From Acuticoccus sediminis (GTDB taxonomy: Bacteria; Pseudomonadota; Alphaproteobacteria; Rhizobiales; Amorphaceae), in NCBI RefSeq assembly GCF_003258595.1, contig NZ_QHHQ01000004.1, forward strand, positions 620,001-684,000: a stretch of DNA of 64,000 bases, in the 5' to 3' direction. A program made the translations under genes and the position numbers. The notes under the pieces were generated by a model. That model was not told the DNA's origin. It searched no databases and saw nothing but the letters and a program-made list of their open reading frames with translations. Positions 1-64,000 of this stretch are shown in pieces (the first letter of the stretch is position 1; every line of letters starts with the position of its first letter).

Positions 1-98
1 GTGGAGTGGGCGGTGCGGAAGAGCGTGTAGGCCATGCTCTCGGCGACCGCCTGGGCGTGGTTCTCGAAGACGCGCAGCTTGACCGGATCGATGCGCAT
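1..98 (-). CDS. Hydantoinase B/oxoprolinase family protein, N-terminal fragment (cut by window edge)
   Basis: The minus strand opens at an ATG at 98 and reads MRIDPVKLRVFENHAQAVAE, followed by SMAYTLFRTAHS, up to the window edge. This matches the conserved start of the HyuB subunit (N-methylhydantoinase B / 5-oxoprolinase beta half), where the DPVKLxVF and F.RTAHS blocks are typical. It begins 4 bases after the stop of the HyuA-type gene, so the two are co-transcribed and probably form one ATP-dependent amidohydrolase. Only about 32 residues are visible, so the substrate and completeness cannot be judged. Confidence 0.8.
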   Translation of the reverse strand, partial: MRIDPVKLRVFENHAQAVAESMAYTLFRTAHS

Positions 99-102
99 GT
101 CC

Positions 103-2142
103 TCAGCCCTTCCGCGCGATGACGAGGTTGCCGTGCGGATCGACGGCGACGGAGAAGCCCGGCGGCACGCAGGTCGTGGTGTCGTCCTGGGCGACGATGG
201 CCGGGCTCTCGAAGGTGTGCCCGGGCGCCAGCGCGTCGCGGCGGTAGAGCGGGACCGACCGCAGCGCCCCGTCCAGGTAGACCTCGACGGTGCCGGAGGG
301 GACAGCCTCACCCGTCGCGGCGGGAGGCGGTGCGAGACGCGGCTTCGGCGTCGCCCCGAGGACGACCATGTTGAGCTGGATGATCTGGATCGGCGCGGCC
401 TCGTCGGCATGGCCGTAGAGGCGGCGGTGCTCGGCGTGGAAGGCGGCGGCGATGGCGGCGACGTCGCCGGACGTCACCCACTCGTCCTTGAGCGCGATCT
501 CGATCTCGAAGGACTGGCCGCGGTAGCGCATCTCGGCGGAGGGGCGCAGCTCGGCGGCGGCGAGGAAGCCCTGCTCGCGGATCCAGGCGAGCGCGTCCGC
601 CGCGAGCGCGTCGACGGTCGCGCGGATCTCGGGCATCGCCTCGCGCGACAGGAGCACGTAGGCCGTCGCCACGAAGTCGTTCTTGGCATCCGATGTGAGA
701 CCCCCGAGAGCCGACAGGACGCCCGGCGTCCGCGGCACGACGACGGTCGAAATGGCGAGCTCGCGTGCCAGCAGGCACGCCATCATCGGCCCCGCCCCGC
801 CGAACGCGAGGAGCGCGAAGTCGGCGATGTCGATGCCCTGGCGCGAGGCGAGCTTGGAGACCTCGCGGTACATGCCGGAGACGGCGATCTCGATGATCCC
901 CTCGGCTGCCTCCTCCACCGACCGGCGGAGCGGGCCGGCGAGCGCGCCGACCGCGAGGCGCGCGGCCTTCCGGTCGATCCCGACCATGTCGTAGCCGAGC
1001 TTGCCGTGGCCGATGTAGCCCAGGACGGCGAAGGCGTCCGTGATCGTCGCCCGCTCGCCGCCGCGGCCGTAGCAGGCCGGACCGGGCGTCGAGCCGGCGC
1101 TCTCCGGACCGACCGCGAGGAGCCCCATGTCGTCCAGCGACGCGACCGAGCCGCCCCCCTCGCCGATCGACGTCACCGACACCGTCGGCACGTAGACGGG
1201 GAAGTCGCCGACCACCTCGGCGCTGCCGAAGCCCGGCTCGCCACCCATGATGATAGCGACGTCCGCGCTGGTGCCGCCGATGTCGAGGCTGAGGACGCGC
1301 GGCAGCCCCGCCTCCCGGGCGACGTACGCCGCCCCCATGACCCCGGCCGCCGTACCCGACAGCAGCATGTCGATGCACTGCGTCTTGCCGAGCTCGGCCG
1401 TCATCACCCCGCCGTTCGACTTTGTGATCATCGCCCGCGCGCCGACGCCGATCTCCGCGAGGGCCGCCTCCAGCGAGGTGAGGTACGCCGCGACCGGCGC
1501 CTGGACGTAGGAGTGGAGCACCGCCGTCGAGGTGCGCTCGTACTCGCGGATGATGGGGCGGATGCGATGCGAGGCGTACACCTCGAGCTCCGGCGCGATC
1601 TCCCCGATCATCGCCGCGCAGTCGATCTCGTGCGCCGGGTTGCGGTAGGAATGGAGGAAGGCGAGGACGATCCCCTCGCACCCCATGGCCCGGGCCCTGG
1701 CGACCGCCGCCTCGACGCTCTCGCGCCGCAGGGGCGTGTCGACGCGGCCGTCGGCGAGGATCCGCTCGGCGATCCCCATCACCCGGTCGCGGGTGACGAG
1801 CGGCTCCGGCCGGCGGGACATGAGGTGGTAGGGATCCGGCTGCTTGAGCCGCGCCAGCTCCAGCACGTCGACGAAGTTCTCGGTCGTGAAGAGCGCGAGG
1901 CGGATGCCCTTGCGCTGGATGATGGAGTTGATGCCGACCGTGGTGCCGTGGGTGAACCACGTGATGTCGCCGGGGGCGATGCCGAAGCGGGTCCGAAGCT
2001 GGTTCAGCCCCTCGATCACCTCCTGCCCCGGCGTCGCCGGCGTCGACAGCACCTTGACGGTGGCGATCGCGCCGCTGTCCTCGTCGAAGGCGCAGAAGTC
2101 GGCGAATGTGCCGCCGATGTCGACGCCGACCCGATAGCCCAT
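103..2142 (-). CDS. Hydantoinase/oxoprolinase family protein, HyuA-type subunit
   Basis: A 679-residue protein of the HyuA family, the ATP-binding half of ATP-dependent hydantoinases, 5-oxoprolinases and acetone carboxylase-like enzymes, which open cyclic amides or activate small carbonyl compounds in the cytoplasm. The N-terminus carries the DIGGTFADF phosphate-binding loop (residues 8-16), and a second DIGGTSADV loop lies near residue 288, as expected for the duplicated actin/hexokinase-like fold. Length is normal for a stand-alone HyuA subunit (about 680-700). Its start overlaps the stop of the upstream IclR gene by one base, and hyuB follows after 4 bases, giving an operon IclR-hyuA-hyuB. 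The substrate cannot be read from sequence; hydantoin, oxoproline and related lactams are all possible. Confidence 0.92.
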   Translation of the reverse strand: MGYRVGVDIGGTFADFCAFDEDSGAIATVKVLSTPATPGQEVIEGLNQLRTRFGIAPGDITWFTHGTTVGINSIIQRKGIRLALFTTENFVDVLELARLKQPDPYHLMSRRPEPLVTRDRVMGIAERILADGRVDTPLRRESVEAAVARARAMGCEGIVLAFLHSYRNPAHEIDCAAMIGEIAPELEVYASHRIRPIIREYERTSTAVLHSYVQAPVAAYLTSLEAALAEIGVGARAMITKSNGGVMTAELGKTQCIDMLLSGTAAGVMGAAYVAREAGLPRVLSLDIGGTSADVAIIMGGEPGFGSAEVVGDFPVYVPTVSVTSIGEGGGSVASLDDMGLLAVGPESAGSTPGPACYGRGGERATITDAFAVLGYIGHGKLGYDMVGIDRKAARLAVGALAGPLRRSVEEAAEGIIEIAVSGMYREVSKLASRQGIDIADFALLAFGGAGPMMACLLARELAISTVVVPRTPGVLSALGGLTSDAKNDFVATAYVLLSREAMPEIRATVDALAADALAWIREQGFLAAAELRPSAEMRYRGQSFEIEIALKDEWVTSGDVAAIAAAFHAEHRRLYGHADEAAPIQIIQLNMVVLGATPKPRLAPPPAATGEAVPSGTVEVYLDGALRSVPLYRRDALAPGHTFESPAIVAQDDTTTCVPPGFSVAVDPHGNLVIARKG

Positions 2143-2984
2143 CAGTGCGTCTCCTCGCTTGCGCCGGCTTCCGTGCCTGCGCCGGGGCGATGGCCGAGCC
2201 GGGCCGAGATCTCGTTCGCGGCGGCGACGGCGGCCTGGATCATCGCCTCCCGCGCCGTGGCGAAGCGCTGCACGATGGTCGCGATGTCGACCGTCGCGAC
2301 CACGGTGCCGTCGGCGTCGAAGACGGGCGCGGCCACGCCGCAGCCGCCTAGCGCATACTCCTCCTCGACGATCGAGTAGCCGCGCCGGCGGATGTCCTCG
2401 AGCAGCGCGCGCAGCTCGCCCTCGTCGGTGATCGTGCGCGGCGTGAAGGGGTGGAGCGGGGTGCGCGCCAGGTACTCATCCACCCGCGCGGGGTCGGTGT
2501 GCGCCAGCAGGACGCGGCCCATCACCGAGGCGTAGCCCGGGACCATCTTGCCGAGCTCGGAGTCCCAGCGGAGCGGCTGCGGGCTGACGCACTTGGCGAC
2601 GAGCCGCGCGTCGAGCGTCGCCTCCTGCACGGCGAGGATCACGGTCTCCCCCGTCGCGTCGCGCGCGACCTCCATGATCGGCATCGCGTAGGCGACGAGG
2701 CGGTCCTCGAACCGGGAGGGGCGCAGGAACGCGTCCCGGAAGGCGGGGTGGATGGCGTAGCGATCGTTGCGGTCGCGAACGACGTAGCCCCGGCTCACCA
2801 GCGAACGCATCAGCGCGAAGGTCGAGCTCTTCGGGAACTTGAGGTTCCGCACGAGGTCGCGCAGCGCCAGCGGCTCACCCTGGTGGGCAAGGTGCTCCAG
2901 GATGTCGAGCACCCGGACGGCCGACTTCACCGTGCTCACGCCCGGGTCACCGCTGCCGTCGGAGATGCCGATCATCTTGTTCAT
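2142..2984 (-). CDS. IclR family transcriptional regulator
   Basis: A 280-residue IclR regulator. The N-terminal winged helix covers roughly residues 17-80 (VKSAVRVLDILEHLA through the wing RDRNDRYAIHPAF), and the effector-binding GAF-like domain follows, with the family blocks ATGETVILAVQE, GYASVMGRVLLAH and the C-terminal CGVAAPVFDADG. I start at the ATG at 2984, which gives a normal family N-terminus. The frame is open to 3065, but the extra residues look non-conserved. No strong Shine-Dalgarno precedes it; an alternative ATG lies 3 codons in. It is co-directional and overlapping with hyuA and divergent from the SDR/MFS pair, so it probably controls both sides through the palindrome in its start region. 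Confidence 0.88.
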   Translation of the reverse strand: MNKMIGISDGSGDPGVSTVKSAVRVLDILEHLAHQGEPLALRDLVRNLKFPKSSTFALMRSLVSRGYVVRDRNDRYAIHPAFRDAFLRPSRFEDRLVAYAMPIMEVARDATGETVILAVQEATLDARLVAKCVSPQPLRWDSELGKMVPGYASVMGRVLLAHTDPARVDEYLARTPLHPFTPRTITDEGELRALLEDIRRRGYSIVEEEYALGGCGVAAPVFDADGTVVATVDIATIVQRFATAREAMIQAAVAAANEISARLGHRPGAGTEAGASEETH

Positions 2985-3016
2985 ATATGAGAACAACGTT
3001 TCTGTTGCTGAACAAG
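2976..3016. promoter_or_regulatory. Inverted repeat in the IclR/SDR divergent region, candidate IclR operator
   Basis: CTTGTTCA (2976-2983) is matched by TGAACAAG (3009-3016), a perfect 8-base inverted repeat with a 25-base centre. Inside it, GTTC-N8-GAAC (2979-2994) forms a second, shorter dyad. The element spans the start codon of the IclR gene and lies about 70 bases before the divergent SDR gene, where an autoregulatory operator would be expected. Binding by this IclR protein is inference. Confidence 0.5.
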
Positions 3017-3085
3017 ACTGATCGATGGAAGATGTGCCGTCAATAGAGGCACGACTAATTCGCAAGCAGGCGGAAGGAGCGGGCG

Positions 3086-3832
3086 ATGGAACGCAAACGC
3101 GCGATCGTCACCGGTGGGGCGCGCGGGATCGGCCGGGGCTCCGCGCTCGCCCTCGCCCGCGCCGGGTTCGACCTCGCCATCGTGGACATCGCCGCCGACA
3201 CGCTCGCCGCCACGCGCGAGGAGCTCGCCGACGAGGGCGCCGACGTCCTCGCCTACGAGGCGGACGTCGCCGACCACTCCCGCGCGAAAGCCGTGGTCGC
3301 CGACGTCGTGGCCCGCGCCGGGCGGATCGACGTCCTCGTCAACAATGCCGGCCGGTCCGCGCCGCAGGGGATCCTCGAGATCACAGAGGCCGAGTTCGAC
3401 GCCGCGATCGCCGTCAACCTGAAGAGCTGCTTCAACTACATCCAGGCCGTCGCCCCGGTGATGCTGGAGGCCGGCGGCGGGCGCATCGTCTCGATGTCCT
3501 CCCTCAACGCCCACTCCGGCGGCGTCACCAGCGCGGTCAGCCGGTTCGCCTACGCCGCCGCGAAGGCCGGCATCCTCGGCATGACGCGAGCCCTCGCCAA
3601 GGAGCTCGCGCCCACCATCACCGTCAACGCGATCTGCCCCGGCGTCATCGCGACGGAGGCGACGGGCCACATGATCGCCGCGCGCGAGGCGGAGCTGACG
3701 AAGGGCATCGCCCTCGGCCGACTGGGAACCCCGGCCGACATCGCGAGCCTCGTCGTCTTCCTCGCGAGCGCCGAGCCGTGCTTCATCACAGGACAGGACT
3801 TCGTGGTCGATGGGTTCCAATGGGTGATGTGA
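3086..3832 (+). CDS. SDR family NAD(P)-dependent oxidoreductase
   Basis: A 248-residue classical short-chain dehydrogenase/reductase. The cofactor motif TGGARGIG sits at residues 9-16, the NNAG motif near 88-91, the serine block SMSSLNAHSGG near 140, and the catalytic Tyr156/Lys160 in YAAAK. The C-terminus has the CPGVIATEA and FITGQDFVVDG blocks typical of FabG-like enzymes. An acidic residue after the second beta strand (VDIAAD) suggests NAD(H) preference. GGAG lies 6 bases before the ATG. It overlaps the following MFS gene by 13 bases, so the pair likely handles import and oxidation of one alcohol or hydroxy acid; the IclR gene opposite is a plausible regulator. Confidence 0.92.
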   Translation: MERKRAIVTGGARGIGRGSALALARAGFDLAIVDIAADTLAATREELADEGADVLAYEADVADHSRAKAVVADVVARAGRIDVLVNNAGRSAPQGILEITEAEFDAAIAVNLKSCFNYIQAVAPVMLEAGGGRIVSMSSLNAHSGGVTSAVSRFAYAAAKAGILGMTRALAKELAPTITVNAICPGVIATEATGHMIAAREAELTKGIALGRLGTPADIASLVVFLASAEPCFITGQDFVVDGFQWVM

Positions 3833-5079
3833 CCGCCGCGGTCGAGCGGCCCAGACCGTGGATCGCCGCGCTCGTCGTGGCGACGGCGATGCAGACCGTG
3901 CTCGCGATGCTGACGCGGGCGCTCCCGGTGATCGGCCCGCCGATCACCGCGCTCGCCGGGGTGCCGGACGAGAATGTCGGCTACCTCGCCGCGCTCTGCT
4001 CGTTCGGCACGATGGTCTTTCTCCTCGGCGGCGCGCCGCTGATCTCGGTGTTCGGCCCGGTCCGGCTGCTGCAAACCGGGGCGGTGCTCGCCGGCGGCGC
4101 GATGCTCCTCGGCCTGACCGGGTCGTGGACGATGATCCTCCTCGCCTCGTTCCTGATCGGCTTCGGCTACGCGCCTTCCGCCCCGGCGGGGAGCGAGGTG
4201 CTCCAGCAGCGCGTCCCGGCGCGTCGGCGCTCGCTGATGTTCTCCATCAAGCAGTCCGGGGTGCCGCTCGGCGGTGCCATCGCCGGGGCGATGCTGCCGC
4301 CGCTCCTCATCTGGGGCGGGGTGCCGGCGGCCGTCGTCGGCGCGGCGACGCTGGCGTTCGTCGCGGCGCTCGCGGCCGAGCCGCTGCGCCACGCCATCGA
4401 CGCCGACCGCCCGGCCCCGCCGGAGACGACGCCGGGCGCCTTCGCCCCGCGCCTCGCAGCCCGGCTCCTCGCCCCGTTCCGGATCGTCCTCGCCGATCCG
4501 GGGCGGATCATCATCACCTTCGCCGGCGTCTCCTTCGCGATCGCGCAGGGCGCCCTCTTCACCTTCTTCGTCACCGCGCTGCACGTGCGCACCGACCACT
4601 CGCTCGCCGCGATCGGGGCCGCCTTTGCGCTGATGCAGAGCGTCGGCGTCGTCTCGCGCGTCGCCGTGGGGTGGATCGCCGACCGCGTCGGCTCGGCGCA
4701 TCTGACGCTCATCGGCCTCGCCTTCGCGTCGTCCGCGACCATGGCCGTCATCGCCTTCGCGGGCGCGGGATGGCCCTATTTTGCGCTGAGCGCCGTCGCT
4801 GCCGTGTCGGGCTTCGCGGTCGCGTCCTGGAATGGCGTGCTGCTGGCCGAGGTGAGCGCGCTGGCGCCGAAGGGCCGCGTCGGTGAGGCGACCGCGGCGA
4901 CGACCTTCTTCGTCTTCGCCGGCTACGTCGTCGGCCCCCTCGCGATCAGCGCCATCGTCGCAGCCACCGGCAGCTACGTCGCCGGCTTCCTCTTCGCCGC
5001 CGTCCCCCCCTTCCTCTCCGGCACCCTCCTCCTCTTCGTCCGCCGGAGCGAAGGGCGCCCGGGTGCGGGACCGGAGTGA
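3820..5079 (+). CDS. MFS transporter
   Basis: A 419-residue inner-membrane protein with about 12 hydrophobic segments in two halves separated by a polar loop near residues 190-215 (PLRHAIDADRPAPPETT), the layout of a major facilitator. The loop between segments 2 and 3 and the stretch QRVPARRRSLMFSIKQSGVP after segment 4 resemble cyanate/nitrate- and organic acid-type MFS proteins. The chosen ATG at 3820 lies inside the end of the SDR gene; the frame is open further upstream, but that part has no membrane-protein character. Substrate unknown; coupling with the SDR suggests a small oxidisable metabolite. Confidence 0.88.
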   Translation: MGDVTAAVERPRPWIAALVVATAMQTVLAMLTRALPVIGPPITALAGVPDENVGYLAALCSFGTMVFLLGGAPLISVFGPVRLLQTGAVLAGGAMLLGLTGSWTMILLASFLIGFGYAPSAPAGSEVLQQRVPARRRSLMFSIKQSGVPLGGAIAGAMLPPLLIWGGVPAAVVGAATLAFVAALAAEPLRHAIDADRPAPPETTPGAFAPRLAARLLAPFRIVLADPGRIIITFAGVSFAIAQGALFTFFVTALHVRTDHSLAAIGAAFALMQSVGVVSRVAVGWIADRVGSAHLTLIGLAFASSATMAVIAFAGAGWPYFALSAVAAVSGFAVASWNGVLLAEVSALAPKGRVGEATAATTFFVFAGYVVGPLAISAIVAATGSYVAGFLFAAVPPFLSGTLLLFVRRSEGRPGAGPE

Positions 5080-5106
5080 GGCGTACGGCGGGGCGCCGAA
5101 CGTCCT

Positions 5107-5123
5107 GCCGACCTGACGTCGGC
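5107..5123. terminator. Small hairpin between convergent genes
   Basis: GCCGAC / GTCGGC arms (5107-5112 and 5118-5123) with a 5-base loop lie between the stops of the MFS gene (5079) and the convergent pyruvyl transferase gene (5128). There is no T-run, so it is at best a weak or Rho-assisted bidirectional terminator. Confidence 0.3.
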
Positions 5124-5127
5124 CGGA

Positions 5128-5934
5128 TTACGCGGCTTTGAGTTCAGCCGGGAAGGCTTCGTATACGCGCGCCTTGCATGCATCGACCTCGTCGAAGTAC
5201 GCGACGTCATACTGGGACTCTTCGATCGTCAGCATATTCTTCGCCGGGTTGCGCACCTCGATCTGCTTCGCAACCTTTCGCTTCAGCGAAGCGAAATAGT
5301 CGTAGAACTTGAATGCACTCGCGCGATGCGGCTCGTTGCTGCGCAGCCAGAGATTCGGGATCTTGTAGGAGTCCGCGAAGACGATGCCGTGGAGACTGGT
5401 GCTGGCGATCCGCTCGCAGCTGCTGATCAGCTCGAAGGTCTGATCGATGTCGGGCGAGGTGAGATCGATCAACGTCGCCCCGGGGGTGCTCTCACAAAGG
5501 CCCGTCCAGAGCTTGTCGCCCAGCTGTGTGTGGTGCGGAATGATGCCTATGGAGTACCGCTTCTCGCACGCCGGCTTCCAGATCTCGGACACGAGGATCC
5601 CGGGATCGCCCAGGGGAAGGTCTCGGCGCACTTCGGCGATGCACCGCGTCAGCGGACCACGGACCGCGTGATAGTGCACGTATTCGCTTTCGGGCAGGTA
5701 TTCGGGCTGCATCAATCCGGAGCCCCAGACGTGGACCGGAGACCGCCGGCCCTTGATGCGACCGAAAAGGTCCTGAAGGACGCTGCCGATCGCGGCGAGT
5801 TCGCACGACCGAAGTTCACTGCGCTCGACCTCGCGACCCGACACATACGACACGATGTGACGGTTGACCTCGTCGCCAAGATTGATCTTGCCCTCTGCGA
5901 CGGGTCTCCACCAATAGACGGTGAGCGGCTTCAA
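5128..5934 (-). CDS. Polysaccharide pyruvyl transferase family protein (ExoV/CsaB-like)
   Basis: About 268 residues in the form I prefer. The family pattern is clear: an early INLGDEVNRHIV block (G-D-x-x-N), a GSVLQ...VHVWGSGLM block, the VRGPLTR motif, LGDPGILVSEIW, and the late IASTSLHGIVFADSY block containing the S-L-H-G signature of pyruvyl transferases such as rhizobial ExoV. These enzymes add ketal-pyruvate from phosphoenolpyruvate to exopolysaccharide sugars. I choose a TTG at 5934 because GAGGAG lies 9 bases before it and the family homology starts there (MKPLTVYWW); the frame stays open to an ATG at 6174, but that extension is arginine-rich and unlike the family. No other polysaccharide gene is adjacent and the bases look less GC-rich than neighbours, suggesting a later arrival. 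Confidence 0.8.
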   Translation of the reverse strand: MKPLTVYWWRPVAEGKINLGDEVNRHIVSYVSGREVERSELRSCELAAIGSVLQDLFGRIKGRRSPVHVWGSGLMQPEYLPESEYVHYHAVRGPLTRCIAEVRRDLPLGDPGILVSEIWKPACEKRYSIGIIPHHTQLGDKLWTGLCESTPGATLIDLTSPDIDQTFELISSCERIASTSLHGIVFADSYKIPNLWLRSNEPHRASAFKFYDYFASLKRKVAKQIEVRNPAKNMLTIEESQYDVAYFDEVDACKARVYEAFPAELKAA

Positions 5935-6259
5935 GTCGGGACTCTCCTCGTCTGGACCGGCGCCTTCCCGCAGATCGTCCTGTCGCCGGCGCCGGGATAC
6001 GATGCCGGACCGTGTCGCGGTCGGCGTTGGGCGGCGGCCGGCACGGCGTCTCGTCGGCAGGGCAGCGGACCTCTCATCTGTGGGTAATTGAAGGGTATCG
6101 GCGGGCTTGGCAAGCCGTCCTTTGCCCCGGTGCAATGGCCAAATCCGGGCAGCATCGGGCCGCCGGAATGACACCTTTACATCCGAAATTTTTCGGTATT
6201 TGAAAAACTCGGGTGATCCGGCAGAATTGCGCCGGTTCCGTTCGGAAGAGAGGGTTCTG

Positions 6260-7180
6260 GTGGCCGGTCCTGACTATCAGCTCAAGACGCTTACGCGGGG
6301 GCTCCAGGTGCTGGGAACCATCGAGCGCGCCGATCAGCCGCTCACCCTCACCGAGATCGCCGAGGCGATGGACGAGCCGGCCCCGGTGGTCTTCCGTGTC
6401 CTGCGCACGCTGGAGGCCGGGGGCCACCTGCGCCGCAACGGCAAGCGCTACACCGCCGTCTCGAGCGGCGACGGGCTCACCTCGGCCCGCTGGCTCATCT
6501 CCGCACTCGGCCAGCTCTCGGCCGCCGGAACGGAGGGGATCGCCGCCGCGACCATCAGCGCGGCCATCGACGCCGACGCCGAGGCGACCCAGTCCCTCCT
6601 CGCGCTGATGCGCGACGGCGGGCTCGCCGACGAGAAGGGCGAGCGCTGGGTGCTCTCCCCCCGCCTCCTGAAGCTCGCCCGCCCGCTGATCGCCGACCGG
6701 ACCATTACCGGGCTGCGCGGCCTGATGGAGCGGGTGCGGGCGCACACGGGCGAATCGGTCGGCCTCTTCGTGCGCTCGGGAACGCAGCAGGTGCTTGTGG
6801 AGATGCTGGGTTCGCCCCAGCCGATCCGCTACGAGCTGGAGGTCGGCTCCACCTTCCCGGTCCATCGCGGCGCCGGCGGCCGGGCCGCCCTGATGCCGCT
6901 GGAGCCGGAGGAGACGCACCGCCTCCTGACCGAGCTCGACCTCGGCGAGGACGCGCTCGAGGCGGTCATGGCTGCCGTCGCGCTCAGCCGGGAGGCCGGC
7001 TACGCGTCGTCGCTCAGCGAACGTGTGGAGGGTGCGGGGGCGGTGGCCTGCCCGGTGCTCGACCACAAGGGCGAGCCGGTGGCGGTGATCAACATCATGT
7101 ACCCCGCCTTCCGCCTGCAGGACACCCAGGTCCGGGCCTTCGGCGAGTACCTGCGGGGCGAGACCACCTCGCCCCTCTGA
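6260..7180 (+). CDS. IclR family regulator with an apparent extra winged helix
   Basis: About 306 residues, longer than the usual 250-270. The start is a GTG at 6260 preceded by AGAGAGGG; the reading frame is open back to 6107 but that part is unconserved. A first winged helix spans residues 8-60 (LKTLTRGLQVLGTIE, LTLTEIAEAMDEPAPVVFRVL, RRNGKRYT). A second helix-turn-helix-like unit follows at about 70-125 (SARWLISALGQLSAAG, AATISAAIDADAEATQSLL, ALMRDGGLADEKGERWVLSP) and ends in SPRLLKLARPL, the usual IclR linker. The effector domain then runs to the end (HTGESVGLFVRSG, HRGAGGRAALMPL, EGAGAVACPVLDHKG). It sits convergent to the TctABC operon; its target is not evident. Confidence 0.82.
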   Translation: MAGPDYQLKTLTRGLQVLGTIERADQPLTLTEIAEAMDEPAPVVFRVLRTLEAGGHLRRNGKRYTAVSSGDGLTSARWLISALGQLSAAGTEGIAAATISAAIDADAEATQSLLALMRDGGLADEKGERWVLSPRLLKLARPLIADRTITGLRGLMERVRAHTGESVGLFVRSGTQQVLVEMLGSPQPIRYELEVGSTFPVHRGAGGRAALMPLEPEETHRLLTELDLGEDALEAVMAAVALSREAGYASSLSERVEGAGAVACPVLDHKGEPVAVINIMYPAFRLQDTQVRAFGEYLRGETTSPL

Positions 7181-7205
7181 CGCCGCGCCGCCGCGATGGC
7201 GGCGT
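7180..7205 (+). terminator. Stem-loop just after the IclR stop
   Basis: ACGCCGC (7180-7186) pairs with GCGGCGT (7199-7205) around a 12-base loop, immediately at the stop of the IclR gene. It is GC-rich and lacks a T-run, so termination is uncertain. Confidence 0.3.
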
Positions 7206-7237
7206 TCCGGTCCGCCGGGTCGGGACCGGCGGGCGGG

Positions 7238-7534
7238 TCAGGCGTCGGACTTCGCAGCGCTCATCGCCGACTTGCGGGCGGTCGCCGGGCCGGGGCCGCG
7301 CATGTAGTGCTTCTCCGGCAGGTAGCGGTTGCGGATGGGGTCGGTCGCCCTGGAGGCCAGCGCCGTCGCCGGCACCGAGAGCGCCCCCCAGGCGGCGCGC
7401 ATCCGGCCGGACAGACGATCGACAAGGATAGACGATTGAACCGAGAGCATGTGCGACATGTGCTTAACCGCGTGAATGCTTTGCTTTCGGTTGAAATGGA
7501 TACGCACGGGCGTCGGCTTCGTGTTGGCAGTCAC
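7238..7534 (-). CDS. Small hypothetical protein
   Basis: A 98-residue frame starting at a GTG (7534) in an otherwise empty 430-base gap between the IclR gene and the CoA-transferase gene. It is basic, has no membrane segment and no motif I recognise. The central part (LSGRMRAAWGALSVPATALASRATDPIRNRYLPEKHYMRG) reads like a real, moderately structured protein rather than the arginine-rich antisense noise seen elsewhere, but there is no clear Shine-Dalgarno. It lies in the same direction as the upstream CoA-transferase gene, 78 bases after its end. Confidence 0.4.
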   Translation of the reverse strand: MTANTKPTPVRIHFNRKQSIHAVKHMSHMLSVQSSILVDRLSGRMRAAWGALSVPATALASRATDPIRNRYLPEKHYMRGPGPATARKSAMSAAKSDA

Positions 7535-7612
7535 AGGTCGCTGGATTTGCCGCGGCTCCCTCGCCGCGGCCTCCGGTGAAGTGGCCCCCGGTAAAGGGGG
7601 CGGCCGACGGCC

Positions 7613-8809
7613 TCAGGTCCCGGTCGGCGCGGGTGCGGCCCCGAAGGCGGCGAGCACCTCCTCGGTGTCGCGCCCCAGCGCCCCGGCGGACCGGCGCACC
7701 CGGCAGGGCGAGCGGCTGAAGCGCGGCACCACGCCCTGCATGCGCACCGTGCCGAAGTCGTCGTCCGGCACCGCCACGATCGCCTCGCGCGCGGCGTACT
7801 GCGGATCGGCGAAGATCATGTCGACCGAGTAGATCGGCGCCAGGGTGCCGCCGGCCCTCGCGAAGCTGTCCAGGATCTCGTCGAGGTCGTGGGCGGCGAA
7901 CCAGGCGCGGAAGACCTCGTCGAGCGCCGCGCCGTTCTCCACGCGCGACTTGTTGTCGGCGAAGCGCGGGTCGGCGCCGAGGTCCTGCCGGCCGATCGCC
8001 CGCAGGTTCGCAGCGAACGTCGAATCGGTGCTGCCGGAGAGCGAGACGTACTGCCCGTCGCGCGTCGGGTAGACGTCGGATGGCGCCGAATAGGGGTTGG
8101 CATTGCCGCTGCGCTTCGGGACCGTGCCGAGCTGGTCGTAGGCGATTGCCGGGTAGTCGAGCAGGCGGAAGACGGCCTCGGTCAGCGAAAGGTCGATGAC
8201 CTGCCCGCGCTTCTGCGGATCGGTCTTGATCGAGTGCAGCGCGGTCATCACCGAGAGCGCCCCGAAGAGCCCGCCGATGGCATCGCCCATCGGGTAGGCG
8301 GCGTGCATCGGCGGGCCGTCCGCCTCGCCGATGAGGTGCGTCAGGCCGCTCATCGCCTCGAATAGACGCGCAAAGCCCGGCCGCTGCGCGCTCGGGCCGT
8401 CCTGCCCGAAGCCGGTGACGCGCAGCACGACGAGGCTCGGGTTCTCCTGCATCAGGACGTCCGGGCCGAGGCCCCACCGCTCCAGCGTGCCGGGGCGGAA
8501 GTTCTCGATCACGACGTCCGCCTCGCGCACCATGCGACGGAAGGTGGCCGCGCCCTCCTCCGTGCGCAGGTCCAGCGCGGCGAAACGCTTGCCCCGGTTC
8601 GTCGTCTTCCACCACAGCGACTTGCCGTCCTTGAAGGGCGGGAAATCGCGCATCCCGTCGCCGCGGCCCGGCAGCTCGATCTTCACCACGTCCGCCCCGT
8701 AGTCCGCGAGCAGCGTCGCGGCGAAGGGCGCGGCGATGATCGTCGCGATGTCGAGGACGCGCAGGCCGGCCAGCGGGCCGGTGGCCGCCTCGGGGGTCGG
8801 GTCAGTCAT
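7613..8809 (-). CDS. CaiB/BaiF (family III) CoA-transferase
   Basis: A 398-residue family III CoA-transferase, which moves CoA between carboxylates through a covalent aspartyl intermediate. The family blocks are in order: LAGLRVLDIATIIAAPFAAT, ADYGADVVKIELPGRGDGMR, NRGKRFAALDLR, ADVVIENFRPGTLERWGLG, VLRVTGFGQDGP, and YPMGDAIGG, whose Asp176 corresponds to the catalytic aspartate of Frc. Length is normal. It overlaps tctA by 8 bases at the end of a six-gene minus-strand operon, so it probably activates the carboxylate imported by the TctABC system before the two acyl-CoA dehydrogenases act. The C-terminal tail (after about residue 365) is divergent. Confidence 0.92.
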   Translation of the reverse strand: MTDPTPEAATGPLAGLRVLDIATIIAAPFAATLLADYGADVVKIELPGRGDGMRDFPPFKDGKSLWWKTTNRGKRFAALDLRTEEGAATFRRMVREADVVIENFRPGTLERWGLGPDVLMQENPSLVVLRVTGFGQDGPSAQRPGFARLFEAMSGLTHLIGEADGPPMHAAYPMGDAIGGLFGALSVMTALHSIKTDPQKRGQVIDLSLTEAVFRLLDYPAIAYDQLGTVPKRSGNANPYSAPSDVYPTRDGQYVSLSGSTDSTFAANLRAIGRQDLGADPRFADNKSRVENGAALDEVFRAWFAAHDLDEILDSFARAGGTLAPIYSVDMIFADPQYAAREAIVAVPDDDFGTVRMQGVVPRFSRSPCRVRRSAGALGRDTEEVLAAFGAAPAPTGT

Positions 8810-10322
8810 GGGTGGGCCTCGGCTCGGTCGGATGCGAGGCCAACGTGCGCCGCGCCGCGAGGACGGAGCGCACGATCGGCCACAGGAGGAACATCGCGGT
8901 GAGGGCGAACAGCGTCGCCGCGATGGGCTTTTCGAAGAAGGCGAGAAGGCTGTCGTTGGTGAGGATCAGCCCGCGCCGCAGGCTGGACTCGATCATCGGG
9001 CTCAGCACGAAGCCGATGACCACCGGCGCCAGCGGAATCTCGAGGTAGCGGAACGCGAAGCCGACGAGCCCGGCGGCGAGGAGCACGAGGAGGTCGAACC
9101 CGCTCTGGTTCACCGAGTAGGTGCCGACGACGACGAGCGCGACGAGGCACGCGATGAGGAGCGGTTCCGGCAGGCGCAGGATGCGGCTGAAGATCGGCCC
9201 CAGCGTCGCCCCCATCGCGAACATCACGATGTTCACCACGAAGAGCGCCATGAAGATGTAGGTCACCAGCGCCGGCTGCTGCTGGAAGAGCGTCGGGCCG
9301 GGGATGATGTTCTGGATCGTCAGCGCGCCCAGCATCACCGCCGTGATCGGATCGCCCGGCACGCCGAGCGCGAGGGTCGGCACCAGTGCGCCTGCGGTCA
9401 CCGCGTTGTTGGCCGCCTCCGAGGCGATGATGCCGTCGGGCGAGCCCTTGCCGAAGCTGGCGCGGTCGGGCGAGGAGCGCTTGGCCTCGGCGTAGCTGAC
9501 GAGCGAGGCCGCCGTCGCGCCGACGCCCGGCAGGCTGCCGATCCACGTGCCGATGAGCGATGACTTCACCAGCACCTTCCAGCGCCGCGCGATGTCGCCG
9601 ACGGGCGGCATCGCAAAGCGCACCTTCTCGGTCAGCGGCTCGGTGACGCTGCCGCGGTCGGCGACGCGCCAGAGAACCTCGGATAGCGCGAAGAGGCCCA
9701 CGAGGACGGGGATGAGGTTGAGCCCGGCGGCGAGGTCGTAGTTGCCGAAGTCGTAACGGGTGATGCCGGTGATCGGGTCGAGGCCGACCATGGCGATGAA
9801 GAGACCGAAGGCGGCGCCGAAGACGCCCTTCAGCAGGCTCTCGCGCGCCACCGAGACGATGCAGGTGAGCGCGAAGATCCCCAGCGCGAAGTATTCGATC
9901 GGCCCGAAGCGCAGCCCGAAGCGGGCCAGGAGCGGGGCCCCGGCCGCCAGGATCAGGCAGGCGAGGATGCCGCCGAAGGCGGAGGCGAACGTCGCCCACC
10001 CGAGCGCCAGCGCCGGCTGGCCGCGCCGGGCCATGGGGAAGCCGTCGAAGAGCGTCGCGGCCGACTGCGGCGTCCCCGGCGAGTTGATGAGGATCGCCGG
10101 GATGCAGCCGCCGTACACCGAGCCGCAGTAGGTGCCGAGCAGCAGCGCGATCGACACCGACTGGTCGAAGACGAACGTGAACGGCAGGATCACGGTGATG
10201 CCGAGGACCGAGCCGAGCCCGGGGATGGCACCGACGAAGATGCCGTAGAGCGTGCCGATGGCGATGGCGGCGAGGGCCTCGAACGAGGCCAGCATCGCGA
10301 GTGCGTCGAGAAAGGAGGTCAT
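8802..10322 (-). CDS. tctA: Tripartite tricarboxylate transporter large permease, TctA
   Basis: A 506-residue membrane protein with about 12 segments, the normal size of TctA. Diagnostic blocks are GTLYGIFVGAIPGLGSVLGITVILPFTF near the N-terminus, YGGCIPAILINSPGTPQSAATLFDGFPMARRGQPALALG around 70-110, the repeat copy SLPGVGATAASLVSYAEAKRSSPDRASFGKGSPDGIIASEAANNAV in the middle, and LALGVPGDPITAVMLGAL. It forms the proton- or sodium-driven channel with TctB, fed by periplasmic TctC. tctB ends 1 base before its start codon and the CoA-transferase gene overlaps its end, so the whole set is one transcript. Confidence 0.95.
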   Translation of the reverse strand: MTSFLDALAMLASFEALAAIAIGTLYGIFVGAIPGLGSVLGITVILPFTFVFDQSVSIALLLGTYCGSVYGGCIPAILINSPGTPQSAATLFDGFPMARRGQPALALGWATFASAFGGILACLILAAGAPLLARFGLRFGPIEYFALGIFALTCIVSVARESLLKGVFGAAFGLFIAMVGLDPITGITRYDFGNYDLAAGLNLIPVLVGLFALSEVLWRVADRGSVTEPLTEKVRFAMPPVGDIARRWKVLVKSSLIGTWIGSLPGVGATAASLVSYAEAKRSSPDRASFGKGSPDGIIASEAANNAVTAGALVPTLALGVPGDPITAVMLGALTIQNIIPGPTLFQQQPALVTYIFMALFVVNIVMFAMGATLGPIFSRILRLPEPLLIACLVALVVVGTYSVNQSGFDLLVLLAAGLVGFAFRYLEIPLAPVVIGFVLSPMIESSLRRGLILTNDSLLAFFEKPIAATLFALTAMFLLWPIVRSVLAARRTLASHPTEPRPTHD

Positions 10323-10323
10323 G

Positions 10324-10791
10324 TCATGCCCCCGGCCACGGCATCATGCGCACGTTGAGGATCTCGGCGAACACCACCCAGGTGATCGCCGCGAAGCCGA
10401 CGGTGGTCGCAGCGACCGCCAGCGGCCGGCGGTAGCCGAAGACCACGCTGAAGAGCGGCACGATCAGCAGCATCGCCGGCCAGTAGCCGAGCCACACGAA
10501 GGCGGCGATGAAAGCGGCCGTCAGCCCCACCGCCAGAGCGAAGCGGGCCGGGCTGATGTCGGCGAGCCGTCCGGTGTCGACCGAGGCGAGGAGCGTCTCG
10601 GCGGCGCCGCGGACCACCATCGTGCCGGCGCAGGCCGCCGCCACGATGAGCCAGATGCGCGGCATCAGCGCCGCGTCGTAGGCGGAGCCCTCCCCCATCT
10701 GGTAGTCGGCGCCCGCCGTGTAGATCAGCAGCGCGACCGCTCCGATGGCCAAGACGAGCCCGCCCGCAATATCTCCCGTCGAGCGCCGCAT
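10324..10791 (-). CDS. tctB: Tripartite tricarboxylate transporter small permease, TctB
   Basis: A 155-residue protein with four hydrophobic segments, the standard TctB topology: AGGLVLAIGAVALLIYTAGADYQMGEGSAYDAALMPRIWLI, then a loop, then FALAVGLTAAFIAAFVWLGYWPAMLLIVPLFSVVFGYRRPL and a final segment. The residues P-R-I-W and the GYWPA turn are typical. It lies between tctC (3 bases away) and tctA. Sequence conservation in this family is low, so the call relies partly on position. Confidence 0.88.
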   Translation of the reverse strand: MRRSTGDIAGGLVLAIGAVALLIYTAGADYQMGEGSAYDAALMPRIWLIVAAACAGTMVVRGAAETLLASVDTGRLADISPARFALAVGLTAAFIAAFVWLGYWPAMLLIVPLFSVVFGYRRPLAVAATTVGFAAITWVVFAEILNVRMMPWPGA

Positions 10792-10794
10792 GGG

Positions 10795-11742
10795 TTACTT
10801 CTTGCCCATGCCGAGCGCGCCGATCACCTCGGCGTTCGCCGCGCTGTCCTCGGCGACCACCTCGCGGAACCCGTCCGGGTCGGCGTAGGCGGCGCGGCTG
10901 GCCATGCGGGCCATCTCCTGGTCGAACGCCTCGGTCTCGACCACCGACTGGCAGGCGGAGGCGAGCCGCGCCCTGGCCTCGTCGGGAATGCCCTTCGGCG
11001 CGATGATCCCGCCCCAGAGCGACATGTTGACGTCGAGGCCGACCTCCTTGGCGGTCTTGGCGTCCGGCACGGACTCCATCCGCTCGTCGGAGAAGACGGC
11101 GATGGTCTTGACGTCCTTGCCGACGACCGAGCTGCCGCCGACCGCCGCAAGGTTCACGTGGCCACCCTGCGCGGCGGTGACGGCGCCGGCGTCGCCCTCC
11201 ATCGGCACGTGGCGCATCTCGACGCCGAGACCCTTGATGGCGCGCACCATGCCGATGTGCGGCAGGCTGCCCGGACCGGCGGAGGAGTAGGTCAGCTCGC
11301 CCGGATGCGCCTTGGCGTACTCGACGACGTCCGCGAAGTCGGCGAATTCGGAATCGCCGGCGGTCGCCAGCACGATGGGGGCGTCGAACACGCGGCAGAT
11401 GTAGTCGTAGGACGACAGGTCGTAGCCGACCGGGCGCAGGTGCGGCTGGATGATGAGGGGCGCGGCCGGCACCATCGCGATGGTGTAGCCGTCCGGCCGG
11501 TCACGCGCGACGGCGGTGAGGCCCACGGTGCCCGCCGCGCCGGCCTTGTTGACGACGACGATGGTCTCGCCGAGCTCTTCCTCCAGCATCCTCGCGGTGG
11601 CGCGGGCCATCACGTCGGTGATGCCGCCCGCCCCGTAGGGCACGACCATGGTGATCGTCTTGGACGGGTAGTCCGCCGCGAGGGCCCCGCCCGCGAGCCC
11701 GAGCGAGGCGAACGCAAGGGCCGCTGCAAGTGTCTTTCTCAT
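10795..11742 (-). CDS. tctC: Tripartite tricarboxylate transporter substrate-binding protein, TctC/BugT type
   Basis: A 315-residue periplasmic binding protein. The first 23 residues are a Sec signal peptide (basic start, hydrophobic core, GALAADYP cleavage region). The mature part shows Bug-family blocks: SKTITMVVPYGAGGITDVMARATARMLEE, the VVNKAGAAGTVGLTAVARDRPDGYTI loop that closes over the ligand carboxylate, and AHPGELTYSSAGPGSLPHIG. The frame is open far upstream, but the ATG at 11742 has GGGAGGA in front and gives the signal peptide. The ATG overlaps the acyl-CoA dehydrogenase stop as ATGA, so translation is coupled. Confidence 0.93.
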   Translation of the reverse strand: MRKTLAAALAFASLGLAGGALAADYPSKTITMVVPYGAGGITDVMARATARMLEEELGETIVVVNKAGAAGTVGLTAVARDRPDGYTIAMVPAAPLIIQPHLRPVGYDLSSYDYICRVFDAPIVLATAGDSEFADFADVVEYAKAHPGELTYSSAGPGSLPHIGMVRAIKGLGVEMRHVPMEGDAGAVTAAQGGHVNLAAVGGSSVVGKDVKTIAVFSDERMESVPDAKTAKEVGLDVNMSLWGGIIAPKGIPDEARARLASACQSVVETEAFDQEMARMASRAAYADPDGFREVVAEDSAANAEVIGALGMGKK

Positions 11743-13055
11743 TGTGTCCTCCCAGTCTTGTTGTCGTTGGGGTGGCCGGCGGCGCGCCGCGCCACGTAGC
11801 CGCTGTCCTGCAGCGCGCCCTCCGGTACGGGCTCGCTGCGGAAGATCTGCCTGAGGTGCACCTCGTCCGGCCCGTCGGCGATGCGGAACATCCGGGCGTA
11901 GACGAAGGCGTGGTGGATGAGGTGGTCGTCCGAGCCGCCGGCCGCGCCGAAGAGCTGCAACGCCCGGTCGGCGATCTCCTGCAGCATGCGCGGCACGTGC
12001 ACCTTGGCCATGGAGATCGCCCGCCAGCTCGCCTTGAAGCCGTTCGCGTCGAGCTCGGCGGCGGCGTGGTTCAGGAAGTGGCGCGACATGTCGATGCCGA
12101 TGCGCCCCTCGGCGATCCACTGCTGCACGCTGTCGTATTCGGCGAGGCTGCGGCCGAAGGCGGTCCGCTCCCGCATGCGGCGCTTCATGAGGTCGAGGAG
12201 CATCTCGGCAAGGCCGATGCAGCGGAACGCATGGTGGAGCCGCGCGGGGCCGAGGCGCACCTGCGCCGCGTCGAACCCGCGCCCCGGCTCGCCGAGCATG
12301 TTGGCGGCGGACACGCGGACCTCGTCGAACACGATCTCGCCGATGGGCGCCACGTGGTCGTCCCAGCCGAGGAAGCGCAAGGTCCGCTCGACGCGGATGC
12401 CGGGGGCGTCCGCCGGGACGAGGACGGCCGAGTGCCGGGCGGTCCGCGGTGCCTCCGGGTCGGTGACGCCCATGACGATGTGGAACGACAGGTCCGGCGC
12501 GGCGGCGCCGGTGATGAACCACTTGCGGCCGGACACGACGAGGTCGCCCCCGTCGGCGCGGATCGTGGTGGCGATGTTCGTGGCGTCCGACGAGGCGACG
12601 TCGGGCTCCGTCATCGCGAAGGCGGACGCGGCCCGGCCCTCCAGCAGCGGGACGAGGAAGCGCTCGCGCTGCCCGGGCGTTGCCAGCGCGTCGAGCATGA
12701 TCATGTTGGGAAGGTCGGGCGCGTGGCAGTTGAAGACCAGCGACGCCCAGGGGAGCCGGCCCGTCAGCTCGGCGATCGGCGCGAAGTCGCGATTGGAGAG
12801 GCCGGGCCCGCCGCTCCCCGCGCGCGGCGGGATGCCGAGGTTCCAGAGCCCCTCGGCGCGCGCCTCCTCCCGCAGGGTGGCGACGAAGGCGGGCATCCGC
12901 TCGCCGGCCTGCGTGGCGGCGACCCAGTCGGCGTGCCGGGGCAGGATGCGCGTCGCGAAGAACCGCTCTGCACGGGCCGCTATGCCGGCCCCTGCCCCGC
13001 CGACGCCCGCCCCCCCGATCTCCGCACCGTCGATGTCGGACCGAGGCGCCTCCAT
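11739..13055 (-). CDS. Acyl-CoA dehydrogenase family protein, ACAD10/11-like
   Basis: A 438-residue flavoprotein that would introduce a 2,3 double bond into an acyl-CoA. The FAD/substrate blocks AFAMTEPDVASSDATNI and VVSGRKWFITGAA are present, as is the GWDDHVAPIGEIVFDEVRV block and the C-terminal ADGPDEVHLRQI. In that last motif Glu398 occupies the base position seen in the ACAD10/11 subgroup rather than the YEGT form. It starts 1 base before the end of the upstream dehydrogenase gene's stop region and overlaps tctC by 4 bases. The first 25 residues are alanine/glycine-rich and the true start may be slightly internal. Confidence 0.88.
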   Translation of the reverse strand: MEAPRSDIDGAEIGGAGVGGAGAGIAARAERFFATRILPRHADWVAATQAGERMPAFVATLREEARAEGLWNLGIPPRAGSGGPGLSNRDFAPIAELTGRLPWASLVFNCHAPDLPNMIMLDALATPGQRERFLVPLLEGRAASAFAMTEPDVASSDATNIATTIRADGGDLVVSGRKWFITGAAAPDLSFHIVMGVTDPEAPRTARHSAVLVPADAPGIRVERTLRFLGWDDHVAPIGEIVFDEVRVSAANMLGEPGRGFDAAQVRLGPARLHHAFRCIGLAEMLLDLMKRRMRERTAFGRSLAEYDSVQQWIAEGRIGIDMSRHFLNHAAAELDANGFKASWRAISMAKVHVPRMLQEIADRALQLFGAAGGSDDHLIHHAFVYARMFRIADGPDEVHLRQIFRSEPVPEGALQDSGYVARRAAGHPNDNKTGRTQ

Positions 13056-13056
13056 C

Positions 13057-14229
13057 TCAGCTCGCCGCGCGAAGGGAGGGCGCCGCCGCGCTCAGGGTGC
13101 GCTTGGCGATGTTGAGCTGGTGAATCTGGCTCGTCCCCTCGTAGAGGCGGAAGAGCCGCGCGTCGCGGTAGAGCCGCTCGATGCAGCTGTAGTCCGCCAC
13201 ATAGCCCGAGCCGCCGAAGATCTGCACCGCGCGGTCGGCGACGCGCCCGCACGCCTCCGACGCGTGGTACTTGCAGATCGAGGCCTCCATGGTGACGTCC
13301 TCGCCCGCGTCGCGCCGCGCCGCCGTCTCCAGGATGAGCGCGCGGGCGGTGTGAACGTCCGTCTGGCAGTCGGCGATCATCGCCTGGACGAGCTGGAAGT
13401 CGCCGATCGGGCGGCCGAACTGCTTGCGGGTCAGGGCGTGCTGGATCGCCTCGTCGAGCATGCGCATCGCCGAGCCGGTGCAGAAGGCGGCGAGGTTGAT
13501 GCGCTGCTTGTTGAGCGCCTTCATGACCGTGTCGAACCCGCTCCCCTCGACGCCGCCGATGAGGTTCTCCGCCGGCACGCGGCAGTCCGCGAAGGTGATT
13601 TCGGAGACCGGCGAGCCTTCCTGGCCCATCTTGCGGTAGGGCGCGCCGGGGACGAGGCCGGGCGTGCCCTTCTCGATCAGGAAGGCGCTGAGGCCGCCCT
13701 TCTTCGGGTTGTCCGGGTCGGTGCGGGCGATCACGGTGAAGAGGTCGGCGATCGGCGCGTTGGTGATGAACGCCTTCTTGCCGTTGAGCACGTAGGCGTC
13801 GCCGTCGCGCCGCGCGGTGGTGGCGACGGCGATGGCGTCGGAGCCTGCGCCGGGTTCGGTCAGGGCCAGGCACGAGGTGATCTCGCCGGAGGCGAGGCGC
13901 GGCAGCCACGCGTCCCTCTGCGCCTCCGTCCCGTCCTGCACGAGGCCCTCGGCGCCGATGCCGGTGTTCGTGCCGGCGCGCGCCCGGAAGGCGGTGGAGG
14001 CCTGCGCGATCTCGAAGTTGGCGCGGGCGAGCTCGGTCGTCGTGAAGCCGCTGCCGCCGTACTGGCGCGGGATGGACCAGCCGAAGAAGCCGAGCCGGCG
14101 CATGTCCTCCACGAGACGCTCGGGGATCTGGTCGCTCGCGACGACCTCCTCCTCGGCGGGAATGGCGACGGTCTGGACCCAGTGACGGATCTGCGCCAGC
14201 CGCGTGGCGAACCCTTCGCTCCCGGTCAT
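13057..14229 (-). CDS. Acyl-CoA dehydrogenase
   Basis: A 390-residue acyl-CoA dehydrogenase of normal length. It has the blocks FFGWSIPRQYGGSG, CLALTEPGAGSDAIAVATTA, VLNGKKAFITNAP, the C-terminal helix LTRKQFGRPIGDFQLVQAMIAD, and DRAVQIFGGSGYV. The catalytic base is Glu364 in LYEGTSQIHQLNIAKR. The ATG at 14229 has GGAGGAAT immediately upstream; the open frame beyond it is not conserved. First gene of the operon with ACAD10/11-like enzyme, TctCBA and CaiB-type transferase. Two different dehydrogenases in one operon suggest two successive desaturations or a branched and a linear intermediate; the substrate is unknown. Confidence 0.92.
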   Translation of the reverse strand: MTGSEGFATRLAQIRHWVQTVAIPAEEEVVASDQIPERLVEDMRRLGFFGWSIPRQYGGSGFTTTELARANFEIAQASTAFRARAGTNTGIGAEGLVQDGTEAQRDAWLPRLASGEITSCLALTEPGAGSDAIAVATTARRDGDAYVLNGKKAFITNAPIADLFTVIARTDPDNPKKGGLSAFLIEKGTPGLVPGAPYRKMGQEGSPVSEITFADCRVPAENLIGGVEGSGFDTVMKALNKQRINLAAFCTGSAMRMLDEAIQHALTRKQFGRPIGDFQLVQAMIADCQTDVHTARALILETAARRDAGEDVTMEASICKYHASEACGRVADRAVQIFGGSGYVADYSCIERLYRDARLFRLYEGTSQIHQLNIAKRTLSAAAPSLRAAS

Positions 14230-14749
14230 GCAATTCCTCCGGATTTGTATTTTCCGGAACGGTAGCACGTTTTTCTGTATATGCAATTTTTCGGATTAAG
14301 GTTTTTTCGCTCGATCCGACAGCGACCCGGGTCTCGGATCGAAGCCATCGCCGCGCTAGCCTCTCAGCTAAACGCCACAATCGGTTCATTATATCAATGC
14401 TTTGTCCATCCCACCGCCCGCTCCGCGTCGATACGGCGAACGCCTGGACGCCGTACGGCATGATCGCACCCAGCAAGTGATTTTTTCTCCATGTGTAATC
14501 TCCGGGCGGGCGGGGAACGCCTCGGCCGACGGCGGACGCAGGTCGGGACAGCGCGATCCGTGCGCGAAATTTCCCGCCGTGCGCCCATTCGCAAACCGCC
14601 CGCCGGACTGGCGAAAACGGCACCGCGGCCGCGCCAACTCCCCCGCGGGAGGGCAAACGCGGCAACAAACTCCACCGGGCGCCCTTGCCTTCGCAGGCGA
14701 ACGGCACGCAAATTGCGTGAATTAGCGGGAACAAAAACCGGGGGGACGG
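14230..14749. other. 520-base divergent intergenic region
   Basis: No convincing gene. The first 80 bases (14230-14310) drop to AT-rich sequence with T-runs and TTCCGGAA at 14252-14259, a perfect 8-base palindrome of the kind IclR proteins bind; this is the likely promoter of the minus-strand dehydrogenase/Tct operon. The rest is GC-rich, with short frames on both strands that look like noise, and ends in the promoter of the ABC importer operon. Confidence 0.45.
14705..14719. promoter_or_regulatory. Palindrome upstream of the ABC importer operon
   Basis: CACGCAA (14705-14711) and TTGCGTG (14713-14719) form a perfect 7-base dyad around a single A, 30 bases before the ATG of the binding-protein gene. 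Its position between promoter and start suits a repressor site; the LysR protein encoded downstream or another regulator could bind it. Inference from position and symmetry only. Confidence 0.45.
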
Positions 14750-16423
14750 ATGTCTCGGCTGCCCAATACCACCGCTTTTAAGATCCTGGAGCGGCTCCGC
14801 CAGGACCGTTCGGATCTTGAAAACAACGCCATCGATCAACTGCTCACCGGCCGGATCGACCGCCGCGCCTTCCTGCGCCACGGCTCGCGTCTCGGCCTCT
14901 CGGCGGCGCTGATGTCCTCGGCGCTCGGCACGGTCGGCCTGATGGGCCTGCGTCCGGCCCGCGCCCAGGGGGCACCGGGCGCCACCATCCGCGTCGCGCA
15001 GATCACGCCGTCCGGCGCCATCAACCCGGTCACCGTCGCCGACCAGGGCGGCCTGCTGCCGCTCCAGATCGTCGGCGACTTCCTGGTGATGGACGGCCCG
15101 GACCTCGTCCTGCGGCCGATGCTCGCCACCGAGTGGACGCCCAACGAGGACGGCACCATCTGGACCTTCAAGCTGCGCGAGGGCGTCAAGTTCCACGACG
15201 GCCGCACCATGAGCGCGGACGACGTCGTCGCCTCCATCAAGCGCCTCGCGGACCCGGCCAACGGTTCCAACGCACTCTCGGCGTTCAAGGGCGTCCTGTC
15301 GCCGGAGGGCATCCGGAAGGTCGACGACCTCACCGTCGAGTTCAGCCTCGAGGCGCCGAACGGCAACTTCCCCTACTACGTCTCCACCGACAACTATAAC
15401 GCCATCATCGTCCCGGCCGACACCGATCCGGCCGCCTTCGAAGGCTCGATGATCGCCACCGGCCCGTTCAAGCGCGAGAGCTACACGCCCAAGGTCGGCG
15501 CCACCTACGTGCGCAACGAGGACTACTGGGGCGGCCCCGCCCTGCCGTCGCGCATCGAGCTCAACTTCTACGACGACCTGCAGCCGCAGGTGCTGGGGCT
15601 TCTGGGCGGGCAGATCGACGTCATCCAGCAGGTCAACGTGCAGGGCGCGCGGCCGCTGCTCGACAATCCCGCGGCCAAGATCCTGCGCCTCAAGGCCAAC
15701 ACGCACCGCCAGGTGCACATGAAGACCCAGTCCGGCCCCTTCGCCGACAAGCGCATCCGCGAGGCGATGGCCCTAACCATCGACCGCCAGAAGCTCGTCG
15801 ACGGCCTGTTCCAGGGCATGGCCTCCGTCGGCAACGACTCGCCCTTCGCGCCGGTCTTCCCGTCCACCGACACCACCGTGCCGCAGCGCACGCGCGACAT
15901 CGACAAGGCGAAGGCGCTGATGGCGGAGGCGGGCGTCTCCACCGTCGACACCACGCTGACGACGATGCAGATGCAGGAGCTGCCCACCCTCGCGACGCTC
16001 CTGAAGAACTTCGGCGCCGAGATCGGCATCAACATCAACCTCAAGATCGAGGACGTCGGCGCCTACTACGGCGACGCCGTGCCCGGGAAGTCGGACTGGC
16101 TCGATTCCGAGTTCGGCATCACCGACTACGGCCACCGGGGCACGCCCAACGTCTTCCTGTCGGCGCCGCTCCTGTCGACCGGCACCTGGAACTCCGCGAA
16201 CTTCAGCAATCCGACCTACGACCAGCTCGTCGCCGACTACATCGCCGCCGTCGACCTCGAGACGCAGACCGAGATCGCCGGCAAGATCCAGCGCCTCCTC
16301 CTCGACGAGACGCCGATCATCTTCCCCTACTTCTACGACTACCTCTCGGCGACCGGGCCGACGGTGTCGGGTGTCGAGACCACCGCCATGGGTCAGATCT
16401 TCCTGAACCAGGCGTCAAAGTAG
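14750..16423 (+). CDS. ABC transporter substrate-binding protein, family 5 (dipeptide/opine/nickel type)
   Basis: A 557-residue periplasmic binding protein. The N-terminus has a long polar lead and then DRRAFLRHGSRLGLSAALM, a twin-arginine-like signal (Arg38-Arg39) with cleavage probably after RPARA near residue 72. The mature part has the family 5 pattern: LRPMLATEWTPNEDGTIWTFKLREGVKFHDGRTMSADDVVASI, a middle ATGPFKRESYTP block, and VREAMALTIDRQKLVDGLFQG-like sequence after 330. Length fits DppA/OppA relatives. RBS-like GGGGGGACGG precedes the ATG. It heads the operon with two permeases and a fused ATPase. Ligand unknown; context suggests the amine oxidised by the Rieske/FAD cluster. Confidence 0.92.
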   Translation: MSRLPNTTAFKILERLRQDRSDLENNAIDQLLTGRIDRRAFLRHGSRLGLSAALMSSALGTVGLMGLRPARAQGAPGATIRVAQITPSGAINPVTVADQGGLLPLQIVGDFLVMDGPDLVLRPMLATEWTPNEDGTIWTFKLREGVKFHDGRTMSADDVVASIKRLADPANGSNALSAFKGVLSPEGIRKVDDLTVEFSLEAPNGNFPYYVSTDNYNAIIVPADTDPAAFEGSMIATGPFKRESYTPKVGATYVRNEDYWGGPALPSRIELNFYDDLQPQVLGLLGGQIDVIQQVNVQGARPLLDNPAAKILRLKANTHRQVHMKTQSGPFADKRIREAMALTIDRQKLVDGLFQGMASVGNDSPFAPVFPSTDTTVPQRTRDIDKAKALMAEAGVSTVDTTLTTMQMQELPTLATLLKNFGAEIGININLKIEDVGAYYGDAVPGKSDWLDSEFGITDYGHRGTPNVFLSAPLLSTGTWNSANFSNPTYDQLVADYIAAVDLETQTEIAGKIQRLLLDETPIIFPYFYDYLSATGPTVSGVETTAMGQIFLNQASK

Positions 16424-16424
16424 C

Positions 16425-17390
16425 GTGGCGCTGGGGCTCCTGCGGACCATTGGGAGGAGGCTGGCTCTCGGCCTCCTCACCCTCTTCCTGCTGTCGATCG
16501 TGGTGTTCCTCGGCACGCAGGTGCTCCCCGGCAATCCGGGCCGGGCGATCCTCGGCCCCCTCGCCGACGCCAGGGCGGTGGCGGCGCTGAACGAGCAGCT
16601 CGGCGCCAACCGCCCGCCGGTCGAGATCTATCTCGACTGGATGGGCAACATGCTGCAGGGCGACCTCGGCCAGTCCTACACCTTCCGCCAGCCCGTCGCG
16701 CCCTTCATCGGCGCGGCGCTGGTCAACTCGCTGAAGCTCGTCGCCGTGATTTTCGTGATGGTCGTGCCGCTCGGCATCGGCGCGGGCGTGATCGCGGCCC
16801 TCAACGCGGGCAAGACCGTCGACCGCATCGTCTCCATCGCCAGCCTGTCGCTGACGGTCATCCCCGAGTTCGTCTCCTCGATCGTCCTCATCCTCGTCTT
16901 CGCGGTCTTCCTGCGCTGGCTGCCGCTGACGGCCTCCTGGCCGCCGGGCTCGGGCGTGCTGGTGCAGATCCAGCACCTCATCCTGCCGGCGCTGCCGCTC
17001 GTCATCGTCCTCTTCGGCTACATCGCCCGCATGGCCCGGTCGGGGACCATCGAGGCGCTGTCGGCTGACTACACCCGCACCGCGATCCTGAAGGGCCTGC
17101 CCTGGCGCACGGTCCTCAACCGGCACGTCCTGCGCAACGCGCTGCTGCCGACCATCACCGTCATCGCCACCCAGGCCGGCTACGCGCTCGGCGGCCTCGT
17201 CGTCGTCGAGACGCTGTTCCGCTACCAGGGGATCGGCAACCTCGTCCTCACCGCCGCCAAGGGCAAGGACTTCGCCATGCTGCAGGCGGGCGTCCTCACC
17301 ATCGGCGCCTTCTTCATCCTCGTCACGCTGATCGCCGACACGCTCGTCGTCATGCTCAACCCGCGGCTGCGCGCGGGGCTGAAGCGATGA
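16425..17390 (+). CDS. ABC transporter permease, DppB/OppB type
   Basis: A 321-residue inner-membrane protein with six segments. It begins with the usual LRTIGRRLALGLLTLFLLSIVVFLGTQVLPGNP hydrophobic helix and carries the binding-protein-dependent transport signature around residues 205-225 (EALSADYTRTAILKGLPWRTVLNRHVLRNALLPTI), the EAA loop that contacts the ATPase. Starts at a GTG 1 base after the binding-protein stop and overlaps the next permease by 4 bases, so it is fully coupled. Confidence 0.94.
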   Translation: MALGLLRTIGRRLALGLLTLFLLSIVVFLGTQVLPGNPGRAILGPLADARAVAALNEQLGANRPPVEIYLDWMGNMLQGDLGQSYTFRQPVAPFIGAALVNSLKLVAVIFVMVVPLGIGAGVIAALNAGKTVDRIVSIASLSLTVIPEFVSSIVLILVFAVFLRWLPLTASWPPGSGVLVQIQHLILPALPLVIVLFGYIARMARSGTIEALSADYTRTAILKGLPWRTVLNRHVLRNALLPTITVIATQAGYALGGLVVVETLFRYQGIGNLVLTAAKGKDFAMLQAGVLTIGAFFILVTLIADTLVVMLNPRLRAGLKR

Positions 17391-18265
17391 CCGACGCCAC
17401 CGTGACGCCCGCCTCCGCGCACGCCGAACCGGCCCCGGCGAAGGGCCGCTCGAGCCTCGCGATCCTCGTCACGACGCCGACCTTCCTCGTCGGCGCGGCC
17501 ATCGTCCTCTTCTGGGTCTTCTGCGCAATCTTCGGCTATGACATCGTGCCGTACGACCCGTTCGCCGACGACCTCCTCGCCACCCTCGCGCCGCCGTCCG
17601 CCGAGCACTGGTTCGGCACCGACACCATCGGACGCGACGTCTTCTCCCGCGTCATCGCGGGCTCGCGCGACATCCTGCTGATCGCCCCGCTCGCCACCCT
17701 CATCGGCACCGTCACCGGCACCGCCGTCGGCCTGGCGATGGGCTACTTCGGCGGCTGGGTGGACGCCATCATCGGCCGCATCATCGAGGTGATGCTGTCC
17801 CTGCCGCTCATCATCGTCGCGCTGCTGGTGCTCGTCGCGCTGGGGCCGTCGACGCCCACCGTCGTCGTCGTCGTCGGGCTGGTCTTCACGCCCATCGTGG
17901 CGCGCACCGTGCGCGCCGCCGTCCTCGCCGAGCGGCACCTCGACTACGTCGCCGCCGCCTCCGTCCGCGGGGAGAACGCCTTCCACATCATGTTCGTCGA
18001 GATCCTGCCCAACATCTGGCCGCCCATCATCGTCGAGGCGACCGTGCGCCTCGGCTACGCGATCTTCACCATCGCCTCGCTGTCCTTCCTCGGCTTCGGC
18101 GTGCAGCCGCCGGCGCCCGACTGGGGGCTGACGATCTCGGAGAACTACGGCGTCCTCGTCGGCGGCTTCTGGTGGACTGTCGTCCCGGCCACCGTCGCGG
18201 TCGCCTCGCTGGTCGTCGGCGTCAACCTCGTCGCCGAGGCGGTGCAGAAGGCGCTCGCCGAATGA
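17387..18265 (+). CDS. ABC transporter permease, DppC/OppC type
   Basis: A 292-residue second permease. After an Ala/Pro-rich cytosolic lead of about 20 residues it has the conserved first helix, the HWFGTDTIGRDVFSRVIAGSR block diagnostic of DppC/OppC, and the EAA loop ERHLDYVAAASVRGENAFHIMFVEILPNI. About six membrane segments. Pairs with the DppB-type permease and overlaps the ATPase gene by 4 bases (ATGA). Confidence 0.94.
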   Translation: MTDATVTPASAHAEPAPAKGRSSLAILVTTPTFLVGAAIVLFWVFCAIFGYDIVPYDPFADDLLATLAPPSAEHWFGTDTIGRDVFSRVIAGSRDILLIAPLATLIGTVTGTAVGLAMGYFGGWVDAIIGRIIEVMLSLPLIIVALLVLVALGPSTPTVVVVVGLVFTPIVARTVRAAVLAERHLDYVAAASVRGENAFHIMFVEILPNIWPPIIVEATVRLGYAIFTIASLSFLGFGVQPPAPDWGLTISENYGVLVGGFWWTVVPATVAVASLVVGVNLVAEAVQKALAE

Positions 18266-20346
18266 GCGCGCCCTCGCCCGTCGTCGCCCCCGCGAGCCCG
18301 GAGCCCAGGCCGGAGCGGCACCCCGCGCTGGAGCTCGACCGGCTCTCGGTCGACTATCGCGTGCGGGGCCGCGACCTGCCGGTCCTGAAGGACGTCACGC
18401 TCACCATCCGCCGCGGCGAAGCCTACGGGCTCGTCGGCGAATCGGGGTCCGGCAAGTCCACCGTCGCGCTGGCGCTGCAGCGGGTGCTGCCGGCGAACGG
18501 GCGCATCTCGTCCGGCACCGCGAAGGTGCGCGGCTACGACATCGCCACCCTCGACCCGCACGAGCTGCGCAAGGTCCGCGCCCGCGAGATCGCCATGGTC
18601 TTCCAGGACCCCGGCAAGGCGCTGAACCCGTCCCTCACCATCGGCCGGCAGATGTCGGAGGTGTTCGAGATCCTCGGCGCCAGCCGCGGCGACGCCTGGA
18701 CACGCGGCGAGGAGATGCTCGCCAGGGTCCGCATCTCCGGCCCATCTCGCGTCATGGCGAGCTACCCGCACCAGCTCTCCGGCGGCATGCAGCAGCGCGT
18801 CGTCATCGCGATGGCGCTCGCCAAGGACCCCGCCCTCCTCATCCTCGACGAGCCGACGACGGGTCTCGACGCCACCATCGAGGCGGAGGTCCTCGACCTC
18901 GTCCAGGCGCTGCGGCGCGAGTTCGGCGCCTCGATCCTCTTCATCAGCCACAACCTCGGCGCCATCGCGGGGCTCTGCGACCGCGTCGGCGTCCTCTACG
19001 CGGGGCGGCTCGTCGAGGAGGGCGACGCGCGCGAGATCTTCGCCCGGCCGCGCCACCCCTACACCGCCGGGCTTCTGCGCTGCCTGCCGCGCGCGGGAAT
19101 CCGCAAGGGCGAAGGCCAGCTCGACACGATCCCCGGCTTCCCGCCGCCGCCGGGCTCCATCCCCGTCGGCTGTGTCTTCGCGCCCCGCTGCGGCCTCGCG
19201 CGCGACCGCTGCCGTACCGAGACGCCGCCGCTCTACGGCGTCGGCCCCGGCCACGGCAGCCGCTGCCACTTCCACGACGAGGTGCACGAGCTGCCCCATG
19301 TCGGCACCGTCGCCGCCGTCGCCGAGACGCACGGCGACGCGCCGCCCGTGATCGAGCTCGAACACCTATCCAAGACCTACATGCTGGGCTCGCGGCCGAT
19401 CTACGCGCTGCGGGACGTCAACTTGACCCTCGGCGCGGGGGAGACCCTCGGGCTCGTCGGCGAGTCGGGGTCCGGGAAGTCGACCCTCGCCAACCTCCTC
19501 CTCGGCCTCGTCGAGCACGACGACGGCGGCGCCATCAGGATCGACGGCCGCACGGTGCCGCCGAGCGTCAAGAGGCGCACGCGGGAGCAGGTGAAGGCGC
19601 TCCAGATCGTCTTCCAGAACCCGGACTCGGCGCTCAACCGCGCCCACACGGTCCGGCACCTCATCGGCCGGGCGGTGAAGAAGCTGGCGGGGCTGACAGG
19701 CAAGGCCCGCGAGGCGGAGATCACACGCCTCGTCGAGGCCGTCCGCCTCACCCCGCGCCAGCTCCCCGCCCGGCCGCGCCAGCTCTCCGGCGGCATGAAG
19801 CAGCGCGTCGCCGTCGCCCGCGCCTTCGCCGCCGCGCCCCGCGTCGTCGTCTGCGACGAGCCGACCTCGGCACTCGACGTCTCGGTCCAGTCGGCGATCC
19901 TCAATCTCCTCACCGAACTGCAGCGCGAGCGGGGCGTCTCCTACATCCTCATCAGCCACGACCTCGGCGTCGTGCGCCACCTGTCGGACCGGATCGCGGT
20001 GCTCTACCTCGGCCGGATCATGGAGATCGGGCCGGCCTCGGCGGTCCTCGAAGGGCCGCACCACCCCTACACCGAGGCGCTCCTGTCGGCCGCGCCGACC
20101 ATCACCGGCGAGCGCGGGACCCGGATCCGCCTCACCGGCGAGATCCCGAGCCCGCTCAACCCGCCGACCGGCTGCGTCTTCAACACCCGCTGCCCGCGCA
20201 AGTTCGGCAGCATCTGCGAGACCGAAGAACCGCCGCTCGCCACCGACGGCGACGGGCACGCGATCCGCTGCCACCTCCCGCGCGAAAGTCTCGGCCGCGT
20301 CGGCGGTCCGCCGCCGGACCCGCGGCACGACCCAGCCGGCGCCTGA
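18262..20346 (+). CDS. Fused dipeptide-type ABC transporter ATP-binding protein (DppD-DppF in one chain)
   Basis: A 694-residue protein holding two complete ATPase domains. Domain 1 (about residues 25-330) has Walker A GESGSGKST, signature LSGGMQQRV, and Walker B LLILDEPTTGLD. Domain 2 (about 355-680) has GESGSGKST, LSGGMKQRV and VVCDEPTSALD. Each is followed by the oligopeptide/dipeptide C-terminal zone with cysteines (CVFAPRCGLARDRC and CVFNTRCPRKF), which in this family can bind an iron-sulfur cluster. DppD and DppF are separate in most operons; here they are joined. Start ATG at 18262 overlaps the permease stop. Both halves keep all catalytic motifs. Confidence 0.93.
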   Translation: MSAPSPVVAPASPEPRPERHPALELDRLSVDYRVRGRDLPVLKDVTLTIRRGEAYGLVGESGSGKSTVALALQRVLPANGRISSGTAKVRGYDIATLDPHELRKVRAREIAMVFQDPGKALNPSLTIGRQMSEVFEILGASRGDAWTRGEEMLARVRISGPSRVMASYPHQLSGGMQQRVVIAMALAKDPALLILDEPTTGLDATIEAEVLDLVQALRREFGASILFISHNLGAIAGLCDRVGVLYAGRLVEEGDAREIFARPRHPYTAGLLRCLPRAGIRKGEGQLDTIPGFPPPPGSIPVGCVFAPRCGLARDRCRTETPPLYGVGPGHGSRCHFHDEVHELPHVGTVAAVAETHGDAPPVIELEHLSKTYMLGSRPIYALRDVNLTLGAGETLGLVGESGSGKSTLANLLLGLVEHDDGGAIRIDGRTVPPSVKRRTREQVKALQIVFQNPDSALNRAHTVRHLIGRAVKKLAGLTGKAREAEITRLVEAVRLTPRQLPARPRQLSGGMKQRVAVARAFAAAPRVVVCDEPTSALDVSVQSAILNLLTELQRERGVSYILISHDLGVVRHLSDRIAVLYLGRIMEIGPASAVLEGPHHPYTEALLSAAPTITGERGTRIRLTGEIPSPLNPPTGCVFNTRCPRKFGSICETEEPPLATDGDGHAIRCHLPRESLGRVGGPPPDPRHDPAGA

Positions 20347-20410
20347 GGCGTCCGGCACCGCCGGTCGAGGGGGTTCCCCCCTCGCGCTCCCTCCGTCTCG
20401 CCGACGGGCA

Positions 20411-20455
20411 GGGGTTGGGGAGAGATGACCGCTCCGCGGTCCCTTCCCCAACCCC
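20411..20455. repeat. Intergenic inverted repeat with nested hairpin
   Basis: GGGGTTGGGGA (20411-20421) is perfectly matched by TCCCCAACCCC (20445-20455). Inside, GACCGC (20427-20432) and GCGGTC (20436-20441) form a second hairpin with a 3-base loop. The element lies between the convergent ATPase and LysR genes and has the look of a dispersed REP-like unit (the GGGGTTGGGGAGAG word is frequent in GC-rich alphaproteobacterial intergenic repeats, from general knowledge). It could also serve as a transcription stop. Confidence 0.65.
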
Positions 20456-20476
20456 GGGTCCAGCGTGGGCCGGGCT

Positions 20477-20536
20477 GCGGGCCTGTCAATGGTAAAGGCT
20501 TCGCCCGCCGCTGCGCGGCGCCATTGACAGGCCCGC
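20477..20536. repeat. Perfect 16-base inverted repeat with 28-base loop
   Basis: GCGGGCCTGTCAATGG (20477-20492) is perfectly complemented by CCATTGACAGGCCCGC (20521-20536). The loop itself contains CGCCG/CGGCG (20506-20510 and 20516-20520). The structure ends 31 bases before the LysR stop, between convergent genes. It may be a mobile repeat unit, a bidirectional terminator, or both. There is no T-run. Confidence 0.7.
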
Positions 20537-20567
20537 ATCCCTCCGGTCGCCACACCGTTCGGCGGCT

Positions 20568-21572
20568 CTAGGGGGCCGGCGCCGTCGGCGGGAGCGGCGG
20601 CCGGGGGCCGCCGCCGGCGAAGCGGTTGATCAGGAACGAGCGGAACAGCGCGATCGCCGGATCGTGCAGGTCGTCCGGATGGAGCGTCAGGTAGTAGCCG
20701 TAGGCGGTGTCGACCGTCGGCCCGACGGTGACGAGGCGGCCCGCGTCGACCTCGCGCTGCCACGTGCCGTCGTCGATCAGGACGACGCCGCCGCCGGCCA
20801 TCGCCCACTGCACGGCGAGCGCCTCCGTGTCGAACGCGAGGCCGCGCCGCTCGTCGACGCTCAGCCCGCGCTGGCGCGCGTAGTCCGCCCAGAAGACGCC
20901 GAACGGCTCGTTCTCCAGCTTCACATGCAGCAGCTCCGCCTGCTGCAGGAAGTCGTCGAGCGACCGGCCCGCCGCCGCGGCCGCCACCTCCGGCGAGCAC
21001 GCCGGCGTGCAGCTCACCGTCCACAGGAGGTCGCGCACGCGGTCGTCGACACGCGGCTTGTCGAACACCACCGCGACGTCGAGCGCGCGCGAGGCCGGCA
21101 GCCCCACCCCGTTGGAGGACGACACGTCGATCAGGACGCCCGGGAACGCGGCACGGAAGGCCTTGAGGAGGTCGACGCCGAAGACCGTCAGGAACGTCGG
21201 CGGCATGTGCACCCTGAGGAGGCGCGGGCCGGCGCCCTCCTGCCTGAGGCCGCGGATGGTCTGCTCGATCCGGTCGAACGAGCCGGTCAGCACCGGCAGG
21301 AGCGCCGCCCCCGCCGGCGTCAGCGCCACCCCGCTCGGCCTGCGCTCCAGGAGGCGCCGGCCGATCAGCTCCTCGAGCCGCCCGACATGCCGCGACAGCG
21401 CGCTCTGCGACACGTGCAGCGACGCCGCCGCCGCGGTGAACGAACGCTCCCGCGCCACCGCCTCGAACGCGCGCAGCGCGTTGAGGGGGAGCCAGATGCG
21501 CTGGCTGGCGGCGCTGGGCGCGCCCTCCGGCCCGCCCGCCCGGTCCTCCCGCTCGCTTGCCCGTCGCGACAT
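20568..21572 (-). CDS. LysR family transcriptional regulator, GcvA-like
   Basis: About 334 residues. The N-terminal winged helix starts near residue 26 (LPLNALRAFEAVARERSFTAAAASLHVSQSALSRHVGRLEELIGRRLLERRPSGVALTPAG), followed by a linker helix and the two-lobed inducer domain. The LNALRAFEAVAR start and the lack of long N-extension homology place it with GcvA-like LysR proteins; the first 25 residues are variable. I use the ATG at 21572 (GAGG 6 bases before it) rather than the in-frame TTG 4 codons upstream. It is divergent from the Rieske oxygenase gene, the classical LysR arrangement, and so probably controls the amine oxidation cluster. Confidence 0.92.
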   Translation of the reverse strand: MSRRASEREDRAGGPEGAPSAASQRIWLPLNALRAFEAVARERSFTAAAASLHVSQSALSRHVGRLEELIGRRLLERRPSGVALTPAGAALLPVLTGSFDRIEQTIRGLRQEGAGPRLLRVHMPPTFLTVFGVDLLKAFRAAFPGVLIDVSSSNGVGLPASRALDVAVVFDKPRVDDRVRDLLWTVSCTPACSPEVAAAAAGRSLDDFLQQAELLHVKLENEPFGVFWADYARQRGLSVDERRGLAFDTEALAVQWAMAGGGVVLIDDGTWQREVDAGRLVTVGPTVDTAYGYYLTLHPDDLHDPAIALFRSFLINRFAGGGPRPPLPPTAPAP

Positions 21573-21581
21573 CCGTTGCCT

Positions 21582-21613
21582 CAATTCGATGGCGCCATGA
21601 TAAAATAGAATTG
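21582..21613. promoter_or_regulatory. Divergent LysR/Rieske control region with nested dyads
   Basis: CAATTC (21582-21587) and GAATTG (21608-21613) form an inverted repeat that encloses the perfect palindrome ATGGCGCCAT (21589-21598). The sequence then becomes A+T-rich (ATAAAATAG). Its place 10-40 bases upstream of the LysR start and about 65-95 before the Rieske start fits a LysR recognition and activation site. Confidence 0.45.
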
Positions 21614-21676
21614 GAGCGCCTCTGACATCCCTGCTTAAATCTTAGCGTCGCACAGGATGTGGGCAGGGAGACGGGG

Positions 21677-23008
21677 ATGCTCGACCTAGCGAGGATCGGC
21701 GGTCTTTTGGGCGAGTGCAAGCCCGGGCACACGCTGCCGCAGGATCTCTACAACAGTCCCGAAGTCTACCGGTTCGATCTGCAGGCCGTCTTCGCCGGCA
21801 CCTGGCTGCTGGCCGGCTTCTCCTGCGAGGTCGCCTCCGCCCGCAACTACCTGGCGCTGACCCTCGCCGGATCCCCCGTCGTCCTCACCCGCGGCATGGA
21901 CGGCGTGCTGCGCGGCTTCCACAACGCCTGCCGCCACCGCGGCGCCCAGGTGTGCCCGGACGGTGCCGGCCGCCGCGCGCGGCTCACCTGCCCCTACCAC
22001 CAGTGGGTCTACGACCTCGAGGGCAAGCTCGTCCACGCCCGCAACATGCAGCCCGGCTTCGACCCCGCCGGGCACGGCCTGCGTCCGATCCACGTGCGGG
22101 AGGTGGCCGGCGCGATCTTCGTCTGCCTCGCCGACGAGGCCCCGGCGTTCGAACGGTTCCGCGCCGAGCTCGAACCGCTGCTCGCCCCGCACAACCTCGG
22201 CAATGCCAAGGTCGCCTACGAGAACACCCTCCTCGAGCGCGGCAACTGGAAGCTCGTGATGGAGAACGCGCGCGAGTGCTACCACTGCGCGACGGGCCAT
22301 CCGGAACTCTGCCTCACCTTCCCGATCGACGACCTCGGCGACACGATGGCCCAGGGCGGCAACGCGCACTACGATGCCTTCGCCGCGCGCGTCCGCGCCA
22401 ACGGCCTCGGCATCGGCCCCTACTTCGGCCCCTGGTGGCAGATCGAGCGCTTTCCGCTGAAGGCGGGGCACCTCTCCCTCACCATCGACGGCAAGCTCGC
22501 AGTGAACAGGCTGATGGTGGACGCCGACACGGCCGACATCGGCTCGCTGCGCTGGGCGGTCGAGCCGCACTCCTTCTGCCACTCCACCGCCGACCAGACG
22601 GTCTACTTCTCGGCGATGCCCATCGCGCCGAACGAGACGGTCGTCACCTGCAAGTGGCTCGTCCACAAGGACGCGGTCGAGGGCGTCGACTACGACGTCG
22701 AGCGGATGACGCACCTCTGGAACGTCACCAACATGCAGGACCGCGACCTCGTCGAGAACAACCAGCGCGGGGTCAACTCGTTCGGCTACGTGCCGGGGCC
22801 GTACAACGGCGCGGACGAGAGCTACGTGAAGCGCTTCATCGACTTCTACCTCGACACCGCGTGCCGCTACGTCTCCGCCCGCGCCGGGTTCGAGCCGCTG
22901 CCGGAGCGCCTGGTGCGCAACGACCGAGACGAGCTCGTCCCGCTGGCGTTGCGGGACGCCGCCAACGACGAATACGCCGCCTACCACCCGGGTGCTGCCC
23001 ACCTATGA
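21677..23008 (+). CDS. Rieske [2Fe-2S] non-heme iron oxygenase, alpha subunit (betaine demethylase-like)
   Basis: A 443-residue oxygenase. The Rieske cluster ligands are Cys85, His87, Cys105 and His108 (CRHRG and CPYHQW). The mononuclear iron site is in ENARECYHCATGHPEL, with Glu200 as the bridging acid and His203/His208 as ligands. The CYHCxxxHPELC form resembles GbcA/stachydrine-demethylase-type enzymes that remove methyl groups from quaternary amines, rather than ring hydroxylases. ATG at 21677 has GGGAG upstream; 6 extra in-frame codons exist. It overlaps the PLP-enzyme gene by 4 bases. No beta subunit or dedicated reductase is next to it, so electrons must come from elsewhere. Demethylation is inferred. 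Confidence 0.88.
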   Translation: MLDLARIGGLLGECKPGHTLPQDLYNSPEVYRFDLQAVFAGTWLLAGFSCEVASARNYLALTLAGSPVVLTRGMDGVLRGFHNACRHRGAQVCPDGAGRRARLTCPYHQWVYDLEGKLVHARNMQPGFDPAGHGLRPIHVREVAGAIFVCLADEAPAFERFRAELEPLLAPHNLGNAKVAYENTLLERGNWKLVMENARECYHCATGHPELCLTFPIDDLGDTMAQGGNAHYDAFAARVRANGLGIGPYFGPWWQIERFPLKAGHLSLTIDGKLAVNRLMVDADTADIGSLRWAVEPHSFCHSTADQTVYFSAMPIAPNETVVTCKWLVHKDAVEGVDYDVERMTHLWNVTNMQDRDLVENNQRGVNSFGYVPGPYNGADESYVKRFIDFYLDTACRYVSARAGFEPLPERLVRNDRDELVPLALRDAANDEYAAYHPGAAHL

Positions 23009-24270
23009 CCGAACGACCGGAGCGGCCCGCCGGGCCGCAGCCGCACCACCCCGAGACGATGGCGGTCGGCCACGGCTACGACGCCGCGGCCGCCTTCGGC
23101 GCGATCAAGCCGCCCATCGTCCTCACCTCGACCTTCACCTACCCGACCGCAGGCGCCGCGAAGGAGGCGCATCGCACCTTCTTCGAGACCGCGTCGCCCG
23201 ACGAGGCCGAGTACATCTACGCCCGCCTCGACCATCCGAACCTCAGGATGGTGCAGGAGCGCTTCGCCGCGCTCGACGGTGCCGAGGCGTGCGCGGCCTT
23301 CTCGTCCGGGATGGCGGCGATCTCCGCGACGCTCCTCGCCACCGTGCGCCCCGGCGACACCGTGGTGCACACCGCACCGCTCTACGGCGGCACGCTGGGG
23401 CTGCTGACCGGCCTTCTGGCGGGTCTCGGCGTGCGTTCCTTCGCGATCCCCGACGCGCTCTCCCCCGCCAGCATCGCCGAGACGATGGGCGTCGCGGTGA
23501 CCAAGGGCCGCCTCTCGGTCGTCCTTGTCGAGTCGCCGGCGAACCCGACCGCGGGGCTCGCCGACATCCGCGCGGTCGTCGGAGCCGCCAACGCACTGGG
23601 CCGCAGCGACCACCGGCCGCTGGTGCTGGTGGACAACACCTTCCTCGGCCCCTTCGGCCAGCGGCCGCTCGAGGAGGGCGCCGACCTTTCTGTGACCTCG
23701 CTCACCAAGTACGCCGGCGGCCACTCCGACCTGCTGGGCGGGGCGGTCACCGGCTCGGCCGCCGCGGTCGTGCCGGTGCGCAGGCTGCGCACGTCGCTCG
23801 GCACCCACCTCGACCCGTTCTCCTGCTGGATGATGCTGCGCTCGCTGGAGACGCTGCCGCTCCGCGCCGAGCGGACCGCCCGCAACGCCGCGACGGTCGC
23901 CGCCTTCCTGAGGGACCACCCCAAGGTGCGCGACGTGACCTACCTCGGCTTCCTCCCGGAGGGCTCGGCGGCGCGGGCCGTGTTTGAGCGGCAGTGCCGC
24001 AGCGCGGGCTCCACCTTCTCCTTCCGCATCGCCGGCGGCGAAAGGGAAGCGTTCGCGATGCTCGACCGCTTGCGCGTCATCCGGATGGCGGTCAGCCTTG
24101 GCGGGACGGAGACGCTGATCTGCCACTCCGCCACCACCACGCACTACTCCGTCGCGCCGGAGGTGCGCGCGGCGGTGGGCGTCGACGATTCGGCGCTGCG
24201 CATCTCGATCGGCATCGAGCACCCGGACGATCTCGTCGCCGACCTCGACCAGGCCCTCGCGGCCGTCTGA
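23005..24270 (+). CDS. Cys/Met metabolism PLP-dependent enzyme (cystathionine gamma-lyase/methionine gamma-lyase family)
   Basis: A 421-residue fold-type I PLP enzyme. The family blocks are YIYARLDHPNLRMVQERFAALDGAE, FSSGMAAISATLLATVRPGDTVV, VVLVESPANPTAGLADI, LVDNTF, and SVTSLTKYAGGHSDLLGG with Lys235 as the Schiff-base lysine. The C-terminal VSLGGTETLICHSATTTH is the conserved SLGG..L..HPA-like substrate carboxylate site. Members do gamma- or beta-elimination or replacement on amino acids, often sulfur-containing. Translation is coupled to the Rieske gene (ATGA overlap), so both probably act on one pathway. The YARLDHPN variant differs from the usual YSRxxNPT, so the exact reaction is open. 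Confidence 0.88.
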   Translation: MTERPERPAGPQPHHPETMAVGHGYDAAAAFGAIKPPIVLTSTFTYPTAGAAKEAHRTFFETASPDEAEYIYARLDHPNLRMVQERFAALDGAEACAAFSSGMAAISATLLATVRPGDTVVHTAPLYGGTLGLLTGLLAGLGVRSFAIPDALSPASIAETMGVAVTKGRLSVVLVESPANPTAGLADIRAVVGAANALGRSDHRPLVLVDNTFLGPFGQRPLEEGADLSVTSLTKYAGGHSDLLGGAVTGSAAAVVPVRRLRTSLGTHLDPFSCWMMLRSLETLPLRAERTARNAATVAAFLRDHPKVRDVTYLGFLPEGSAARAVFERQCRSAGSTFSFRIAGGEREAFAMLDRLRVIRMAVSLGGTETLICHSATTTHYSVAPEVRAAVGVDDSALRISIGIEHPDDLVADLDQALAAV

Positions 24271-24292
24271 CCCCATCCCCGGACCCGAGCGC

Positions 24293-25879
24293 ATGACGAC
24301 CCGACGCATGACACTGACACTTCCATTCCCCGACCGCTTCAACGTCAACGGCAAGCTGACGCCGCCGTCGGAACGGGCCGAGATCGTCGTCGTCGGGGCC
24401 GGCGCGGCCGGCGCCGCCGCCGCCCTCGAAGCCGCGCGCGCCGGGGCCTCCGTGATGCTGATCGACGAGAACCCGGTCTCGCCCGGCCTCATCGGCATGG
24501 ACGTGCCGCTCCAGTTCGGCGGCCGCGCGACCAACGCGGTGCAGACGCCGGAGCGGCTCGTCGAACAGATCCTCGCCGCCTCGCCCGTGCTCGCCGAGGC
24601 GTTCGAGGCGGGCGTCGACGTGCGCCTCTCCACCTCCGTCTGGGGCGCCTGGGCGAACGGGGCGGGCATGTCGGGCTTTCCCGGCCCGGTCGTCGGCCTC
24701 GCGGACGAGACGCGGAGCTGGCTCGTCGGGTTCGACCGGCTGATCGTCGCCACCGGGGCGCGCGACCTCAACTTCACCTTCGCCGGGTCCGACCAGCCCG
24801 GCGTCATGGGTGCGATGGCGTTCGAGTCGCTGCTGACGCGCTACGACGCCTTCGCGGGGAAGCGCATCGTCATCCTCGGCAGCGGCGACGTCGCGGCCGC
24901 GACCGCGGCCCTCGCGGCCGAGCACGGCGTCGAGGTCGCCGCCATCGTCGAGGCACGCGCGACGCTGCAGTCGTCCACGCTCGACGGAACGGGGTTCACC
25001 ACCCTCGTCGGCCACGTCCCGCTGGCGGCGCAGGCGGGTGCGGACGGCGTGACCGGTCTCACGGTCTGCGACGTCGCCGACGCTGCGGCCAGGGAGGAGA
25101 TCGCCTGCGACACGGTCGTCGTCGCGGTCGGCGCGGTCCCGGTGATCGAGCTGTTCGACGTCCTCGGCGCCGCCCGCGTCATGGACCCGGCGCGCGGCGG
25201 CCACGTCCCGGTCCTCGGCCCGGACGGCGCGACGTCGCTGCCGGGCGTCTGGGCCGCGGGCGATTGCACCGGCCTCGGCGGCGACGCCGTGGCCGAGGGC
25301 CGCGCCGCCGCCCGCGCCGCGCTCGCCTCGCTGGGCCGCGCCGCCGCGCCGGCCGCTCCGGTGGGGCGCCCCGCCGGCCCCGACGCCATCGCCTACCAGT
25401 TCGACTGGGCGAAGGCGCTCCTCGACACCGGCGGGCGCGAGGTGATGGCCTGCATGTGCGAGGAGGTGACGCGCGGCGAGCTCCTCGACGTGCAGCCGCC
25501 GCGCTATCTCGGCTGGCGCTCCAACCAGATGGCGCAGCGCGACCTCAGGACGCTCGCCGGGGACGGCCCCGTCAACCAGGACCAGATCAAGCGCCTCACC
25601 CGCGCCTGCATGGGCCCCTGCCAGGCCCGGCGCTGCCGCGAACAGGTGGCGCTGACGATGGCCATCGGCGCCGGCGAGCGGCCGGAGGACATCCCCCTCG
25701 CCGGCTACCGCGCCCCGGTGCGCCCGCTGCCGCTGTCCGTCCTCGCCGATCTCGAGGAGACGCCGGAGGCAAGCCGCGACTGGAACGTCTGGTTCGGCAT
25801 CGTCACCCAGTGGATCGGCTACGAGGACATCGGCACCGACCGCGAGAACGAGCAGATCAACGCCGGGATGCCCTACTGA
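24293..25879 (+). CDS. FAD/[2Fe-2S] oxidoreductase, HcnB/OoxA-like, with BFD-type cluster domain
   Basis: A 528-residue protein. An FAD-binding GAGAAGAAAALEAARAG loop lies near residues 35-52, a second nucleotide site ILGSGDVAAATAALAAEHG near 195, and AAGDCTGLGGDAVAEG near 320. The C-terminal third holds a [2Fe-2S] BFD-like domain with Cys ligands in ACMCEEVTRGEL and CMGPCQARRCREQV. This architecture is that of the HcnB, opine oxidase A and D-hydroxyproline dehydrogenase gamma subunits, which partner with a DAO-type FAD subunit to oxidise amino-acid-like amines. The partner is next door (1-base overlap). The third small HcnA-like ferredoxin subunit is not found. Second ATG 5 codons in is an alternative start. 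Confidence 0.88.
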   Translation: MTTRRMTLTLPFPDRFNVNGKLTPPSERAEIVVVGAGAAGAAAALEAARAGASVMLIDENPVSPGLIGMDVPLQFGGRATNAVQTPERLVEQILAASPVLAEAFEAGVDVRLSTSVWGAWANGAGMSGFPGPVVGLADETRSWLVGFDRLIVATGARDLNFTFAGSDQPGVMGAMAFESLLTRYDAFAGKRIVILGSGDVAAATAALAAEHGVEVAAIVEARATLQSSTLDGTGFTTLVGHVPLAAQAGADGVTGLTVCDVADAAAREEIACDTVVVAVGAVPVIELFDVLGAARVMDPARGGHVPVLGPDGATSLPGVWAAGDCTGLGGDAVAEGRAAARAALASLGRAAAPAAPVGRPAGPDAIAYQFDWAKALLDTGGREVMACMCEEVTRGELLDVQPPRYLGWRSNQMAQRDLRTLAGDGPVNQDQIKRLTRACMGPCQARRCREQVALTMAIGAGERPEDIPLAGYRAPVRPLPLSVLADLEETPEASRDWNVWFGIVTQWIGYEDIGTDRENEQINAGMPY

Positions 25880-27069
25880 TGGACACGAGACCCCTAGCGA
25901 ACGGCGGCGAGGCGAAGGGCGCCTCGGTGGTGATCGTCGGCGGCGGCGTCACCGGCCTGTCGGCGGCGTGGTGGCTGGCGCGCGACGGCGTCGACGTGAC
26001 CGTGCTGGAGAAGGGCATCGTCGGGTTCGAGGCCTCGGGCCGCAACGGCGGCGGCTGCACCCACTACCAGAGCCCGCTGTTCCACGAGGAGCAGCGTCTC
26101 TGGCCGCAGATGGACGAGCTCCTCGGCTACCCGACGGAGTTCCAGAAGACCCGCATCGTCTTCCAGATCGACCCCGCGAAGGAGGACTTCGCCGAGGGTC
26201 TGAGGATGCGCATCCCCGCCGGCTACGAGCTCGAGAAGCTCGGCCCCGAGGAGGTGCGCCGGCGCGTGCCGCTGGCGGGCGACAACGTGGTCGCCGGCGT
26301 CCACCTCCATTTCGGCGGCCACGCCAACCCGCAGCGCACCAGCCAGGCCTACGCCTGGGCCGCCCAGGACCACGGCGCCAGGATCCGCCAGCACGTCGCG
26401 GTGACCGGCGTCGTCACCAACGGCGGCAGGGCGGTGGCGGTGGAGACGTCCGAGGGCCGCATCGCCTGCGACCACCTCGTGCTCGCCGCCGGGCCGCTGA
26501 CCGGCAAGCTCCTCGCGACGATGGGGATCGACCTGCCTATGGCGCCGGCGCGGGCGGAGATGATCGTCACCGAGCCGCTGCCGCTGATGCCGCTGACGGG
26601 CGTCGACGGCAACGGGATGTACGGCCGGCAGACGCTGCGCGGCAACCTCGCCTACGGCGGCGGCTGGCACGAGTGGTACGACGACGTGCCGCTCGACAGC
26701 GCCCCGCCGCGCCCGTCGGGGACGGCGCTGCGCGGGCTCGCCAAACGGGTCGCCGAGCTTCTGCCGAAGGCGGCGCACGCGCGGGTCATCCGCTCCTGGT
26801 CGGGCGTCATCGAGAACACGCCGGACGGACGGCCGGTGATCGAGCGGCTCACCGCGCCGGACAACGTGACGGTGGCGACGATGTCCTCGGTGGGCTTCGG
26901 GCTGTCGCCGGCGACGGGACATGCGCTGCGGGACCTTGTCATCGACGGCAAGCCGTCCTTTTGTGATCTCGCCAAACTGTCCCTCGCCCGGTTCGAGGGT
27001 CTCGACCCGAACTGGCGCGAAACCCTGGGCTGGGTACCGCCGAAGCCTGCCGTACTGGAGATGCAATGA
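25879..27069 (+). CDS. DAO-type FAD-dependent oxidoreductase (HcnC/OoxB/sarcosine oxidase beta-like)
   Basis: A 396-residue glycine oxidase/D-amino-acid-oxidase fold protein. GGGVTGLSAAWWLARDGVDVTVLEKG at residues 18-43 binds FAD, EASGRNGGGC follows, and the C-terminus has GYGGGWHEW-like AYGGGWHEWYDD and the RSWSGVIENTPDGRPVIE block used by this family. It overlaps the HcnB-like gene (TGATG) and the next oxidase gene (4 bases), so it likely forms the catalytic subunit of a two-subunit amine dehydrogenase. The substrate is probably a secondary amino acid produced by demethylation, by context. Confidence 0.88.
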   Translation: MDTRPLANGGEAKGASVVIVGGGVTGLSAAWWLARDGVDVTVLEKGIVGFEASGRNGGGCTHYQSPLFHEEQRLWPQMDELLGYPTEFQKTRIVFQIDPAKEDFAEGLRMRIPAGYELEKLGPEEVRRRVPLAGDNVVAGVHLHFGGHANPQRTSQAYAWAAQDHGARIRQHVAVTGVVTNGGRAVAVETSEGRIACDHLVLAAGPLTGKLLATMGIDLPMAPARAEMIVTEPLPLMPLTGVDGNGMYGRQTLRGNLAYGGGWHEWYDDVPLDSAPPRPSGTALRGLAKRVAELLPKAAHARVIRSWSGVIENTPDGRPVIERLTAPDNVTVATMSSVGFGLSPATGHALRDLVIDGKPSFCDLAKLSLARFEGLDPNWRETLGWVPPKPAVLEMQ

Positions 27070-28232
27070 GCCGTTCCGCCATCGTCGTCGGCGCCGGGAT
27101 CGCCGGCCTGTCCACCGCCTGGGCGCTGAACCGCCGCGGCTTCGACGTGACGGTGATCGAGCAGGGCCCGATCCCGAACCCCCGCGCCTCGTCCTACGAC
27201 GAGCACCGCATCACCCGCTACGCGTACGGCCCGTGGGAGGGCTACGCGTACATGATGCCGGCGGCCTTCGCGATGTACGACCGGCTCTTCGCGGACATCG
27301 GCGCGAGGCACCTCTCCCCCTCTCCGGTCGTCTACTTCGAGCGGGGCGACAGCGACTGGTACGAGCCGGTGAAGCGCAACCTCGCGGAGATGGGCCGCTG
27401 GGCGCGCGACATTCCCCTCGCGGACGTCCCCGACCGCTTCCCGATGATCAACACCGAGGGCCTGACCCGCGCGGTGGAGACCGAGGGAGGCGGCGTCCTC
27501 TTCCCGATCCGCATCCTGACCGACCTCGTCGTGCGGCTCGGCAATCTCGGCGTGCGGCTGATCCCCGACACCGAGGTGACCTCGGTCGACCCGGACGGCG
27601 GCGTCGTCGTCGCCGGCGAGCGCGAGTTCAGGGCCGACCACGTGGTGATCGCCGCCGGCGCGTGGGTGAACCGGCTGACCGACGCGGTGGCCGACCGGGT
27701 GGTCGCCTCGCGTCAGGCGGTGATGTTCCTGGCGCCGCCGCCGGAGCTCGCCAGCGTGTGGGCTGAGATGCCGGTATTGTGCGACCTCGGCACCGAATCG
27801 GGCACCTACACGCTCCCGCCGCGCCCGGGGACGCGCCTCAAGGTGGGCGACCACGTCTTCACCCGGCGCGGCGACGCGACCGGCGACCGGATCGCCAGCG
27901 AGGACGACCTCGCCCGGCTGATGCGGGCGGCGCCGCTCGCCTACAACGACTTCGACCGGTACCAGATCCTCGAAAAGAAGGTCTGCTTCTACACGGTGAC
28001 GATCGACCCGTCGGAGGAGTTCCAGGTGCGCCCGTGGGGCTCCAGGGCGTGGATCCAGAGCGCGTGCTCCGGTCACGGCTTCAAGCTCGGCCCGCTGATC
28101 GGCGACAGCGTCGCGGCCGCCATCGCCGGCGAGCGCGACCCGGCCGAGACGACCCGCTGGGCGGCGGGACGCATGACGAAGCCGGAATGCGAGGCCTTCC
28201 TGACCCCGATGACCGAGGCGGCGGCCCAATAG
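27066..28232 (+). CDS. Monomeric sarcosine oxidase-like FAD enzyme
   Basis: A 388-residue protein. The FAD loop GAGIAGLSTAWALNRRG is at residues 8-24, and the SSYDEHRITRYAYGPWEGY block matches the family position where sarcosine oxidase has S..GDTRIIR.AYG. Cys307 in KKVCFYTVTIDPSEEF lies where monomeric sarcosine oxidase (MSOX) and N-methyltryptophan oxidase attach FAD covalently. The C-terminal CSGHGFKLGPLIGDSVA equals the GxSGHGFKF family motif. It should oxidise an N-methyl or secondary amino acid to release formaldehyde or an imine and H2O2. It is the last gene of the five-gene set and overlaps its neighbour by 4 bases. Confidence 0.9.
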   Translation: MSRSAIVVGAGIAGLSTAWALNRRGFDVTVIEQGPIPNPRASSYDEHRITRYAYGPWEGYAYMMPAAFAMYDRLFADIGARHLSPSPVVYFERGDSDWYEPVKRNLAEMGRWARDIPLADVPDRFPMINTEGLTRAVETEGGGVLFPIRILTDLVVRLGNLGVRLIPDTEVTSVDPDGGVVVAGEREFRADHVVIAAGAWVNRLTDAVADRVVASRQAVMFLAPPPELASVWAEMPVLCDLGTESGTYTLPPRPGTRLKVGDHVFTRRGDATGDRIASEDDLARLMRAAPLAYNDFDRYQILEKKVCFYTVTIDPSEEFQVRPWGSRAWIQSACSGHGFKLGPLIGDSVAAAIAGERDPAETTRWAAGRMTKPECEAFLTPMTEAAAQ

Positions 28233-28320
28233 GGCCCGCCCCACCGTCGCCGCCGGCCAGTCGCCCGGCTCGCCGCTGAGCCGATCTGCCGGCCGCGACC
28301 CCACATCGCGCCGTCGTCCA

Positions 28321-28392
28321 TCCTCCTCCGGTACGGACGTCCCGTCCTCCTCCGGCACGCACGTCCCGTCCTCCTCCGGCACGGACGTCCCG
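28321..28392. repeat. Tandem repeat, three copies of 24 bases
   Basis: The unit reads TCCTCCTCCGGCACGGACGT plus CCCG. Copies lie at 28321-28344, 28345-28368 and 28369-28392; copies differ from each other at one or two positions (T for C at base 12 in the first, C for G at base 16 in the second). A fourth copy begins and decays at 28393. The length is a multiple of three but no gene uses it. A polymorphic minisatellite is the simplest reading. Confidence 0.85.
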
Positions 28393-28424
28393 TCCTGGGG
28401 CGCCACCGCAGGTCCCGGCCTGAG

Positions 28425-28569
28425 CCTGTTCCCCGGAGCCAGCCATCGCTGAAGCCCGAAGAGCGCCGGGGCGGGACGGGGTGCAAGGCCGAAGAGCGGA
28501 GCGTGCCTTGCGGCCCGTCCCGACCCGGCGCAGGGCTTCAATCAGCGATGGCTGGCTCCGGGGGACAGG
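28425..28569. repeat. Large imperfect inverted repeat (about 145 bases)
   Basis: A perfect 22-base pair of arms, 28431-28452 and 28542-28563 (left arm starts CCCCGGAGCCAGCCATCGCT), is extended outward by CCTGT/ACAGG with one mismatch. The interior pairs again: CGGGACGGGGTGCAAGGC-like left half (about 28473-28490) against GCCTTGCGGCCCGTCCCG on the right (about 28505-28522) with two mismatches. The whole unit would form one long hairpin. It lies between convergent genes and resembles a dispersed non-coding element rather than a simple terminator. Confidence 0.75.
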
Positions 28570-28637
28570 CGCCCAGCCCTGTTCCCTGGTGAAGCCTGAG
28601 CCCCGCGGCCGTCCCGCTCGCCGGAGCCGCCATGCCT

Positions 28638-29498
28638 TCACCGCACCTCGTCCGCCAGACCGGCGATCACGTCGCAGACGTCGTTCGGCTGCACGACCGC
28701 GGCGCGGATGAGGTCGTCGAAGCGGCGGTTGAGGGCGCGCACGTGCTCGGTGGCGGTGAACATGAAGAACAGCGCGCCGATGTAGATCATCGCCCGCTGG
28801 GGGCTGAACACGGTGAACGGGGCCGAGTAGGTCTGCTTCAGGTCGTAGAGGTGGAAGGTGAGGCTCGGGTAGAGCTCGCGGCAGATCTCGGACATCTCGC
28901 CGAGCTGCTGGCGGCGGATCTCGGCGGGGAGGTCCTGCCACTGGCCGGTTCCGCGGGCGAAGGCCTCGAGCGCCTGGAGGGGCACGCAGGACTCCTGCGA
29001 GAGGGCGGACTGGCGCATCTGCGCGCGCCGCTCCATGGCCCAGCGGACGGTGGCGGCCTCGTCGATCTCCGGCCACTGGGCGTACTCGTAGCGCATCACC
29101 TCGGCGGATTTCAGGAAGTCCGGAAAGCTGCGGGGCACGGAGCGGATGCGGTAGCCGGCGGTCTCGGCCTCGGCGTACCAGCGCAGGAAGCGGTCGTCGA
29201 TGGGCGAATGGGCGCCGCCCTCGACGCTGACGGGCTCGATGACTTCCGCGCCCGGCCGCTCCTGGCTGGTGAGGCCGAGGAGCCAGTCGACGGAGACGCC
29301 GGCGAGGGTGGCGATGGCGGCGAGGGTCTCGGCGCGGGGGAGCCGCTCGTTGGCGGGGGCGAGGAGCTGGGCGAGCGTCGAGCGGTCGATCCCGACGGTC
29401 CGGGCGTAGGCGGAGGGGGTCAGGGCCGACCGGTCCATGACGACCTGCAGCCGCTCGCGGAAGCTTTTGACGACGGCGCGGCGCTGGGCAATCAACAT
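28638..29498 (-). CDS. XRE family helix-turn-helix regulator with large C-terminal domain
   Basis: About 286 residues. The N-terminal 75 residues contain an XRE/Cro helix-turn-helix (SAYARTVGIDRSTLAQLLAPANERLPRAETLAAIATLAGVSVDWLLGL). The remaining 200 residues form a domain I cannot name; it includes YPSLTFHLYDLKQTYSAPFTVFSPQRAMIYIGALFFMF, which might bind a ligand or self-associate. ATG at 29498 has GAGGAGGGG directly before it, although the frame is open to 29708. It is divergent from the desaturase gene with 124 bases between, so it is the likely regulator of the desaturase and binding-protein pair. Confidence 0.85.
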   Translation of the reverse strand: MLIAQRRAVVKSFRERLQVVMDRSALTPSAYARTVGIDRSTLAQLLAPANERLPRAETLAAIATLAGVSVDWLLGLTSQERPGAEVIEPVSVEGGAHSPIDDRFLRWYAEAETAGYRIRSVPRSFPDFLKSAEVMRYEYAQWPEIDEAATVRWAMERRAQMRQSALSQESCVPLQALEAFARGTGQWQDLPAEIRRQQLGEMSEICRELYPSLTFHLYDLKQTYSAPFTVFSPQRAMIYIGALFFMFTATEHVRALNRRFDDLIRAAVVQPNDVCDVIAGLADEVR

Positions 29499-29622
29499 CC
29501 CCTCCTCGCAATATCGCGTTTCCGGATAAATATCACGCTTTGGCCGAAAGGCGCGACAACTCCCTCGGTTTCTCTCGAAGTCCCTCGTTGCGGGTGCCCC
29601 GGGAGCGCCACATTCTGGGCAC

Positions 29623-30624
29623 ATGCCCCAGGTCGCGATCCTACCCCCCTCTTCGGACGACCGGTTTTCGGACCGGACCGCGGTCGAATGGCCGACCGTG
29701 GCCCTCACGGCCGCCGTCTACGGCGGCTGGCTGACGCTGACGTACTTCCACGCTGCGGTCCCGGCGCTCATCCTGGTGCCGGCCCTCGTGTGGGTGGTCG
29801 CGTGGCATTCGTCGCTGCAGCACGAGATCGTTCACGGGCATCCGACGCGCTGGCGGGCGGTGAACCGGGCGCTCGGCTTCGTGCCGCTGTCGCTCTGGGT
29901 TCCGTTCGCGCGGTACCGGATGCTGCATCTCGCGCACCACCGGGACGAGCGGCTGACGGACCCGCTCGACGACCCGGAGTCCTACTACTGGGCGCCCGCC
30001 GACTGGTCCGCGCTGTCGCCGTGGGCGCGGTTGCTGGTGGGCGCGCAGACGACGCTCTCGGGGCGCATGCTGATCGGCCCGGCGTGGTGCATTTCGCGGT
30101 TCATCGCGTCCGAGATGTGCGCCATCCGGCGCGGCGACCGCGTGATCCGGCGGATCTGGATCCGCCATGGCCTCGGTGCCGCCGCCGTCCTCGCATGGGT
30201 CTCGGTCGTCTGCGGGATGTCGCCGTGGGTCTACCTCGGCATCGTCTACGCGGCGACGTCGCTGCTGCTGGTGCGCTCATTCGCGGAGCATCGGGCGGAG
30301 GACGACGTGTGCCACCGGACGGCAATCGTGGAGAAGGCGCCGGTGCTCGGGCTCCTCTACCTGCACAACAACCTGCATGCCGCGCACCATGCCCGACCGA
30401 CGTTGCCGTGGTACCGCCTCCCGGGGTGGTATGCGCAACATCGCGAAGCGTTGATTTCCCGCAACGGAGGGCTGGTCTATCGCGGCTACGGCGAGATCGC
30501 GCGGCGCTTCCTCGTTCGGCGGCACGACATGCCGCAGCATCCGGCGGGCCGTGTCCCGGGGGACCCCGTGGCGACGGGCGGCCCCGCGGTGGCGCTGCAG
30601 GCCGCGGCCGCACCGGAGCGGTGA
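29623..30624 (+). CDS. Membrane fatty acid desaturase family protein
   Basis: A 333-residue integral membrane di-iron enzyme. The three histidine boxes are visible: HEIVHGH near residue 68, HLAHHRD near 104, and HNNLHAAHH near 247, with about four hydrophobic segments between them. Such enzymes insert a double bond or hydroxyl into lipid acyl chains or other long hydrophobic substrates. Normal size. It is divergent from the XRE regulator and followed 154 bases later by a PhnD-like gene in the same direction. No other lipid gene is near, so the substrate is unknown; carotenoid or sphingolipid hydroxylases share these boxes. Confidence 0.9.
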   Translation: MPQVAILPPSSDDRFSDRTAVEWPTVALTAAVYGGWLTLTYFHAAVPALILVPALVWVVAWHSSLQHEIVHGHPTRWRAVNRALGFVPLSLWVPFARYRMLHLAHHRDERLTDPLDDPESYYWAPADWSALSPWARLLVGAQTTLSGRMLIGPAWCISRFIASEMCAIRRGDRVIRRIWIRHGLGAAAVLAWVSVVCGMSPWVYLGIVYAATSLLLVRSFAEHRAEDDVCHRTAIVEKAPVLGLLYLHNNLHAAHHARPTLPWYRLPGWYAQHREALISRNGGLVYRGYGEIARRFLVRRHDMPQHPAGRVPGDPVATGGPAVALQAAAAPER

Positions 30625-30778
30625 ACCGCTGCCTACCCATGCGGCCGGCCGGACGCTACACTCCTGAACGACCCGCCTCCTTCGACACCAGGTCCGAAGG
30701 CTGGCCGGTGGCCGATGCTCCCTGCCCGGCCGCGTCTCTGGACTGCCCCCATGATCGCAAACGGCTGACCCGATCCTA

Positions 30779-31615
30779 ATGACCGCGACCCATCCGGCGC
30801 CGGGCGGCGCGCAAACCGCGAGCCTCGGCATGTACGACGCGCCGTGGGTCTCGGCGGCCAACGACCGCATCTGGACCGCCGTCGCATTGCGGCTGCGCGA
30901 CGCCGGGGTCCCGGACGTGCCGGCGGTGCTCGACCGGGACCGCTCGCACGACGCGATCTGGCACGACCCGAACCTCCTTCTGGCGCAGACGTGCGGCTTT
31001 CCGCTGGTGACGTCGCTCGCCGGGGTTGTCCGGCCGATCGCGGCGCCGGTCTACGCCTGGCCCGGCTGCGACGGTCCCCGCCATGTCAGCGTGATCGTCG
31101 TGCGCGAGGAGGCGCCCGCCCGTTCGCTCGCCGACGTCGCGGGGACGCGCGCCGCGATGAACGGCCGCGACAGCAACACCGGCATGAACCTCTTCCGCCA
31201 CGCCCTGGCACCGCTCGCGGGGGGCAAGCCGATGTTCGCCTCCGTCCAGGAAACGGGCGGCCATGTTGCCAGCCTCACCGCGGTGCAGCAGGGCGAGGCG
31301 GACGTCGCGGCCGTCGACGCGGTGACCTTCGCCATCGCGGCGCGCCACCGGCCGGATCTCGTGGACGGCCTGCGGATCCTGGCGGAGACGGCACCGAGCC
31401 CGTCCCTCCCCTTCGTGACGCGGGGCGACGCGGATCCCGTGCTGCGTGTCCAACTCTTCCACGCGCTGCGCGGGGCGGTGGCCGATCCCGCCATCGCCGA
31501 CGCCCGCGCCGCGATCGGCCTCGTCGACGTCGTTCCCGTGACCGTCGACGACTACGCGATCGTGGCGCAATACGCCGCCGAGGCCGCCGCGCTCGGGTAC
31601 TCCGAGCTCGCCTGA
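30779..31615 (+). CDS. PhnD/SsuA-like substrate-binding protein without visible signal peptide
   Basis: A 278-residue protein of the phosphate/phosphonate binding-protein fold (PhnD-like). The blocks LGMYDAPWVSAANDRIWTAVA at the N-terminus, LLLAQTCGFPLVT, RSLADVAGTRAAMNGRDSNTGMNLFRHAL and EADVAAVDAVTFAI match this family. The start MTATHPAPGGAQTASLGMY is short and polar with no hydrophobic stretch or lipobox, so it appears to be cytoplasmic rather than part of an importer, and no permease or ATPase of the Phn type follows. Downstream genes belong to the tungstate importer. Role unknown; perhaps a sensor. Confidence 0.8.
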   Translation: MTATHPAPGGAQTASLGMYDAPWVSAANDRIWTAVALRLRDAGVPDVPAVLDRDRSHDAIWHDPNLLLAQTCGFPLVTSLAGVVRPIAAPVYAWPGCDGPRHVSVIVVREEAPARSLADVAGTRAAMNGRDSNTGMNLFRHALAPLAGGKPMFASVQETGGHVASLTAVQQGEADVAAVDAVTFAIAARHRPDLVDGLRILAETAPSPSLPFVTRGDADPVLRVQLFHALRGAVADPAIADARAAIGLVDVVPVTVDDYAIVAQYAAEAAALGYSELA

Positions 31616-31823
31616 CGCCGGACCCGGCGCCCGTAACCATCTGTTTCCCCGATCGCTTCCCGGCCCCGACAAGGGTAGACGGCGCACGGCGCACCTCCCG
31701 GCGCCGCACGAGTGCCGTCATGCGTCACACCGCATCGGCCGCAGAGCCGGCCGTGCGCGCGGCGCCTCGCCGCGGTGTCGAGTGGCGCGCAGGCATCTTT
31801 GGGGGTGAAAAAAGTGTCGTTCT

Positions 31824-31859
31824 CATGCATTCTGTGCGTGTGCTCGGGAAGAATGCATG
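31824..31859 (+). promoter_or_regulatory. Inverted repeat covering the tupB start codon
   Basis: CATGCATTCT (31824-31833) is perfectly complemented by AGAATGCATG (31850-31859), with a 16-base loop that contains the candidate Shine-Dalgarno GGGAA. The last three bases of the right arm are the ATG of tupB. As DNA it is a 10-base dyad suited to a repressor; as RNA the hairpin would hide both the start codon and the ribosome site. Control of tungstate uptake through this element is inference. Confidence 0.55.
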
Positions 31860-32564
31860 GAAAGCCTAGGTAGCGCAGTGGCCGACGCGTTCGGCCTCGT
31901 CCTCTCCGGTGACCCGGCTCTCATGGAGATCATCGGGCTGTCGCTGCGCGTGACCCTCTCGGCCGTCGTCCTCGCGTGCCTCTTCGGCCTGCCGATCGGC
32001 GCGGCCGCCGGCGCCTTCCGCTTCCCGGGCCGGACCGCCCTCGCCGTCGTCCTCAATGCGCTGATGGGGCTGCCGCCCGTCGTGGTCGGCCTCGGCGTCT
32101 ACCTGACGCTCTCCGCGTCGGGACCGCTCGGCGTCCTCGGGCTTCTCTACACGCCGACCGCGATGGTGATCGCGCAGACGATCCTCGTGACCCCCATCGT
32201 CGCGGCGCTGACCCGGCAGGTGATCGAGGACCTCAACAGCGAATATGCCGAGCAGTTCGCCTCCCTCGGGGTGCGCGGGACGGACCGCGTCGGCGCCCTC
32301 CTCTGGGATGCGCGCTACAGCCTTCTCACGGTGGCGCTCGCCGGCTTCGGCCGGGCCATCGCCGAGGTCGGCGCCGTCATCATCGTCGGCGGCAACATCA
32401 ACCACGTCACCCGCGTGATGACGACGACCATCGCGCTCGAAACCTCGAAGGGGAACCTCAGCCTCGCGCTGGCGCTCGGCGTGGTGCTCCTGGCGATCGC
32501 TTTCATCGTCAACGCCCTCGTGATGGCGGTACGCGCCTCCGCGGCCCGGTCGGCCTATGCCTGA
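31857..32564 (+). CDS. tupB: Tungstate ABC transporter permease, TupB type
   Basis: A 235-residue inner-membrane permease with about five or six segments. It follows the TupB/WtpB pattern: SLRVTLSAVVLACLFGLPIGAAAGAF, VLNALMGLPPVVVGLGVYLTLSASGPLG, LYTPTAMVIAQTILVTPIVAALT, and the EAA loop EQFASLGVRGTDRVGALLWDARYSLLT followed by GFGRAIAEVGAVIIVGGNI. These distinguish oxyanion importers of tungstate type from ModB. The start codon lies within an inverted repeat. It overlaps tupC by 8 bases. The nearby formate dehydrogenase is the probable consumer of the metal. Confidence 0.92.
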   Translation: MESLGSAVADAFGLVLSGDPALMEIIGLSLRVTLSAVVLACLFGLPIGAAAGAFRFPGRTALAVVLNALMGLPPVVVGLGVYLTLSASGPLGVLGLLYTPTAMVIAQTILVTPIVAALTRQVIEDLNSEYAEQFASLGVRGTDRVGALLWDARYSLLTVALAGFGRAIAEVGAVIIVGGNINHVTRVMTTTIALETSKGNLSLALALGVVLLAIAFIVNALVMAVRASAARSAYA

Positions 32565-33336
32565 AGCGCTGCGCCCCATCGCCCCGGAGCCCGGCGCGAG
32601 TGTCGTCCCCCTCGCCGCCCCGCTCGTCGAGGCGCGTGACGTCACCTTCGCCGTACGCGGGCGGCGGCTGGTGGATGGTGTGCGCCTCGCCGTGCGCCCG
32701 GGCCGAAGCACCGTCGTGCTCGGTGCCAACGGGGCGGGAAAGAGCCTCCTGCTGCGCCTTCTCCACGGCCTCATCGCCCCCACCGGCGGTGCCGTCCTGT
32801 GGCGCGGCAGCCCGCTGGACCGCGCTGCGCGGCGCCATCAGGCGATGGTGTTCCAGCGCCCGGTCATGCTGCGCCGCTCGGCCCGGGCGAACGTCGCCTT
32901 CGCCCTCGGGGTGCGCGGCATCGCCTCCCGCGACCGCGCCGCCCGCGTCGACGAGGCGCTCGAGCGTGCCCGCCTGACGGCTCTCGCAGCGCAGCCCGCC
33001 CGGCTCCTCTCCGGCGGCGAACAGCAGCGGCTGGCCCTCGCCCGTGCGCTGGTGACCGAGCCCGAGCTCCTGTTCCTGGACGAGCCCACCGCGAGCCTCG
33101 ATCCGGCCTCCACGCATGCCATCGAGGGGCTGATCGACGACGCGCGCGCCGCCGGGGTGACCATCGTCATGGTGACCCACGACCGCGGGCAGGCCGAGCG
33201 GCTCGCCGACGACGTCGTCTTCCTTCACCGGGGACGCGTCGCCGAGCACGGGCCGGCGAGCCGCGTCCTCGACGCGCCGCAGTCCGAGCCGTTCCGCGCC
33301 TGGCTCGACGGCCGGCTCTACCTTGATCCCGCCTGA
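32557..33336 (+). CDS. tupC: Tungstate ABC transporter ATP-binding protein, TupC type
   Basis: A 259-residue ATPase. Walker A is GANGAGKSLL, the signature LLSGGEQQRLALARAL, Walker B LLFLDEPTASLD and the H-loop VTHDRGQAERLADD. The short C-terminus lacks the TOBE domain of ModC, as expected for TupC. It overlaps tupB by 8 bases and is followed by tupA after 42 bases. The N-terminal 25 residues are Pro/Ala-rich and may not all be translated. Confidence 0.92.
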   Translation: MPEALRPIAPEPGASVVPLAAPLVEARDVTFAVRGRRLVDGVRLAVRPGRSTVVLGANGAGKSLLLRLLHGLIAPTGGAVLWRGSPLDRAARRHQAMVFQRPVMLRRSARANVAFALGVRGIASRDRAARVDEALERARLTALAAQPARLLSGGEQQRLALARALVTEPELLFLDEPTASLDPASTHAIEGLIDDARAAGVTIVMVTHDRGQAERLADDVVFLHRGRVAEHGPASRVLDAPQSEPFRAWLDGRLYLDPA

Positions 33337-33378
33337 CGCGCCCTCACGAACACGAAACGACCAACGGGAGGCTTCCTG

Positions 33379-34209
33379 ATGATCCGACGCCAATTTCTCG
33401 CCCTCGCCGCGGCCGGCCTCTTCGCCGTGTCGCTCGCCGGCGCCGCCGACGCGGCGGACGACTTCATCGTCGTGCAGTCGACCACGTCGACGCAGAACTC
33501 CGGCCTGTTCGACTTCATGCTGCCGAAGTTCACCGACAAGACCGGGATCGAGGTGCGCGTCGTCGCCGTCGGCACCGGGCAGGCCATCAAGAACGCCGCG
33601 AACGGCGACGGCGACGTCCTCTTCGTACACGCCAAGCCGGCGGAGGAGAAGTTCGTGGCGTCCGGCGAGGGCGTCTCGCGCCACGACGTGATGTACAACG
33701 ACTTCGTCATCGTCGGCCCGCCGTCCGATCCGGCCGGGATCGCCGGTTCGAAGGACGTCGTCGCCGCCCTCTCCAGGATCGCCGGATCCGAGGCGCCGTT
33801 CGCCTCGCGCGGCGACGACTCGGGCACCAACAAGGCCGAGCTCCGCCTCTGGAAGGAGGCCGGCATCGACGTCGCGTCAGCCTCCGGCGGGTGGTACCGC
33901 GAGACGGGCTCGGGGATGGGCGCCACGCTCAATACCGGCACCGGCATGGGCGCCTACATCATGACCGACCGCGCCACCTGGATCGCCTTCGGCAACAAGG
34001 GCGACTACGCGATCGCCGTCGAGGGAGACCCGAAGCTCTTCAACCAGTACGGCATCATCCTGGTGAACCCGGAGAAGCATCCGAACGTGAAGGCGGAGGC
34101 GGGACAGTCCTTCATCGACTGGGTCCTCTCCGACGAGGGCCAGGACGTCATCGCCGACTACAAGGTCGACGGGCAGCAGCTCTTCTTTCCCAACGCCCGC
34201 CCCGACTGA
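33379..34209 (+). CDS. tupA: Tungstate ABC transporter substrate-binding protein, TupA type
   Basis: A 276-residue periplasmic protein with a clear Sec signal peptide (MIRRQFLALAAAGLFAVSLA, cleavage near ADAADD at about residue 26). The mature N-terminus has VVQSTTSTQNSGLFDFMLPKF; the TTS oxyanion loop and the later GDDSGTNKAELRLW block are hallmarks of TupA. Length fits the family. Preceded by GGGAGGC. TupA selects tungstate over molybdate with very high affinity in characterised members; here that selectivity is inferred. It closes the tupBCA operon and is convergent with the regulator gene. Confidence 0.94.
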   Translation: MIRRQFLALAAAGLFAVSLAGAADAADDFIVVQSTTSTQNSGLFDFMLPKFTDKTGIEVRVVAVGTGQAIKNAANGDGDVLFVHAKPAEEKFVASGEGVSRHDVMYNDFVIVGPPSDPAGIAGSKDVVAALSRIAGSEAPFASRGDDSGTNKAELRLWKEAGIDVASASGGWYRETGSGMGATLNTGTGMGAYIMTDRATWIAFGNKGDYAIAVEGDPKLFNQYGIILVNPEKHPNVKAEAGQSFIDWVLSDEGQDVIADYKVDGQQLFFPNARPD

Positions 34210-34218
34210 TCCGCCGGT

Positions 34219-34231
34219 CGGGCGCGGCCCG
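34219..34231. terminator. Small GC hairpin between tupA and the regulator
   Basis: CGGGC/GCCCG (34219-34223 and 34227-34231) with a 3-base loop lies in the 24-base gap between convergent stops. Weak, without T-run. Confidence 0.25.
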
Positions 34232-34233
34232 CA

Positions 34234-35118
34234 TCAGGCGGAGAGCCAGCGGACCGTTCCGACCTCGGAGACGTCGTAGCCTCCCATCGCGTCCGCCTTC
34301 GCGGCGAAGGCGGGCGTCCGGCAGAACGCCATCAGCTGCTGCACCGGAGGGGTGAAATAGGCGTGGCGGTCGACGAGGAGGTCGAACCGCTCCTCCACCA
34401 GCGGCAGGAAGTCCAGCCGGAACTGCCGCGCCACCGCCTCGAGGCCCAGCGCGGCGTCGGCGTCGCCGGCATAGACCGTCGCGGCGGCGTCCGTCTCGGT
34501 CCGTGCGACGGTCTCGTGCGCCACGATGGACCCGGCCACGCCCGCCTCCTCGCAGAGGCGGTCGTGCAGCGAGCGCGTGCCGGACCCCGGCTGGCGCAGG
34601 ACCACGCGCCGCCCCGCGAGATCGGCGAAGCCCGACAGCGGCCCCGTCGCGGCGCTGGAATGGATGAGGCCCTGCCGCCGGCGGGCGAAGGCGATCAGCA
34701 CGACGTTCGTCGGCCGCGCCGCGGCGACCGTCTCGATGTTCCAGCCCTCGTCTTCAGGGACATGCATGGCCGCGAGCGCCGCCTCCCCGCGCAGGAAGCG
34801 CTCCAGCCCGTCGCCGCTGCCGTCCAGCAGCGCCGCGAGGCCCGAGCGCGACTCGCGCAGCGCCCAGTCGAGCAGCGGGTCGTGCGAGCCGACCACGACG
34901 GCCGGCCGCTCGGCCTGACGCGTCCCGACCGGCTCGCCGCTGATCCAGGCGTCGATCTCGTCCTTGGGGAAGAGCAGCTTGCCGGTGACACGGCGGTGCG
35001 GGATCTCCCCCGCGGCGGCAAGCTCGTAGACCTTGCGTTCCTTCACGCGCAGGAGGTCGGCCACCTCGCGGGTGGTCAGGTAGACTGGTGCTTTCGTCTC
35101 TCGCTCCACGATCGTCAA
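34234..35118 (-). CDS. Excisionase-type HTH / periplasmic-binding-fold transcriptional regulator
   Basis: A 294-residue protein. Residues 12-60 form an excisionase/MerR-like helix-turn-helix (VYLTTREVADLLRVKERKVYELAAAGEIPHRRVTGKLLFPKDEIDAWI). From about residue 75 to the end it has a type II binding-protein-like domain of the PBP-like/LysR-substrate type found in molybdate-linked regulators (VVVGSHDPLLDWALRES, FADLAGRRVVLRQPGSGTRSLHDRLC, ATVYAGDADAALGLEAVARQFRLDFLPLVEERFDLLV). Such proteins occur next to molybdate or tungstate importers and Mo/W-enzymes and probably sense the oxyanion or cofactor. It lies between tupBCA and the fdh operon, so it could control both. DNA target and ligand are inference. 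Confidence 0.85.
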   Translation of the reverse strand: MTIVERETKAPVYLTTREVADLLRVKERKVYELAAAGEIPHRRVTGKLLFPKDEIDAWISGEPVGTRQAERPAVVVGSHDPLLDWALRESRSGLAALLDGSGDGLERFLRGEAALAAMHVPEDEGWNIETVAAARPTNVVLIAFARRRQGLIHSSAATGPLSGFADLAGRRVVLRQPGSGTRSLHDRLCEEAGVAGSIVAHETVARTETDAAATVYAGDADAALGLEAVARQFRLDFLPLVEERFDLLVDRHAYFTPPVQQLMAFCRTPAFAAKADAMGGYDVSEVGTVRWLSA

Positions 35119-35276
35119 CGTGTGTCCCCAACGCGCCGGAGCGTTCCCCTAGCGCATCACCCGCCCGAAATGAATCAATTCGCGCAAGATGATGATACGC
35201 CAAAATCGCGGTGCGGACGCCCGCACGCGCATGCCTCGGGGCTCGGCGCCCCGCGGCCCGGCTCCGGCTCGCGCGG

Positions 35277-35411
35277 TCAGTTGAGGCGGACGGAGTCCGG
35301 GGCGGCCGTGCGCTCGGCCGTGGACCAGCCCACGAGCTCGCTGTTGAGCACGTAGTACGCCCCGACCGAGATCACGGCGATCATGACGAAGGAGAGAAGC
35401 ATCGCGCGCAT
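35277..35411 (-). CDS. 44-residue single-pass membrane peptide at the end of the fdh operon
   Basis: The peptide MRAMLLSFVMIAVISVGAYY continues VLNSELVGWSTAERTAAPDS and ends VRLN. One hydrophobic segment (residues 3-22) is followed by a polar, slightly acidic tail. Start ATG at 35411 lies 8 bases after the stop of the WD40/cytochrome gene, with GGAG upstream, so it is probably the last gene of the operon. The N-in, tail-out topology would put the tail in the periplasm near the cytochrome domain. I know no named family; a small accessory subunit is plausible. Confidence 0.6.
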   Translation of the reverse strand: MRAMLLSFVMIAVISVGAYYVLNSELVGWSTAERTAAPDSVRLN

Positions 35412-35419
35412 GGGGTGTG

Positions 35420-36859
35420 TCACTCCGTGTTCTGGCGCAGGAAGTCGATCAAATCGTGCCGGTCCCTGGCATCGGTGATGCGCTGCATCGGCATGTTCGA
35501 ACCCGGCACGTAGTGCTCGGGACCGAGGTCGAAGAGCGCGCCGAGGGTCGCCTCGGACCAGATGATATCGCTGTGGGACAGCATTTCCGAATACCGGTAG
35601 CCCGGCACCGTGCCGGCCGGGCGGCCGATGATCCCGGCGAGGGTCGGTCCGGCGCGGCGGTCGCCGCCGCCGGTGAGGGTGTGGCAGACGCTGCACTTGC
35701 GCTGGAACTGCCGCTCCCCGTTGTCCATCTCCTCCGGCGGACGCAGGAACGGGCGCTGCACGGCGCCGAGCACCGGAGCCGTGATGCCGGTCGCGGCGAT
35801 GACGGCGGCGCTGTCGTCGATCCCGCCGGCGACGAGGTGGGCGTCGTCCGCGAAGGACAGCGCCCACACCGGCCCGCGCGCGGTGGCCGCGCTGTCGGAG
35901 GTGACCGTCCACCCGTTCGTCTCCACCACCATGACGTGGCCCTCCCCGTCGCCGATGGCGAGCTGGCCGCAGTCCGGCGAAAGGGCCAGCGCCAGCACGG
36001 GCCGGCGGCCGGCGGAGAGGTCGGCGACGGTGGTCCCGTCCGCGAGGGAGGCGACGCGCGTGACCCCGTCGACGGCCCCGTAGGCGATCCAGCCGGCGGC
36101 GGCGTTGACGGCGAGGACGTTGATGGCGAAGCCGTGCCGGGCGAGCACCCGCGTCTCCGCCCCGGTCGCGAGCGACCAGACGCGCAGGCTGCCGTCCGCC
36201 GAGGCGCTCGCGAGCGTGGCATCGTCGACGAACGCGACCGCGTTGACGGCGCCGTCGTGCCCGGTGAGCCAGCGTTCCAGGGCGCCGTCCGCGGACCAGA
36301 TGCCGATCCTGCCGTCCCACCCGGCCGTGGCGATCCGCGTCCCGCCGGGCGACACGGCGACGTCCGCCACCGTCCCCTGATGCCCCTCCAGCCGGTGGAT
36401 GGGCGTGCCGGCCGCGAGGTCCCAGACAATCGCCGAGAAGTCGTCGCCGGAGGAAACGGCCTGGGTCGGCGAGAGCCGCGTGACGGACTTCACCGCCGCG
36501 CGGTGGCCCTCCAGCCAGCGCGCCGTCCCGGTCGCGAGGTCCCAGTAGCCGACGGAGTTGTCGAACGAGGCGGTCAGCGCGTCGGTCGGGGTCGCGGCGA
36601 CGTCCATGACCGGGCCGCCGTGCCCGCTCAGGCGCTCCGCGAAGGTACCCGCGGGAGGGTTCGCTGCGGCCGGCCGCGGCAGACCGGCCAGCGCGGCGGC
36701 GAGGACCGCCGCCACCACGGCCGCGCACAGGACGGGCGCGACGGGGACCGCGGGCCGCAGCGCGCGCGGACTACTCGGCCGGGGCAACGGCTCCGTCCGG
36801 TGCGCCGCGCCTGGCCGCTTCCGCCTCGCGCTTGGCGACCCACAGGTCGTGGTGCTCAC
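35420..36859 (-). CDS. WD40 beta-propeller fused to a class I cytochrome c
   Basis: A 479-residue protein with a hydrophobic signal/anchor segment at about residues 36-60 ending at PRPAAANPP. Residues 75-360 hold about seven WD40-like repeats (GHGGPVMDVAATPTDALTASFDNSVGYWDL, GHQGTVADVAVSPGGTRIATAGWDGRIGIWS and so on). Residues 378-479 are a c-type cytochrome: CSVCH (Cys389, Cys392, His393) and the likely axial Met456 or Met458 in GSNMPMQ. It therefore sits in the periplasm. The start overlaps the end of fdhC by 89 bases; a later GTG pair at 36718/36715 is the main alternative. It could carry electrons from, or scaffold, the formate dehydrogenase. Confidence 0.85.
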   Translation of the reverse strand: MSTTTCGSPSARRKRPGAAHRTEPLPRPSSPRALRPAVPVAPVLCAAVVAAVLAAALAGLPRPAAANPPAGTFAERLSGHGGPVMDVAATPTDALTASFDNSVGYWDLATGTARWLEGHRAAVKSVTRLSPTQAVSSGDDFSAIVWDLAAGTPIHRLEGHQGTVADVAVSPGGTRIATAGWDGRIGIWSADGALERWLTGHDGAVNAVAFVDDATLASASADGSLRVWSLATGAETRVLARHGFAINVLAVNAAAGWIAYGAVDGVTRVASLADGTTVADLSAGRRPVLALALSPDCGQLAIGDGEGHVMVVETNGWTVTSDSAATARGPVWALSFADDAHLVAGGIDDSAAVIAATGITAPVLGAVQRPFLRPPEEMDNGERQFQRKCSVCHTLTGGGDRRAGPTLAGIIGRPAGTVPGYRYSEMLSHSDIIWSEATLGALFDLGPEHYVPGSNMPMQRITDARDRHDLIDFLRQNTE

Positions 36860-38051
36860 GCGCCCAGTTGATGTCCACCTGCCCGGTGCCCATCGCGTCG
36901 AAGGCGCCTTCCATGCCGATGGTGCCGATGTAGATGTGGGCGAGGATCACCGCCATCATCCCGAAGGCGACGATGGAGTGCCAGAGCTGGGCGAGCTGCT
37001 GCTCCTCCTGCGGGGCGAGCTGGGTCGGCAGGTGCCAGCCGAAGAGGCCGGGGATGCCGGTCCAGTCGATCGCCTGGAAGGTCTTGGCGAACATCGGCAT
37101 CTCGAACGGGAAGAGCAGCGCGAGGCCGGTCAGCGAGACCGAGGCGCCGAGCAGGATCGTCACCCAGAAGACGACCTTCTGGCCCGCGTTGAACTTCTTC
37201 GAATGCGGGTGTCCCTTGCCGATGATGCCGCCGCCGGCCTTGATCCACTGCCAGTCGGTCCTGGACGGGATATTGTGCCAGACCCAGAACAACAGCACCA
37301 TCACGAGCCCCAGCATGAAGGCCCAGGAGACGTTGTTGTGCACCCACTTGGTGGCGGTGACGCCGGCCGAGTAGGCTTCCTTGCCCATCACGTCCATGAG
37401 GTAGCTGCGGCCGAAGAGCATGAAGAGGCCGGACAGCGCCAGCAGCACGAACGAGCCCGCCAGGAGCCAGTGCGCGAAGCGCTCGATGAAGGTGAAGCGC
37501 AGGATGGTCCGGCCCGCCTTGCCGGCGCGGATGCGGATCCGCCCGCGGATCAGGAAGAACAGCGCCAGGATGCCGATGACGCCGATCAGCAGGTAGCCGC
37601 CCCACTCCCGCAGCGGTCCGCGCCGCACCTTGAGCCACTCCATGCCGCCGGTCTGGATGAGGACGCCCGCGGCCGGGGTGTGCGCGGTCGTGCGCACGTC
37701 CTCGGTGCCGTAGCGGATCGCGCGGTAGGCGTCGGGATAGGAAAGGCCGGAGCCGAGCTGGCCGGCGATCGTCGCCGCGGAATGCGGGTCGGCGCCCCCT
37801 GCCGAGCCGGCCTCGGGCGCGGTGCGCAGGACGGGCTCGAGGGCGTTCTCGCCGCGCTGGCGCGCGAGGATGCGGTTGAGCTGGTCGTCGGCGGACGGGC
37901 TGTCGGCGCGGCTGAGGCCGCCCGGCTGCCGCGCGATCCCGCTCTCGGGCTTGCTCGGAAGCTGCTCCTGCGCCGCGGCGGGCTGGAGGAAGAGGCCCGC
38001 GAACATCGCGAGAAGAACGGCGGCAAGCCAGCACTTTTCGAGCCAGCGCAT
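36771..38051 (-). CDS. fdhC: Formate dehydrogenase gamma subunit (cytochrome b556) with N-terminal periplasmic extension
   Basis: A 426-residue protein. The first 27 residues look like a signal peptide (CWLAAVLLAMFAGLFLQPAAAQ). Residues 28-150 form a polar extension not found in short FdnI-like subunits, then four membrane helices follow: GGYLLIGVIGILALFFLI, FAHWLLAGSFVLLALSGLFM, WAFMLGLVMVLLFWVWHNI, and VVFWVTILLGASVSLTGLALLF, with a last helix near SIVAFGMMAVILAHIYIGTIGMEG. Histidines in FAHWLLAG, HNNVSW, HNIPS, WHS and AHIYIG are heme b and quinone-site candidates. ATG at 38051 has AAGGAG in front. It links the enzyme to the quinone pool or to the periplasmic cytochrome. Confidence 0.9.
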   Translation of the reverse strand: MRWLEKCWLAAVLLAMFAGLFLQPAAAQEQLPSKPESGIARQPGGLSRADSPSADDQLNRILARQRGENALEPVLRTAPEAGSAGGADPHSAATIAGQLGSGLSYPDAYRAIRYGTEDVRTTAHTPAAGVLIQTGGMEWLKVRRGPLREWGGYLLIGVIGILALFFLIRGRIRIRAGKAGRTILRFTFIERFAHWLLAGSFVLLALSGLFMLFGRSYLMDVMGKEAYSAGVTATKWVHNNVSWAFMLGLVMVLLFWVWHNIPSRTDWQWIKAGGGIIGKGHPHSKKFNAGQKVVFWVTILLGASVSLTGLALLFPFEMPMFAKTFQAIDWTGIPGLFGWHLPTQLAPQEEQQLAQLWHSIVAFGMMAVILAHIYIGTIGMEGAFDAMGTGQVDINWAREHHDLWVAKREAEAARRGAPDGAVAPAE

Positions 38052-38149
38052 GAGCGTCTCCTTGTTGTCGTTGCCGGCGGCGGGGGCGCTGGGGCCTCCG
38101 CCGGACCGCCCATGGGCGTGGGTTCGATGCCGCGTCGGTTCTGGCCGCG

Positions 38150-38746
38150 TCAGTTCTGCTGCTGGTCGCCGTAGGCGGTGCCCCAGCCCCACGCACCGGA
38201 GCCGAAGCCACGGGCGACGACGCGCTCGCGGTAGATGTCGGAAACGTCGTCACCGTCGCCGGCGAGGAGCGCCTTGGTGGAGCACATCTCCGCGCAGAGA
38301 GGCAGCTTGCCCTCGGCGATGCGGTTGCGCCCGTACTTGGCGAACTCGGCCGCCGAGCCGTCCGGCTCCGGACCGCCGGAGCAGAAGGTGCACTTGTCCA
38401 TCTTGCCGCGGGAGCCGAAGTTGCCGGCCTGCGGGTACTGCGGCGCACCGAACGGGCACGCGTAGAAGCAGTAGCCGCAGCCGATGCACAGGTCCTTGGA
38501 GTGCAGCACGATGCCGTCGGACGTCTGGTAGAAGCAGTCCGTCGGGCAGACCGCCATGCAGGGGGCGTCCGAGCAGTGCATGCAGGCCACCGAGATGGAC
38601 CGCTCGCCCGCCTGACCGTCGTTGATCGTCACCACCCTCCGGCGGTTGATCCCCCACGGCACCTCGTTCTCGTTCTTGCAGGCGGTGACGCAGGCGTTGC
38701 ACTCGATGCAGCGCTCGGAGTCACACAGGAATTTTGCGCGTGCCAT
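38150..38746 (-). CDS. fdhB: Formate dehydrogenase beta subunit, four [4Fe-4S] ferredoxin
   Basis: A 198-residue electron-transfer subunit. It has four cysteine groups: CIECNACVTACKNENEVP, CMHCSDAPCMAVCP, CIGCGYCFYACPFGAP, and CTFCSGG...CAEMCSTKAL, enough for four [4Fe-4S] clusters, as in FdnH-like subunits without the C-terminal membrane anchor. It has no signal peptide, so it would be exported with the Tat-bearing alpha subunit as a complex. AGGGGGA precedes the ATG; fdhA ends 10 bases upstream. Confidence 0.94.
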   Translation of the reverse strand: MARAKFLCDSERCIECNACVTACKNENEVPWGINRRRVVTINDGQAGERSISVACMHCSDAPCMAVCPTDCFYQTSDGIVLHSKDLCIGCGYCFYACPFGAPQYPQAGNFGSRGKMDKCTFCSGGPEPDGSAAEFAKYGRNRIAEGKLPLCAEMCSTKALLAGDGDDVSDIYRERVVARGFGSGAWGWGTAYGDQQQN

Positions 38747-38756
38747 CGGTTTCCCC

Positions 38757-41750
38757 CTACGCTGCCCAGATCTTGCAGAGCGTGGCCTTGGTTTCTTGCA
38801 TCATGGTGACGCTGTCGTAGCCGTAGGTCTGGGCGGTGTTGGTGGACTCGCCCAGGACGTACGGGTCGGCGCCCTTCGGGTACTTCGACCTCAGGTCCTC
38901 GCCCTCGTAGTGACCGCCGAAGTGGAACGGCATGAAGGCGACGCCGTCGCCGACGCGCTCGGTCACCAGCGCCTTCACGCGGACCTTGCCGCCCTCCGGC
39001 CCCTCGACCCAGACCCAGCCGCCGTCGCGCACGCCGAGGTTGTTGGCGTCGCGCGGGTTCACCTCGATGAACATCTCCTGCTGCAGCTCGGCGAGCCACG
39101 GGTTGGAGCGGGTCTCGTCACCGCCGCCCTCGTACTCCACCAGACGGCCGGAGGTGAGGATGATCGGATACTCCTCGGAGAAGTCCTTCTCCTGGATCGA
39201 GGCGTAGAGCGTCGGCACGCGCCAGAACTTCTTGTCCGCATACGTCGGGTAGTCGGCGACGAGGTCGCGGCGGCTCGAGTAGAGCGGCTCGCGGTGCAGC
39301 GGCACCGGGTCCGGGAAGGTCCACACCACGGCGCGGGCCTTGGCGTTCCCGAACGGGGCGCAGCCGTGCTTGATCGCGACGCGCTGGATGCCGCCCGAAA
39401 GGTCGGTCTTCCAGTTCACGCCGCCGACCTTCTCGTTGTAGTCGGACGGGCGGTCGCCCTGGAACTCGGTCTCGCCGACCTCCTCCCCGCCGGCCTCGGG
39501 CCGCTGGTCGGAGAAGCCGGAGACGAACTCGATCATCCTGCGCTCGTAGGGCGTCAGGTCCTTGTCCCAGCCGAGCTCCTGGAGCATCGCCATGGTGAAC
39601 TCGGGGTAGCCGTCCTTGATCTCGGAGTCCTTGGAGTAGACGCCCTCGGCGAGGAGGTTGTCACCGTCGCGCTCGACGCCGAAGCGCGCGCGGAAGGTGA
39701 GACCGCCCTCGGCCACCGGCATCGACATGTCGTAGAGGTTGGCGGTGCCGGGATGGTTCATCTCGGGCGTGCCCCAGGCCGGCCAGGGCATGCCGTAGAA
39801 GTCGCCGTCGCAGGGGCCGCCGTTCGCCCGCAGCGTGGTGCGGTCGAAGGTCTGCTGGTTGGCCATGTGCGCCTTGAGGCGCTCCGGCGACTGCCCGGTG
39901 TAGCCGATCGTCCACATGCCGCGGTTGAACTCGCGGGTGAGGTCCTCGATCAGCGGCTCGTCGCCGTTCATCTCGATGTTGCGGAAGATGCGGTCGTCGA
40001 ACCCGAACTTCTTGGCGAACTTCGCCATGATGACGTGGTCGGGCAGGCTCTCGAACAGCGGCTCCACCACCTTCTCGCGCCACTGCAGCGAGCGGTTCGA
40101 CGCGGTCACCGAGCCGGACGTCTCGAACTGGGTCGAGGCCGGCAGGAGGTAGACGCCGTCCTTGCGGTCGTGAAGCACCGCGGTGACCGTCGGATAGGGG
40201 TCGATCACCACGAGGAGGTCGAGCTTGTCCATCGCCTCCTTCATGTCCGGCAGGCGGGTCAGCGAGTTCGGCGCGTGGCCCCAGAACACCATCGCCTTGG
40301 TGTTGTCGGGCTGGTCGATGTTCTCCTTCGGCTCCAGCACGCCGTCGATCCAGCGGCTGACGGTGATGCCGTTCTCGTTGATCATCATCCGGTCGGCGCC
40401 GTCCTTGCCGGCGCCCGGCATGACCGCGAAGCGGTCCTTCAGCCAGCCGAGGTCCTCCTCCCAGACGCGCGCCCAGTGGGCCCACGATCCGTCGGTGAGG
40501 CCGTAGTAGCCCGGCAGCGTGTCGGCGAGGACGCCGAGGTCCGTCGCGCCCTGCACGTTGTCATGGCCGCGGAAGATGTTCGTGCCGCCGCCCGCGACGC
40601 CCATGTTGCCGAGGGCGAGCTGCAGGATGCAGTAGGCGCGGGTGTTGTTGTTGCCGTTGGTGTGCTGCGTGCCGCCCATGCACCAGATGACGGTGCCGGG
40701 CTTGTTGTCCACCAGCGTCTTGGCGACGCGCTCCATCTGCGAGCCGGGAACGCCGGTGACGCGCTCGGTCTCCTCCGGCGTCCACTTGGCGACTTCCTCG
40801 CGGATCTGGTCCATGCCCCAGACGCGCGTGCGGATGAACTCCTTGTCCTCCCACTCGTTCTGGAAGATGTGCCACAGCAGGCCCCAGACCAGCGCGACGT
40901 CGCTGCCGGGGCGCATGCGCACGAACTCGGTGGCGTGGGCGGCGGTGCGGGTGAAGCGCGGGTCGCAGACGATCAGCGGCGCGTTGTTCTGCTCCTTGGC
41001 CCGCAGCACGTGGAGCAGGGACACCGGGTGCGCCTCGGCGGGGTTGCCGCCGATGATGAAGATCGCCTTCGAGTTGTGGATGTCGTTGTAGGAGTTGGTC
41101 ATCGCGCCATACCCCCACGTGTTCGCGACGCCCGCGACGGTGGTGGAGTGGCAGATGCGCGCCTGGTGGTCGACGTTGTTGGTGCCCCAGTACGCGGCGA
41201 ACTTGCGCATCAGGTACGCTTGCTCGTTCGAGTGCTTGGCCGAGCCGAGCCAGTAGACCGAGTCCGGACCCGACGTCTCGCGGATCTTCAGCATCTGGTC
41301 GCCGATCTCGTTGATCGCGTCGTCCCAGGACACGCGGGTCCACTCGCCGCCGACCATCTTCATCGGGTATTTCAGCCGGCGCTCGCCGTGGGCGTGCTCG
41401 CGGACCGAGGCGCCCTTGGCGCAGTGGGAGCCGAGGTTGAAGGGGCTGTCCCATCCGGGCTCCTGCCCGGTCCAGACGCCGTCCTGCACCTCGGCGATCA
41501 CGGTGCAGCCGACGGAGCAGTGGGTGCAGACGGACTTCTTGATCACCGTCGGCGTCGCCGGGTCGATCGTCTCGCTGGCGGCCCTGGCGGTTCGGCCGGG
41601 GCGCAGCGCGCCGAAGGCCGCGAGACCACCGACCGCGAGGCCCGATCCCCGCAAGAAGGTCCGCCGATCGACCGTCTTCTGCGCCGCTCGGGCGAAGATG
41701 GCGCCGCCGCGCGGTGCCGTTGCCGCCCCGGTGGAAGTCTTCCTCAGCAT
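38757..41750 (-). CDS. fdhA: Formate dehydrogenase alpha subunit, W/Mo-bis-MGD enzyme with catalytic cysteine
   Basis: A 997-residue DMSO reductase family enzyme that oxidises formate to CO2. A twin-arginine signal occurs at residues 29-30 (DRRTFLRGSGLAVGGLAAFG). A [4Fe-4S] cluster uses Cys75, Cys78, Cys82 and Cys110 (CTHCSVGC...SHC). The metal ligand is Cys200 followed by His201 (HQARICHSTTVAG), so this is a cysteine, not selenocysteine, enzyme. Later blocks GGNPAEAHPVSLLHVLRAKE and MGGTQHTNGNNNTRAYCIL fit periplasmic FdhA. The ATG at 41750 follows GGAGAGG; the open frame upstream adds 22 residues without need. The nearby tupBCA suggests tungsten, but molybdenum cannot be excluded. Confidence 0.95.
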   Translation of the reverse strand: MLRKTSTGAATAPRGGAIFARAAQKTVDRRTFLRGSGLAVGGLAAFGALRPGRTARAASETIDPATPTVIKKSVCTHCSVGCTVIAEVQDGVWTGQEPGWDSPFNLGSHCAKGASVREHAHGERRLKYPMKMVGGEWTRVSWDDAINEIGDQMLKIRETSGPDSVYWLGSAKHSNEQAYLMRKFAAYWGTNNVDHQARICHSTTVAGVANTWGYGAMTNSYNDIHNSKAIFIIGGNPAEAHPVSLLHVLRAKEQNNAPLIVCDPRFTRTAAHATEFVRMRPGSDVALVWGLLWHIFQNEWEDKEFIRTRVWGMDQIREEVAKWTPEETERVTGVPGSQMERVAKTLVDNKPGTVIWCMGGTQHTNGNNNTRAYCILQLALGNMGVAGGGTNIFRGHDNVQGATDLGVLADTLPGYYGLTDGSWAHWARVWEEDLGWLKDRFAVMPGAGKDGADRMMINENGITVSRWIDGVLEPKENIDQPDNTKAMVFWGHAPNSLTRLPDMKEAMDKLDLLVVIDPYPTVTAVLHDRKDGVYLLPASTQFETSGSVTASNRSLQWREKVVEPLFESLPDHVIMAKFAKKFGFDDRIFRNIEMNGDEPLIEDLTREFNRGMWTIGYTGQSPERLKAHMANQQTFDRTTLRANGGPCDGDFYGMPWPAWGTPEMNHPGTANLYDMSMPVAEGGLTFRARFGVERDGDNLLAEGVYSKDSEIKDGYPEFTMAMLQELGWDKDLTPYERRMIEFVSGFSDQRPEAGGEEVGETEFQGDRPSDYNEKVGGVNWKTDLSGGIQRVAIKHGCAPFGNAKARAVVWTFPDPVPLHREPLYSSRRDLVADYPTYADKKFWRVPTLYASIQEKDFSEEYPIILTSGRLVEYEGGGDETRSNPWLAELQQEMFIEVNPRDANNLGVRDGGWVWVEGPEGGKVRVKALVTERVGDGVAFMPFHFGGHYEGEDLRSKYPKGADPYVLGESTNTAQTYGYDSVTMMQETKATLCKIWAA

Positions 41751-41837
41751 CGTACCTCTCCCTCGCGCCGTTGGCGCCCGCTTCTCGGTGGTCGGCCGAA
41801 CCAGCGCGGCCGACACGTCATGTGACCGGCGTCCGGC

Positions 41838-42035
41838 TCAGAACCGGGCGGTCTCCAGGTATTTCGACACGTGCGCGGTCTTGCGCAGTCCGGTGGTCTC
41901 CGGCGTCTCGGTGGTGGCCTCGGCCGGTGCCGCGCCCGCCACGGTGGCCGCCGCGACGGCCGGTGCGCCGAGCCCGACGAGCTTCAGCGCATCGCGCCGC
42001 GTGGCGCCGGCGGGCTTGTCGCTCTGTTGTGTCAT
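41838..42035 (-). CDS. Small Tat-signal protein of formate dehydrogenase loci
   Basis: A 65-residue peptide consisting mainly of a twin-arginine signal (GATRRDALKLVGLGAPAVAA, then ATVAGAAPAEA) and a 25-residue tail ending KTAHVSKYLETARF. It matches the short formate dehydrogenase-region Tat-target family. It may help assembly or export. It overlaps the chaperone gene by 4 bases and is 87 bases upstream of fdhA on the same strand. Confidence 0.88.
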   Translation of the reverse strand: MTQQSDKPAGATRRDALKLVGLGAPAVAAATVAGAAPAEATTETPETTGLRKTAHVSKYLETARF

Positions 42036-42706
42036 TGCGTTCTCCCTGAAGCGGATGAAGCCGCGGCGGAGGCCATCCGGAAGGCCTCGATCTCGATGTC
42101 CATGAAGGCCCGCCCCATCGCGCCGACGGGCGCGTAGAGGAGCGAGCCCGACGCGCCCTCGAGGTCGGCGAAGAAGTGGCCGGCCCAGGGGGCGATGTGG
42201 GTGTTGAAGAAGGCCTCCTGGTCGGCGACCGACAGGCGCGTGCCGTAGTCGCCGCGGATCAGGCCGGCCATCATCTCGCAGAGGCTGGCGACGTGGTCCT
42301 CGGGGTCGCGCGTCGCGTCCGAGCGGGCGATGCCGAGCTGGCGCATGTGGCCGCGCAGGACCGCGAGCGGCTTCTCGTTGAGGAATCCCGTCAGGTAGTA
42401 GCTGGCGTAGGGCACCAGTTCGCCGCGGCCGATGCCGATGAAGAGCGCGTTGTATTCGCGCTCTGCGGCACGCGGCTCGGTCTGCGCCGCGACCTTCGAC
42501 AGCGCGGTGACGGACTGGCCGATCGGGCTCTGGTCGCCGGACAGACTTGCAAGATGGCCGAGCGTCGTCGCATCCGGCGGATCCGAGAGGAGCGCCGCGA
42601 GCAGACCGTAAAGGTCGGCCCGCACGGCCTCTTCGTCCGCGATCGGAGATTGATCGACGTTGGCAGGCGCCTCCCGCCTGGGATCGTGGGCCGTCTGAGC
42701 AGGCAT
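42032..42706 (-). CDS. TorD/DmsD-family molecular chaperone
   Basis: A 224-residue all-helical protein of the TorD family, which binds Tat signals and apo-forms of molybdo- or tungstoenzymes until the cofactor is inserted. Family features are RADLYGLLAALLSDPPDATTLGHLA at the start, EREYNALFIGIGRGELVPYASYYLTGFLNEKPLAVLRGHMRQLGI in the middle, and DPEDHVASLCEMMAGLIRGDYG plus FFNTHIAPWAGHFFADLEGA, the E-P-x-D-H-like core. First gene of the fdh operon and overlapping the small Tat-signal gene, so it most likely serves FdhA. Confidence 0.9.
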   Translation of the reverse strand: MPAQTAHDPRREAPANVDQSPIADEEAVRADLYGLLAALLSDPPDATTLGHLASLSGDQSPIGQSVTALSKVAAQTEPRAAEREYNALFIGIGRGELVPYASYYLTGFLNEKPLAVLRGHMRQLGIARSDATRDPEDHVASLCEMMAGLIRGDYGTRLSVADQEAFFNTHIAPWAGHFFADLEGASGSLLYAPVGAMGRAFMDIEIEAFRMASAAASSASGRTQ

Positions 42707-42755
42707 TCTCAGAATTCTTTTAATTACACACCTGACTTGAATTAAGGCTAAACTT

Positions 42756-42809
42756 GATCCGGGATCGTGGCAAGGTTGTGGTGCCGTCGAGCCGGACTTG
42801 TCCCGGATC
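42756..42809. promoter_or_regulatory. Promoter-side inverted repeat upstream of the fdh chaperone gene
   Basis: GATCCGGGA (42756-42764) and TCCCGGATC (42801-42809) form a perfect 9-base inverted repeat with a 36-base centre. The zone between them and the chaperone start (42706) is AT-rich (AATTAAGG, TTTTAATTA), so the minus-strand promoter of the fdh operon is probably here. The dyad also lies just downstream of the DUF3306 stop and might act as a loop instead. Confidence 0.4.
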
Positions 42810-42832
42810 CCGGCGCGAACCGCGACGGACTC

Positions 42833-43627
42833 TCAGGAGACCTCGAAGCGCATGCGCGGTGCGCGCCGCACCGGCGTATCGGCCACGTTTTCGCCATCAT
42901 GAGGCGGCCCGGCGGGCCGGGCCGTCGGCCCGTTCGCCGCCGATTCCGCGCTTTCGCCACCCTTGCCGCCACGTGTCGGCTGGCCGCCCCCGGGGCCGTC
43001 CTGCGAGGCGGGGATGAGGCCATCTGCCGCGGCATCCCCGCAACCAGTCCGGGAGGCATCGACGGTTCGCGCGTCGCCGCCCGGGACCGCGCCCGGTCCG
43101 CCGCCAGCAACATCGGACAAATGCGACCCGGCCGGTGCGTCCATCCCCTCGGTCGTCGCGGATGTGTCCGGGGCCGGGGCGTCCGCCGGCAACGCGGCAT
43201 CGACCCTTGCGGCCGCCCTTCGAAAGCCTCGGCCGATCGCGTAGGCCGTCTGCAGGACGCCGGGCGAGGTCGCCGCGTCGGTATAGTCCTCGGCGTAGTC
43301 GACGAGGCCGTCGAGGTTGGCGAACACGGGGTTGCTGCGCCAGAGCCGGCGCATCGCGCGGCGGCGGATGGCGTCCGGCACCGCGCCCTTCAGGTAGGCA
43401 GAAAAGTCCGCGTCCGGCGCCAGCGCGTCGGGATCGGCGAGCCCCGTCCGCTCCAGGAACTCCGCCTCCGACTCCGGGCCGGCGGGAGCGGTTTCCGTCG
43501 TCCCTCCGGTCTCCGGCGCGAGCGCCTCGGCCGCCTCGGCCGCCTCGGGCGCCAGCGGCGGCTCGGCTGCCGGGTCCTGCTCGAGGCCGCGCTTGCGGCG
43601 CGACCAGCGCTCCAGAACGCCCGTCAT
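42833..43627 (-). CDS. DUF3306 domain-containing protein
   Basis: A 264-residue protein. The N-terminal VLERWSRRKRG motif and the block LADPDALAPDADFSAYLKGAVPDAIRRRAMRRLWRSNPVFANLDGLVDYAEDYTD (about residues 62-115) are the DUF3306 core. The N-terminal Glu/Ala segment and the C-terminal 120 residues are low-complexity Pro/Gly/Ala sequence. DUF3306 and DUF3305 genes go together next to formate dehydrogenase and molybdoenzyme genes, but the function is not known to me. It overlaps the DUF3305 gene by 4 bases. Cytoplasmic by lack of signal. Confidence 0.9.
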   Translation of the reverse strand: MTGVLERWSRRKRGLEQDPAAEPPLAPEAAEAAEALAPETGGTTETAPAGPESEAEFLERTGLADPDALAPDADFSAYLKGAVPDAIRRRAMRRLWRSNPVFANLDGLVDYAEDYTDAATSPGVLQTAYAIGRGFRRAAARVDAALPADAPAPDTSATTEGMDAPAGSHLSDVAGGGPGAVPGGDARTVDASRTGCGDAAADGLIPASQDGPGGGQPTRGGKGGESAESAANGPTARPAGPPHDGENVADTPVRRAPRMRFEVS

Positions 43628-44217
43628 CCGCCGGGCCCCCGCTTCTGCTGGCTCGGCACGCGGTAGACGTCGGCGAGCTGGCGGATGCGCTTGTCCCCGA
43701 CCCCGTCCTCGACGAGGTCGACGCGCTGCTTGTCACGCCGCCGCTTCACGAACTCTTCGTCGACGTAGTGGGCGGTCACGAACGCCTCGACGAAGGCTGC
43801 GAGGCCGTCGGGCATGGCCACCGGCTCGACCTGCATCTCGCCGCTGTCGGTATAGTCCTGCGCCTCGTACGCGGAGGCGGTGAGCGCGACGAGCTCCGGC
43901 CGCTCGTCCCGGCGTGGCCCGGTCGGCCGCATCACGACGAAGACCGAGGGCGGCGTCATCGACAGCGACACGCGGTAGGCCTCGACGTCGGTGCGGAAGA
44001 GGTCCAGCGAGAGCGTCGCGGCATGATACTCGGCGGCGTCGTCCTCCTCGCGCAGGGTGCGCCAGTCGGCCGAACCCGCGCCGGGGAGAAGGGCGACGGG
44101 CATGTAGACCCACCTCGCCCAGCGGGTGCGGCCGGGCGTGCGCCGAACGACCACCCCGACCGGCAGCTTCGCCGTGCGGGACGGGATCGGCTCCGGACCG
44201 GTCGCCGCGTCGTCCAT
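43624..44217 (-). CDS. DUF3305 domain-containing protein
   Basis: A 197-residue protein. The core KLPVGVVVRRTPGRTRWARWVYMPVALLPGAGSADWRTLREEDDAAEYHAATLSLDLFRTDVEAYRVSLSMTPPSVFVVM with PVEVVAMPDGLAAFVEAFVTAHY-like QVEPVAMPDGLAAFVEAFVTAHYVDEEFVKRRRD is DUF3305. The ATG at 44217 has GGGGGAG before it; an in-frame TTG 8 codons upstream is less likely. It precedes and overlaps DUF3306 and is divergent from the four-cluster ferredoxin gene, all probably for assembly of the formate dehydrogenase. The biochemical role is unknown. Confidence 0.88.
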   Translation of the reverse strand: MDDAATGPEPIPSRTAKLPVGVVVRRTPGRTRWARWVYMPVALLPGAGSADWRTLREEDDAAEYHAATLSLDLFRTDVEAYRVSLSMTPPSVFVVMRPTGPRRDERPELVALTASAYEAQDYTDSGEMQVEPVAMPDGLAAFVEAFVTAHYVDEEFVKRRRDKQRVDLVEDGVGDKRIRQLADVYRVPSQQKRGPGG

Positions 44218-44258
44218 GTCGCTCCCCCTTTGATCGTTCAAGGTAGAATTATGATTTA

Positions 44259-44269
44259 GACAATGTCAA
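44259..44269 (-). promoter_or_regulatory. Possible promoter element in the DUF3305/ferredoxin divergent gap
   Basis: TTGACA (minus strand, 44269-44264) overlaps the dyad GACAATGTC (44259-44267) in an AT-rich patch between the divergent genes. It may be a -35 box with an operator for the DUF3305-DUF3306 side. The -10 box is not clear. Confidence 0.3.
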
Positions 44270-44320
44270 AGGAAGGACCCGGCAAGCCGCACGCCCCGGT
44301 TGATCCGTACGGAGTTCGCC

Positions 44321-46330
44321 ATGTCAGTCGATCACCTGCTCCTGTGCACCTGCGGCGCCAGCCAGTCCGTCGATGCGGACACCGCCGGCGCGGCGGTCGG
44401 TGCCAAGGGCGTGCGCGTCTGCGAGCGGCTCTGCACGGCGGAGATCGCCGTCGCGGAGGGCGCGCTGGCGGCGGGTACGACGATGATCGCCTGCGGCCAA
44501 CAGACGCGTCAGTTCACCGACCTCGCGAGCGAAATGGGCGCCGGCGACCGGCTCCAAACGGTGGACATCCGTGACCGCGCCGGCTGGACCGACGCGGCGG
44601 AGGCCCACGCCAAGCAGGCCGCTCTGCTGGCGCTCGCCGCGCTCCCCGTGCCGCCCGCCCCGGCGATGGAGATCACCTCGGGCGGCGTCTGCCTGATCCT
44701 CGGCGGAACGGCGCCGGCCGGCGGGGACGCCGCGCTGCATGCCGCCGCCAAGCTCGCGGAGACGCTCTCGGTCACCTGCCTCCTCGCCGAACCGCCCGGC
44801 GACCTCGTGCCGACCGACCTCTTCGACGTCGCGCTCGGCCGCGTGCGCAACCTCGGCGGCGCCCTCGGTCGCTTCGACGTCACCGTCGACGGCTACGCCG
44901 CCGCCGACCCGGCGGGGCGCGGCGGCGCCGCGTTCGGCCCGGCCATCGACGGCGCCCGCTCGGCTTGCGACATCGTCCTCGACCTCACCGGCGGCCCCGC
45001 CTTCGTCCCGGCACCCCACAAGCGCGACGGCTACGTGAGGGCCGACCCGAAGAGCCCCGCCGACGTCGCCCGCGCCGTCGCCGAGGCGGCCGAGCTGGTC
45101 GGCACCTTCGAGAAGCCGCTCTACGTTCGGTTCGACCCGGCGCTGTGCGCCCACTCGCGGGCCAGCCAGACGGGCTGCACCCGCTGCCTCGACCTCTGTC
45201 CCACAGGCGCCATCACCTCGGCCGGCGACACGGTGGCGATCGACCCGCTGATCTGCGCCGGCTGCGGCGAGTGCGCGGCGGTGTGCCCGACCGGCGCCGC
45301 ATCCTACGACGCTCCGCCGGTCGAGAGCCTCTTCGCGCAGCTCTCCACCCTCGCCCGCGCCTTCCGCAGGGCCGGCGGAACCGCGCCGCGCGTCCTCTTC
45401 CACGACGCCGCGTTCGGGAGCGAGATGATCGCCCTCTCGGCGCGTTTCGGGCGGGGCCTGCCGCCGGACGTCATTCCGCTGGAGGTCCCCAACGTGGAGC
45501 TCGTCGGCCACGCCGAGCTGATGGCCGCGCTCGGCGTCGGCTTCGCGTCGGCGGCGGTCCTCGAGAGCCCGCGCACCGACGCCGACAGTCTCGCCCGCGA
45601 GATCGCGACCGCCCGGGCCATCGTCACCGGAACCGGCGGGGATCCGGGACGCATCGCGAGCCTCGCCCCGTCCGACCCGGACGCCCTCGAGGAGGCGCTG
45701 TGGACCGCCGCGCCCGCCCCGCCCGCGACCGAACCCATCCTGCCGCTCGGCGGCCGGCGCGAGGTGACCCGCCTTGCCGCGAAGGCGCTGGCGAAGGCGG
45801 CCGGCGGGGAGGTCCCCGGTCCGATCGCTCTCACCGAACGGGCCCCCTACGGCGCCATCGCCATCGACACCGGCGCCTGCACGCTGTGCCTTGCCTGCGT
45901 CTCGCTCTGCCCCACCGGCGCGCTCGCCGACAACCCGGACAAGCCGCAGGTGCGCTTCCAGGAGACGGCCTGCGTCCAGTGCGGCATCTGCCGGACGGCC
46001 TGTCCCGAGAACGCTATCGCGCTCGTGCCGCAGCTCGACCTCGCGAACGCGGCGATGACGCACCGCGTCCTCAACGAGGAGGAGCCGTTCGAGTGCATAT
46101 CCTGCGGCAAGCCGTTCGGCGTGCGCTCGACGATCGAGCGCGTGGTGGAGAAGCTGGCGGGCAAGCACTGGATGTACTCCGGCTCCGACAATGTGCGGCT
46201 GATCCAGATGTGCGATGATTGCCGGGTGAACGCGCAGTACCATTCCGACAGCTCGCCCTTCCGCATGGGCGACCGGCCGCGGATCATGACCACCGCGGAC
46301 GAGATCGAACGCAACAAGAAGATGAACTGA
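44321..46330 (+). CDS. Large 4Fe-4S ferredoxin-type protein of formate dehydrogenase loci
   Basis: A 669-residue soluble protein. Four ferredoxin motifs are visible in two pairs: CTRCLDLCPTGAI and CAGCGECAAVCPTGAA near residues 287-330, then CTLCLACVSLCPTGAL and CVQCGICRTACPENAI near 525-570. The C-terminus adds CISCGKPFG and CDDCRVNAQ, a possible metal site. The N-terminal 200 residues begin with LLLCTCGASQSVDADTA and have several conserved cysteines. ATG at 44321 follows GGAG. It is the first gene of a plus-strand operon facing the DUF3305/3306 pair; these three types co-occur with formate dehydrogenases, so a redox or sulfur-delivery role in maturation is plausible. Confidence 0.88.
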   Translation: MSVDHLLLCTCGASQSVDADTAGAAVGAKGVRVCERLCTAEIAVAEGALAAGTTMIACGQQTRQFTDLASEMGAGDRLQTVDIRDRAGWTDAAEAHAKQAALLALAALPVPPAPAMEITSGGVCLILGGTAPAGGDAALHAAAKLAETLSVTCLLAEPPGDLVPTDLFDVALGRVRNLGGALGRFDVTVDGYAAADPAGRGGAAFGPAIDGARSACDIVLDLTGGPAFVPAPHKRDGYVRADPKSPADVARAVAEAAELVGTFEKPLYVRFDPALCAHSRASQTGCTRCLDLCPTGAITSAGDTVAIDPLICAGCGECAAVCPTGAASYDAPPVESLFAQLSTLARAFRRAGGTAPRVLFHDAAFGSEMIALSARFGRGLPPDVIPLEVPNVELVGHAELMAALGVGFASAAVLESPRTDADSLAREIATARAIVTGTGGDPGRIASLAPSDPDALEEALWTAAPAPPATEPILPLGGRREVTRLAAKALAKAAGGEVPGPIALTERAPYGAIAIDTGACTLCLACVSLCPTGALADNPDKPQVRFQETACVQCGICRTACPENAIALVPQLDLANAAMTHRVLNEEEPFECISCGKPFGVRSTIERVVEKLAGKHWMYSGSDNVRLIQMCDDCRVNAQYHSDSSPFRMGDRPRIMTTADEIERNKKMN

Positions 46331-46360
46331 CGGGCCGCACCGGCCCACCGGAGAACCCGA

Positions 46361-46585
46361 ATGACCGACACGACGCCTGACGCCTTCAACATGAGCCTGC
46401 GCAAGTTCCTCAAGACGGTCGGCGTCACCTCCCAGCGCGAGATCGAGGAGGCGGTGCGCGCCGCGCGCGAGGCCGGCGCCCTCCCCGCCGGCCCGGTCAG
46501 CGCGAAGGTCACCCTGACGGTCGAGTCGCTCGGCCTCACCCACGAGGTCGACGGCTCCATCGACATGCCCGCCGATGGTCGATGA
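46361..46585 (+). CDS. DUF6494-like small protein
   Basis: A 74-residue acidic protein: FNMSLRKFLKTVGVTSQREIEEAVRAAREAGALP and a C-terminal AKVTLTVESLGLTHEVDGSI segment. It resembles the DUF6494 family, often found with Mo/W-enzyme maturation genes. It sits 30 bases after the ferredoxin gene and overlaps the Mrp-type ATPase gene by 11 bases, so it belongs to the same operon. Function unknown. Confidence 0.8.
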   Translation: MTDTTPDAFNMSLRKFLKTVGVTSQREIEEAVRAAREAGALPAGPVSAKVTLTVESLGLTHEVDGSIDMPADGR

Positions 46586-47696
46586 GGCTGCCGTCCGCGC
46601 CGCGCTCGCCCAGATCCTCGATCCGGGGCGCGGGACGGACATCATCACCGCCGACCAGGTCAAGGCGCTGACCATCCGCGACGGCCAGGTGAGCTTCATC
46701 CTGGAGGTCGACGCCGCGCGCGGAGCCGCGATGGAGCCGGTCCGCGCGGCGGCCGAGCGGGCCGTCGCGGCGCTCCCGGGCGTGGAGCGCGTCAGCGCGA
46801 TCATGACCGCGCACGCCGTCGCCGGCGCCCCGCGCACGATGCCGCACGCCGAGAGCCCGGCCCCGCCGCGCCCCCACGCGCACTCGCACGCGCACACGGC
46901 CGCCGCCCCCGCGGCGCCGCAGAAGCCGCAGAACCCCGCCGGTGTGAAGACGGTGATCGCCGTCGCGTCCGGCAAGGGGGGCGTCGGCAAGTCGACGGTC
47001 GCGGCGAACCTCGCCGTCGCGCTCGCCGCGCGCGGCAAGAAGGTCGGCATGCTGGACGCGGACGTCTACGGACCCAGCCAGCCGCGCATGCTGGGCGTCT
47101 CCGGCCGTCCCTCGAGCCCGGACGGCAGGATCATCCTGCCCCACCGCAACCACGGCGTGACGCTCATGTCGCTCGGCCTGATGGTGGGCGAGGACGAGGC
47201 GCTCGTCTGGCGCGGCCCGATGCTGATGGGGGCGCTGCAGCAGATGCTGAGCCAGGTGCAGTGGGGCCGCCTCGACGTCCTGGTCGTCGACCTGCCGCCC
47301 GGCACCGGCGACGTGCAGATGACGCTCTGCCAGAACGCCGACGTCGCGGGTGCGGTCGTCGTCTCCACCCCGCAGGACATCGCGCTGATCGACGCGCGCA
47401 AGGGCATCGACATGTTCCGCAAGATGGGCACGCCCATCCTCGGCCTCATCGAGAACATGTCCGCCTTCGTGTGCGACGGGTGCGGCAAGGTCCACCACCC
47501 CTTCGGCCACGGCGGCGCGAAGGCGGAGGCGGAGAAGCTCGGCGTCCCCTTCCTCGGCGAGATCCCGCTCGACCTCGACATCCGCGTCGCCGGTGACGGC
47601 GGCGCGCCCATCGTGGTGCTGAAGCCGGAGAGCCCGCAGGCGGAGGCCTTCTTCGCGGTCGCGGACGCCCTCATCGCCTCGGACGCGCTCCGGTGA
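46575..47696 (+). CDS. Mrp/NBP35 (ApbC-type) iron-sulfur cluster carrier ATPase
   Basis: A 373-residue protein. The N-terminal 80 residues are a MIP18-like domain (AVRAALAQILDPGRGTDIITADQVKALTI), then a His/Pro/Ala linker (residues 85-120), then the P-loop ATPase: ASGKGGVGKSTVAANLAVALAARGKKVGMLDADVYGPSQPRML (deviant Walker A), VVDLPPGTGDVQ (Walker B), and the cluster-binding CDGCG. It scaffolds or transfers [4Fe-4S] clusters. In this operon it likely loads the ferredoxin subunits of the formate dehydrogenase, although a general housekeeping role cannot be ruled out. Confidence 0.93.
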   Translation: MVDEAAVRAALAQILDPGRGTDIITADQVKALTIRDGQVSFILEVDAARGAAMEPVRAAAERAVAALPGVERVSAIMTAHAVAGAPRTMPHAESPAPPRPHAHSHAHTAAAPAAPQKPQNPAGVKTVIAVASGKGGVGKSTVAANLAVALAARGKKVGMLDADVYGPSQPRMLGVSGRPSSPDGRIILPHRNHGVTLMSLGLMVGEDEALVWRGPMLMGALQQMLSQVQWGRLDVLVVDLPPGTGDVQMTLCQNADVAGAVVVSTPQDIALIDARKGIDMFRKMGTPILGLIENMSAFVCDGCGKVHHPFGHGGAKAEAEKLGVPFLGEIPLDLDIRVAGDGGAPIVVLKPESPQAEAFFAVADALIASDALR

Positions 47697-48394
47697 GCGA
47701 CCTCGCCGACGCCCCGCTCTTCCCGCCGCTCCTCTCCGGCGAGGCGGTCGGCACCGACCCGTTCGCCGCGGCGGTGGAGCGGGCGGCGGCGGGGGTGCGG
47801 CCTGGGACCATCCTCTACCGCGAGACGGAGGGCGCGCTGTCGGCCGCCATCGTCCTCGCCCCGGAGCTGCCGCTGGCGGACGCCGTCGGCGTGGTCTTCG
47901 CGCTGCAGCTCGCGCTGGTCGACAGCCTCGGCGCGCTGGGACCTCCGGAGCTGGCGGTCCACCTCGTCTGGCCCGATCGCGCGCGGCTCAACGGCGCCGT
48001 CGGCCCGGTCTGGCGCGCGGCGGCGAGCCACGACGACCCGGACGCCGAGCCCGACTGGCTGGTCGTCGCCGTCGACATCCCGCTCTACACGCCGGGCGAC
48101 CGTCCCGGCGACACCCCCGAACGCACCACCCTCGCCGAGGAAGGGTTCGAGCCGATCGGCGGGAGGGCGATCCTGGAGAGCCTGTCGCGCCACATGCTGG
48201 TCTGGATCAACCGCTTCGTCGACGACGGCTTCGCCGCCATCGGCCCGACCTGGACGGCGGCCTGCGACGACGTCGGCGGCGAGATCGCCGCCCCCGTCGC
48301 CGGACGCATGCTGGGCATCGACGAGCGCGGCGGGCTCCTCGTCTCGTGCGACGGCCGGACGCGCACGCTCCCTCTCACGACGATGCTGCAATGA
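47693..48394 (+). CDS. Biotin/lipoate A/B ligase-family-like protein (DUF4444-type)
   Basis: A 233-residue protein with a ligase-like core: PGTILYRETEGALSAAIVLAPELPLADAVGVVFALQLALVDSLGALGPPELAVHLVWPDRARLNGAVG. The C-terminal part (GGEIAAPVAGRMLGIDERGGLLVSCDGRTRTLPL) resembles the small domain in biotin-protein ligases. The usual GRGRxxR biotin-binding motif is not seen, so it is probably not a plain BirA enzyme. It overlaps both neighbours by 4 bases within the formate dehydrogenase accessory operon, suggesting a role in cofactor or sulfur transfer. Family name is my best recall. Confidence 0.75.
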   Translation: MSDLADAPLFPPLLSGEAVGTDPFAAAVERAAAGVRPGTILYRETEGALSAAIVLAPELPLADAVGVVFALQLALVDSLGALGPPELAVHLVWPDRARLNGAVGPVWRAAASHDDPDAEPDWLVVAVDIPLYTPGDRPGDTPERTTLAEEGFEPIGGRAILESLSRHMLVWINRFVDDGFAAIGPTWTAACDDVGGEIAAPVAGRMLGIDERGGLLVSCDGRTRTLPLTTMLQ

Positions 48395-48864
48395 CCCATC
48401 TCGCCCGCGTGATCCGCCTCGACGAGAGCGACCTCAACGTCTTCGAGCATGCCGCCGAGCCCGGCGAGTGGGTGATCTCCGGCGCGTTCGCCTACTCCAA
48501 CTGGACGGAGGCGGACCTCACCGGCAAGCGCCGGCAGGCGTTCGCGCACGGCTGGCTCGGCCTCGAGACCTTCGGCCGTGCCTCCGTGGTGGCGGTCGCA
48601 CCGATCACCGAACGCGAATGGCAGGCGTGCGCCGAGGCCCTCGCGGACCATTTCGTCGCCCACTACGGCGCGCCGTCGCGACAGGCGGCGATGCCCGTCG
48701 CGCTGGAGGAGCTCGGCTACGCCCGCGACCTCTGCAACGACTACGAGCCCAACACGCTGATCCTGGTGGAACGGACCCTCGAACCGGTCGGCGTGCGCGA
48801 GCGCTTCCGGCCCATCGCCCCCACCGCCGCCCCGCTGGAGAGCTTCGCGGTGCACGGCTCCTAG
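48391..48864 (+). CDS. DUF6505-like protein
   Basis: A 157-residue cytoplasmic protein: ARVIRLDESDLNVFEHAAEPGEWVISGAFAYSNW, KRRQAFAHGWLGLETFGRASVVAV and LGYARDLCNDYEPNTLILVERTLEPVG. I recognise it as the DUF6505-type protein that follows the biotin-ligase-like gene in formate dehydrogenase accessory operons. Start ATG overlaps the previous stop (ATGA). Last gene of the plus-strand operon. No catalytic motif is evident. Confidence 0.72.
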   Translation: MTHLARVIRLDESDLNVFEHAAEPGEWVISGAFAYSNWTEADLTGKRRQAFAHGWLGLETFGRASVVAVAPITEREWQACAEALADHFVAHYGAPSRQAAMPVALEELGYARDLCNDYEPNTLILVERTLEPVGVRERFRPIAPTAAPLESFAVHGS

Positions 48865-48975
48865 CACGGTCGCGGCGGCCGCAGCCGGGACCCTCCGTCC
48901 AAACCGATTCCACGGCGCATCGACGCGGGCGCACTCGAGCGCCGCGACGACGGGCTTTGAACGTCGCCCGGAACC

Positions 48976-48991
48976 GGCGTACCAGTACGCC
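48976..48991. promoter_or_regulatory. Short palindrome before the ferredoxin reductase gene
   Basis: GGCGTAC (48976-48982) and GTACGCC (48985-48991) form a 7-base dyad with a 2-base centre, 45 bases before the GTG start of the reductase gene, in a 170-base gap. Candidate operator; equally it could end the preceding operon. Confidence 0.4.
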
Positions 48992-49035
48992 GCGCCCGGA
49001 CCGGAGCCGGGCGGCGGCAAGGGAGTGAAGGCGAC

Positions 49036-50235
49036 GTGGAGAGCGGTCGGATCGTCATCGTCGGTGCGGGGCAAGGGGGGTTTCAGGCCGCCGCCAGCCT
49101 CCGCCAGGAGGGGTTCAGGGGCGAGATCGTCCTGATCGGCGACGAGACGGGGCTGCCCTACCAGCGCCCGCCGCTCTCCAAGGCCTATCTGAAGACGGGC
49201 GTCGCCGACGAGCTGGAGCTCCGCCCCGCCGCCTTCTTCGAGGCCCACGACATCACGCTCGTCAACGCCACGCGGGTCGAGGCGATCGACCGCGAGGGCA
49301 AGGCGGTCGTCGCCGGTGACCGGCGCTTCCCGTACGACCACCTCATCATCGCGACCGGCACGCGCAACCTGCGCCCGCCGATCCCGGGCCTCGAGCGGAC
49401 CGTCGACCTCAGGACGCTCGCGGACGCGGCGCGGCTGCGCGACCACCTCGCCGGGCCGCGACGGATCGCGGTCATCGGCGGCGGCTTCATCGGGCTGGAG
49501 TTCGCGGCGGTCGCGCGGGCGCTCGGCCATACCGTGACGGTCGCGGAGGCGGCGACGCGGCTGATGGCGCGGGTCGTCTCGCCGGAGGTCTCCGCCCGCT
49601 TCCTCGACATGCACCGCGGGATGGGGACCGAGGTGCTCCTCGGCCAGCCGGTGGCCGAGGTGACCGAGACGGGAATCGCGCTCGCGGACGGAACGGTGAT
49701 CGCGGCGGACATGGTCCTGCTCGCCGCCGGCGTCCGGCCCAACGCGGAGCTTGCCGCGGCGGCCGGCCTCACGGTGGCCAACGGCGTCGTCGTCGACACG
49801 CAGCTCGCCACCGCCGACCCGGACATCTCCGCCCTCGGCGACTGCGCGGTTTTCCCGGACCCGCGGACGGGCCGCCCCGTCCGGCTCGAAAGCGTGCAGG
49901 CGGCGGTCGACCATGCGCGGACGATCGCGAAGCGTCTCGTCAAGGGATCGACCGACGCCTACGCGGCGGTGCCCTGGTTCTGGTCCGACCAGGCGGACTG
50001 GAAGCTGCAGATCGCCGGGCTCTCCTCACCCGAGGACGACAGCGTGCTGCGCGGGGACGGCGCGGTCCTGCGCTTCGACGGCGACGTGCTGACGGCGGTC
50101 GAGACCATCAACGACGGCCGAACCCACATGCAGGCCCGCCGCCTGATGGCCGGCGACGCGCCCCTCACGCGCGATGCGCTCGCCCCGCTCGACTACGACC
50201 TCGGCCCGCTGATGAAGGCCTCGCGCGGGCGCTGA
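49036..50235 (+). CDS. NAD(P)H-dependent ferredoxin reductase (FAD/NAD-binding, putidaredoxin reductase-like)
   Basis: A 399-residue flavoprotein. The FAD loop is GAGQGGFQAAASLRQEGF, the second LIGDETGLPYQRPPLSKAYL block is the hallmark of CamA/rubredoxin reductase-type enzymes, the NAD loop is VIGGGFIGLEFAAVARALGH, and the flavin motif is ALGDCAVFPDP. The C-terminus (WFWSDQADWKLQIAG) is the reductase C-terminal domain. Starts at GTG 49036 with AAGGGAG upstream. It should pass electrons from NAD(P)H to a ferredoxin, Rieske oxygenase or P450. No partner is adjacent; it could serve the Rieske oxygenase at 21.7 kb, which lacks a reductase. Confidence 0.92.
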   Translation: MESGRIVIVGAGQGGFQAAASLRQEGFRGEIVLIGDETGLPYQRPPLSKAYLKTGVADELELRPAAFFEAHDITLVNATRVEAIDREGKAVVAGDRRFPYDHLIIATGTRNLRPPIPGLERTVDLRTLADAARLRDHLAGPRRIAVIGGGFIGLEFAAVARALGHTVTVAEAATRLMARVVSPEVSARFLDMHRGMGTEVLLGQPVAEVTETGIALADGTVIAADMVLLAAGVRPNAELAAAAGLTVANGVVVDTQLATADPDISALGDCAVFPDPRTGRPVRLESVQAAVDHARTIAKRLVKGSTDAYAAVPWFWSDQADWKLQIAGLSSPEDDSVLRGDGAVLRFDGDVLTAVETINDGRTHMQARRLMAGDAPLTRDALAPLDYDLGPLMKASRGR

Positions 50236-50286
50236 CGCCGTGACGGCAAGCCACCGCCCCGCCGGCGGCCGAGGCGCGCCAGGTCG

Positions 50287-51117
50287 CTACCGGACAGGGG
50301 CCGGGGGGCAGCCGGCGAGGCGCGCCTCGATCCGCGCGCAGGCGTCGACCACGAGACGCGCCACCTCCTCTCGCCGCGATCCCTTGAGGCGGTCGCCCAC
50401 GCCCGCGACCGAGACCGCGGCGACGATCAGCCCCGACGGCTCGCGAACCGGGGCGCCGATGCCGGTCATCCCGGTCACGACGTAGTCCGGCAGGTAGGTG
50501 TAGCCCTCGCGCCGCGCGACCTCGGCGTGGTGGCGGATCGAGGCGGGCGTGACGGAGCGGTAGGGGTCGAGCCGGGGCCCGAGCGCGTCGATGATCGCCT
50601 CGCGCTCGTCCTCCGGCAGCCAGGCGAGGAGCGCGAGGCTGCCGGCCCCCGCCCCCAGCGGGCGCCGCCGGCCGACGTCGAGCGACAGGGCCTGCAGCGG
50701 GTAACGGCCGACGTGCCGGTCGATGCACAGCGATTCAAGGCCGCTGCGGACGGAGACGAGCCCCGTGTCCTCCACCTTGTCGACGAGGTCCATGACCTCG
50801 GCGTGGGCGCGCTGGCGCAGTGTCCCGAGCGAGACCGGAAGGCCGAGCGTCTCCAGGAACTGCGGCGCGATCCGGTAGCGGCGGTCGTCGTCCCGGCGCA
50901 GCACGTCGAGCTCGGTGAGGCTCGCGAGGGCGCGGGCGGCGGTCGCCTTGTGGAGGCCGATCTCGCGCGCCACGTCCGACAGGCGCCGGCCCTCGGCGCC
51001 CGCCCGCGCGACGCAGCGGATCGCCGCGACGGCCCGCGAGACGCTGGCGACGGTCTCGCCCTGCCGGTCGGCCCGCTCCTTCGTCTCGCGCTGCGTGACA
51101 CCCGTCTCGCGCTGCAT
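50287..51117 (-). CDS. IclR family transcriptional regulator
   Basis: A 276-residue IclR protein. The winged helix is VASVSRAVAAIRCVARAGAEGRRLSDVAREIGLHKATAARALASLTELDVLRRDDDRRYRIAPQF, and the effector domain holds DTGLVSVRSGLESLCID, GAGAGSLALLAWL and VTGMTGIGAPVREPSGLIVAAVSVAG. The ATG at 51117 has GGAGGCGG before it and avoids 67 unconserved upstream residues. Its N-terminus repeats QRET twice because of a 21-base tandem duplication in the DNA. Divergent from the flavin monooxygenase gene with 225 bases between, so it is likely its regulator. Confidence 0.9.
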   Translation of the reverse strand: MQRETGVTQRETKERADRQGETVASVSRAVAAIRCVARAGAEGRRLSDVAREIGLHKATAARALASLTELDVLRRDDDRRYRIAPQFLETLGLPVSLGTLRQRAHAEVMDLVDKVEDTGLVSVRSGLESLCIDRHVGRYPLQALSLDVGRRRPLGAGAGSLALLAWLPEDEREAIIDALGPRLDPYRSVTPASIRHHAEVARREGYTYLPDYVVTGMTGIGAPVREPSGLIVAAVSVAGVGDRLKGSRREEVARLVVDACARIEARLAGCPPAPVR

Positions 51118-51122
51118 GACAC
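51082..51122. repeat. 21-base tandem duplication at the IclR start
   Basis: CGTCTCGCGCTGCGTGACAC at 51082-51101 recurs at 51103-51122 as CGTCTCGCGCTGCATGACAC, spaced 21 bases apart. It duplicates seven codons, giving MQRETGV-TQRETKE. Only the outer copy keeps an ATG; the inner copy has ACG. A recent slippage or unequal crossing-over event is the simplest source. Confidence 0.85.
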
Positions 51123-51342
51123 CGCCTCCTGCAATGAAGACGCCGAGAATAGGCACTTCCCCGTCGAAGGCGAGCCGAATTCCCGCATTGTCTCGCTTGG
51201 CGGTACCAAAGAACGGCGGCGCGCATTGACCTTGCATGCGCCGTTTCAGATGGTTCGCCGCAAAGCGATGCGGGACTTTCCCGCGAGGACGGCGGGCCAA
51301 CCCGCCGCTCGGCAGCAACCGGTGACGAGGGAGCGAAGTGCC

Positions 51343-52743
51343 ATGGCAGAGACCGCAGTCTCACGGGGCGAAACCGCCGGGGCGGACGTCTGCGTCATCG
51401 GCGCGGGCGTGTCCGGCCTCACCGCGATCAAGGCGCTCGCCGAGGCCGGCGTGGCGGTCGAAGGCGTCGAGCGCGGATCCGACATCGGCGGGATGTGGCG
51501 CTACGAGAACGACAGCGGCACCTCCTCGGCGTACCGCAGCCTGCATATCGATTCCTCGCGGCAGAGCCTCGCCTGGCCGGACTTTCCGCTCGCCGAGAGC
51601 CTGCCGGACTACCCCTCGCACGGCCAGATGCTCGCCCATTTCGAGCGTTATGCGGACCGCTTCGCGCTGCGCGACCGTATCCGCTTCGGCACCACGGTCG
51701 TCGCGGTCACGCCCGCCGGCGAAGGGTTCGACGTCACCACCGAGCCGACCGCCGGCGGCCCGCGCACGACGACGCACTACCGGACGGTGATCGTCGCCAA
51801 CGGCCATCTCTCCGACCCGCGCATGCCGGACTTCCCCGGAACGTTCGACGGGACGGTGACCCACTCCCACCACTACCGGACCGCCGGGCCCTACGCGGGA
51901 AAGCGCGTGCTGGTGGTCGGCATCGGCAACTCCGCGGTGGACATCGCGGTCGACGTCGCCAAGTCGGCGGAGGCGACGCTCCTGTCCACCCGCCGCAGCG
52001 CGTGGATCATGCCCAAATATGTCGGCGGCATCCCGACCGACCGGGTTCTCGGCGCCCTGATCCGCCGGTTCAGGCTTCCGGTCCCGGTCGCGCGGTCGGT
52101 TTTCGCCAGGCTCGCCCGCCTCACATATGGCCGGCAGGAGCGGTTCGGCGTGCCCCTCCCCGAGCACCCGGTGTGGCGCGAGCACGCGACCCTGTCGCAG
52201 GACCTGCTGCCCTACCTCGGACACGGCTGGATCCGCATGAAGCCGAACGTCTCCCGCCTCGAGGGCGGCGAGATCGCCTTCGTCGACGGCACCCGCGAGA
52301 AGGTCGACGCCATCGTCTACGCCACCGGCTACAGGACGACCTTCCCCTTCCTCGACCACGCGGTGTTCGCGGTCGGGGAAGGCGTGCCGCCGGCGCTCTA
52401 CCGCCGCATCGTCTCCACCTCGCACCCCAACCTCATGTTCGCCGGCCTGCTGCAGCCGATCGGCCCGACGATCCCGCTGGTGGAGGTGCAGGCGCGGTGG
52501 ATGGCGGCGCTGCTGTCGGGCCGGCTGTCACTCCCCGCTCCGGCCGAGATGACGGCCGAAGTCGAGCGGCACCGCCAGTCCGTCGCGAAGAGCTACCTCA
52601 ACGCCGCGCGCTATACCCTCGAGGTCGACGCGCGCGAGTATGCGGGGGCGCTGAACGCGGATCTGGCGCGCGTCGCGAGCGCGCAACCGGCGGGCGCGGC
52701 ATCGCGACCCGCGGCGCAACCCATTGAGAAAACGGCAACCTGA
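51343..52743 (+). CDS. Flavin-containing monooxygenase (group B)
   Basis: A 466-residue FMO-type enzyme that uses FAD, NADPH and O2 to oxygenate soft nucleophiles such as amines or sulfides, or to act as a Baeyer-Villiger enzyme. It has GAGVSGLTAIKALAEAG (FAD), GSDIGGMWRYE, the identifying FDGTVTHSHHYR (FxGxxxHSxxY), and GIGNSAVDIAVDVAKSA (NADPH). The ATG at 51343 has GAGGGAG before it, 10 bases away; the frame is open far upstream without family similarity. Last 25 residues are Ala/Pro-rich and variable. Divergent from an IclR gene. Substrate unknown; an N- or S-methylated amine is possible in this genome. Confidence 0.92.
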   Translation: MAETAVSRGETAGADVCVIGAGVSGLTAIKALAEAGVAVEGVERGSDIGGMWRYENDSGTSSAYRSLHIDSSRQSLAWPDFPLAESLPDYPSHGQMLAHFERYADRFALRDRIRFGTTVVAVTPAGEGFDVTTEPTAGGPRTTTHYRTVIVANGHLSDPRMPDFPGTFDGTVTHSHHYRTAGPYAGKRVLVVGIGNSAVDIAVDVAKSAEATLLSTRRSAWIMPKYVGGIPTDRVLGALIRRFRLPVPVARSVFARLARLTYGRQERFGVPLPEHPVWREHATLSQDLLPYLGHGWIRMKPNVSRLEGGEIAFVDGTREKVDAIVYATGYRTTFPFLDHAVFAVGEGVPPALYRRIVSTSHPNLMFAGLLQPIGPTIPLVEVQARWMAALLSGRLSLPAPAEMTAEVERHRQSVAKSYLNAARYTLEVDAREYAGALNADLARVASAQPAGAASRPAAQPIEKTAT

Positions 52744-52801
52744 TCATCGAATCGGCACCGTACAATACAACCCCCTTTATATGCCGAGGGATACCGGCTA
52801 C

Positions 52802-52837
52802 GGCTCAGGCGAGATGACTCGCCGCCGGAGCTGAGCC
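52802..52837 (+). promoter_or_regulatory. Leader stem-loop before the phosphohexomutase gene
   Basis: GGCTCAG (52802-52808) pairs with CTGAGCC (52831-52837), and inside lies GGCGAG/CTCGCC (52808-52813 and 52818-52823) with a 4-base loop. The structure ends 5 bases before the ATG at 52843, so it would affect translation initiation if formed. The AT-rich CAATACAAC and TTTATATG stretch at about 52760-52782 is a plausible promoter. Confidence 0.45.
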
Positions 52838-52842
52838 CTAGC

Positions 52843-54342
52843 ATGTTTCCAAAACCGCAGCCGCAGCTGACACCGAACACGTACGCGTACGAGTCGGAGC
52901 CCATGGTGAAGCCGACCGGCTTCCGCGAGTACGACGCTCGCTGGCTCTTCGGCAAAGAACTCAACCTTATGGGCGTACAGGCCCTTGGCATGGGAATCGG
53001 GACGATTCTCGGCGAGATGGGCAAGCCGCGTGAAGTCGTGACCGGACACGACTTCCGCTCCTACTCCTCGTCCATCAAGCTTGCCCTGATCCAAGGCATG
53101 ATGGCGGCGGGGTGCAAGGTGCACGACATCGGCCTCGCCGTGACGCCGATGGCCTACTTCGCGCAATTCGCGCTGGACGTCCCCGCGGTTGCGATGGTCA
53201 CGGCCTCCCACAACGAGAACGGCTGGACCGGCGTGAAGATGGGCGCCGACCGCCCGCGCACCTTCGGTCCGGACGAGATGGGCCGGCTGAAGGAGATCGT
53301 CCTCAACGCCGCGTTCGACTTGCCGGGCGGCGGCTCGTACGTCTTCGTGAACGACTTCCCGAAGGTCTACATGGACGACCTCGTGAAGGACCGGAAGATC
53401 AAGCGGAAGCTGAAGGTCGTGGCGGCCTGCGGCAACGGCACCGCCGGTGCCTTCGCCCCGCAGACGCTCGAGCGGCTGGGCGTGGAGGTGATCCCGCTGG
53501 ACGCCGAGCTCGACTTCACCTTCCCGCGCTACAACCCGAACCCCGAAGACATGGAGATGCTCCACGCCATCGCCCACGCGGTGAAGGAGCACGGCGCGGA
53601 CGTCGGATTCGGCTTCGACGGCGACGGCGACCGCTGCGGCGTGATCACCGAGACCGGCGACGAGATCTACGCCGACATCATCGGCGTGATGCTGGCGCGC
53701 GACCTCTCCAAGCTGAAGAAGGGCTCGCAGTTCGTCGTCGACGTGAAGTCGACCGGCCTCTTCATGACCGATCCGGTCCTGAAGGAGAACGAGGCCAAGA
53801 CCGACTACTTCAAGACCGGCCACAGCTACATCAAGCGCCGCGTCAACGAGCTTCACGCGGTGGCGGGCTTCGAGAAGTCGGGGCACTTCTTCTTCAACGA
53901 GCCGATCGGCCGGGGGTATGACGACGGCCTCATCTCGGCCATCGCGATCCTGGAGATGCTGGACCGCAACCCGGACAAGACGATGTCCCAGCTGCGCGGC
54001 GAGCTGCAGAAGACCTGGCAGACGCCGACGATGTCGCCCCACTGCGACGACGAGATCAAGTACGACGTCGTCACCAGGGTGGTGAAGCGCTTCGAGGACA
54101 TGCAGGCGGCGGGCGAGGCGGTCGCCGGGCAGCCGATCAAGGAGCTGATCACGGTGAACGGCGTGCGCGTCGTCGCCGAGGACGGCACCTGGGGCCTCGT
54201 CCGCGCCTCCTCCAACAAGCCCGAGCTGGTGGTCGTGGTAGAGAGCCCGACGAGCGAGGAGAACATGCGCGCGATGTTCAAGGCCGTCGACGGCGTCCTG
54301 CGCGAGAACCCGGAAGTCGGCGCCTACAACCAGACGATCTGA
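52843..54342 (+). CDS. Phosphomannomutase/phosphoglucomutase
   Basis: A 499-residue alpha-D-phosphohexomutase. The phosphoserine loop is TASHNENGWTG with Ser122 as the phosphorylated residue, the metal loop is FDGDGDR with Asp259, Asp261 and Asp263, the sugar-binding loop is FEKSGHFFF, and the C-terminal phosphate loop RASSNKPELVVVVES. It interconverts the 1- and 6-phosphates of mannose or glucose for polysaccharide, LPS and glycoconjugate supply. Alphaproteobacterial members of this form serve both hexoses. The start could also be the internal MVKPTG codon; the listed ATG gives the full N-terminal segment. Confidence 0.93.
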   Translation: MFPKPQPQLTPNTYAYESEPMVKPTGFREYDARWLFGKELNLMGVQALGMGIGTILGEMGKPREVVTGHDFRSYSSSIKLALIQGMMAAGCKVHDIGLAVTPMAYFAQFALDVPAVAMVTASHNENGWTGVKMGADRPRTFGPDEMGRLKEIVLNAAFDLPGGGSYVFVNDFPKVYMDDLVKDRKIKRKLKVVAACGNGTAGAFAPQTLERLGVEVIPLDAELDFTFPRYNPNPEDMEMLHAIAHAVKEHGADVGFGFDGDGDRCGVITETGDEIYADIIGVMLARDLSKLKKGSQFVVDVKSTGLFMTDPVLKENEAKTDYFKTGHSYIKRRVNELHAVAGFEKSGHFFFNEPIGRGYDDGLISAIAILEMLDRNPDKTMSQLRGELQKTWQTPTMSPHCDDEIKYDVVTRVVKRFEDMQAAGEAVAGQPIKELITVNGVRVVAEDGTWGLVRASSNKPELVVVVESPTSEENMRAMFKAVDGVLRENPEVGAYNQTI

Positions 54343-54354
54343 CCGTCCGCTCAC

Positions 54355-54402
54355 CGGCCGTCGCCCGCGACGGCCGACCTGGCCGCGGCTTGCGAGCCGC
54401 GG
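54355..54402 (+). terminator. Pair of GC-rich hairpins after the phosphohexomutase gene
   Basis: CGGCCGTCG (54355-54363) pairs with CGACGGCCG (54368-54376) with a 4-base loop, and 6 bases later CCGCGGCT (54383-54390) pairs with AGCCGCGG (54395-54402) with a 4-base loop. They start 13 bases after the stop. No T-run follows, so Rho may be needed, but two strong stems in a row suggest termination. Confidence 0.55.
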
Positions 54403-54880
54403 CACACGTTGGACGACCCGCCCGGCCCCAAACGGCGGCACCGGGGCCTCAGCCGCCCTGGCCGCCGGACCGTCCGGCAACCCGGACTTCCGCGGCCGAT
54501 TCGCCGTCATGGCGCCCGAACACCCCCTCCCCCCGGCGAAAGCCGCGACTCGCACCGCCCGGAGCGGCGTGCGAACGCGCGTTTTGTTGCCTGCGACCTC
54601 TTGTGCACGCGGTGGCGCAGAAGTGATGGGCGCGTTAACCGCGCCTGTTCCCGGTTCCGTCACGCCGGATCGGGCGGCCCGGGCAGGCGGCGCCGAACTC
54701 CGCGATTCGCCGCGGATCCCCTGACGATTCTGCAACGCCGGTCAGGATTAAGCGGCTCGTCTCGCTTTGACGGAACGCGAATACCACTGGTTTACCGTAA
54801 CGCGCTAAAGACCCTCGCCAAATTCGCGGAAACGCCGACGTTAACCTCGCAACAAGACGAGCCAGTGAGGTTCGTGGGCG
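54403..54880. other. 478-base gap, no convincing gene
   Basis: Frames open on the plus strand are rich in Arg, Pro and Ser and cut across the small membrane protein start, so I read them as noise. The second half (about 54760-54880) becomes less GC-rich (GTTTACCGTAACGCGCTAAAGACC, AATTCGCG) and is the likely promoter of the genes that follow. Confidence 0.4.
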
Positions 54881-55087
54881 ATGAAACCGGCGGACGAGGG
54901 TCGCAAGGACATGGCAAATGGGGCCGACATGCCGAGAGTGCGTCGTGGTGCGAAGGCACCGCGCGCCGAGGCTTTGAGCGAGCTGCCCATGGTTGCTGCC
55001 CTTCTTGTGGCCGCCGTGGTCATCGCGCTTTTCGCGGCTGGAGGCCCGGTCCTCGACATGCTATCTGGTCTTGGATGGACCTCCTGA
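54881..55087 (+). CDS. Small single-pass membrane protein
   Basis: A 68-residue frame. The N-terminal 35 residues are polar and basic (MKPADEGRKDMANGADMPRV, RRGAKAPRAEALSELP), and the C-terminus is one hydrophobic helix (MVAALLVAAVVIALFAAGGPVLDMLSGLGWTS). A second Met at 54911 is an alternative start. It ends 16 bases before the aminopeptidase ATG, in the same direction, so it could be co-transcribed. No family is recognised. Confidence 0.5.
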   Translation: MKPADEGRKDMANGADMPRVRRGAKAPRAEALSELPMVAALLVAAVVIALFAAGGPVLDMLSGLGWTS

Positions 55088-55103
55088 AGTCACAATAGAG
55101 CCT

Positions 55104-56465
55104 ATGATCGTCGGTCGACACGAAGCGGAGCGGCCGGCCCCGGTCCATTCCGTCCCCAAAGCGAAATCCGAAGACTTCCTCGCCCGCCTGTCGCGTGAAC
55201 ACGCCGCCTTCGCCGAGGCCAACGGCTTCGACGGGTCCGCGGGCCAGGTCCTCGCCCTCCCCGACGTGGCCGGACGCATCGCCATGGTGCTGGTCGGCAC
55301 CGGCGACGACAGCGACCCCTTCGCCGCGGCCGCCCTCGCGAGATTCCCCGGAGCCACCTTCGCGCTCGGCGAGAACTGGCGCGATCCGACGGCCGCCACC
55401 CTCGCCTTCCTCCTCGGCCTCTACCGCTACGACAGCTACAAGACGGTCCCCGAGCGCACGGCCAAGCTGGTCGCGCCGGAGGGGGTCGACGCGGTCGACG
55501 TGCGGCGCGTCGCCAGGGCCGTCTCGCTGACGCGCGACCTCATCAACACCCCCGCCAACGACCTCGGCCCGGCCGAGCTCGCCGACGCCGCGCAGGCGCT
55601 CGCGCGCGAGTACGCCGCGACGGTCGAGATCACCGACGGCGAGGACCTAGAGACCGGCTTCCCCATGATCGCGGCGGTGGGCGCGGCGTCGAACCGCCCG
55701 CCCCTCCTCATCGACATGACCTGGGGCGACGAGAGCGCGCCGAAGGTCACGCTGGTCGGCAAGGGCGTGGTGTTCGACACCGGCGGCCTCGACATCAAGC
55801 CGGCGAGCGCGATGCTCCTCATGAAGAAGGACATGGGCGGCGCGGCGCAGGCGCTCGGCCTCGCGCAGATGATCATGGACGCGGACCTGCCGATCCGGCT
55901 GCGCGTGCTGATCGGCGCGGCGGAGAACGCGATCGGCAGCGCCGCCTTCCGGCCCGGCGACGTCCTGCGCTCGCGCAAGGGCCTCTCGGTCGAGATCGGC
56001 AACACGGACGCGGAGGGCCGCCTCGTCCTCGCCGACGCCCTCACCTACGCCGACGCCGAGGCGCCGGAGCTCCTGATCGACTTCGCCACCCTCACCGGCG
56101 CCGCGCGCGTCGCCCTCGGCCCGGACCTGCCGGCGATGTTCACCCACGACGACGTGCTGGCGCAGGAGCTGACCGTCTCCGGCGAGGACGTACACGACCC
56201 GGTGTGGCGCCTGCCGCTCTGGCCGCGCTACGACAAGTGGCTCAAGTCCGAGATCGCGGACGTGAACCACATCTCCTCCCAGGCCTTCGCGGGGTCGATC
56301 ACGGCGGCGCTGTTCCTCAACCGCTTCGTGGCGGAGGCGCACTCCTACGTGCACTTCGACCTCTACGCCTGGAACGGCGAGGCACGGCCCGGCCGTCCGA
56401 AGGGCGGCGAGGCCCAGGCGATCCGCGCGCTCTACCACTGGCTGGCCGTCCGGTACGGCGCGTGA
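55104..56465 (+). CDS. M17 leucyl aminopeptidase family protein
   Basis: A 453-residue dinuclear-metal aminopeptidase. The catalytic half has GKGVVFDTGGLDIKPASAMLLMKKDMGGAAQALGLAQMI, and NTDAEGRLVLADALTYA, the M17 signature, with metal ligands in both. The N-terminal domain (residues 1-160) is divergent. It removes N-terminal residues from peptides in the cytoplasm. The ATG at 55104 gives a normal length. It overlaps the following NlpC/P60 gene by 4 bases, so the two are likely produced together; this pair is seen in many alphaproteobacteria (from general knowledge). Confidence 0.92.
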   Translation: MIVGRHEAERPAPVHSVPKAKSEDFLARLSREHAAFAEANGFDGSAGQVLALPDVAGRIAMVLVGTGDDSDPFAAAALARFPGATFALGENWRDPTAATLAFLLGLYRYDSYKTVPERTAKLVAPEGVDAVDVRRVARAVSLTRDLINTPANDLGPAELADAAQALAREYAATVEITDGEDLETGFPMIAAVGAASNRPPLLIDMTWGDESAPKVTLVGKGVVFDTGGLDIKPASAMLLMKKDMGGAAQALGLAQMIMDADLPIRLRVLIGAAENAIGSAAFRPGDVLRSRKGLSVEIGNTDAEGRLVLADALTYADAEAPELLIDFATLTGAARVALGPDLPAMFTHDDVLAQELTVSGEDVHDPVWRLPLWPRYDKWLKSEIADVNHISSQAFAGSITAALFLNRFVAEAHSYVHFDLYAWNGEARPGRPKGGEAQAIRALYHWLAVRYGA

Positions 56466-57334
56466 GCGACACGCTCGACGCCCGCCGCAACGCCGTCCGT
56501 CCCGACCTCGCCGACGCGGCTCTCAGGGGCCGCGTCGACGCGCAGCGCTTTGTCGCCGGCGAGCCGCGGGTGGTCGCCGCGCCGACGGTCGCGCTGCGCC
56601 GCCGCCCCGCCCCGGACGCCCCGGTCGACACCGAGCTTCTCTATGGCGAGCGGGTCAACGTCTTCGACCGCGACGGCGACTGGTGCTGGGTGCAGAGCAC
56701 GGCCGATTCCTACGTGGGCTACGTCGAGCACACCGCGCTGGCGCCCGAGGCGCCGCTGGAGGCCAAGCAGTCGCTCCACAAGGTCTCCGTCCCGCTGGCG
56801 CTCGTCTTCCCGGAACCCTCGATCAAGGTCTCCCCGGTGATGCGCCTCCCGATGGGCGCGGTCTTCCCGGCCGGCGACATGGAGCGGCACGGCAGCGAGA
56901 ACTTCCACAAGGCCGCAGCCGGCTACGTGCTGACGCAGCACTGCACGCTCGCGAACCGGGCGGCGCGCGACTGGGTCGCGGTGGCGGAGACGTTCGTCGG
57001 CACGCCGTACCTGTGGGGCGGCAAGTCGTGGCTCGGGATCGACTGCTCCGGCCTCGTGCAGCTCGCACTGCAGATGGCCGGCCGGATCGCTCCGCGCGAC
57101 AGCGACATGCAGGCGGCCGAACTCGGCGAGATGCTGCCGCACGACCCGCTTCCGGACCTCGAACGCGGCGACCTCGTCTTCTGGCGCGGCCATGTCGGCA
57201 TCATGCTGGACGAGTGTCGCCTGCTGCACGCGAACGGCTACCACCACCGCACCGCGATCGAGCCGCTATCGGAGACGATCGCGCGCCTCAACGCGCTCGG
57301 CCTCCTCCCGACCCGCTACCGCCGCATCCCCTGA
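56462..57334 (+). CDS. NlpC/P60 family peptidase with SH3-like domain
   Basis: A 290-residue protein starting at GTG 56462. The N-terminal part (residues 30-135) holds two SH3-like units (TELLYGERVNVFDRDGDWCWVQSTADSYVGYVEHTAL and a second). The C-terminal NlpC/P60 domain has the catalytic Cys195 in GIDCSGLVQLALQ, the histidine in WRGHVGIML, and another in LLHANGYHHRT. No signal peptide is visible, so it would work in the cytoplasm, probably on murein peptides during recycling, alongside the M17 aminopeptidase that overlaps it upstream. Confidence 0.9.
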   Translation: MSDTLDARRNAVRPDLADAALRGRVDAQRFVAGEPRVVAAPTVALRRRPAPDAPVDTELLYGERVNVFDRDGDWCWVQSTADSYVGYVEHTALAPEAPLEAKQSLHKVSVPLALVFPEPSIKVSPVMRLPMGAVFPAGDMERHGSENFHKAAAGYVLTQHCTLANRAARDWVAVAETFVGTPYLWGGKSWLGIDCSGLVQLALQMAGRIAPRDSDMQAAELGEMLPHDPLPDLERGDLVFWRGHVGIMLDECRLLHANGYHHRTAIEPLSETIARLNALGLLPTRYRRIP

Positions 57335-57360
57335 CCCGCGCCGACCGGCGGTCCCCGGCG

Positions 57361-57400
57361 TGTTCCCTGGTGACGCCCCGATGTCCCCGGGTGACGCCCG
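57361..57400. repeat. Short direct repeat in the NlpC/enoyl-CoA hydratase gap
   Basis: TGTTCCCTGGTGACGCCCC (57361-57379) is followed 21 bases later by TGTCCCCGGGTGACGCCCG (57382-57400), three mismatches in 19. It has no clear role. Confidence 0.45.
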
Positions 57401-57505
57401 TGCCCTTCGGCGCCGGCCCGACGGCACGGTTGCGCCGGCACCTGCAACAACCTAAGCCCTGCAAGCGCCCGGCATGGCGGGCGGATGGAATTCGAAAGGC
57501 TGACG

Positions 57506-58294
57506 ATGTCCGAGATGCCCCACGTCGACGTGTCCCGCGATGGCGCGGTCGTGACCGCGACGCTCGTGAACCCGGCGCGGCGCAACGCGATCTCGCTCGG
57601 AATGTGGCGCGAGCTTGAGGACTTCGCGGTCTCGGTGAGCGCCGACGCGGACGTGCGGGCGGTGATCTTCCGCGGCGCGGGCGAGGTGTTCTCGGCCGGG
57701 GCGGACATCACCGGCTTCGCCGACGACCGCTCGGACGCCGCCAATGCGCGCGTCTACGACGACCAGCTCGAGCTGTCCTGCCGGGCGATCGAGGCGATCC
57801 GCCAGCCGACGGTGGCGCGGCTCGAGGGCCCGGTGGTCGGGGCCGGCGCGGCGCTGGCGCTGTCGTGCGACGTGCGGGTGGCGACGGAGGACGCGTTCTT
57901 CATGGTCCCGGCGGCCCGTCTCGGCCTCGGGTACGACCCGCGCGGGGTGGCGCGGCTCATCCGGATCTTCGGTGAATCGATGGCGCGGTGGATCATGCTG
58001 ACGGCCGGCCGCCTGCCGGTTCAGCGCGCCTTCGTGATGGGCGCGGTCCACGAGGTTCTGTCGGACGAGGAGGTGGACGACGCGCTGGAGCGTCTGGTCG
58101 CCCGTCTGGCGGAGAATGCGCCGCTCAGCCTGGCGGCGGCGAAGGTGGCGGTCCGCGCAGTGGCGGACGGGGCCGAGCCGACCCTGATGGAGGAGGCGTG
58201 GCGCCTCGTCGATGCCGCCGATGCGAGCGACGACTACGTGGAGGGCCGCGCAGCGTTCGCCGAGAAACGGGCCCCTCACTTCGAGGGCCGTTAG
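57506..58294 (+). CDS. Enoyl-CoA hydratase/isomerase family protein
   Basis: A 262-residue crotonase-fold protein. The oxyanion loops are in NPARRNAISLGMWREL, FSAGADITGFADD, and the central EGPVVGAGAALALSCDVRVATEDAFFMVPAARLGLGYDP block; the usual acidic residues of true hydratases are not all evident, so isomerase, hydrolase or decarboxylase activity is also possible. Two starts are possible: the ATG at 57506 has AAAGG 7 bases upstream, while an in-frame ATG at 57485 adds 7 residues with a weaker site. No beta-oxidation genes are adjacent. Confidence 0.88.
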   Translation: MSEMPHVDVSRDGAVVTATLVNPARRNAISLGMWRELEDFAVSVSADADVRAVIFRGAGEVFSAGADITGFADDRSDAANARVYDDQLELSCRAIEAIRQPTVARLEGPVVGAGAALALSCDVRVATEDAFFMVPAARLGLGYDPRGVARLIRIFGESMARWIMLTAGRLPVQRAFVMGAVHEVLSDEEVDDALERLVARLAENAPLSLAAAKVAVRAVADGAEPTLMEEAWRLVDAADASDDYVEGRAAFAEKRAPHFEGR

Positions 58295-58329
58295 TCAGCG
58301 ACCGGCGCGGCCGTCCCCGTATGCGGCTT

Positions 58330-58587
58330 TCAGCGGCCGTACCGGCGGTCGGCGATCCGCTTGTTGCGGACGACGACGGCAGCGTTCTCCTCGAGCGGAA
58401 GGGACATGCCCCAGTAGATGTCGGCGCGGGTCAGGCCGATGTCCTCGAGGACGTGATGGTCGAGGTTCAGCATCCGCGCGAACGCGGCGCGACGGCGACG
58501 GATCGTGTAGGCGTGACGCAGCTTCTGCGCGATCGCCCCGAGGATGGACGTGCCGCGCGAGCGGGCCACGGTCGTGTTGGTCGTCAT
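58330..58587 (-). CDS. DUF1127 domain-containing small protein
   Basis: An 85-residue protein. The C-terminal half has RRRAAFARMLNLDHHVLEDIGLTRADIYWG, the DUF1127 pattern with the conserved arginine-rich stretch before it (LRHAYTIRRRR). In alphaproteobacteria such small proteins are linked to stress, RNA turnover and phosphate or redox adaptation in a few characterised cases; the role here is unknown. A perfect AGGAGG lies 6 bases before the ATG at 58587. Confidence 0.88.
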   Translation of the reverse strand: MTTNTTVARSRGTSILGAIAQKLRHAYTIRRRRAAFARMLNLDHHVLEDIGLTRADIYWGMSLPLEENAAVVVRNKRIADRRYGR

Positions 58588-58734
58588 GGTTGGCCTCCTA
58601 ACGGCGCAAGAAGCTGCCCGTGGCCAGGCGGGAATCGCCTGTCCAGGGACAGCACTTTTTCGATGGTTCAGAGCAGCGGGTCGGGTCCGCAGGAGAGGAC
58701 CGGCTGGTGACTTGAACCGTAGATGGGCTCGCTC

Positions 58735-58752
58735 TCGTTCGTAGTCGAACGA
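58735..58752. promoter_or_regulatory. Palindrome upstream of the DUF1127 gene
   Basis: TCGTTCG (58735-58741) and CGAACGA (58746-58752) form a 7-base dyad with a 4-base loop about 150 bases before the DUF1127 start. The 284-base gap around it also has AT-rich stretches (TTGTTTTGATGGG, CAACAAAAAAAC) that fit a promoter in the minus direction, and the small stem CTGTC/GACAG followed by five Ts at 58639-58659 in the plus direction. Confidence 0.35.
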
Positions 58753-58871
58753 ATTGTTTTGATGGGTCCCAACAAAAAAACTGAACGTTCGAAGGGCACT
58801 GCCTGCCCGCCTTCTGGGCACCGCCCGCGGACGAGGGCGGGCCGCAGAACCCCCGTCCGGCGGCGGTTCGC

Positions 58872-59138
58872 TCAGAACCCGGTGGCGATCCTCGAATAGA
58901 TCTCCTCGGTCATGGCGTAGATATGCGCACCGATGAAGCTCGCGGAGAGGGCCGCGACGACGAGGATGGCGATGATCTTCGGGATGAAGGTCAGCGTCAT
59001 CTCCTGCACCTGCGTCAGGGCCTGGAGCAGCGAGATGGTGACACCGACGACCATCGCCACCGCCACCACGGGCGATGACGCGATGAGGACGGTGAAGATC
59101 GCCTGCTGGACGATGTCGATGGCGTCGACCTCGGTCAT
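58872..59138 (-). CDS. fliQ: Flagellar biosynthetic protein FliQ
   Basis: An 88-residue membrane protein with two long hydrophobic segments (AIFTVLIASSPVVAVAMVVGVTISLLQALTQVQEMTLTFIPKIIAILVVAALSASFIG), the compact FliQ layout of the flagellar type III export gate. The VGVTISLLQALTQVQEMTLTFIPKI block is highly conserved. It follows flgD after 2 bases. In typical Rhizobiales order flhA would come next, but here the cluster ends and a DUF1127 gene follows. Confidence 0.95.
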   Translation of the reverse strand: MTEVDAIDIVQQAIFTVLIASSPVVAVAMVVGVTISLLQALTQVQEMTLTFIPKIIAILVVAALSASFIGAHIYAMTEEIYSRIATGF

Positions 59139-59140
59139 GG

Positions 59141-59560
59141 TCAGCTGATCGTCGCGCCGGCGCCGACGGGCGCGGTGGTGCCGTCCTCGAAGACCACCGT
59201 CATGCCGGACGAGGTGACCTGCACCTCGCTCACGACGCCGGACTGCCCCTCCGCCGTCGTCACGGTCCGGCCGATCATCGCGCCGGCGTCGCCGAGGGCC
59301 TGCGCGGTCAGCACGGCGTCGAGGCGCTGGTTGGTCATGATGTTCTGCTCGACGTTCGAGAACGTGGCGAGCTGGGCGATGTACTCGGTGTCGTCCATCG
59401 GGTTGAGCGGGTCCTGGTGCTGCATCTGCGTCACCAGGAGCTGCAGGAAGGAATCGTAGTCCATCGACGACGCGCTGGTGGGCGTGAAGCCTTCGGTCGC
59501 GGTGGTGGTCGTCGTGGCGCCGGGCGGCGGGGTCGCGGGCACCGAGGTGACGGAATACAT
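59141..59560 (-). CDS. flgD: Flagellar hook assembly protein FlgD (short form)
   Basis: A 139-residue hook-cap protein, shorter than enterobacterial FlgD (about 220-230) but usual for Rhizobiales. The conserved SSMDYDSFLQLLVTQMQHQDPLNPMDDTEYIAQLATFSNVEQ block is present, after a Thr/Pro-rich lead, and the C-terminus keeps only one beta-rich unit (MIGRTVTTAEGQSGVVSEVQV). It caps the growing hook and guides FlgE assembly. Confidence 0.94.
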   Translation of the reverse strand: MYSVTSVPATPPPGATTTTTATEGFTPTSASSMDYDSFLQLLVTQMQHQDPLNPMDDTEYIAQLATFSNVEQNIMTNQRLDAVLTAQALGDAGAMIGRTVTTAEGQSGVVSEVQVTSSGMTVVFEDGTTAPVGAGATIS

Positions 59561-59612
59561 CGCATCGCTCCTTGGTCGCCGACCGTCGATGGTCGGGTCC
59601 GGTGGTGGCGGA

Positions 59613-60221
59613 TCAGTGGGACGGAAGGTTCGCGGCGGCGGCCCGGCGCGGCTCGCCGGCGGTTGCGAGCGCGGCGTCGCCGACCACGCCCTGGCTCCGC
59701 GCCGTCGTGGCGTCGGTCAGCGGCTTGGTCGCCTCCGCCAGCGGCTTCGGGCGCTCCGGCGCGGGCGCCAGGACGGTCCCGGCGAGGACGTCTGCCTCCT
59801 CCGCGAAGAGGCCGCGCAGGGTCTTCAGGGCATGGAAGGGCCGTTCGGCCATCACCTGCCGCATCGCCTCCTGGATGCCGGCCTTCAGCGCCGGAGAGCG
59901 GAAGATCGAGGCGACGTCCGCCGCCATCGCCTCGAAGAGCGTACGGCTCGCGGCCGCGTTGGCCGGATCCATCAGCATCGCCTGCACGGCGAAATAGAGC
60001 TGCCGGATCGGCGTCTTGGTGTCGTCCACCTGGAGGACGTGGTTCTCCAGCAGGAAGGTCGCGTCGTTCAGGAGCTCCAGCGTCACCTTGCGATCGACGC
60101 GCAGGACCGCCCCGTTGAGGAACAATCGCTCACCCGCGCGCAGCGAGATGTGCATGGGACGGGGGCTCTCGCGCCGGCCCTCGTCGGCCTGCGGGGAGCG
60201 TCGAGTGGTCGAGGCGTTCAT
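59613..60221 (-). CDS. flbT: Flagellar biosynthesis repressor FlbT
   Basis: A 202-residue protein. The core MHISLRAGERLFLNGAVLRVDRKVTLELLNDATFLLENHVLQVDDTKTPIRQLYFAVQAMLMDPANA is diagnostic of FlbT, an RNA-binding post-transcriptional controller of flagellin in Caulobacter and rhizobia. I take the ATG at 60221, which overlaps the flaF stop as ATGA and adds 22 N-terminal residues. The internal ATG at 60155 matches the usual family start, so either may be used. The C-terminus has an extra 55 residues rich in Ala/Thr/Pro. Confidence 0.9.
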   Translation of the reverse strand: MNASTTRRSPQADEGRRESPRPMHISLRAGERLFLNGAVLRVDRKVTLELLNDATFLLENHVLQVDDTKTPIRQLYFAVQAMLMDPANAAASRTLFEAMAADVASIFRSPALKAGIQEAMRQVMAERPFHALKTLRGLFAEEADVLAGTVLAPAPERPKPLAEATKPLTDATTARSQGVVGDAALATAGEPRRAAAANLPSH

Positions 60222-60568
60222 GTGGCCAGTCCTTCGCGCACGGTTCTGTTGATATCGATGACGGGGGTCCAATCGGACTTGTGGCCTCCAAGGATCGCGT
60301 CGGTCTCGCGGATGACCCAAAGGCCGATGGAGATGAGGTTCGCCTTGAGCTCCTCCGAGAGGTCGTTGGCAGGCTGTGACAGATCCTTGATGAGGAAGCC
60401 CCAGAGGGTCTGCACGTGGCGGGCGGCGTCTCGCGTGCGGTCGAAGCTGTCGGGCTCGGCGCGGGCCGCTTCCATGAGGGCGATGCCGATATCGAAGGCC
60501 TCGCACTCCTGCTCGCGGCCGACGGCGCTGGAGCCCATCGTCACGTCCGCATAGATACTCGCCGTCAA
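60218..60568 (-). CDS. flaF: Flagellar biosynthesis regulator FlaF
   Basis: A 116-residue protein with the FlaF pattern: REQECEAFDIGIALMEAARAEP, ALRHVQTLW-like AARHVQTLWGFLIKDLSQPANDLSEELKANLISIGLWVIRETDAI. FlaF is needed for flagellin secretion and works against FlbT in several alphaproteobacteria. It overlaps flbT by 4 bases and lies 14 bases after flgL. Confidence 0.94.
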   Translation of the reverse strand: MTASIYADVTMGSSAVGREQECEAFDIGIALMEAARAEPDSFDRTRDAARHVQTLWGFLIKDLSQPANDLSEELKANLISIGLWVIRETDAILGGHKSDWTPVIDINRTVREGLAT

Positions 60569-60582
60569 AGCAGGCTCTCCTT

Positions 60583-61620
60583 TTAGGCGTAGTTGAGGAT
60601 GGACAGCCGCGAGAGCTGGTTGGTGAGCGCGTAGCTCATCTCGATCTGCGTCGTGATGAGGTCGATGCGCACCTTGGCATCCACCGGGTCGGCCCCTTCG
60701 AGGTCGGCGGTCTTCTGGGTGAGGATGTCCCGCGCGAGGCTCATGCGCTCGTTGGCATGGGTGATCGCGTTCTCGGCGAAGCCCAGCATCGACTTGAGGC
60801 TGACGACGTCGGTGATCGCCGTGCCCATGATGATGCGCGCCTCGGAGACGATCGTGTTGCGCACCTCCTGATTGAAGGAGGAGAAGTCCATCCCGGCGAT
60901 CATCGCGAAGGCTTTGGCCATGGTGCGCATGGCGTCCTCGTTGGCGGTCACGGACGACACGATCCGCTCCGACGGCGCGATGCGGCTCACCATCCGGTCG
61001 GACGAGGCGCTCGACCAGTTGGTCGTCCAGGCGCCGATATCGAACTCGGCGGCGAACTCGTTGGCGAGGAAGTCCTGCATGTCGGCGACCGTGATCGACG
61101 CAGCGGCGGGATCACCGACGGGGAAGCCGAACTTCGCCTGGAACGCCGCCTCGATCGCCGCCTTCGGACCGTCGTCGAAGCGCTCCATCGGGGTGACGTC
61201 GCTGCGCTGGCCGCCGAAGAGGTAGGAGCCGCCGTCGGAGGCGTTCAGTCGGTCGGCGAAGCGGTCGAGGTAGGAATCGGCCTGGATCTCCAGCGTGGTG
61301 GCGGCGGCGTTGCCGGGCGGCAGCGCGACCATGGACGCCAGCATCTCCGAGGCGATGGTCTCGAGGTCGGCAAGCGCGGTCTGCGTCTGCTCGAGGCGGG
61401 CCGTGGCCGAGCCGTTCGCGATCAGCAGCGTCTCCACCAGGCCGAGGTCCATGCGCGTCGACACCGTGCGCCCGGTGTCCGCCCCCAGGGCGAGTCCGAC
61501 GTCGGCGTGCCGCTGGGTGGCGATCTCGATCGTCCGGTCCGCCAGCTCGGACTGCAGACGGACGATTTCCGAGCGCGGCGCGTTGCGAAGGGCCGCCGTC
61601 GACACGTAGTTCGTTTGCAT
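60583..61620 (-). CDS. flgL: Flagellar hook-associated protein FlgL family
   Basis: A 345-residue flagellin-like junction protein. The N-terminus (YVSTAALRNAPRSEIVRLQSELADRTIEIATQRHADVGLALG) and the C-terminus (DLEGADPVDAKVRIDLITTQIEMSYALTNQLSRLSILNY) form the paired coiled-coil ends of this family. It joins hook-filament junction and filament. Its start overlaps the flgK stop by one base. Confidence 0.92.
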   Translation of the reverse strand: MQTNYVSTAALRNAPRSEIVRLQSELADRTIEIATQRHADVGLALGADTGRTVSTRMDLGLVETLLIANGSATARLEQTQTALADLETIASEMLASMVALPPGNAAATTLEIQADSYLDRFADRLNASDGGSYLFGGQRSDVTPMERFDDGPKAAIEAAFQAKFGFPVGDPAAASITVADMQDFLANEFAAEFDIGAWTTNWSSASSDRMVSRIAPSERIVSSVTANEDAMRTMAKAFAMIAGMDFSSFNQEVRNTIVSEARIIMGTAITDVVSLKSMLGFAENAITHANERMSLARDILTQKTADLEGADPVDAKVRIDLITTQIEMSYALTNQLSRLSILNYA

Positions 61621-63005
61621 CAGAAGATCCTCAGAAGCTCGTCGAACATTTCGTCGATGAGCGTGATCAGCCGCGACGAGGCGGCGAAGCTGCGCTCGAT
61701 GGCGAGTTGCTGGGCATACTCGTCATCCAGGTTGATGCCGGTGACCCGGGACAGGGCGTCCGACGCTCCGGTGAGGATGGAGCGCTCGCGCGTCGCGAGG
61801 TCGGTCGCCTCGAGGCGGATCTTCTCGATGAAGCCGACCGACTCGGTGGCGAAGTCCTGGATCGTGGTCTCGCCGGAGAGCTGCGCGTCGGCGTCCCACA
61901 GGCGCAGGTCCGCAAACGCCTCGCCGATCGCCATCAGCCGGTCCGAGTAGGCCGCGAGGCCGCTCGGGTTGCCGCTCCCGTCGCGCAGGTTCTCCACCGA
62001 GCCCCCCTGCAGCGGGTCGACGTCGGCGGCGACCGCGATGGTGCCCGCGTAATCTGGCCCGCCGCTGGTGACGAAGAGGCTGCCGCTCGTGTCGGAGAAG
62101 ATCTCCTCGAGCGCGCGGGCCATCTCGTCGATCTGCAGGCGGTAGGTCGGTGCCACCTCGTCTCGCACGCGCGACTGGCCGACGATCAGACCGTTCTGCA
62201 GCGGCATCGTCGCGTCGGGCCCGGTCACTGGCATGCCGTCGATGAGGACGATGCCGCCCTGGGTGTCGACGGTGTAGACCGGGGTGCGGGTGAACTCGAC
62301 CGTGCGCGGGGACTGGTCGTAGAGGGTGATGCCGCTGTCGGTGAAGAGAGCCATGTCGCCCCCGTCCCGGCGCAGCACGGTCACGCCCATGTAGATCGAC
62401 AGCTCCGCGATGATCGCGTCGCGCCGGTCCTCGTCCATCGTCGGGTCCTGGCCGAGCGACATCGCCTTGCGGACGGCGTCGTTGGCGTCGTCGAAGTCCT
62501 GCAGCAGGCGGTTGGCCTCGGTGACCGAGTTGGAAAGCTCGCGGTCGGCCTGCTCGCGCAGCAGGTTGAGCTCGCTCGCCGCGCGGTTCAGCGCGTTGGC
62601 GAGATTGCGGGCCGCCTCGATGGAGGCCTGGCCGAACAACGGATCGTCCGGCGCGTTGGCGTAGTCGGCGACGGCATGCTCCAGCTTGCCGATCAGCGCG
62701 GCGACGGAGGTGTCGTCCTCCGGGTCGCCCACCGTGTCGGCAAGGACCAGCATGTGCTCAAGGACGGCGTCGGCCTCCGCCGTGCGGCTGGTCGCCGTGA
62801 TCATGCGGGTGAAGAGCGCGATGTCCTCGGCGCGGCGCACGCTGGTGACGTGGACGCCGCCGTCGATGGTGGTGGTGAGCCCGGCGTTCGCCCGCGAGCG
62901 GGTCGGGTCGCCGGCCGCCGCGACGTTGCGGCTCGAAAGCGCGATTTGCTGCTGCGCGACGATCAGCGACTGCCGCGCGACGTTGGCTGCAACGTCGAGG
63001 CTCAT
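61620..63005 (-). CDS. flgK: Flagellar hook-associated protein FlgK
   Basis: A 461-residue junction protein. The N-terminal ANVARQSLIVAQQQIALSSRNVAAAGDPTRSRA segment and the C-terminal RSILTGASDALSRVTGINLDDEYAQQLAIERSFAASSRLITLIDEMFDELLRI, which ends the family, are both intact. It is the first of two hook-associated proteins between hook and filament. It is 10 bases after the flgE stop and overlaps flgL by 1 base. Confidence 0.94.
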   Translation of the reverse strand: MSLDVAANVARQSLIVAQQQIALSSRNVAAAGDPTRSRANAGLTTTIDGGVHVTSVRRAEDIALFTRMITATSRTAEADAVLEHMLVLADTVGDPEDDTSVAALIGKLEHAVADYANAPDDPLFGQASIEAARNLANALNRAASELNLLREQADRELSNSVTEANRLLQDFDDANDAVRKAMSLGQDPTMDEDRRDAIIAELSIYMGVTVLRRDGGDMALFTDSGITLYDQSPRTVEFTRTPVYTVDTQGGIVLIDGMPVTGPDATMPLQNGLIVGQSRVRDEVAPTYRLQIDEMARALEEIFSDTSGSLFVTSGGPDYAGTIAVAADVDPLQGGSVENLRDGSGNPSGLAAYSDRLMAIGEAFADLRLWDADAQLSGETTIQDFATESVGFIEKIRLEATDLATRERSILTGASDALSRVTGINLDDEYAQQLAIERSFAASSRLITLIDEMFDELLRIF

Positions 63006-63015
63006 GCCGGGTCCC

Positions 63016-64000
63016 TTAGCGCTTGAGGTTCATCAGGACTTCGAGAAGCTCGTTGCCCGTCTGGAAGCTCTTGGAGTTGGCGGTGTAGGCGCGCTGGGCG
63101 ATGATCATGTTGGTCAGCTCGGACGCCAGATCGACGTTCGACTGCTCGACCGCGCCGACCACCAGCGAGCCGTTGCCGGCGTCGTTGGGCAGCCCGATCC
63201 GCACGTCACCGGACGAGGGTGTGATGCGGTAGACGTTCCCCGGCAACGGCTCCATCTGGTCCGGCGAGGGGACGTTCGCGAGCGGCAGGCGGTAGAACTC
63301 CACCTCCGCCCCGTCCTCGTAGACCGCGTAGACGCGCCCGTCGTTGGAGATCCCGACCGACTGCACCGTCGCCGGCGCATTGCCGTTGATGTAGACCTCC
63401 AGCGGCTCGTAGTCGGCGGCGAGCTGGGTGGTGCCGGTGATGTTCAGCTCCAGCCGGTCCTCGGCGTCGGGGAGCGCGAGGGAGAGGATCGCCTGCTCGT
63501 CCGGGTTGTTCGGGTCGACCGCCATCGCGCCGGAGGAGTTGCCGTTCTCGTCGATGGTCTCGATCTCCATGATCGAGCCGTTGGTCGGGTCGAAGGTCAC
63601 GTTGGCCTTGCCGAGCCAGGCCTCGCTGGCCTGGGCGGCACCCAGCGGCGGGTTCGGGATGTCGTAGGGGAAGTCCGTCTCGTAGGCGGTGTTGCGCTTG
63701 GACTGGTCGTAGATCACGACCTCCCACTGGGGATCGGTGGGGGCCAGCGGGTCGTAGTCCTGGATCTTGGTCCAGTAGACGTCGAGCGTCTTCTCGCGGC
63801 CGAGATCGTCGTAGGCGACGATGGAGCTCTTCACCGTGTAGGCGACGTCGAGGGTTGCGTTGCCGCCGGAGTCGATGCCGTTAGAGCCGGGCGTCGAGAT
63901 CGTGTTCGGCGCGTTCTGCGGGTCGATCACCTCGGCGCCCGCGTCGAGGTTGGCACGGAAGGTGCCGGTCGTCGACGGCGTCGCGCGCATGTTCATGTAG
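63016..64000 (-). CDS. flgE: Flagellar hook protein FlgE, C-terminal part (cut by window edge)
   Basis: The minus frame is open through the window end at 64000 and ends at 63016. Visible features are the D1/D2 hook blocks (YTVKSSIVAYDDLGREKTLDVYWTKIQ, PLEVYINGNAPATVQSVGISNDGRVYAVYEDG) and the C-terminal EQSNVDLASELTNMIIAQRAYTANSKSFQTGNELLEVLMNLKR, which is highly conserved in hook proteins. The Met near 63996 is internal, not the start. Upstream N-terminal half and promoter are outside the window. Confidence 0.93.
   Translation of the reverse strand, partial: YMNMRATPSTTGTFRANLDAGAEVIDPQNAPNTISTPGSNGIDSGGNATLDVAYTVKSSIVAYDDLGREKTLDVYWTKIQDYDPLAPTDPQWEVVIYDQSKRNTAYETDFPYDIPNPPLGAAQASEAWLGKANVTFDPTNGSIMEIETIDENGNSSGAMAVDPNNPDEQAILSLALPDAEDRLELNITGTTQLAADYEPLEVYINGNAPATVQSVGISNDGRVYAVYEDGAEVEFYRLPLANVPSPDQMEPLPGNVYRITPSSGDVRIGLPNDAGNGSLVVGAVEQSNVDLASELTNMIIAQRAYTANSKSFQTGNELLEVLMNLKR

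Follow-up and report, generated by a model that had tools for sequence, protein, structure and literature searches.

In the E. coli FDH-N/FDH-O system, a periplasmic formate dehydrogenase (FDH) is served by dedicated factors, of which FdhD is a known sulfur carrier and FdhE is needed for the selenocysteine-type FDH-N. The locus described here, from a 64,000-nucleotide stretch of Acuticoccus sediminis DNA (the window), resembles that system in its predicted periplasmic FDH, in its candidate dedicated factors, and in the presence of FdhD in the genome but differs in that FdhE is absent from the FDH3 genomes of both samples studied, the enzyme is of the cysteine type, and its beta subunit lacks PF09163. 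Operons of the same type as the window locus appear in passages of PMC4464133 as TorD-fdhGHI operons with DUF3305, DUF3306, fer4, and fdh-tat; the association of DUF3305, DUF3306, and the ferredoxin with FDH, which a first-pass annotation of the window had offered as general knowledge, is already published there. The same passages treat DUF3305 and DUF3306 as putative membrane proteins, whereas the window copies have no membrane segment; they place "fdhD/fdhE" in trans in TorD-fdh species, whereas FdhE was not found in our samples; and they do not mention DUF6505, the ligase-like protein, DUF6352, Mrp, or the WD40-cytochrome c. For the second set of genes (DUF6505, the ligase-like protein, and Mrp or DUF6352), a search by DUF names found no report in the literature searched.

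The periplasmic nitrate reductase system offers a parallel, combining a Tat-exported molybdenum enzyme (NapA) with a cytoplasmic four-[4Fe-4S] protein (NapF) and a small chaperone (NapD). According to passages of PMC10609526, NapF is required for Fe-S reconstitution of Rhodobacter sphaeroides NapA and is of little importance in E. coli and W. succinogenes. The window polyferredoxin differs from NapF in its length of about 670 amino acids, its HdrA-like domain, and its extra CxxC pairs, and DUF3305 differs from NapD, which has a ferredoxin-type fold (PMC10609526), in having no detected fold relative. The tungsten-cofactor pathway of M. extorquens FDH1 (MoeA1-MobB-MobA-FdhD), in which FdhD delivers the cofactor, is similar in that tup genes are linked to tungsten-cofactor genes, but it was studied on FDH1, and the terms FDH3 and TorD occur 0 times in the main text of the paper (PMC13197769). 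Metal FDHs are wanted as CO2-reducing catalysts, and two papers, neither on FDH3, describe maturation as a bottleneck in M. extorquens for FDH1, a tungsten enzyme (PMC13197769, PMC13396061).

Results

By its sequence, the enzyme of the locus is a cysteine-type FDH3 formate dehydrogenase with a Tat signal, predicted to be periplasmic. FdhA (38757-41816, minus strand; PF00384 and PF01568) carries a Tat motif and the active-site motif RICHS, with cysteine in place of the in-frame TGA of selenocysteine enzymes such as FDH-N/FDH-O, and the same RICHS was present in 105/105 FDH3 fdhA ORFs tested. FdhB (38150-38746, minus strand) is an FDH3-type Fe-S subunit, scoring 341.1 bits against NF038355 (cut-off 240), and lacks the Form-deh_trans helix of FDH-N/FDH-O (PF09163), an anchor present in 3/3 beta subunits tested from FdhE loci. 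An in-frame TGA was found in FdhE-linked fdhA in 6/8 fetched loci, the remaining two being L340, which ends before fdhA, and L341, without an fdh gene in 12 kb; in the loci read, FDH3 and FdhE-linked enzymes are thus split between cysteine and selenocysteine. FdhC (36771-38051, minus strand; TIGR01583, 127.1 bits, cut-off 115.85) is a cytochrome b561 subunit with a long N-terminal extension, its ORF extending to 38192 and the start at 38051 being picked by eye. A 65-amino-acid twin-arginine peptide of the formate_TAT type (41838-42035, minus strand) matches TIGR02811 with 38.3 bits (E 1.2e-9), below the 48.45 cut-off.

All genes listed in the first-pass annotation were confirmed in place by Pfam, NCBIfam, or genome search, but the list was incomplete, having left out a gene between the regulator and fdhC (35420-36859, minus strand; start uncertain) for a predicted secreted WD40 beta-propeller with a cytochrome c domain (CxxCH) and an N-terminal hydrophobic segment. 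This gene was found in 24/30 class loci having fdhC, with CxxCH in 21/24, and a literature text search combining WD40, FDH3, and cytochrome c returned nothing relevant. The overlaps between genes described earlier hold in part, some being due to over-long ORFs; probable starts, judged by eye, are the fdhC ATG at 38051, 44321 for the ferredoxin, and 48391 for DUF6505. Downstream of the set lies a Pyr_redox reductase gene (49036-50235), a relative of which was seen only in L204 among loci L136-L255.

Next to the enzyme genes, the minus strand encodes a TorD/NarJ-type chaperone (42032-42706; PF02613, E 4.4e-30), DUF3306 (42833-43627; PF11748, 83.4 bits, cut-off 25), and DUF3305 (43624-44241, likely start 44217; PF11749, E 9.1e-39). 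No hydrophobic segment was found in the window copies of DUF3305, DUF3306, or DUF6505, and a reading of DUF3305 and DUF3306 as membrane proteins was rejected on this ground. The AF2 model of DUF3305 (pLDDT 87.6) had no fold match in the PDB at E 0.001 by Foldseek, and a PDB sequence search gave none better than E 0.1. In four loci (L235, L239, L240, and L244), mobA-fdhD adjoin DUF3305; an NCBIfam MobA-DUF3305 model is the sole evidence for a fusion, and a check of those ORFs in the fetched loci that had a profile annotation turned up no fused one.

The polyferredoxin (44321-46330, plus strand; Fer4 domains) combines an HdrA-like N-domain with four [4Fe-4S] motifs, whose 16 cysteines are invariant in 18 aligned sequences, and two further CxxC pairs. 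Its N-domain matches three HdrA sequences with E values from 2.4e-5 (8rvv) to 2.6e-4 (5odc), and a Pfam scan of the 676-amino-acid ORF detected no FAD domain of the HdrA FAD/thioredoxin-reductase kind. It shares the four [4Fe-4S] motifs with NapF and scores 47.3 bits against TIGR00402 (cut-off 102.2); because this is under the cut-off, the likeness to NapF is one of cluster count only. An FdhE homologue hidden in the C terminus was considered and rejected, no FdhE structure being among the best 60 of 151 matches; the top matches among those listed were C2H2 zinc fingers, taken as compositional.

The plus strand continues with DUF6494 (46361-46585; PF20104, E 2.5e-28), a gene for an Mrp/ApbC-type P-loop protein (46575-47696), a ligase-like protein (47693-48394), and DUF6505 (48391-48864; PF20115, E 1.0e-65). 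Mrp proteins are a general Fe-S carrier family; the window copy has the NUBPL P-loop (PF10609, E 5.9e-100) and FeS_assembly_P (PF01883) domains of ApbC/Mrp and reaches 318.3 bits against the ApbC equivalog NF008669 (cut-off 348). The biotin/lipoate-ligase fold of the ligase-like protein is indicated by sequence profiles (PF16917, E 7.5e-57; PDB 3bfm, E 2.8e-48; weak BirA matches). The motifs of a biotin ligase such as BirA are a GRGRxxRxW loop and a catalytic lysine (KWPN), and either was present in 0/107 ligase-like ORFs above 170 bits in the fetched loci, and an active biotin/lipoate ligase was rejected on this ground; 94/107 of these loci also contain DUF3305 or fdhA, and the BirA-like L064 carries both motifs. 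PF16917 matches of 96 bits or less, a few of which when aligned carry KWPN-like motifs, were excluded as a widespread paralogue, and one of 114.7 bits in G087 was dropped and counted as BirA. DUF6505, modelled by AF2 with a pLDDT of 93.9, gave no Foldseek match in the PDB at E 0.001, and PDB sequence searches with DUF6505 and DUF6494 found none better than E 0.1. DUF6494, which the first-pass annotation had grouped with the FDH accessories, is not FDH-specific, since 10/31 genomes carrying it are without DUF3305, a spread which that annotation had itself named as counting against an accessory; it adjoins succinate dehydrogenase genes in 4/8 fetched of those 10 genomes.

Genome comparisons confirm that the association of the genes exceeds chance, both in co-occurrence and in gene order. 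In a phylum sample of 195 genomes, DUF3305 and the FDH3 beta subunit occur in the identical 22/195 genomes (Fisher p 1.6e-29), the two genes of every pair sharing a contig and lying no more than about 11 kb apart, and the polyferredoxin N-domain occurs in 20 genomes, 20/20 inside those 22. Parts of these counts rest on scoring the best 16 or 13 candidates per genome, so that their absences are not exhaustive. In a class sample of 172 genomes, which shares genomes with the phylum sample (G000, G022, G028, G154, and others), 24/24 FDH3 genomes fall inside the 27 with DUF3305, as do 18/18 genomes with the ligase-like protein and 15/16 with DUF6505 (a match in G091 below the cut-off was not counted); in two of the three DUF3305 genomes beyond the FDH3 set (L230, L255), fdhA is truncated where the contig ends. 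In G125, a genome of 98% completeness, DUF3306-DUF3305-mobA-fdhD and the polyferredoxin are present, but no FDH3 beta subunit passes the cut-off and the 20 kb examined contain no fdhA; in G075, 43 kb separate DUF3305 from the FDH3 beta gene. Co-occurrence thus lends strong support to the earlier claim that the unnamed genes go with this type of FdhA as regards DUF3305, DUF6505, the ferredoxin, and the ligase-like protein, the four covered by the genome counts, and gene order does the same for DUF3306. The 80 named loci, the best among at least 589 relatives, over-represent the Mrp type, and frequencies were taken from the class and phylum samples; the tree took in 6/7 same-order loci.

In 18 class or phylum stretches, the core (TorD, DUF3305, DUF3306, and the polyferredoxin) is present with no second-tier gene in the stretch; such a gene lies elsewhere in four of these genomes (L220, L226, L234, L236), and none was seen in the others. 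DUF6505 is unlinked in L220, L234, L236, and L254. The stretch of L144 contains the second tier but lacks FDH genes.

FdhE was found in 0/22 FDH3 genomes of the phylum sample and 0/27 DUF3305 genomes of the class sample, the window genome (G000) having none and a match in G101 below the cut-off not being counted; this absence is statistically weak alone, with 2.5 expected and 0 seen in the phylum sample (P about 0.06) and a P of about 0.5 in the class sample. FdhD is present in 25/27 DUF3305 genomes, with three copies in the window genome, all on other contigs, and its replacement by the accessory set was rejected on this ground; seven locus-linked FdhD sequences aligned keep one loop cysteine (TSGCA).

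At the low-coordinate end of the locus, the plus strand encodes a tupB-like oxyanion ABC permease (31857-32564; NF038017, 242.4 bits, cut-off 100), a tupC-like ATPase (32557-33336; PF00005, E 5.1e-31), and a tupA-like binding protein (33379-34209; PF12849, E 3.1e-47). The tungstate supply proposed earlier stands as regards oxyanion transporter genes but not as regards tungstate over molybdate: TupB scores 177.1 bits against NF041773 (cut-off 320) and TupA 221.9 against NF041772 (cut-off 400), both below the NCBIfam cut-offs, and a preference is therefore not established. The adjoining minus-strand gene (34234-35118) encodes an HTH_17 (PF12728, E 7.3e-15) and PBP_like (PF12727, E 3.8e-45) regulator, a putative oxyanion sensor, which aligns to the C-terminal part (413-644) of the molybdopterin biosynthesis protein NF011068. 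The tup genes were seen in only 29/72 named loci having at least 4.5 kb to the right of DUF6505, a count blind to any tup genes lying to the left, while the accessory genes stay.

Discussion

Gene content, co-inheritance, order, and domains lead us to propose, with a probability of roughly two in three, that the locus encodes a set of Fe-S/cofactor maturation factors dedicated to a periplasmic cysteine-type FDH and independent of FdhE, in which the polyferredoxin acts like NapF; every biochemical step that follows is our inference. FdhABC would be the periplasmic FDH3, with the WD40-cytochrome c as its probable electron outlet and the tup-like genes supplying oxyanion. A cytoplasmic core of TorD, DUF3305, DUF3306, and polyferredoxin would ready FdhA-FdhB for Tat export, taking the place that FdhE has for selenocysteine FDH-N; the polyferredoxin may load the Fe-S/cofactor site of FdhA or keep it reduced before export, and DUF3305/DUF3306 might connect the MobA/FdhD cofactor hand-off to FdhA. 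In a second tier, DUF6505 and the dead ligase-like protein, together with either Mrp or DUF6352, could feed Fe-S clusters to this line. The Tat motif on FdhA, set against the lack of hydrophobic segments in DUF3305, DUF3306, and DUF6505, favors maturation. Counting against the proposal are G125, the stretches that have the core but no second-tier gene, the 43 kb gap in G075, the unlinked DUF6505 genes, L144, the statistical weakness of the FdhE absence, the limited likeness to NapF and its small importance in E. coli and W. succinogenes, and the "fdhD/fdhE" in trans of PMC4464133. The Fe-S delivery line suggested by the first-pass annotation is plausible in view of Mrp and the HdrA-like polyferredoxin, whereas its special sulfur line is not supported, FdhD being retained.

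The set might instead be a redox partner system, the polyferredoxin acting as cytoplasmic electron acceptor or donor of the FDH, in the manner proposed for HydN/YsaA with FDH-H. Its HdrA-like N-domain and four clusters would suit such a role, as would the reductase encoded downstream, and HydN/YsaA deletions reduce FDH-H activity, which passages of PMC6004506 read as alternative electron routes. Yet FdhA carries a Tat motif, and FdhC with the WD40-cytochrome c offers a membrane/periplasmic electron route, which should put the mature enzyme beyond the reach of a cytoplasmic ferredoxin; the reductase is not conserved, and DUF3305/DUF3306 are left unexplained, making this reading unlikely. That the set sulfurates the Mo/W cofactor by a second route, working alongside FdhD or in its place, is quite unlikely: mobA-fdhD often adjoin it, the loop cysteine of TSGCA is kept in the locus-linked FdhD, and the loop cysteines of R. 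capsulatus FdhD are reported as not essential (passages of PMC10609526), but FdhD itself is retained, and Pfam scans of the set found no rhodanese or cysteine desulfurase domain. It is highly improbable that a common promoter region and a shared need for Mo/W and iron brought these genes together, with no direct action on FdhA; the adjoining tup genes and regulator, the DUF6494 found without DUF3305, and the general character of the Mrp family fit this idea, but the co-occurrence of DUF3305 with FDH3 beta across the 195 genomes is exact and linked each time, and tup genes were seen in only 29/72 of the named loci counted, while the accessory genes stay.

Beyond the maturation set itself, we tentatively suggest, as somewhat less than an even chance, that bacteria assemble periplasmic FDHs along two separate lines, one in which FdhE serves the selenocysteine enzymes and one, independent of FdhE, in which DUF3305, DUF3306, and an HdrA-related polyferredoxin serve cysteine FDH3. 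The latter would be extended, in the class of the window (taken as Alphaproteobacteria) and a group of gammaproteobacteria (Marinobacter and kin), by DUF6505 together with a dead protein of the biotin-ligase fold and with Mrp or DUF6352 as interchangeable partners, and the folds of DUF3305 and DUF6505 may both be new and dedicated to FDH3 alone. Such a line is a candidate explanation for the proofreading of FDH3 in the absence of FdhE and gives a testable function to six protein kinds, namely DUF3305, DUF3306, DUF6505, DUF6352, the 3bfm-type ligase-like protein, and the HdrA-type polyferredoxin. If FDH3 needs the set, heterologous production would require its co-expression. PDB 3bfm, a biotin protein ligase-like structure with no function named, belongs to the same family as the 47693-48394 protein, and this family gains a genomic context here.

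Results

Calling open reading frames in the window (G000:C4:620001-684000, from a 7.76-Mb genome) with the help of codon-position GC and Pfam/NCBIfam scans recovered the genes of the first-pass annotation, each at its annotated position; all those named are present, but a gene encoding a WD40 beta-propeller fused to cytochrome c (window 35420-36859, minus strand) had been left out. The minus strand carries this gene together with fdhC, fdhB, fdhA, a 65-aa twin-arginine peptide, torD, DUF3306, and DUF3305, and the polyferredoxin (a 676-aa ORF), DUF6494, mrp, a PF16917 ligase-like gene, and DUF6505 lie on the plus strand, divergent from these. Past the WD40-cytochrome c gene are a tup-like ABC transporter (plus strand) and a regulator combining HTH and PBP domains (minus strand). 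The FdhA sequence carries a Tat motif and RICHS, identifying a Cys enzyme, and FdhB exceeds the NCBIfam cut-off for the FDH3-type beta subunit (FDH3-beta). A phosphonate-type binding protein (PF12974; window 30779-31615, plus strand) is encoded upstream of tupB.

Across 195 genomes of the phylum, G000 among them, DUF3305 and FDH3-beta above cut-off occurred in an identical set of 22 (15 genera in each tally), always on one contig and at most ~11 kb apart (Fisher p 1.6e-29, the genomes not being independent). The polyferredoxin N-domain was found in 20 of the 195, all within these 22; it was weak in G229, G258, and G339, and G214 and G247 gave no match. For FDH3-beta and for this domain, scoring in the phylum sample was confined to the top 16 or 13 first-look candidates of each genome. 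In the class sample (172 genomes), DUF3305 was present in 27 and FDH3-beta above cut-off in 24, all within those 27. G071 and G127, which have DUF3305 without FDH3-beta above cut-off, are incomplete genomes in which a contig end severs fdhA (L255 and L230, respectively). G125 is a real exception: its locus (L244:8682-13064) holds DUF3306-DUF3305-mobA-fdhD and a divergent polyferredoxin with no FDH3-beta above cut-off and is an accessory set without its enzyme. In G075, 43 kb separate DUF3305 from FDH3-beta. DUF6505 exceeded its cut-off in 16 class genomes, 15 of them among the 27, the sole outsider being G119 (79 bits). PF16917 gave 19 class matches above 100 bits, and 18 of 18 fell within the 27 once G087, whose protein is BirA by its motifs, had been excluded. 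DUF6494 was found in 31 class genomes, 21 within the 27 and 10 outside. In four of eight stretches fetched from genomes without DUF3305 (L246, L247, L249, and L251), DUF6494 adjoins succinate dehydrogenase sdhA/sdhB, a hint of a broader Fe-S or respiratory function.

Gene order was surveyed using profiles derived from the loci retrieved. The named loci are the top 80 among at least 589 relatives, a choice biased toward the window's type; fdhA, torD, DUF3306, DUF3305, and polyferredoxin were all present in 65 of the 66 named loci reaching 8 kb left of DUF6505; L144 carries the second tier (mrp or DUF6352, ligase-like gene, DUF6505) alone. Class and phylum loci with a ligase-like gene or DUF6505 (n = 30, window counted) had mrp only (9), DUF6352 only (16), both (L220 and L221), or neither (L234, L236, and L254). 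Because of this distribution, in which DUF6352 (PF19879) replaces mrp in L222-L224, L226-L232, L317-L320, L322, and L323, DUF6352 looks like an alternative to Mrp; it adds one more conserved gene to the accessory set. Another 18 class or phylum stretches have the core (torD, DUF3305, DUF3306, polyferredoxin) without any second-tier gene; outside the class, loci of families f157, f165, and f167 hold the core alone, with fdhD adjoining in six of six and a shorter polyferredoxin (553-575 aa) in five of six.

Of the 30 class loci that have fdhC, 24 also have the WD40-cytochrome c gene, which in six (L222, L317, L318, L319, L322, and L323) sits at the opposite end of the stretch from fdhC; none of nine loci outside the class has it; the six class loci having fdhC without it include L216, which ends 1.6 kb past fdhC. 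A CxxCH motif is kept in 21 of the 24 class proteins. Its recurrence in class FDH3 loci, mostly beside fdhC, suggests a cytochrome-linked electron outlet of FDH3. Among 5.39 million open papers (most subscription papers lie outside this set), no match was obtained for formate dehydrogenase with FDH3, WD40, and cytochrome c, or for DUF6505, DUF6494, PF16917, or DUF4444.

FdhE exceeded its cut-off in four class genomes and 22 phylum genomes, none of them among the 27 or the 22 with DUF3305. Families f2, f143, f157, f165, and f24 each hold FdhE genomes and DUF3305 genomes, never both in one sampled genome; by numbers alone this exclusion is weak (phylum, 2.5 expected, P ~0.06; class, P ~0.5). In six of eight fetched FdhE loci, fdhA contains an interrupting TGA (ARV[TGA]HGP); L340 ends ahead of fdhA, and no fdh gene was found in the 12 kb of L341. 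RICHS occurs in all 105 FDH3 fdhA ORFs tested (>900 bits, >700 aa, one per locus). The PF09163 helix is present in three of three tested FdhE-type beta subunits and absent from that of the window. Given these results and the absence of FdhE, in the loci read FdhE pairs with Sec FDH-N, and DUF3305/3306/polyferredoxin pairs with Cys FDH3.

Discussion

The association of DUF3305/DUF3306 with formate dehydrogenase operons has already been published (an excerpt of PMC4464133, the one relevant paper of two that matched these names in the open literature set). For the polyferredoxin, with an N-domain matching HdrA and with four [4Fe-4S] motifs plus two CxxC pairs fully conserved across 18 sequences, the nearest comparison would be NapF, likewise four-cluster. 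According to an excerpt of PMC10609526, NapF is cytoplasmic and required for Fe-S reconstitution of NapA in R. sphaeroides, although it has little effect in E. coli. DUF3305/3306 may occupy the place that FdhE has in Sec enzymes and may tie into the MobA/FdhD hand-off, with Mrp or DUF6352, the ligase-like protein, and DUF6505 as a putative lineage-specific second tier; we infer this mechanism as a whole from genomics. DUF3305 is adjoined by mobA-fdhD in L235, L239, L240, and L244, and the MobA-DUF3305 model of NCBIfam aligns to the window protein at 69.3 bits against a cut-off of 820. FdhD was present in 25 of the 27 DUF3305 class genomes and not found in G044 and G122; seven locus-linked FdhD proteins (L139, L191, L210, L235, L239, L242, and L244) keep a single loop cysteine (TSGCA), whereas two are described for E. 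coli FdhD in PMC10609526.

DUF3306 combines a conserved core with an RMRF-like C-terminal tail (12 sequences). The predicted models of DUF3305 (pLDDT 87.6) and DUF6505 (pLDDT 93.9) are good and matched no PDB chain at E 0.001 or better, which hints at new folds. The window's ligase-like protein belongs to the family of PDB 3bfm, itself described as of unknown function; GRGR..R.W or KWPN occurs in none of 107 ligase-like ORFs, and 94 of the 107 loci also contain DUF3305 or fdhA.

A quick FdhA tree (55 sequences) places the window's FdhA among 25 rows forming a clade (SH-aLRT 100) that also includes Paracoccaceae, roseobacters, Litorivicinus, Marinobacter, and relatives, apart from the separate group formed by six of the seven fetched loci of its own order (the seventh, L320, was too short and was left out). 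Because all 25 rows are mrp-type loci and the clade lies away from the window's own order, the cassette has probably moved horizontally as a unit.
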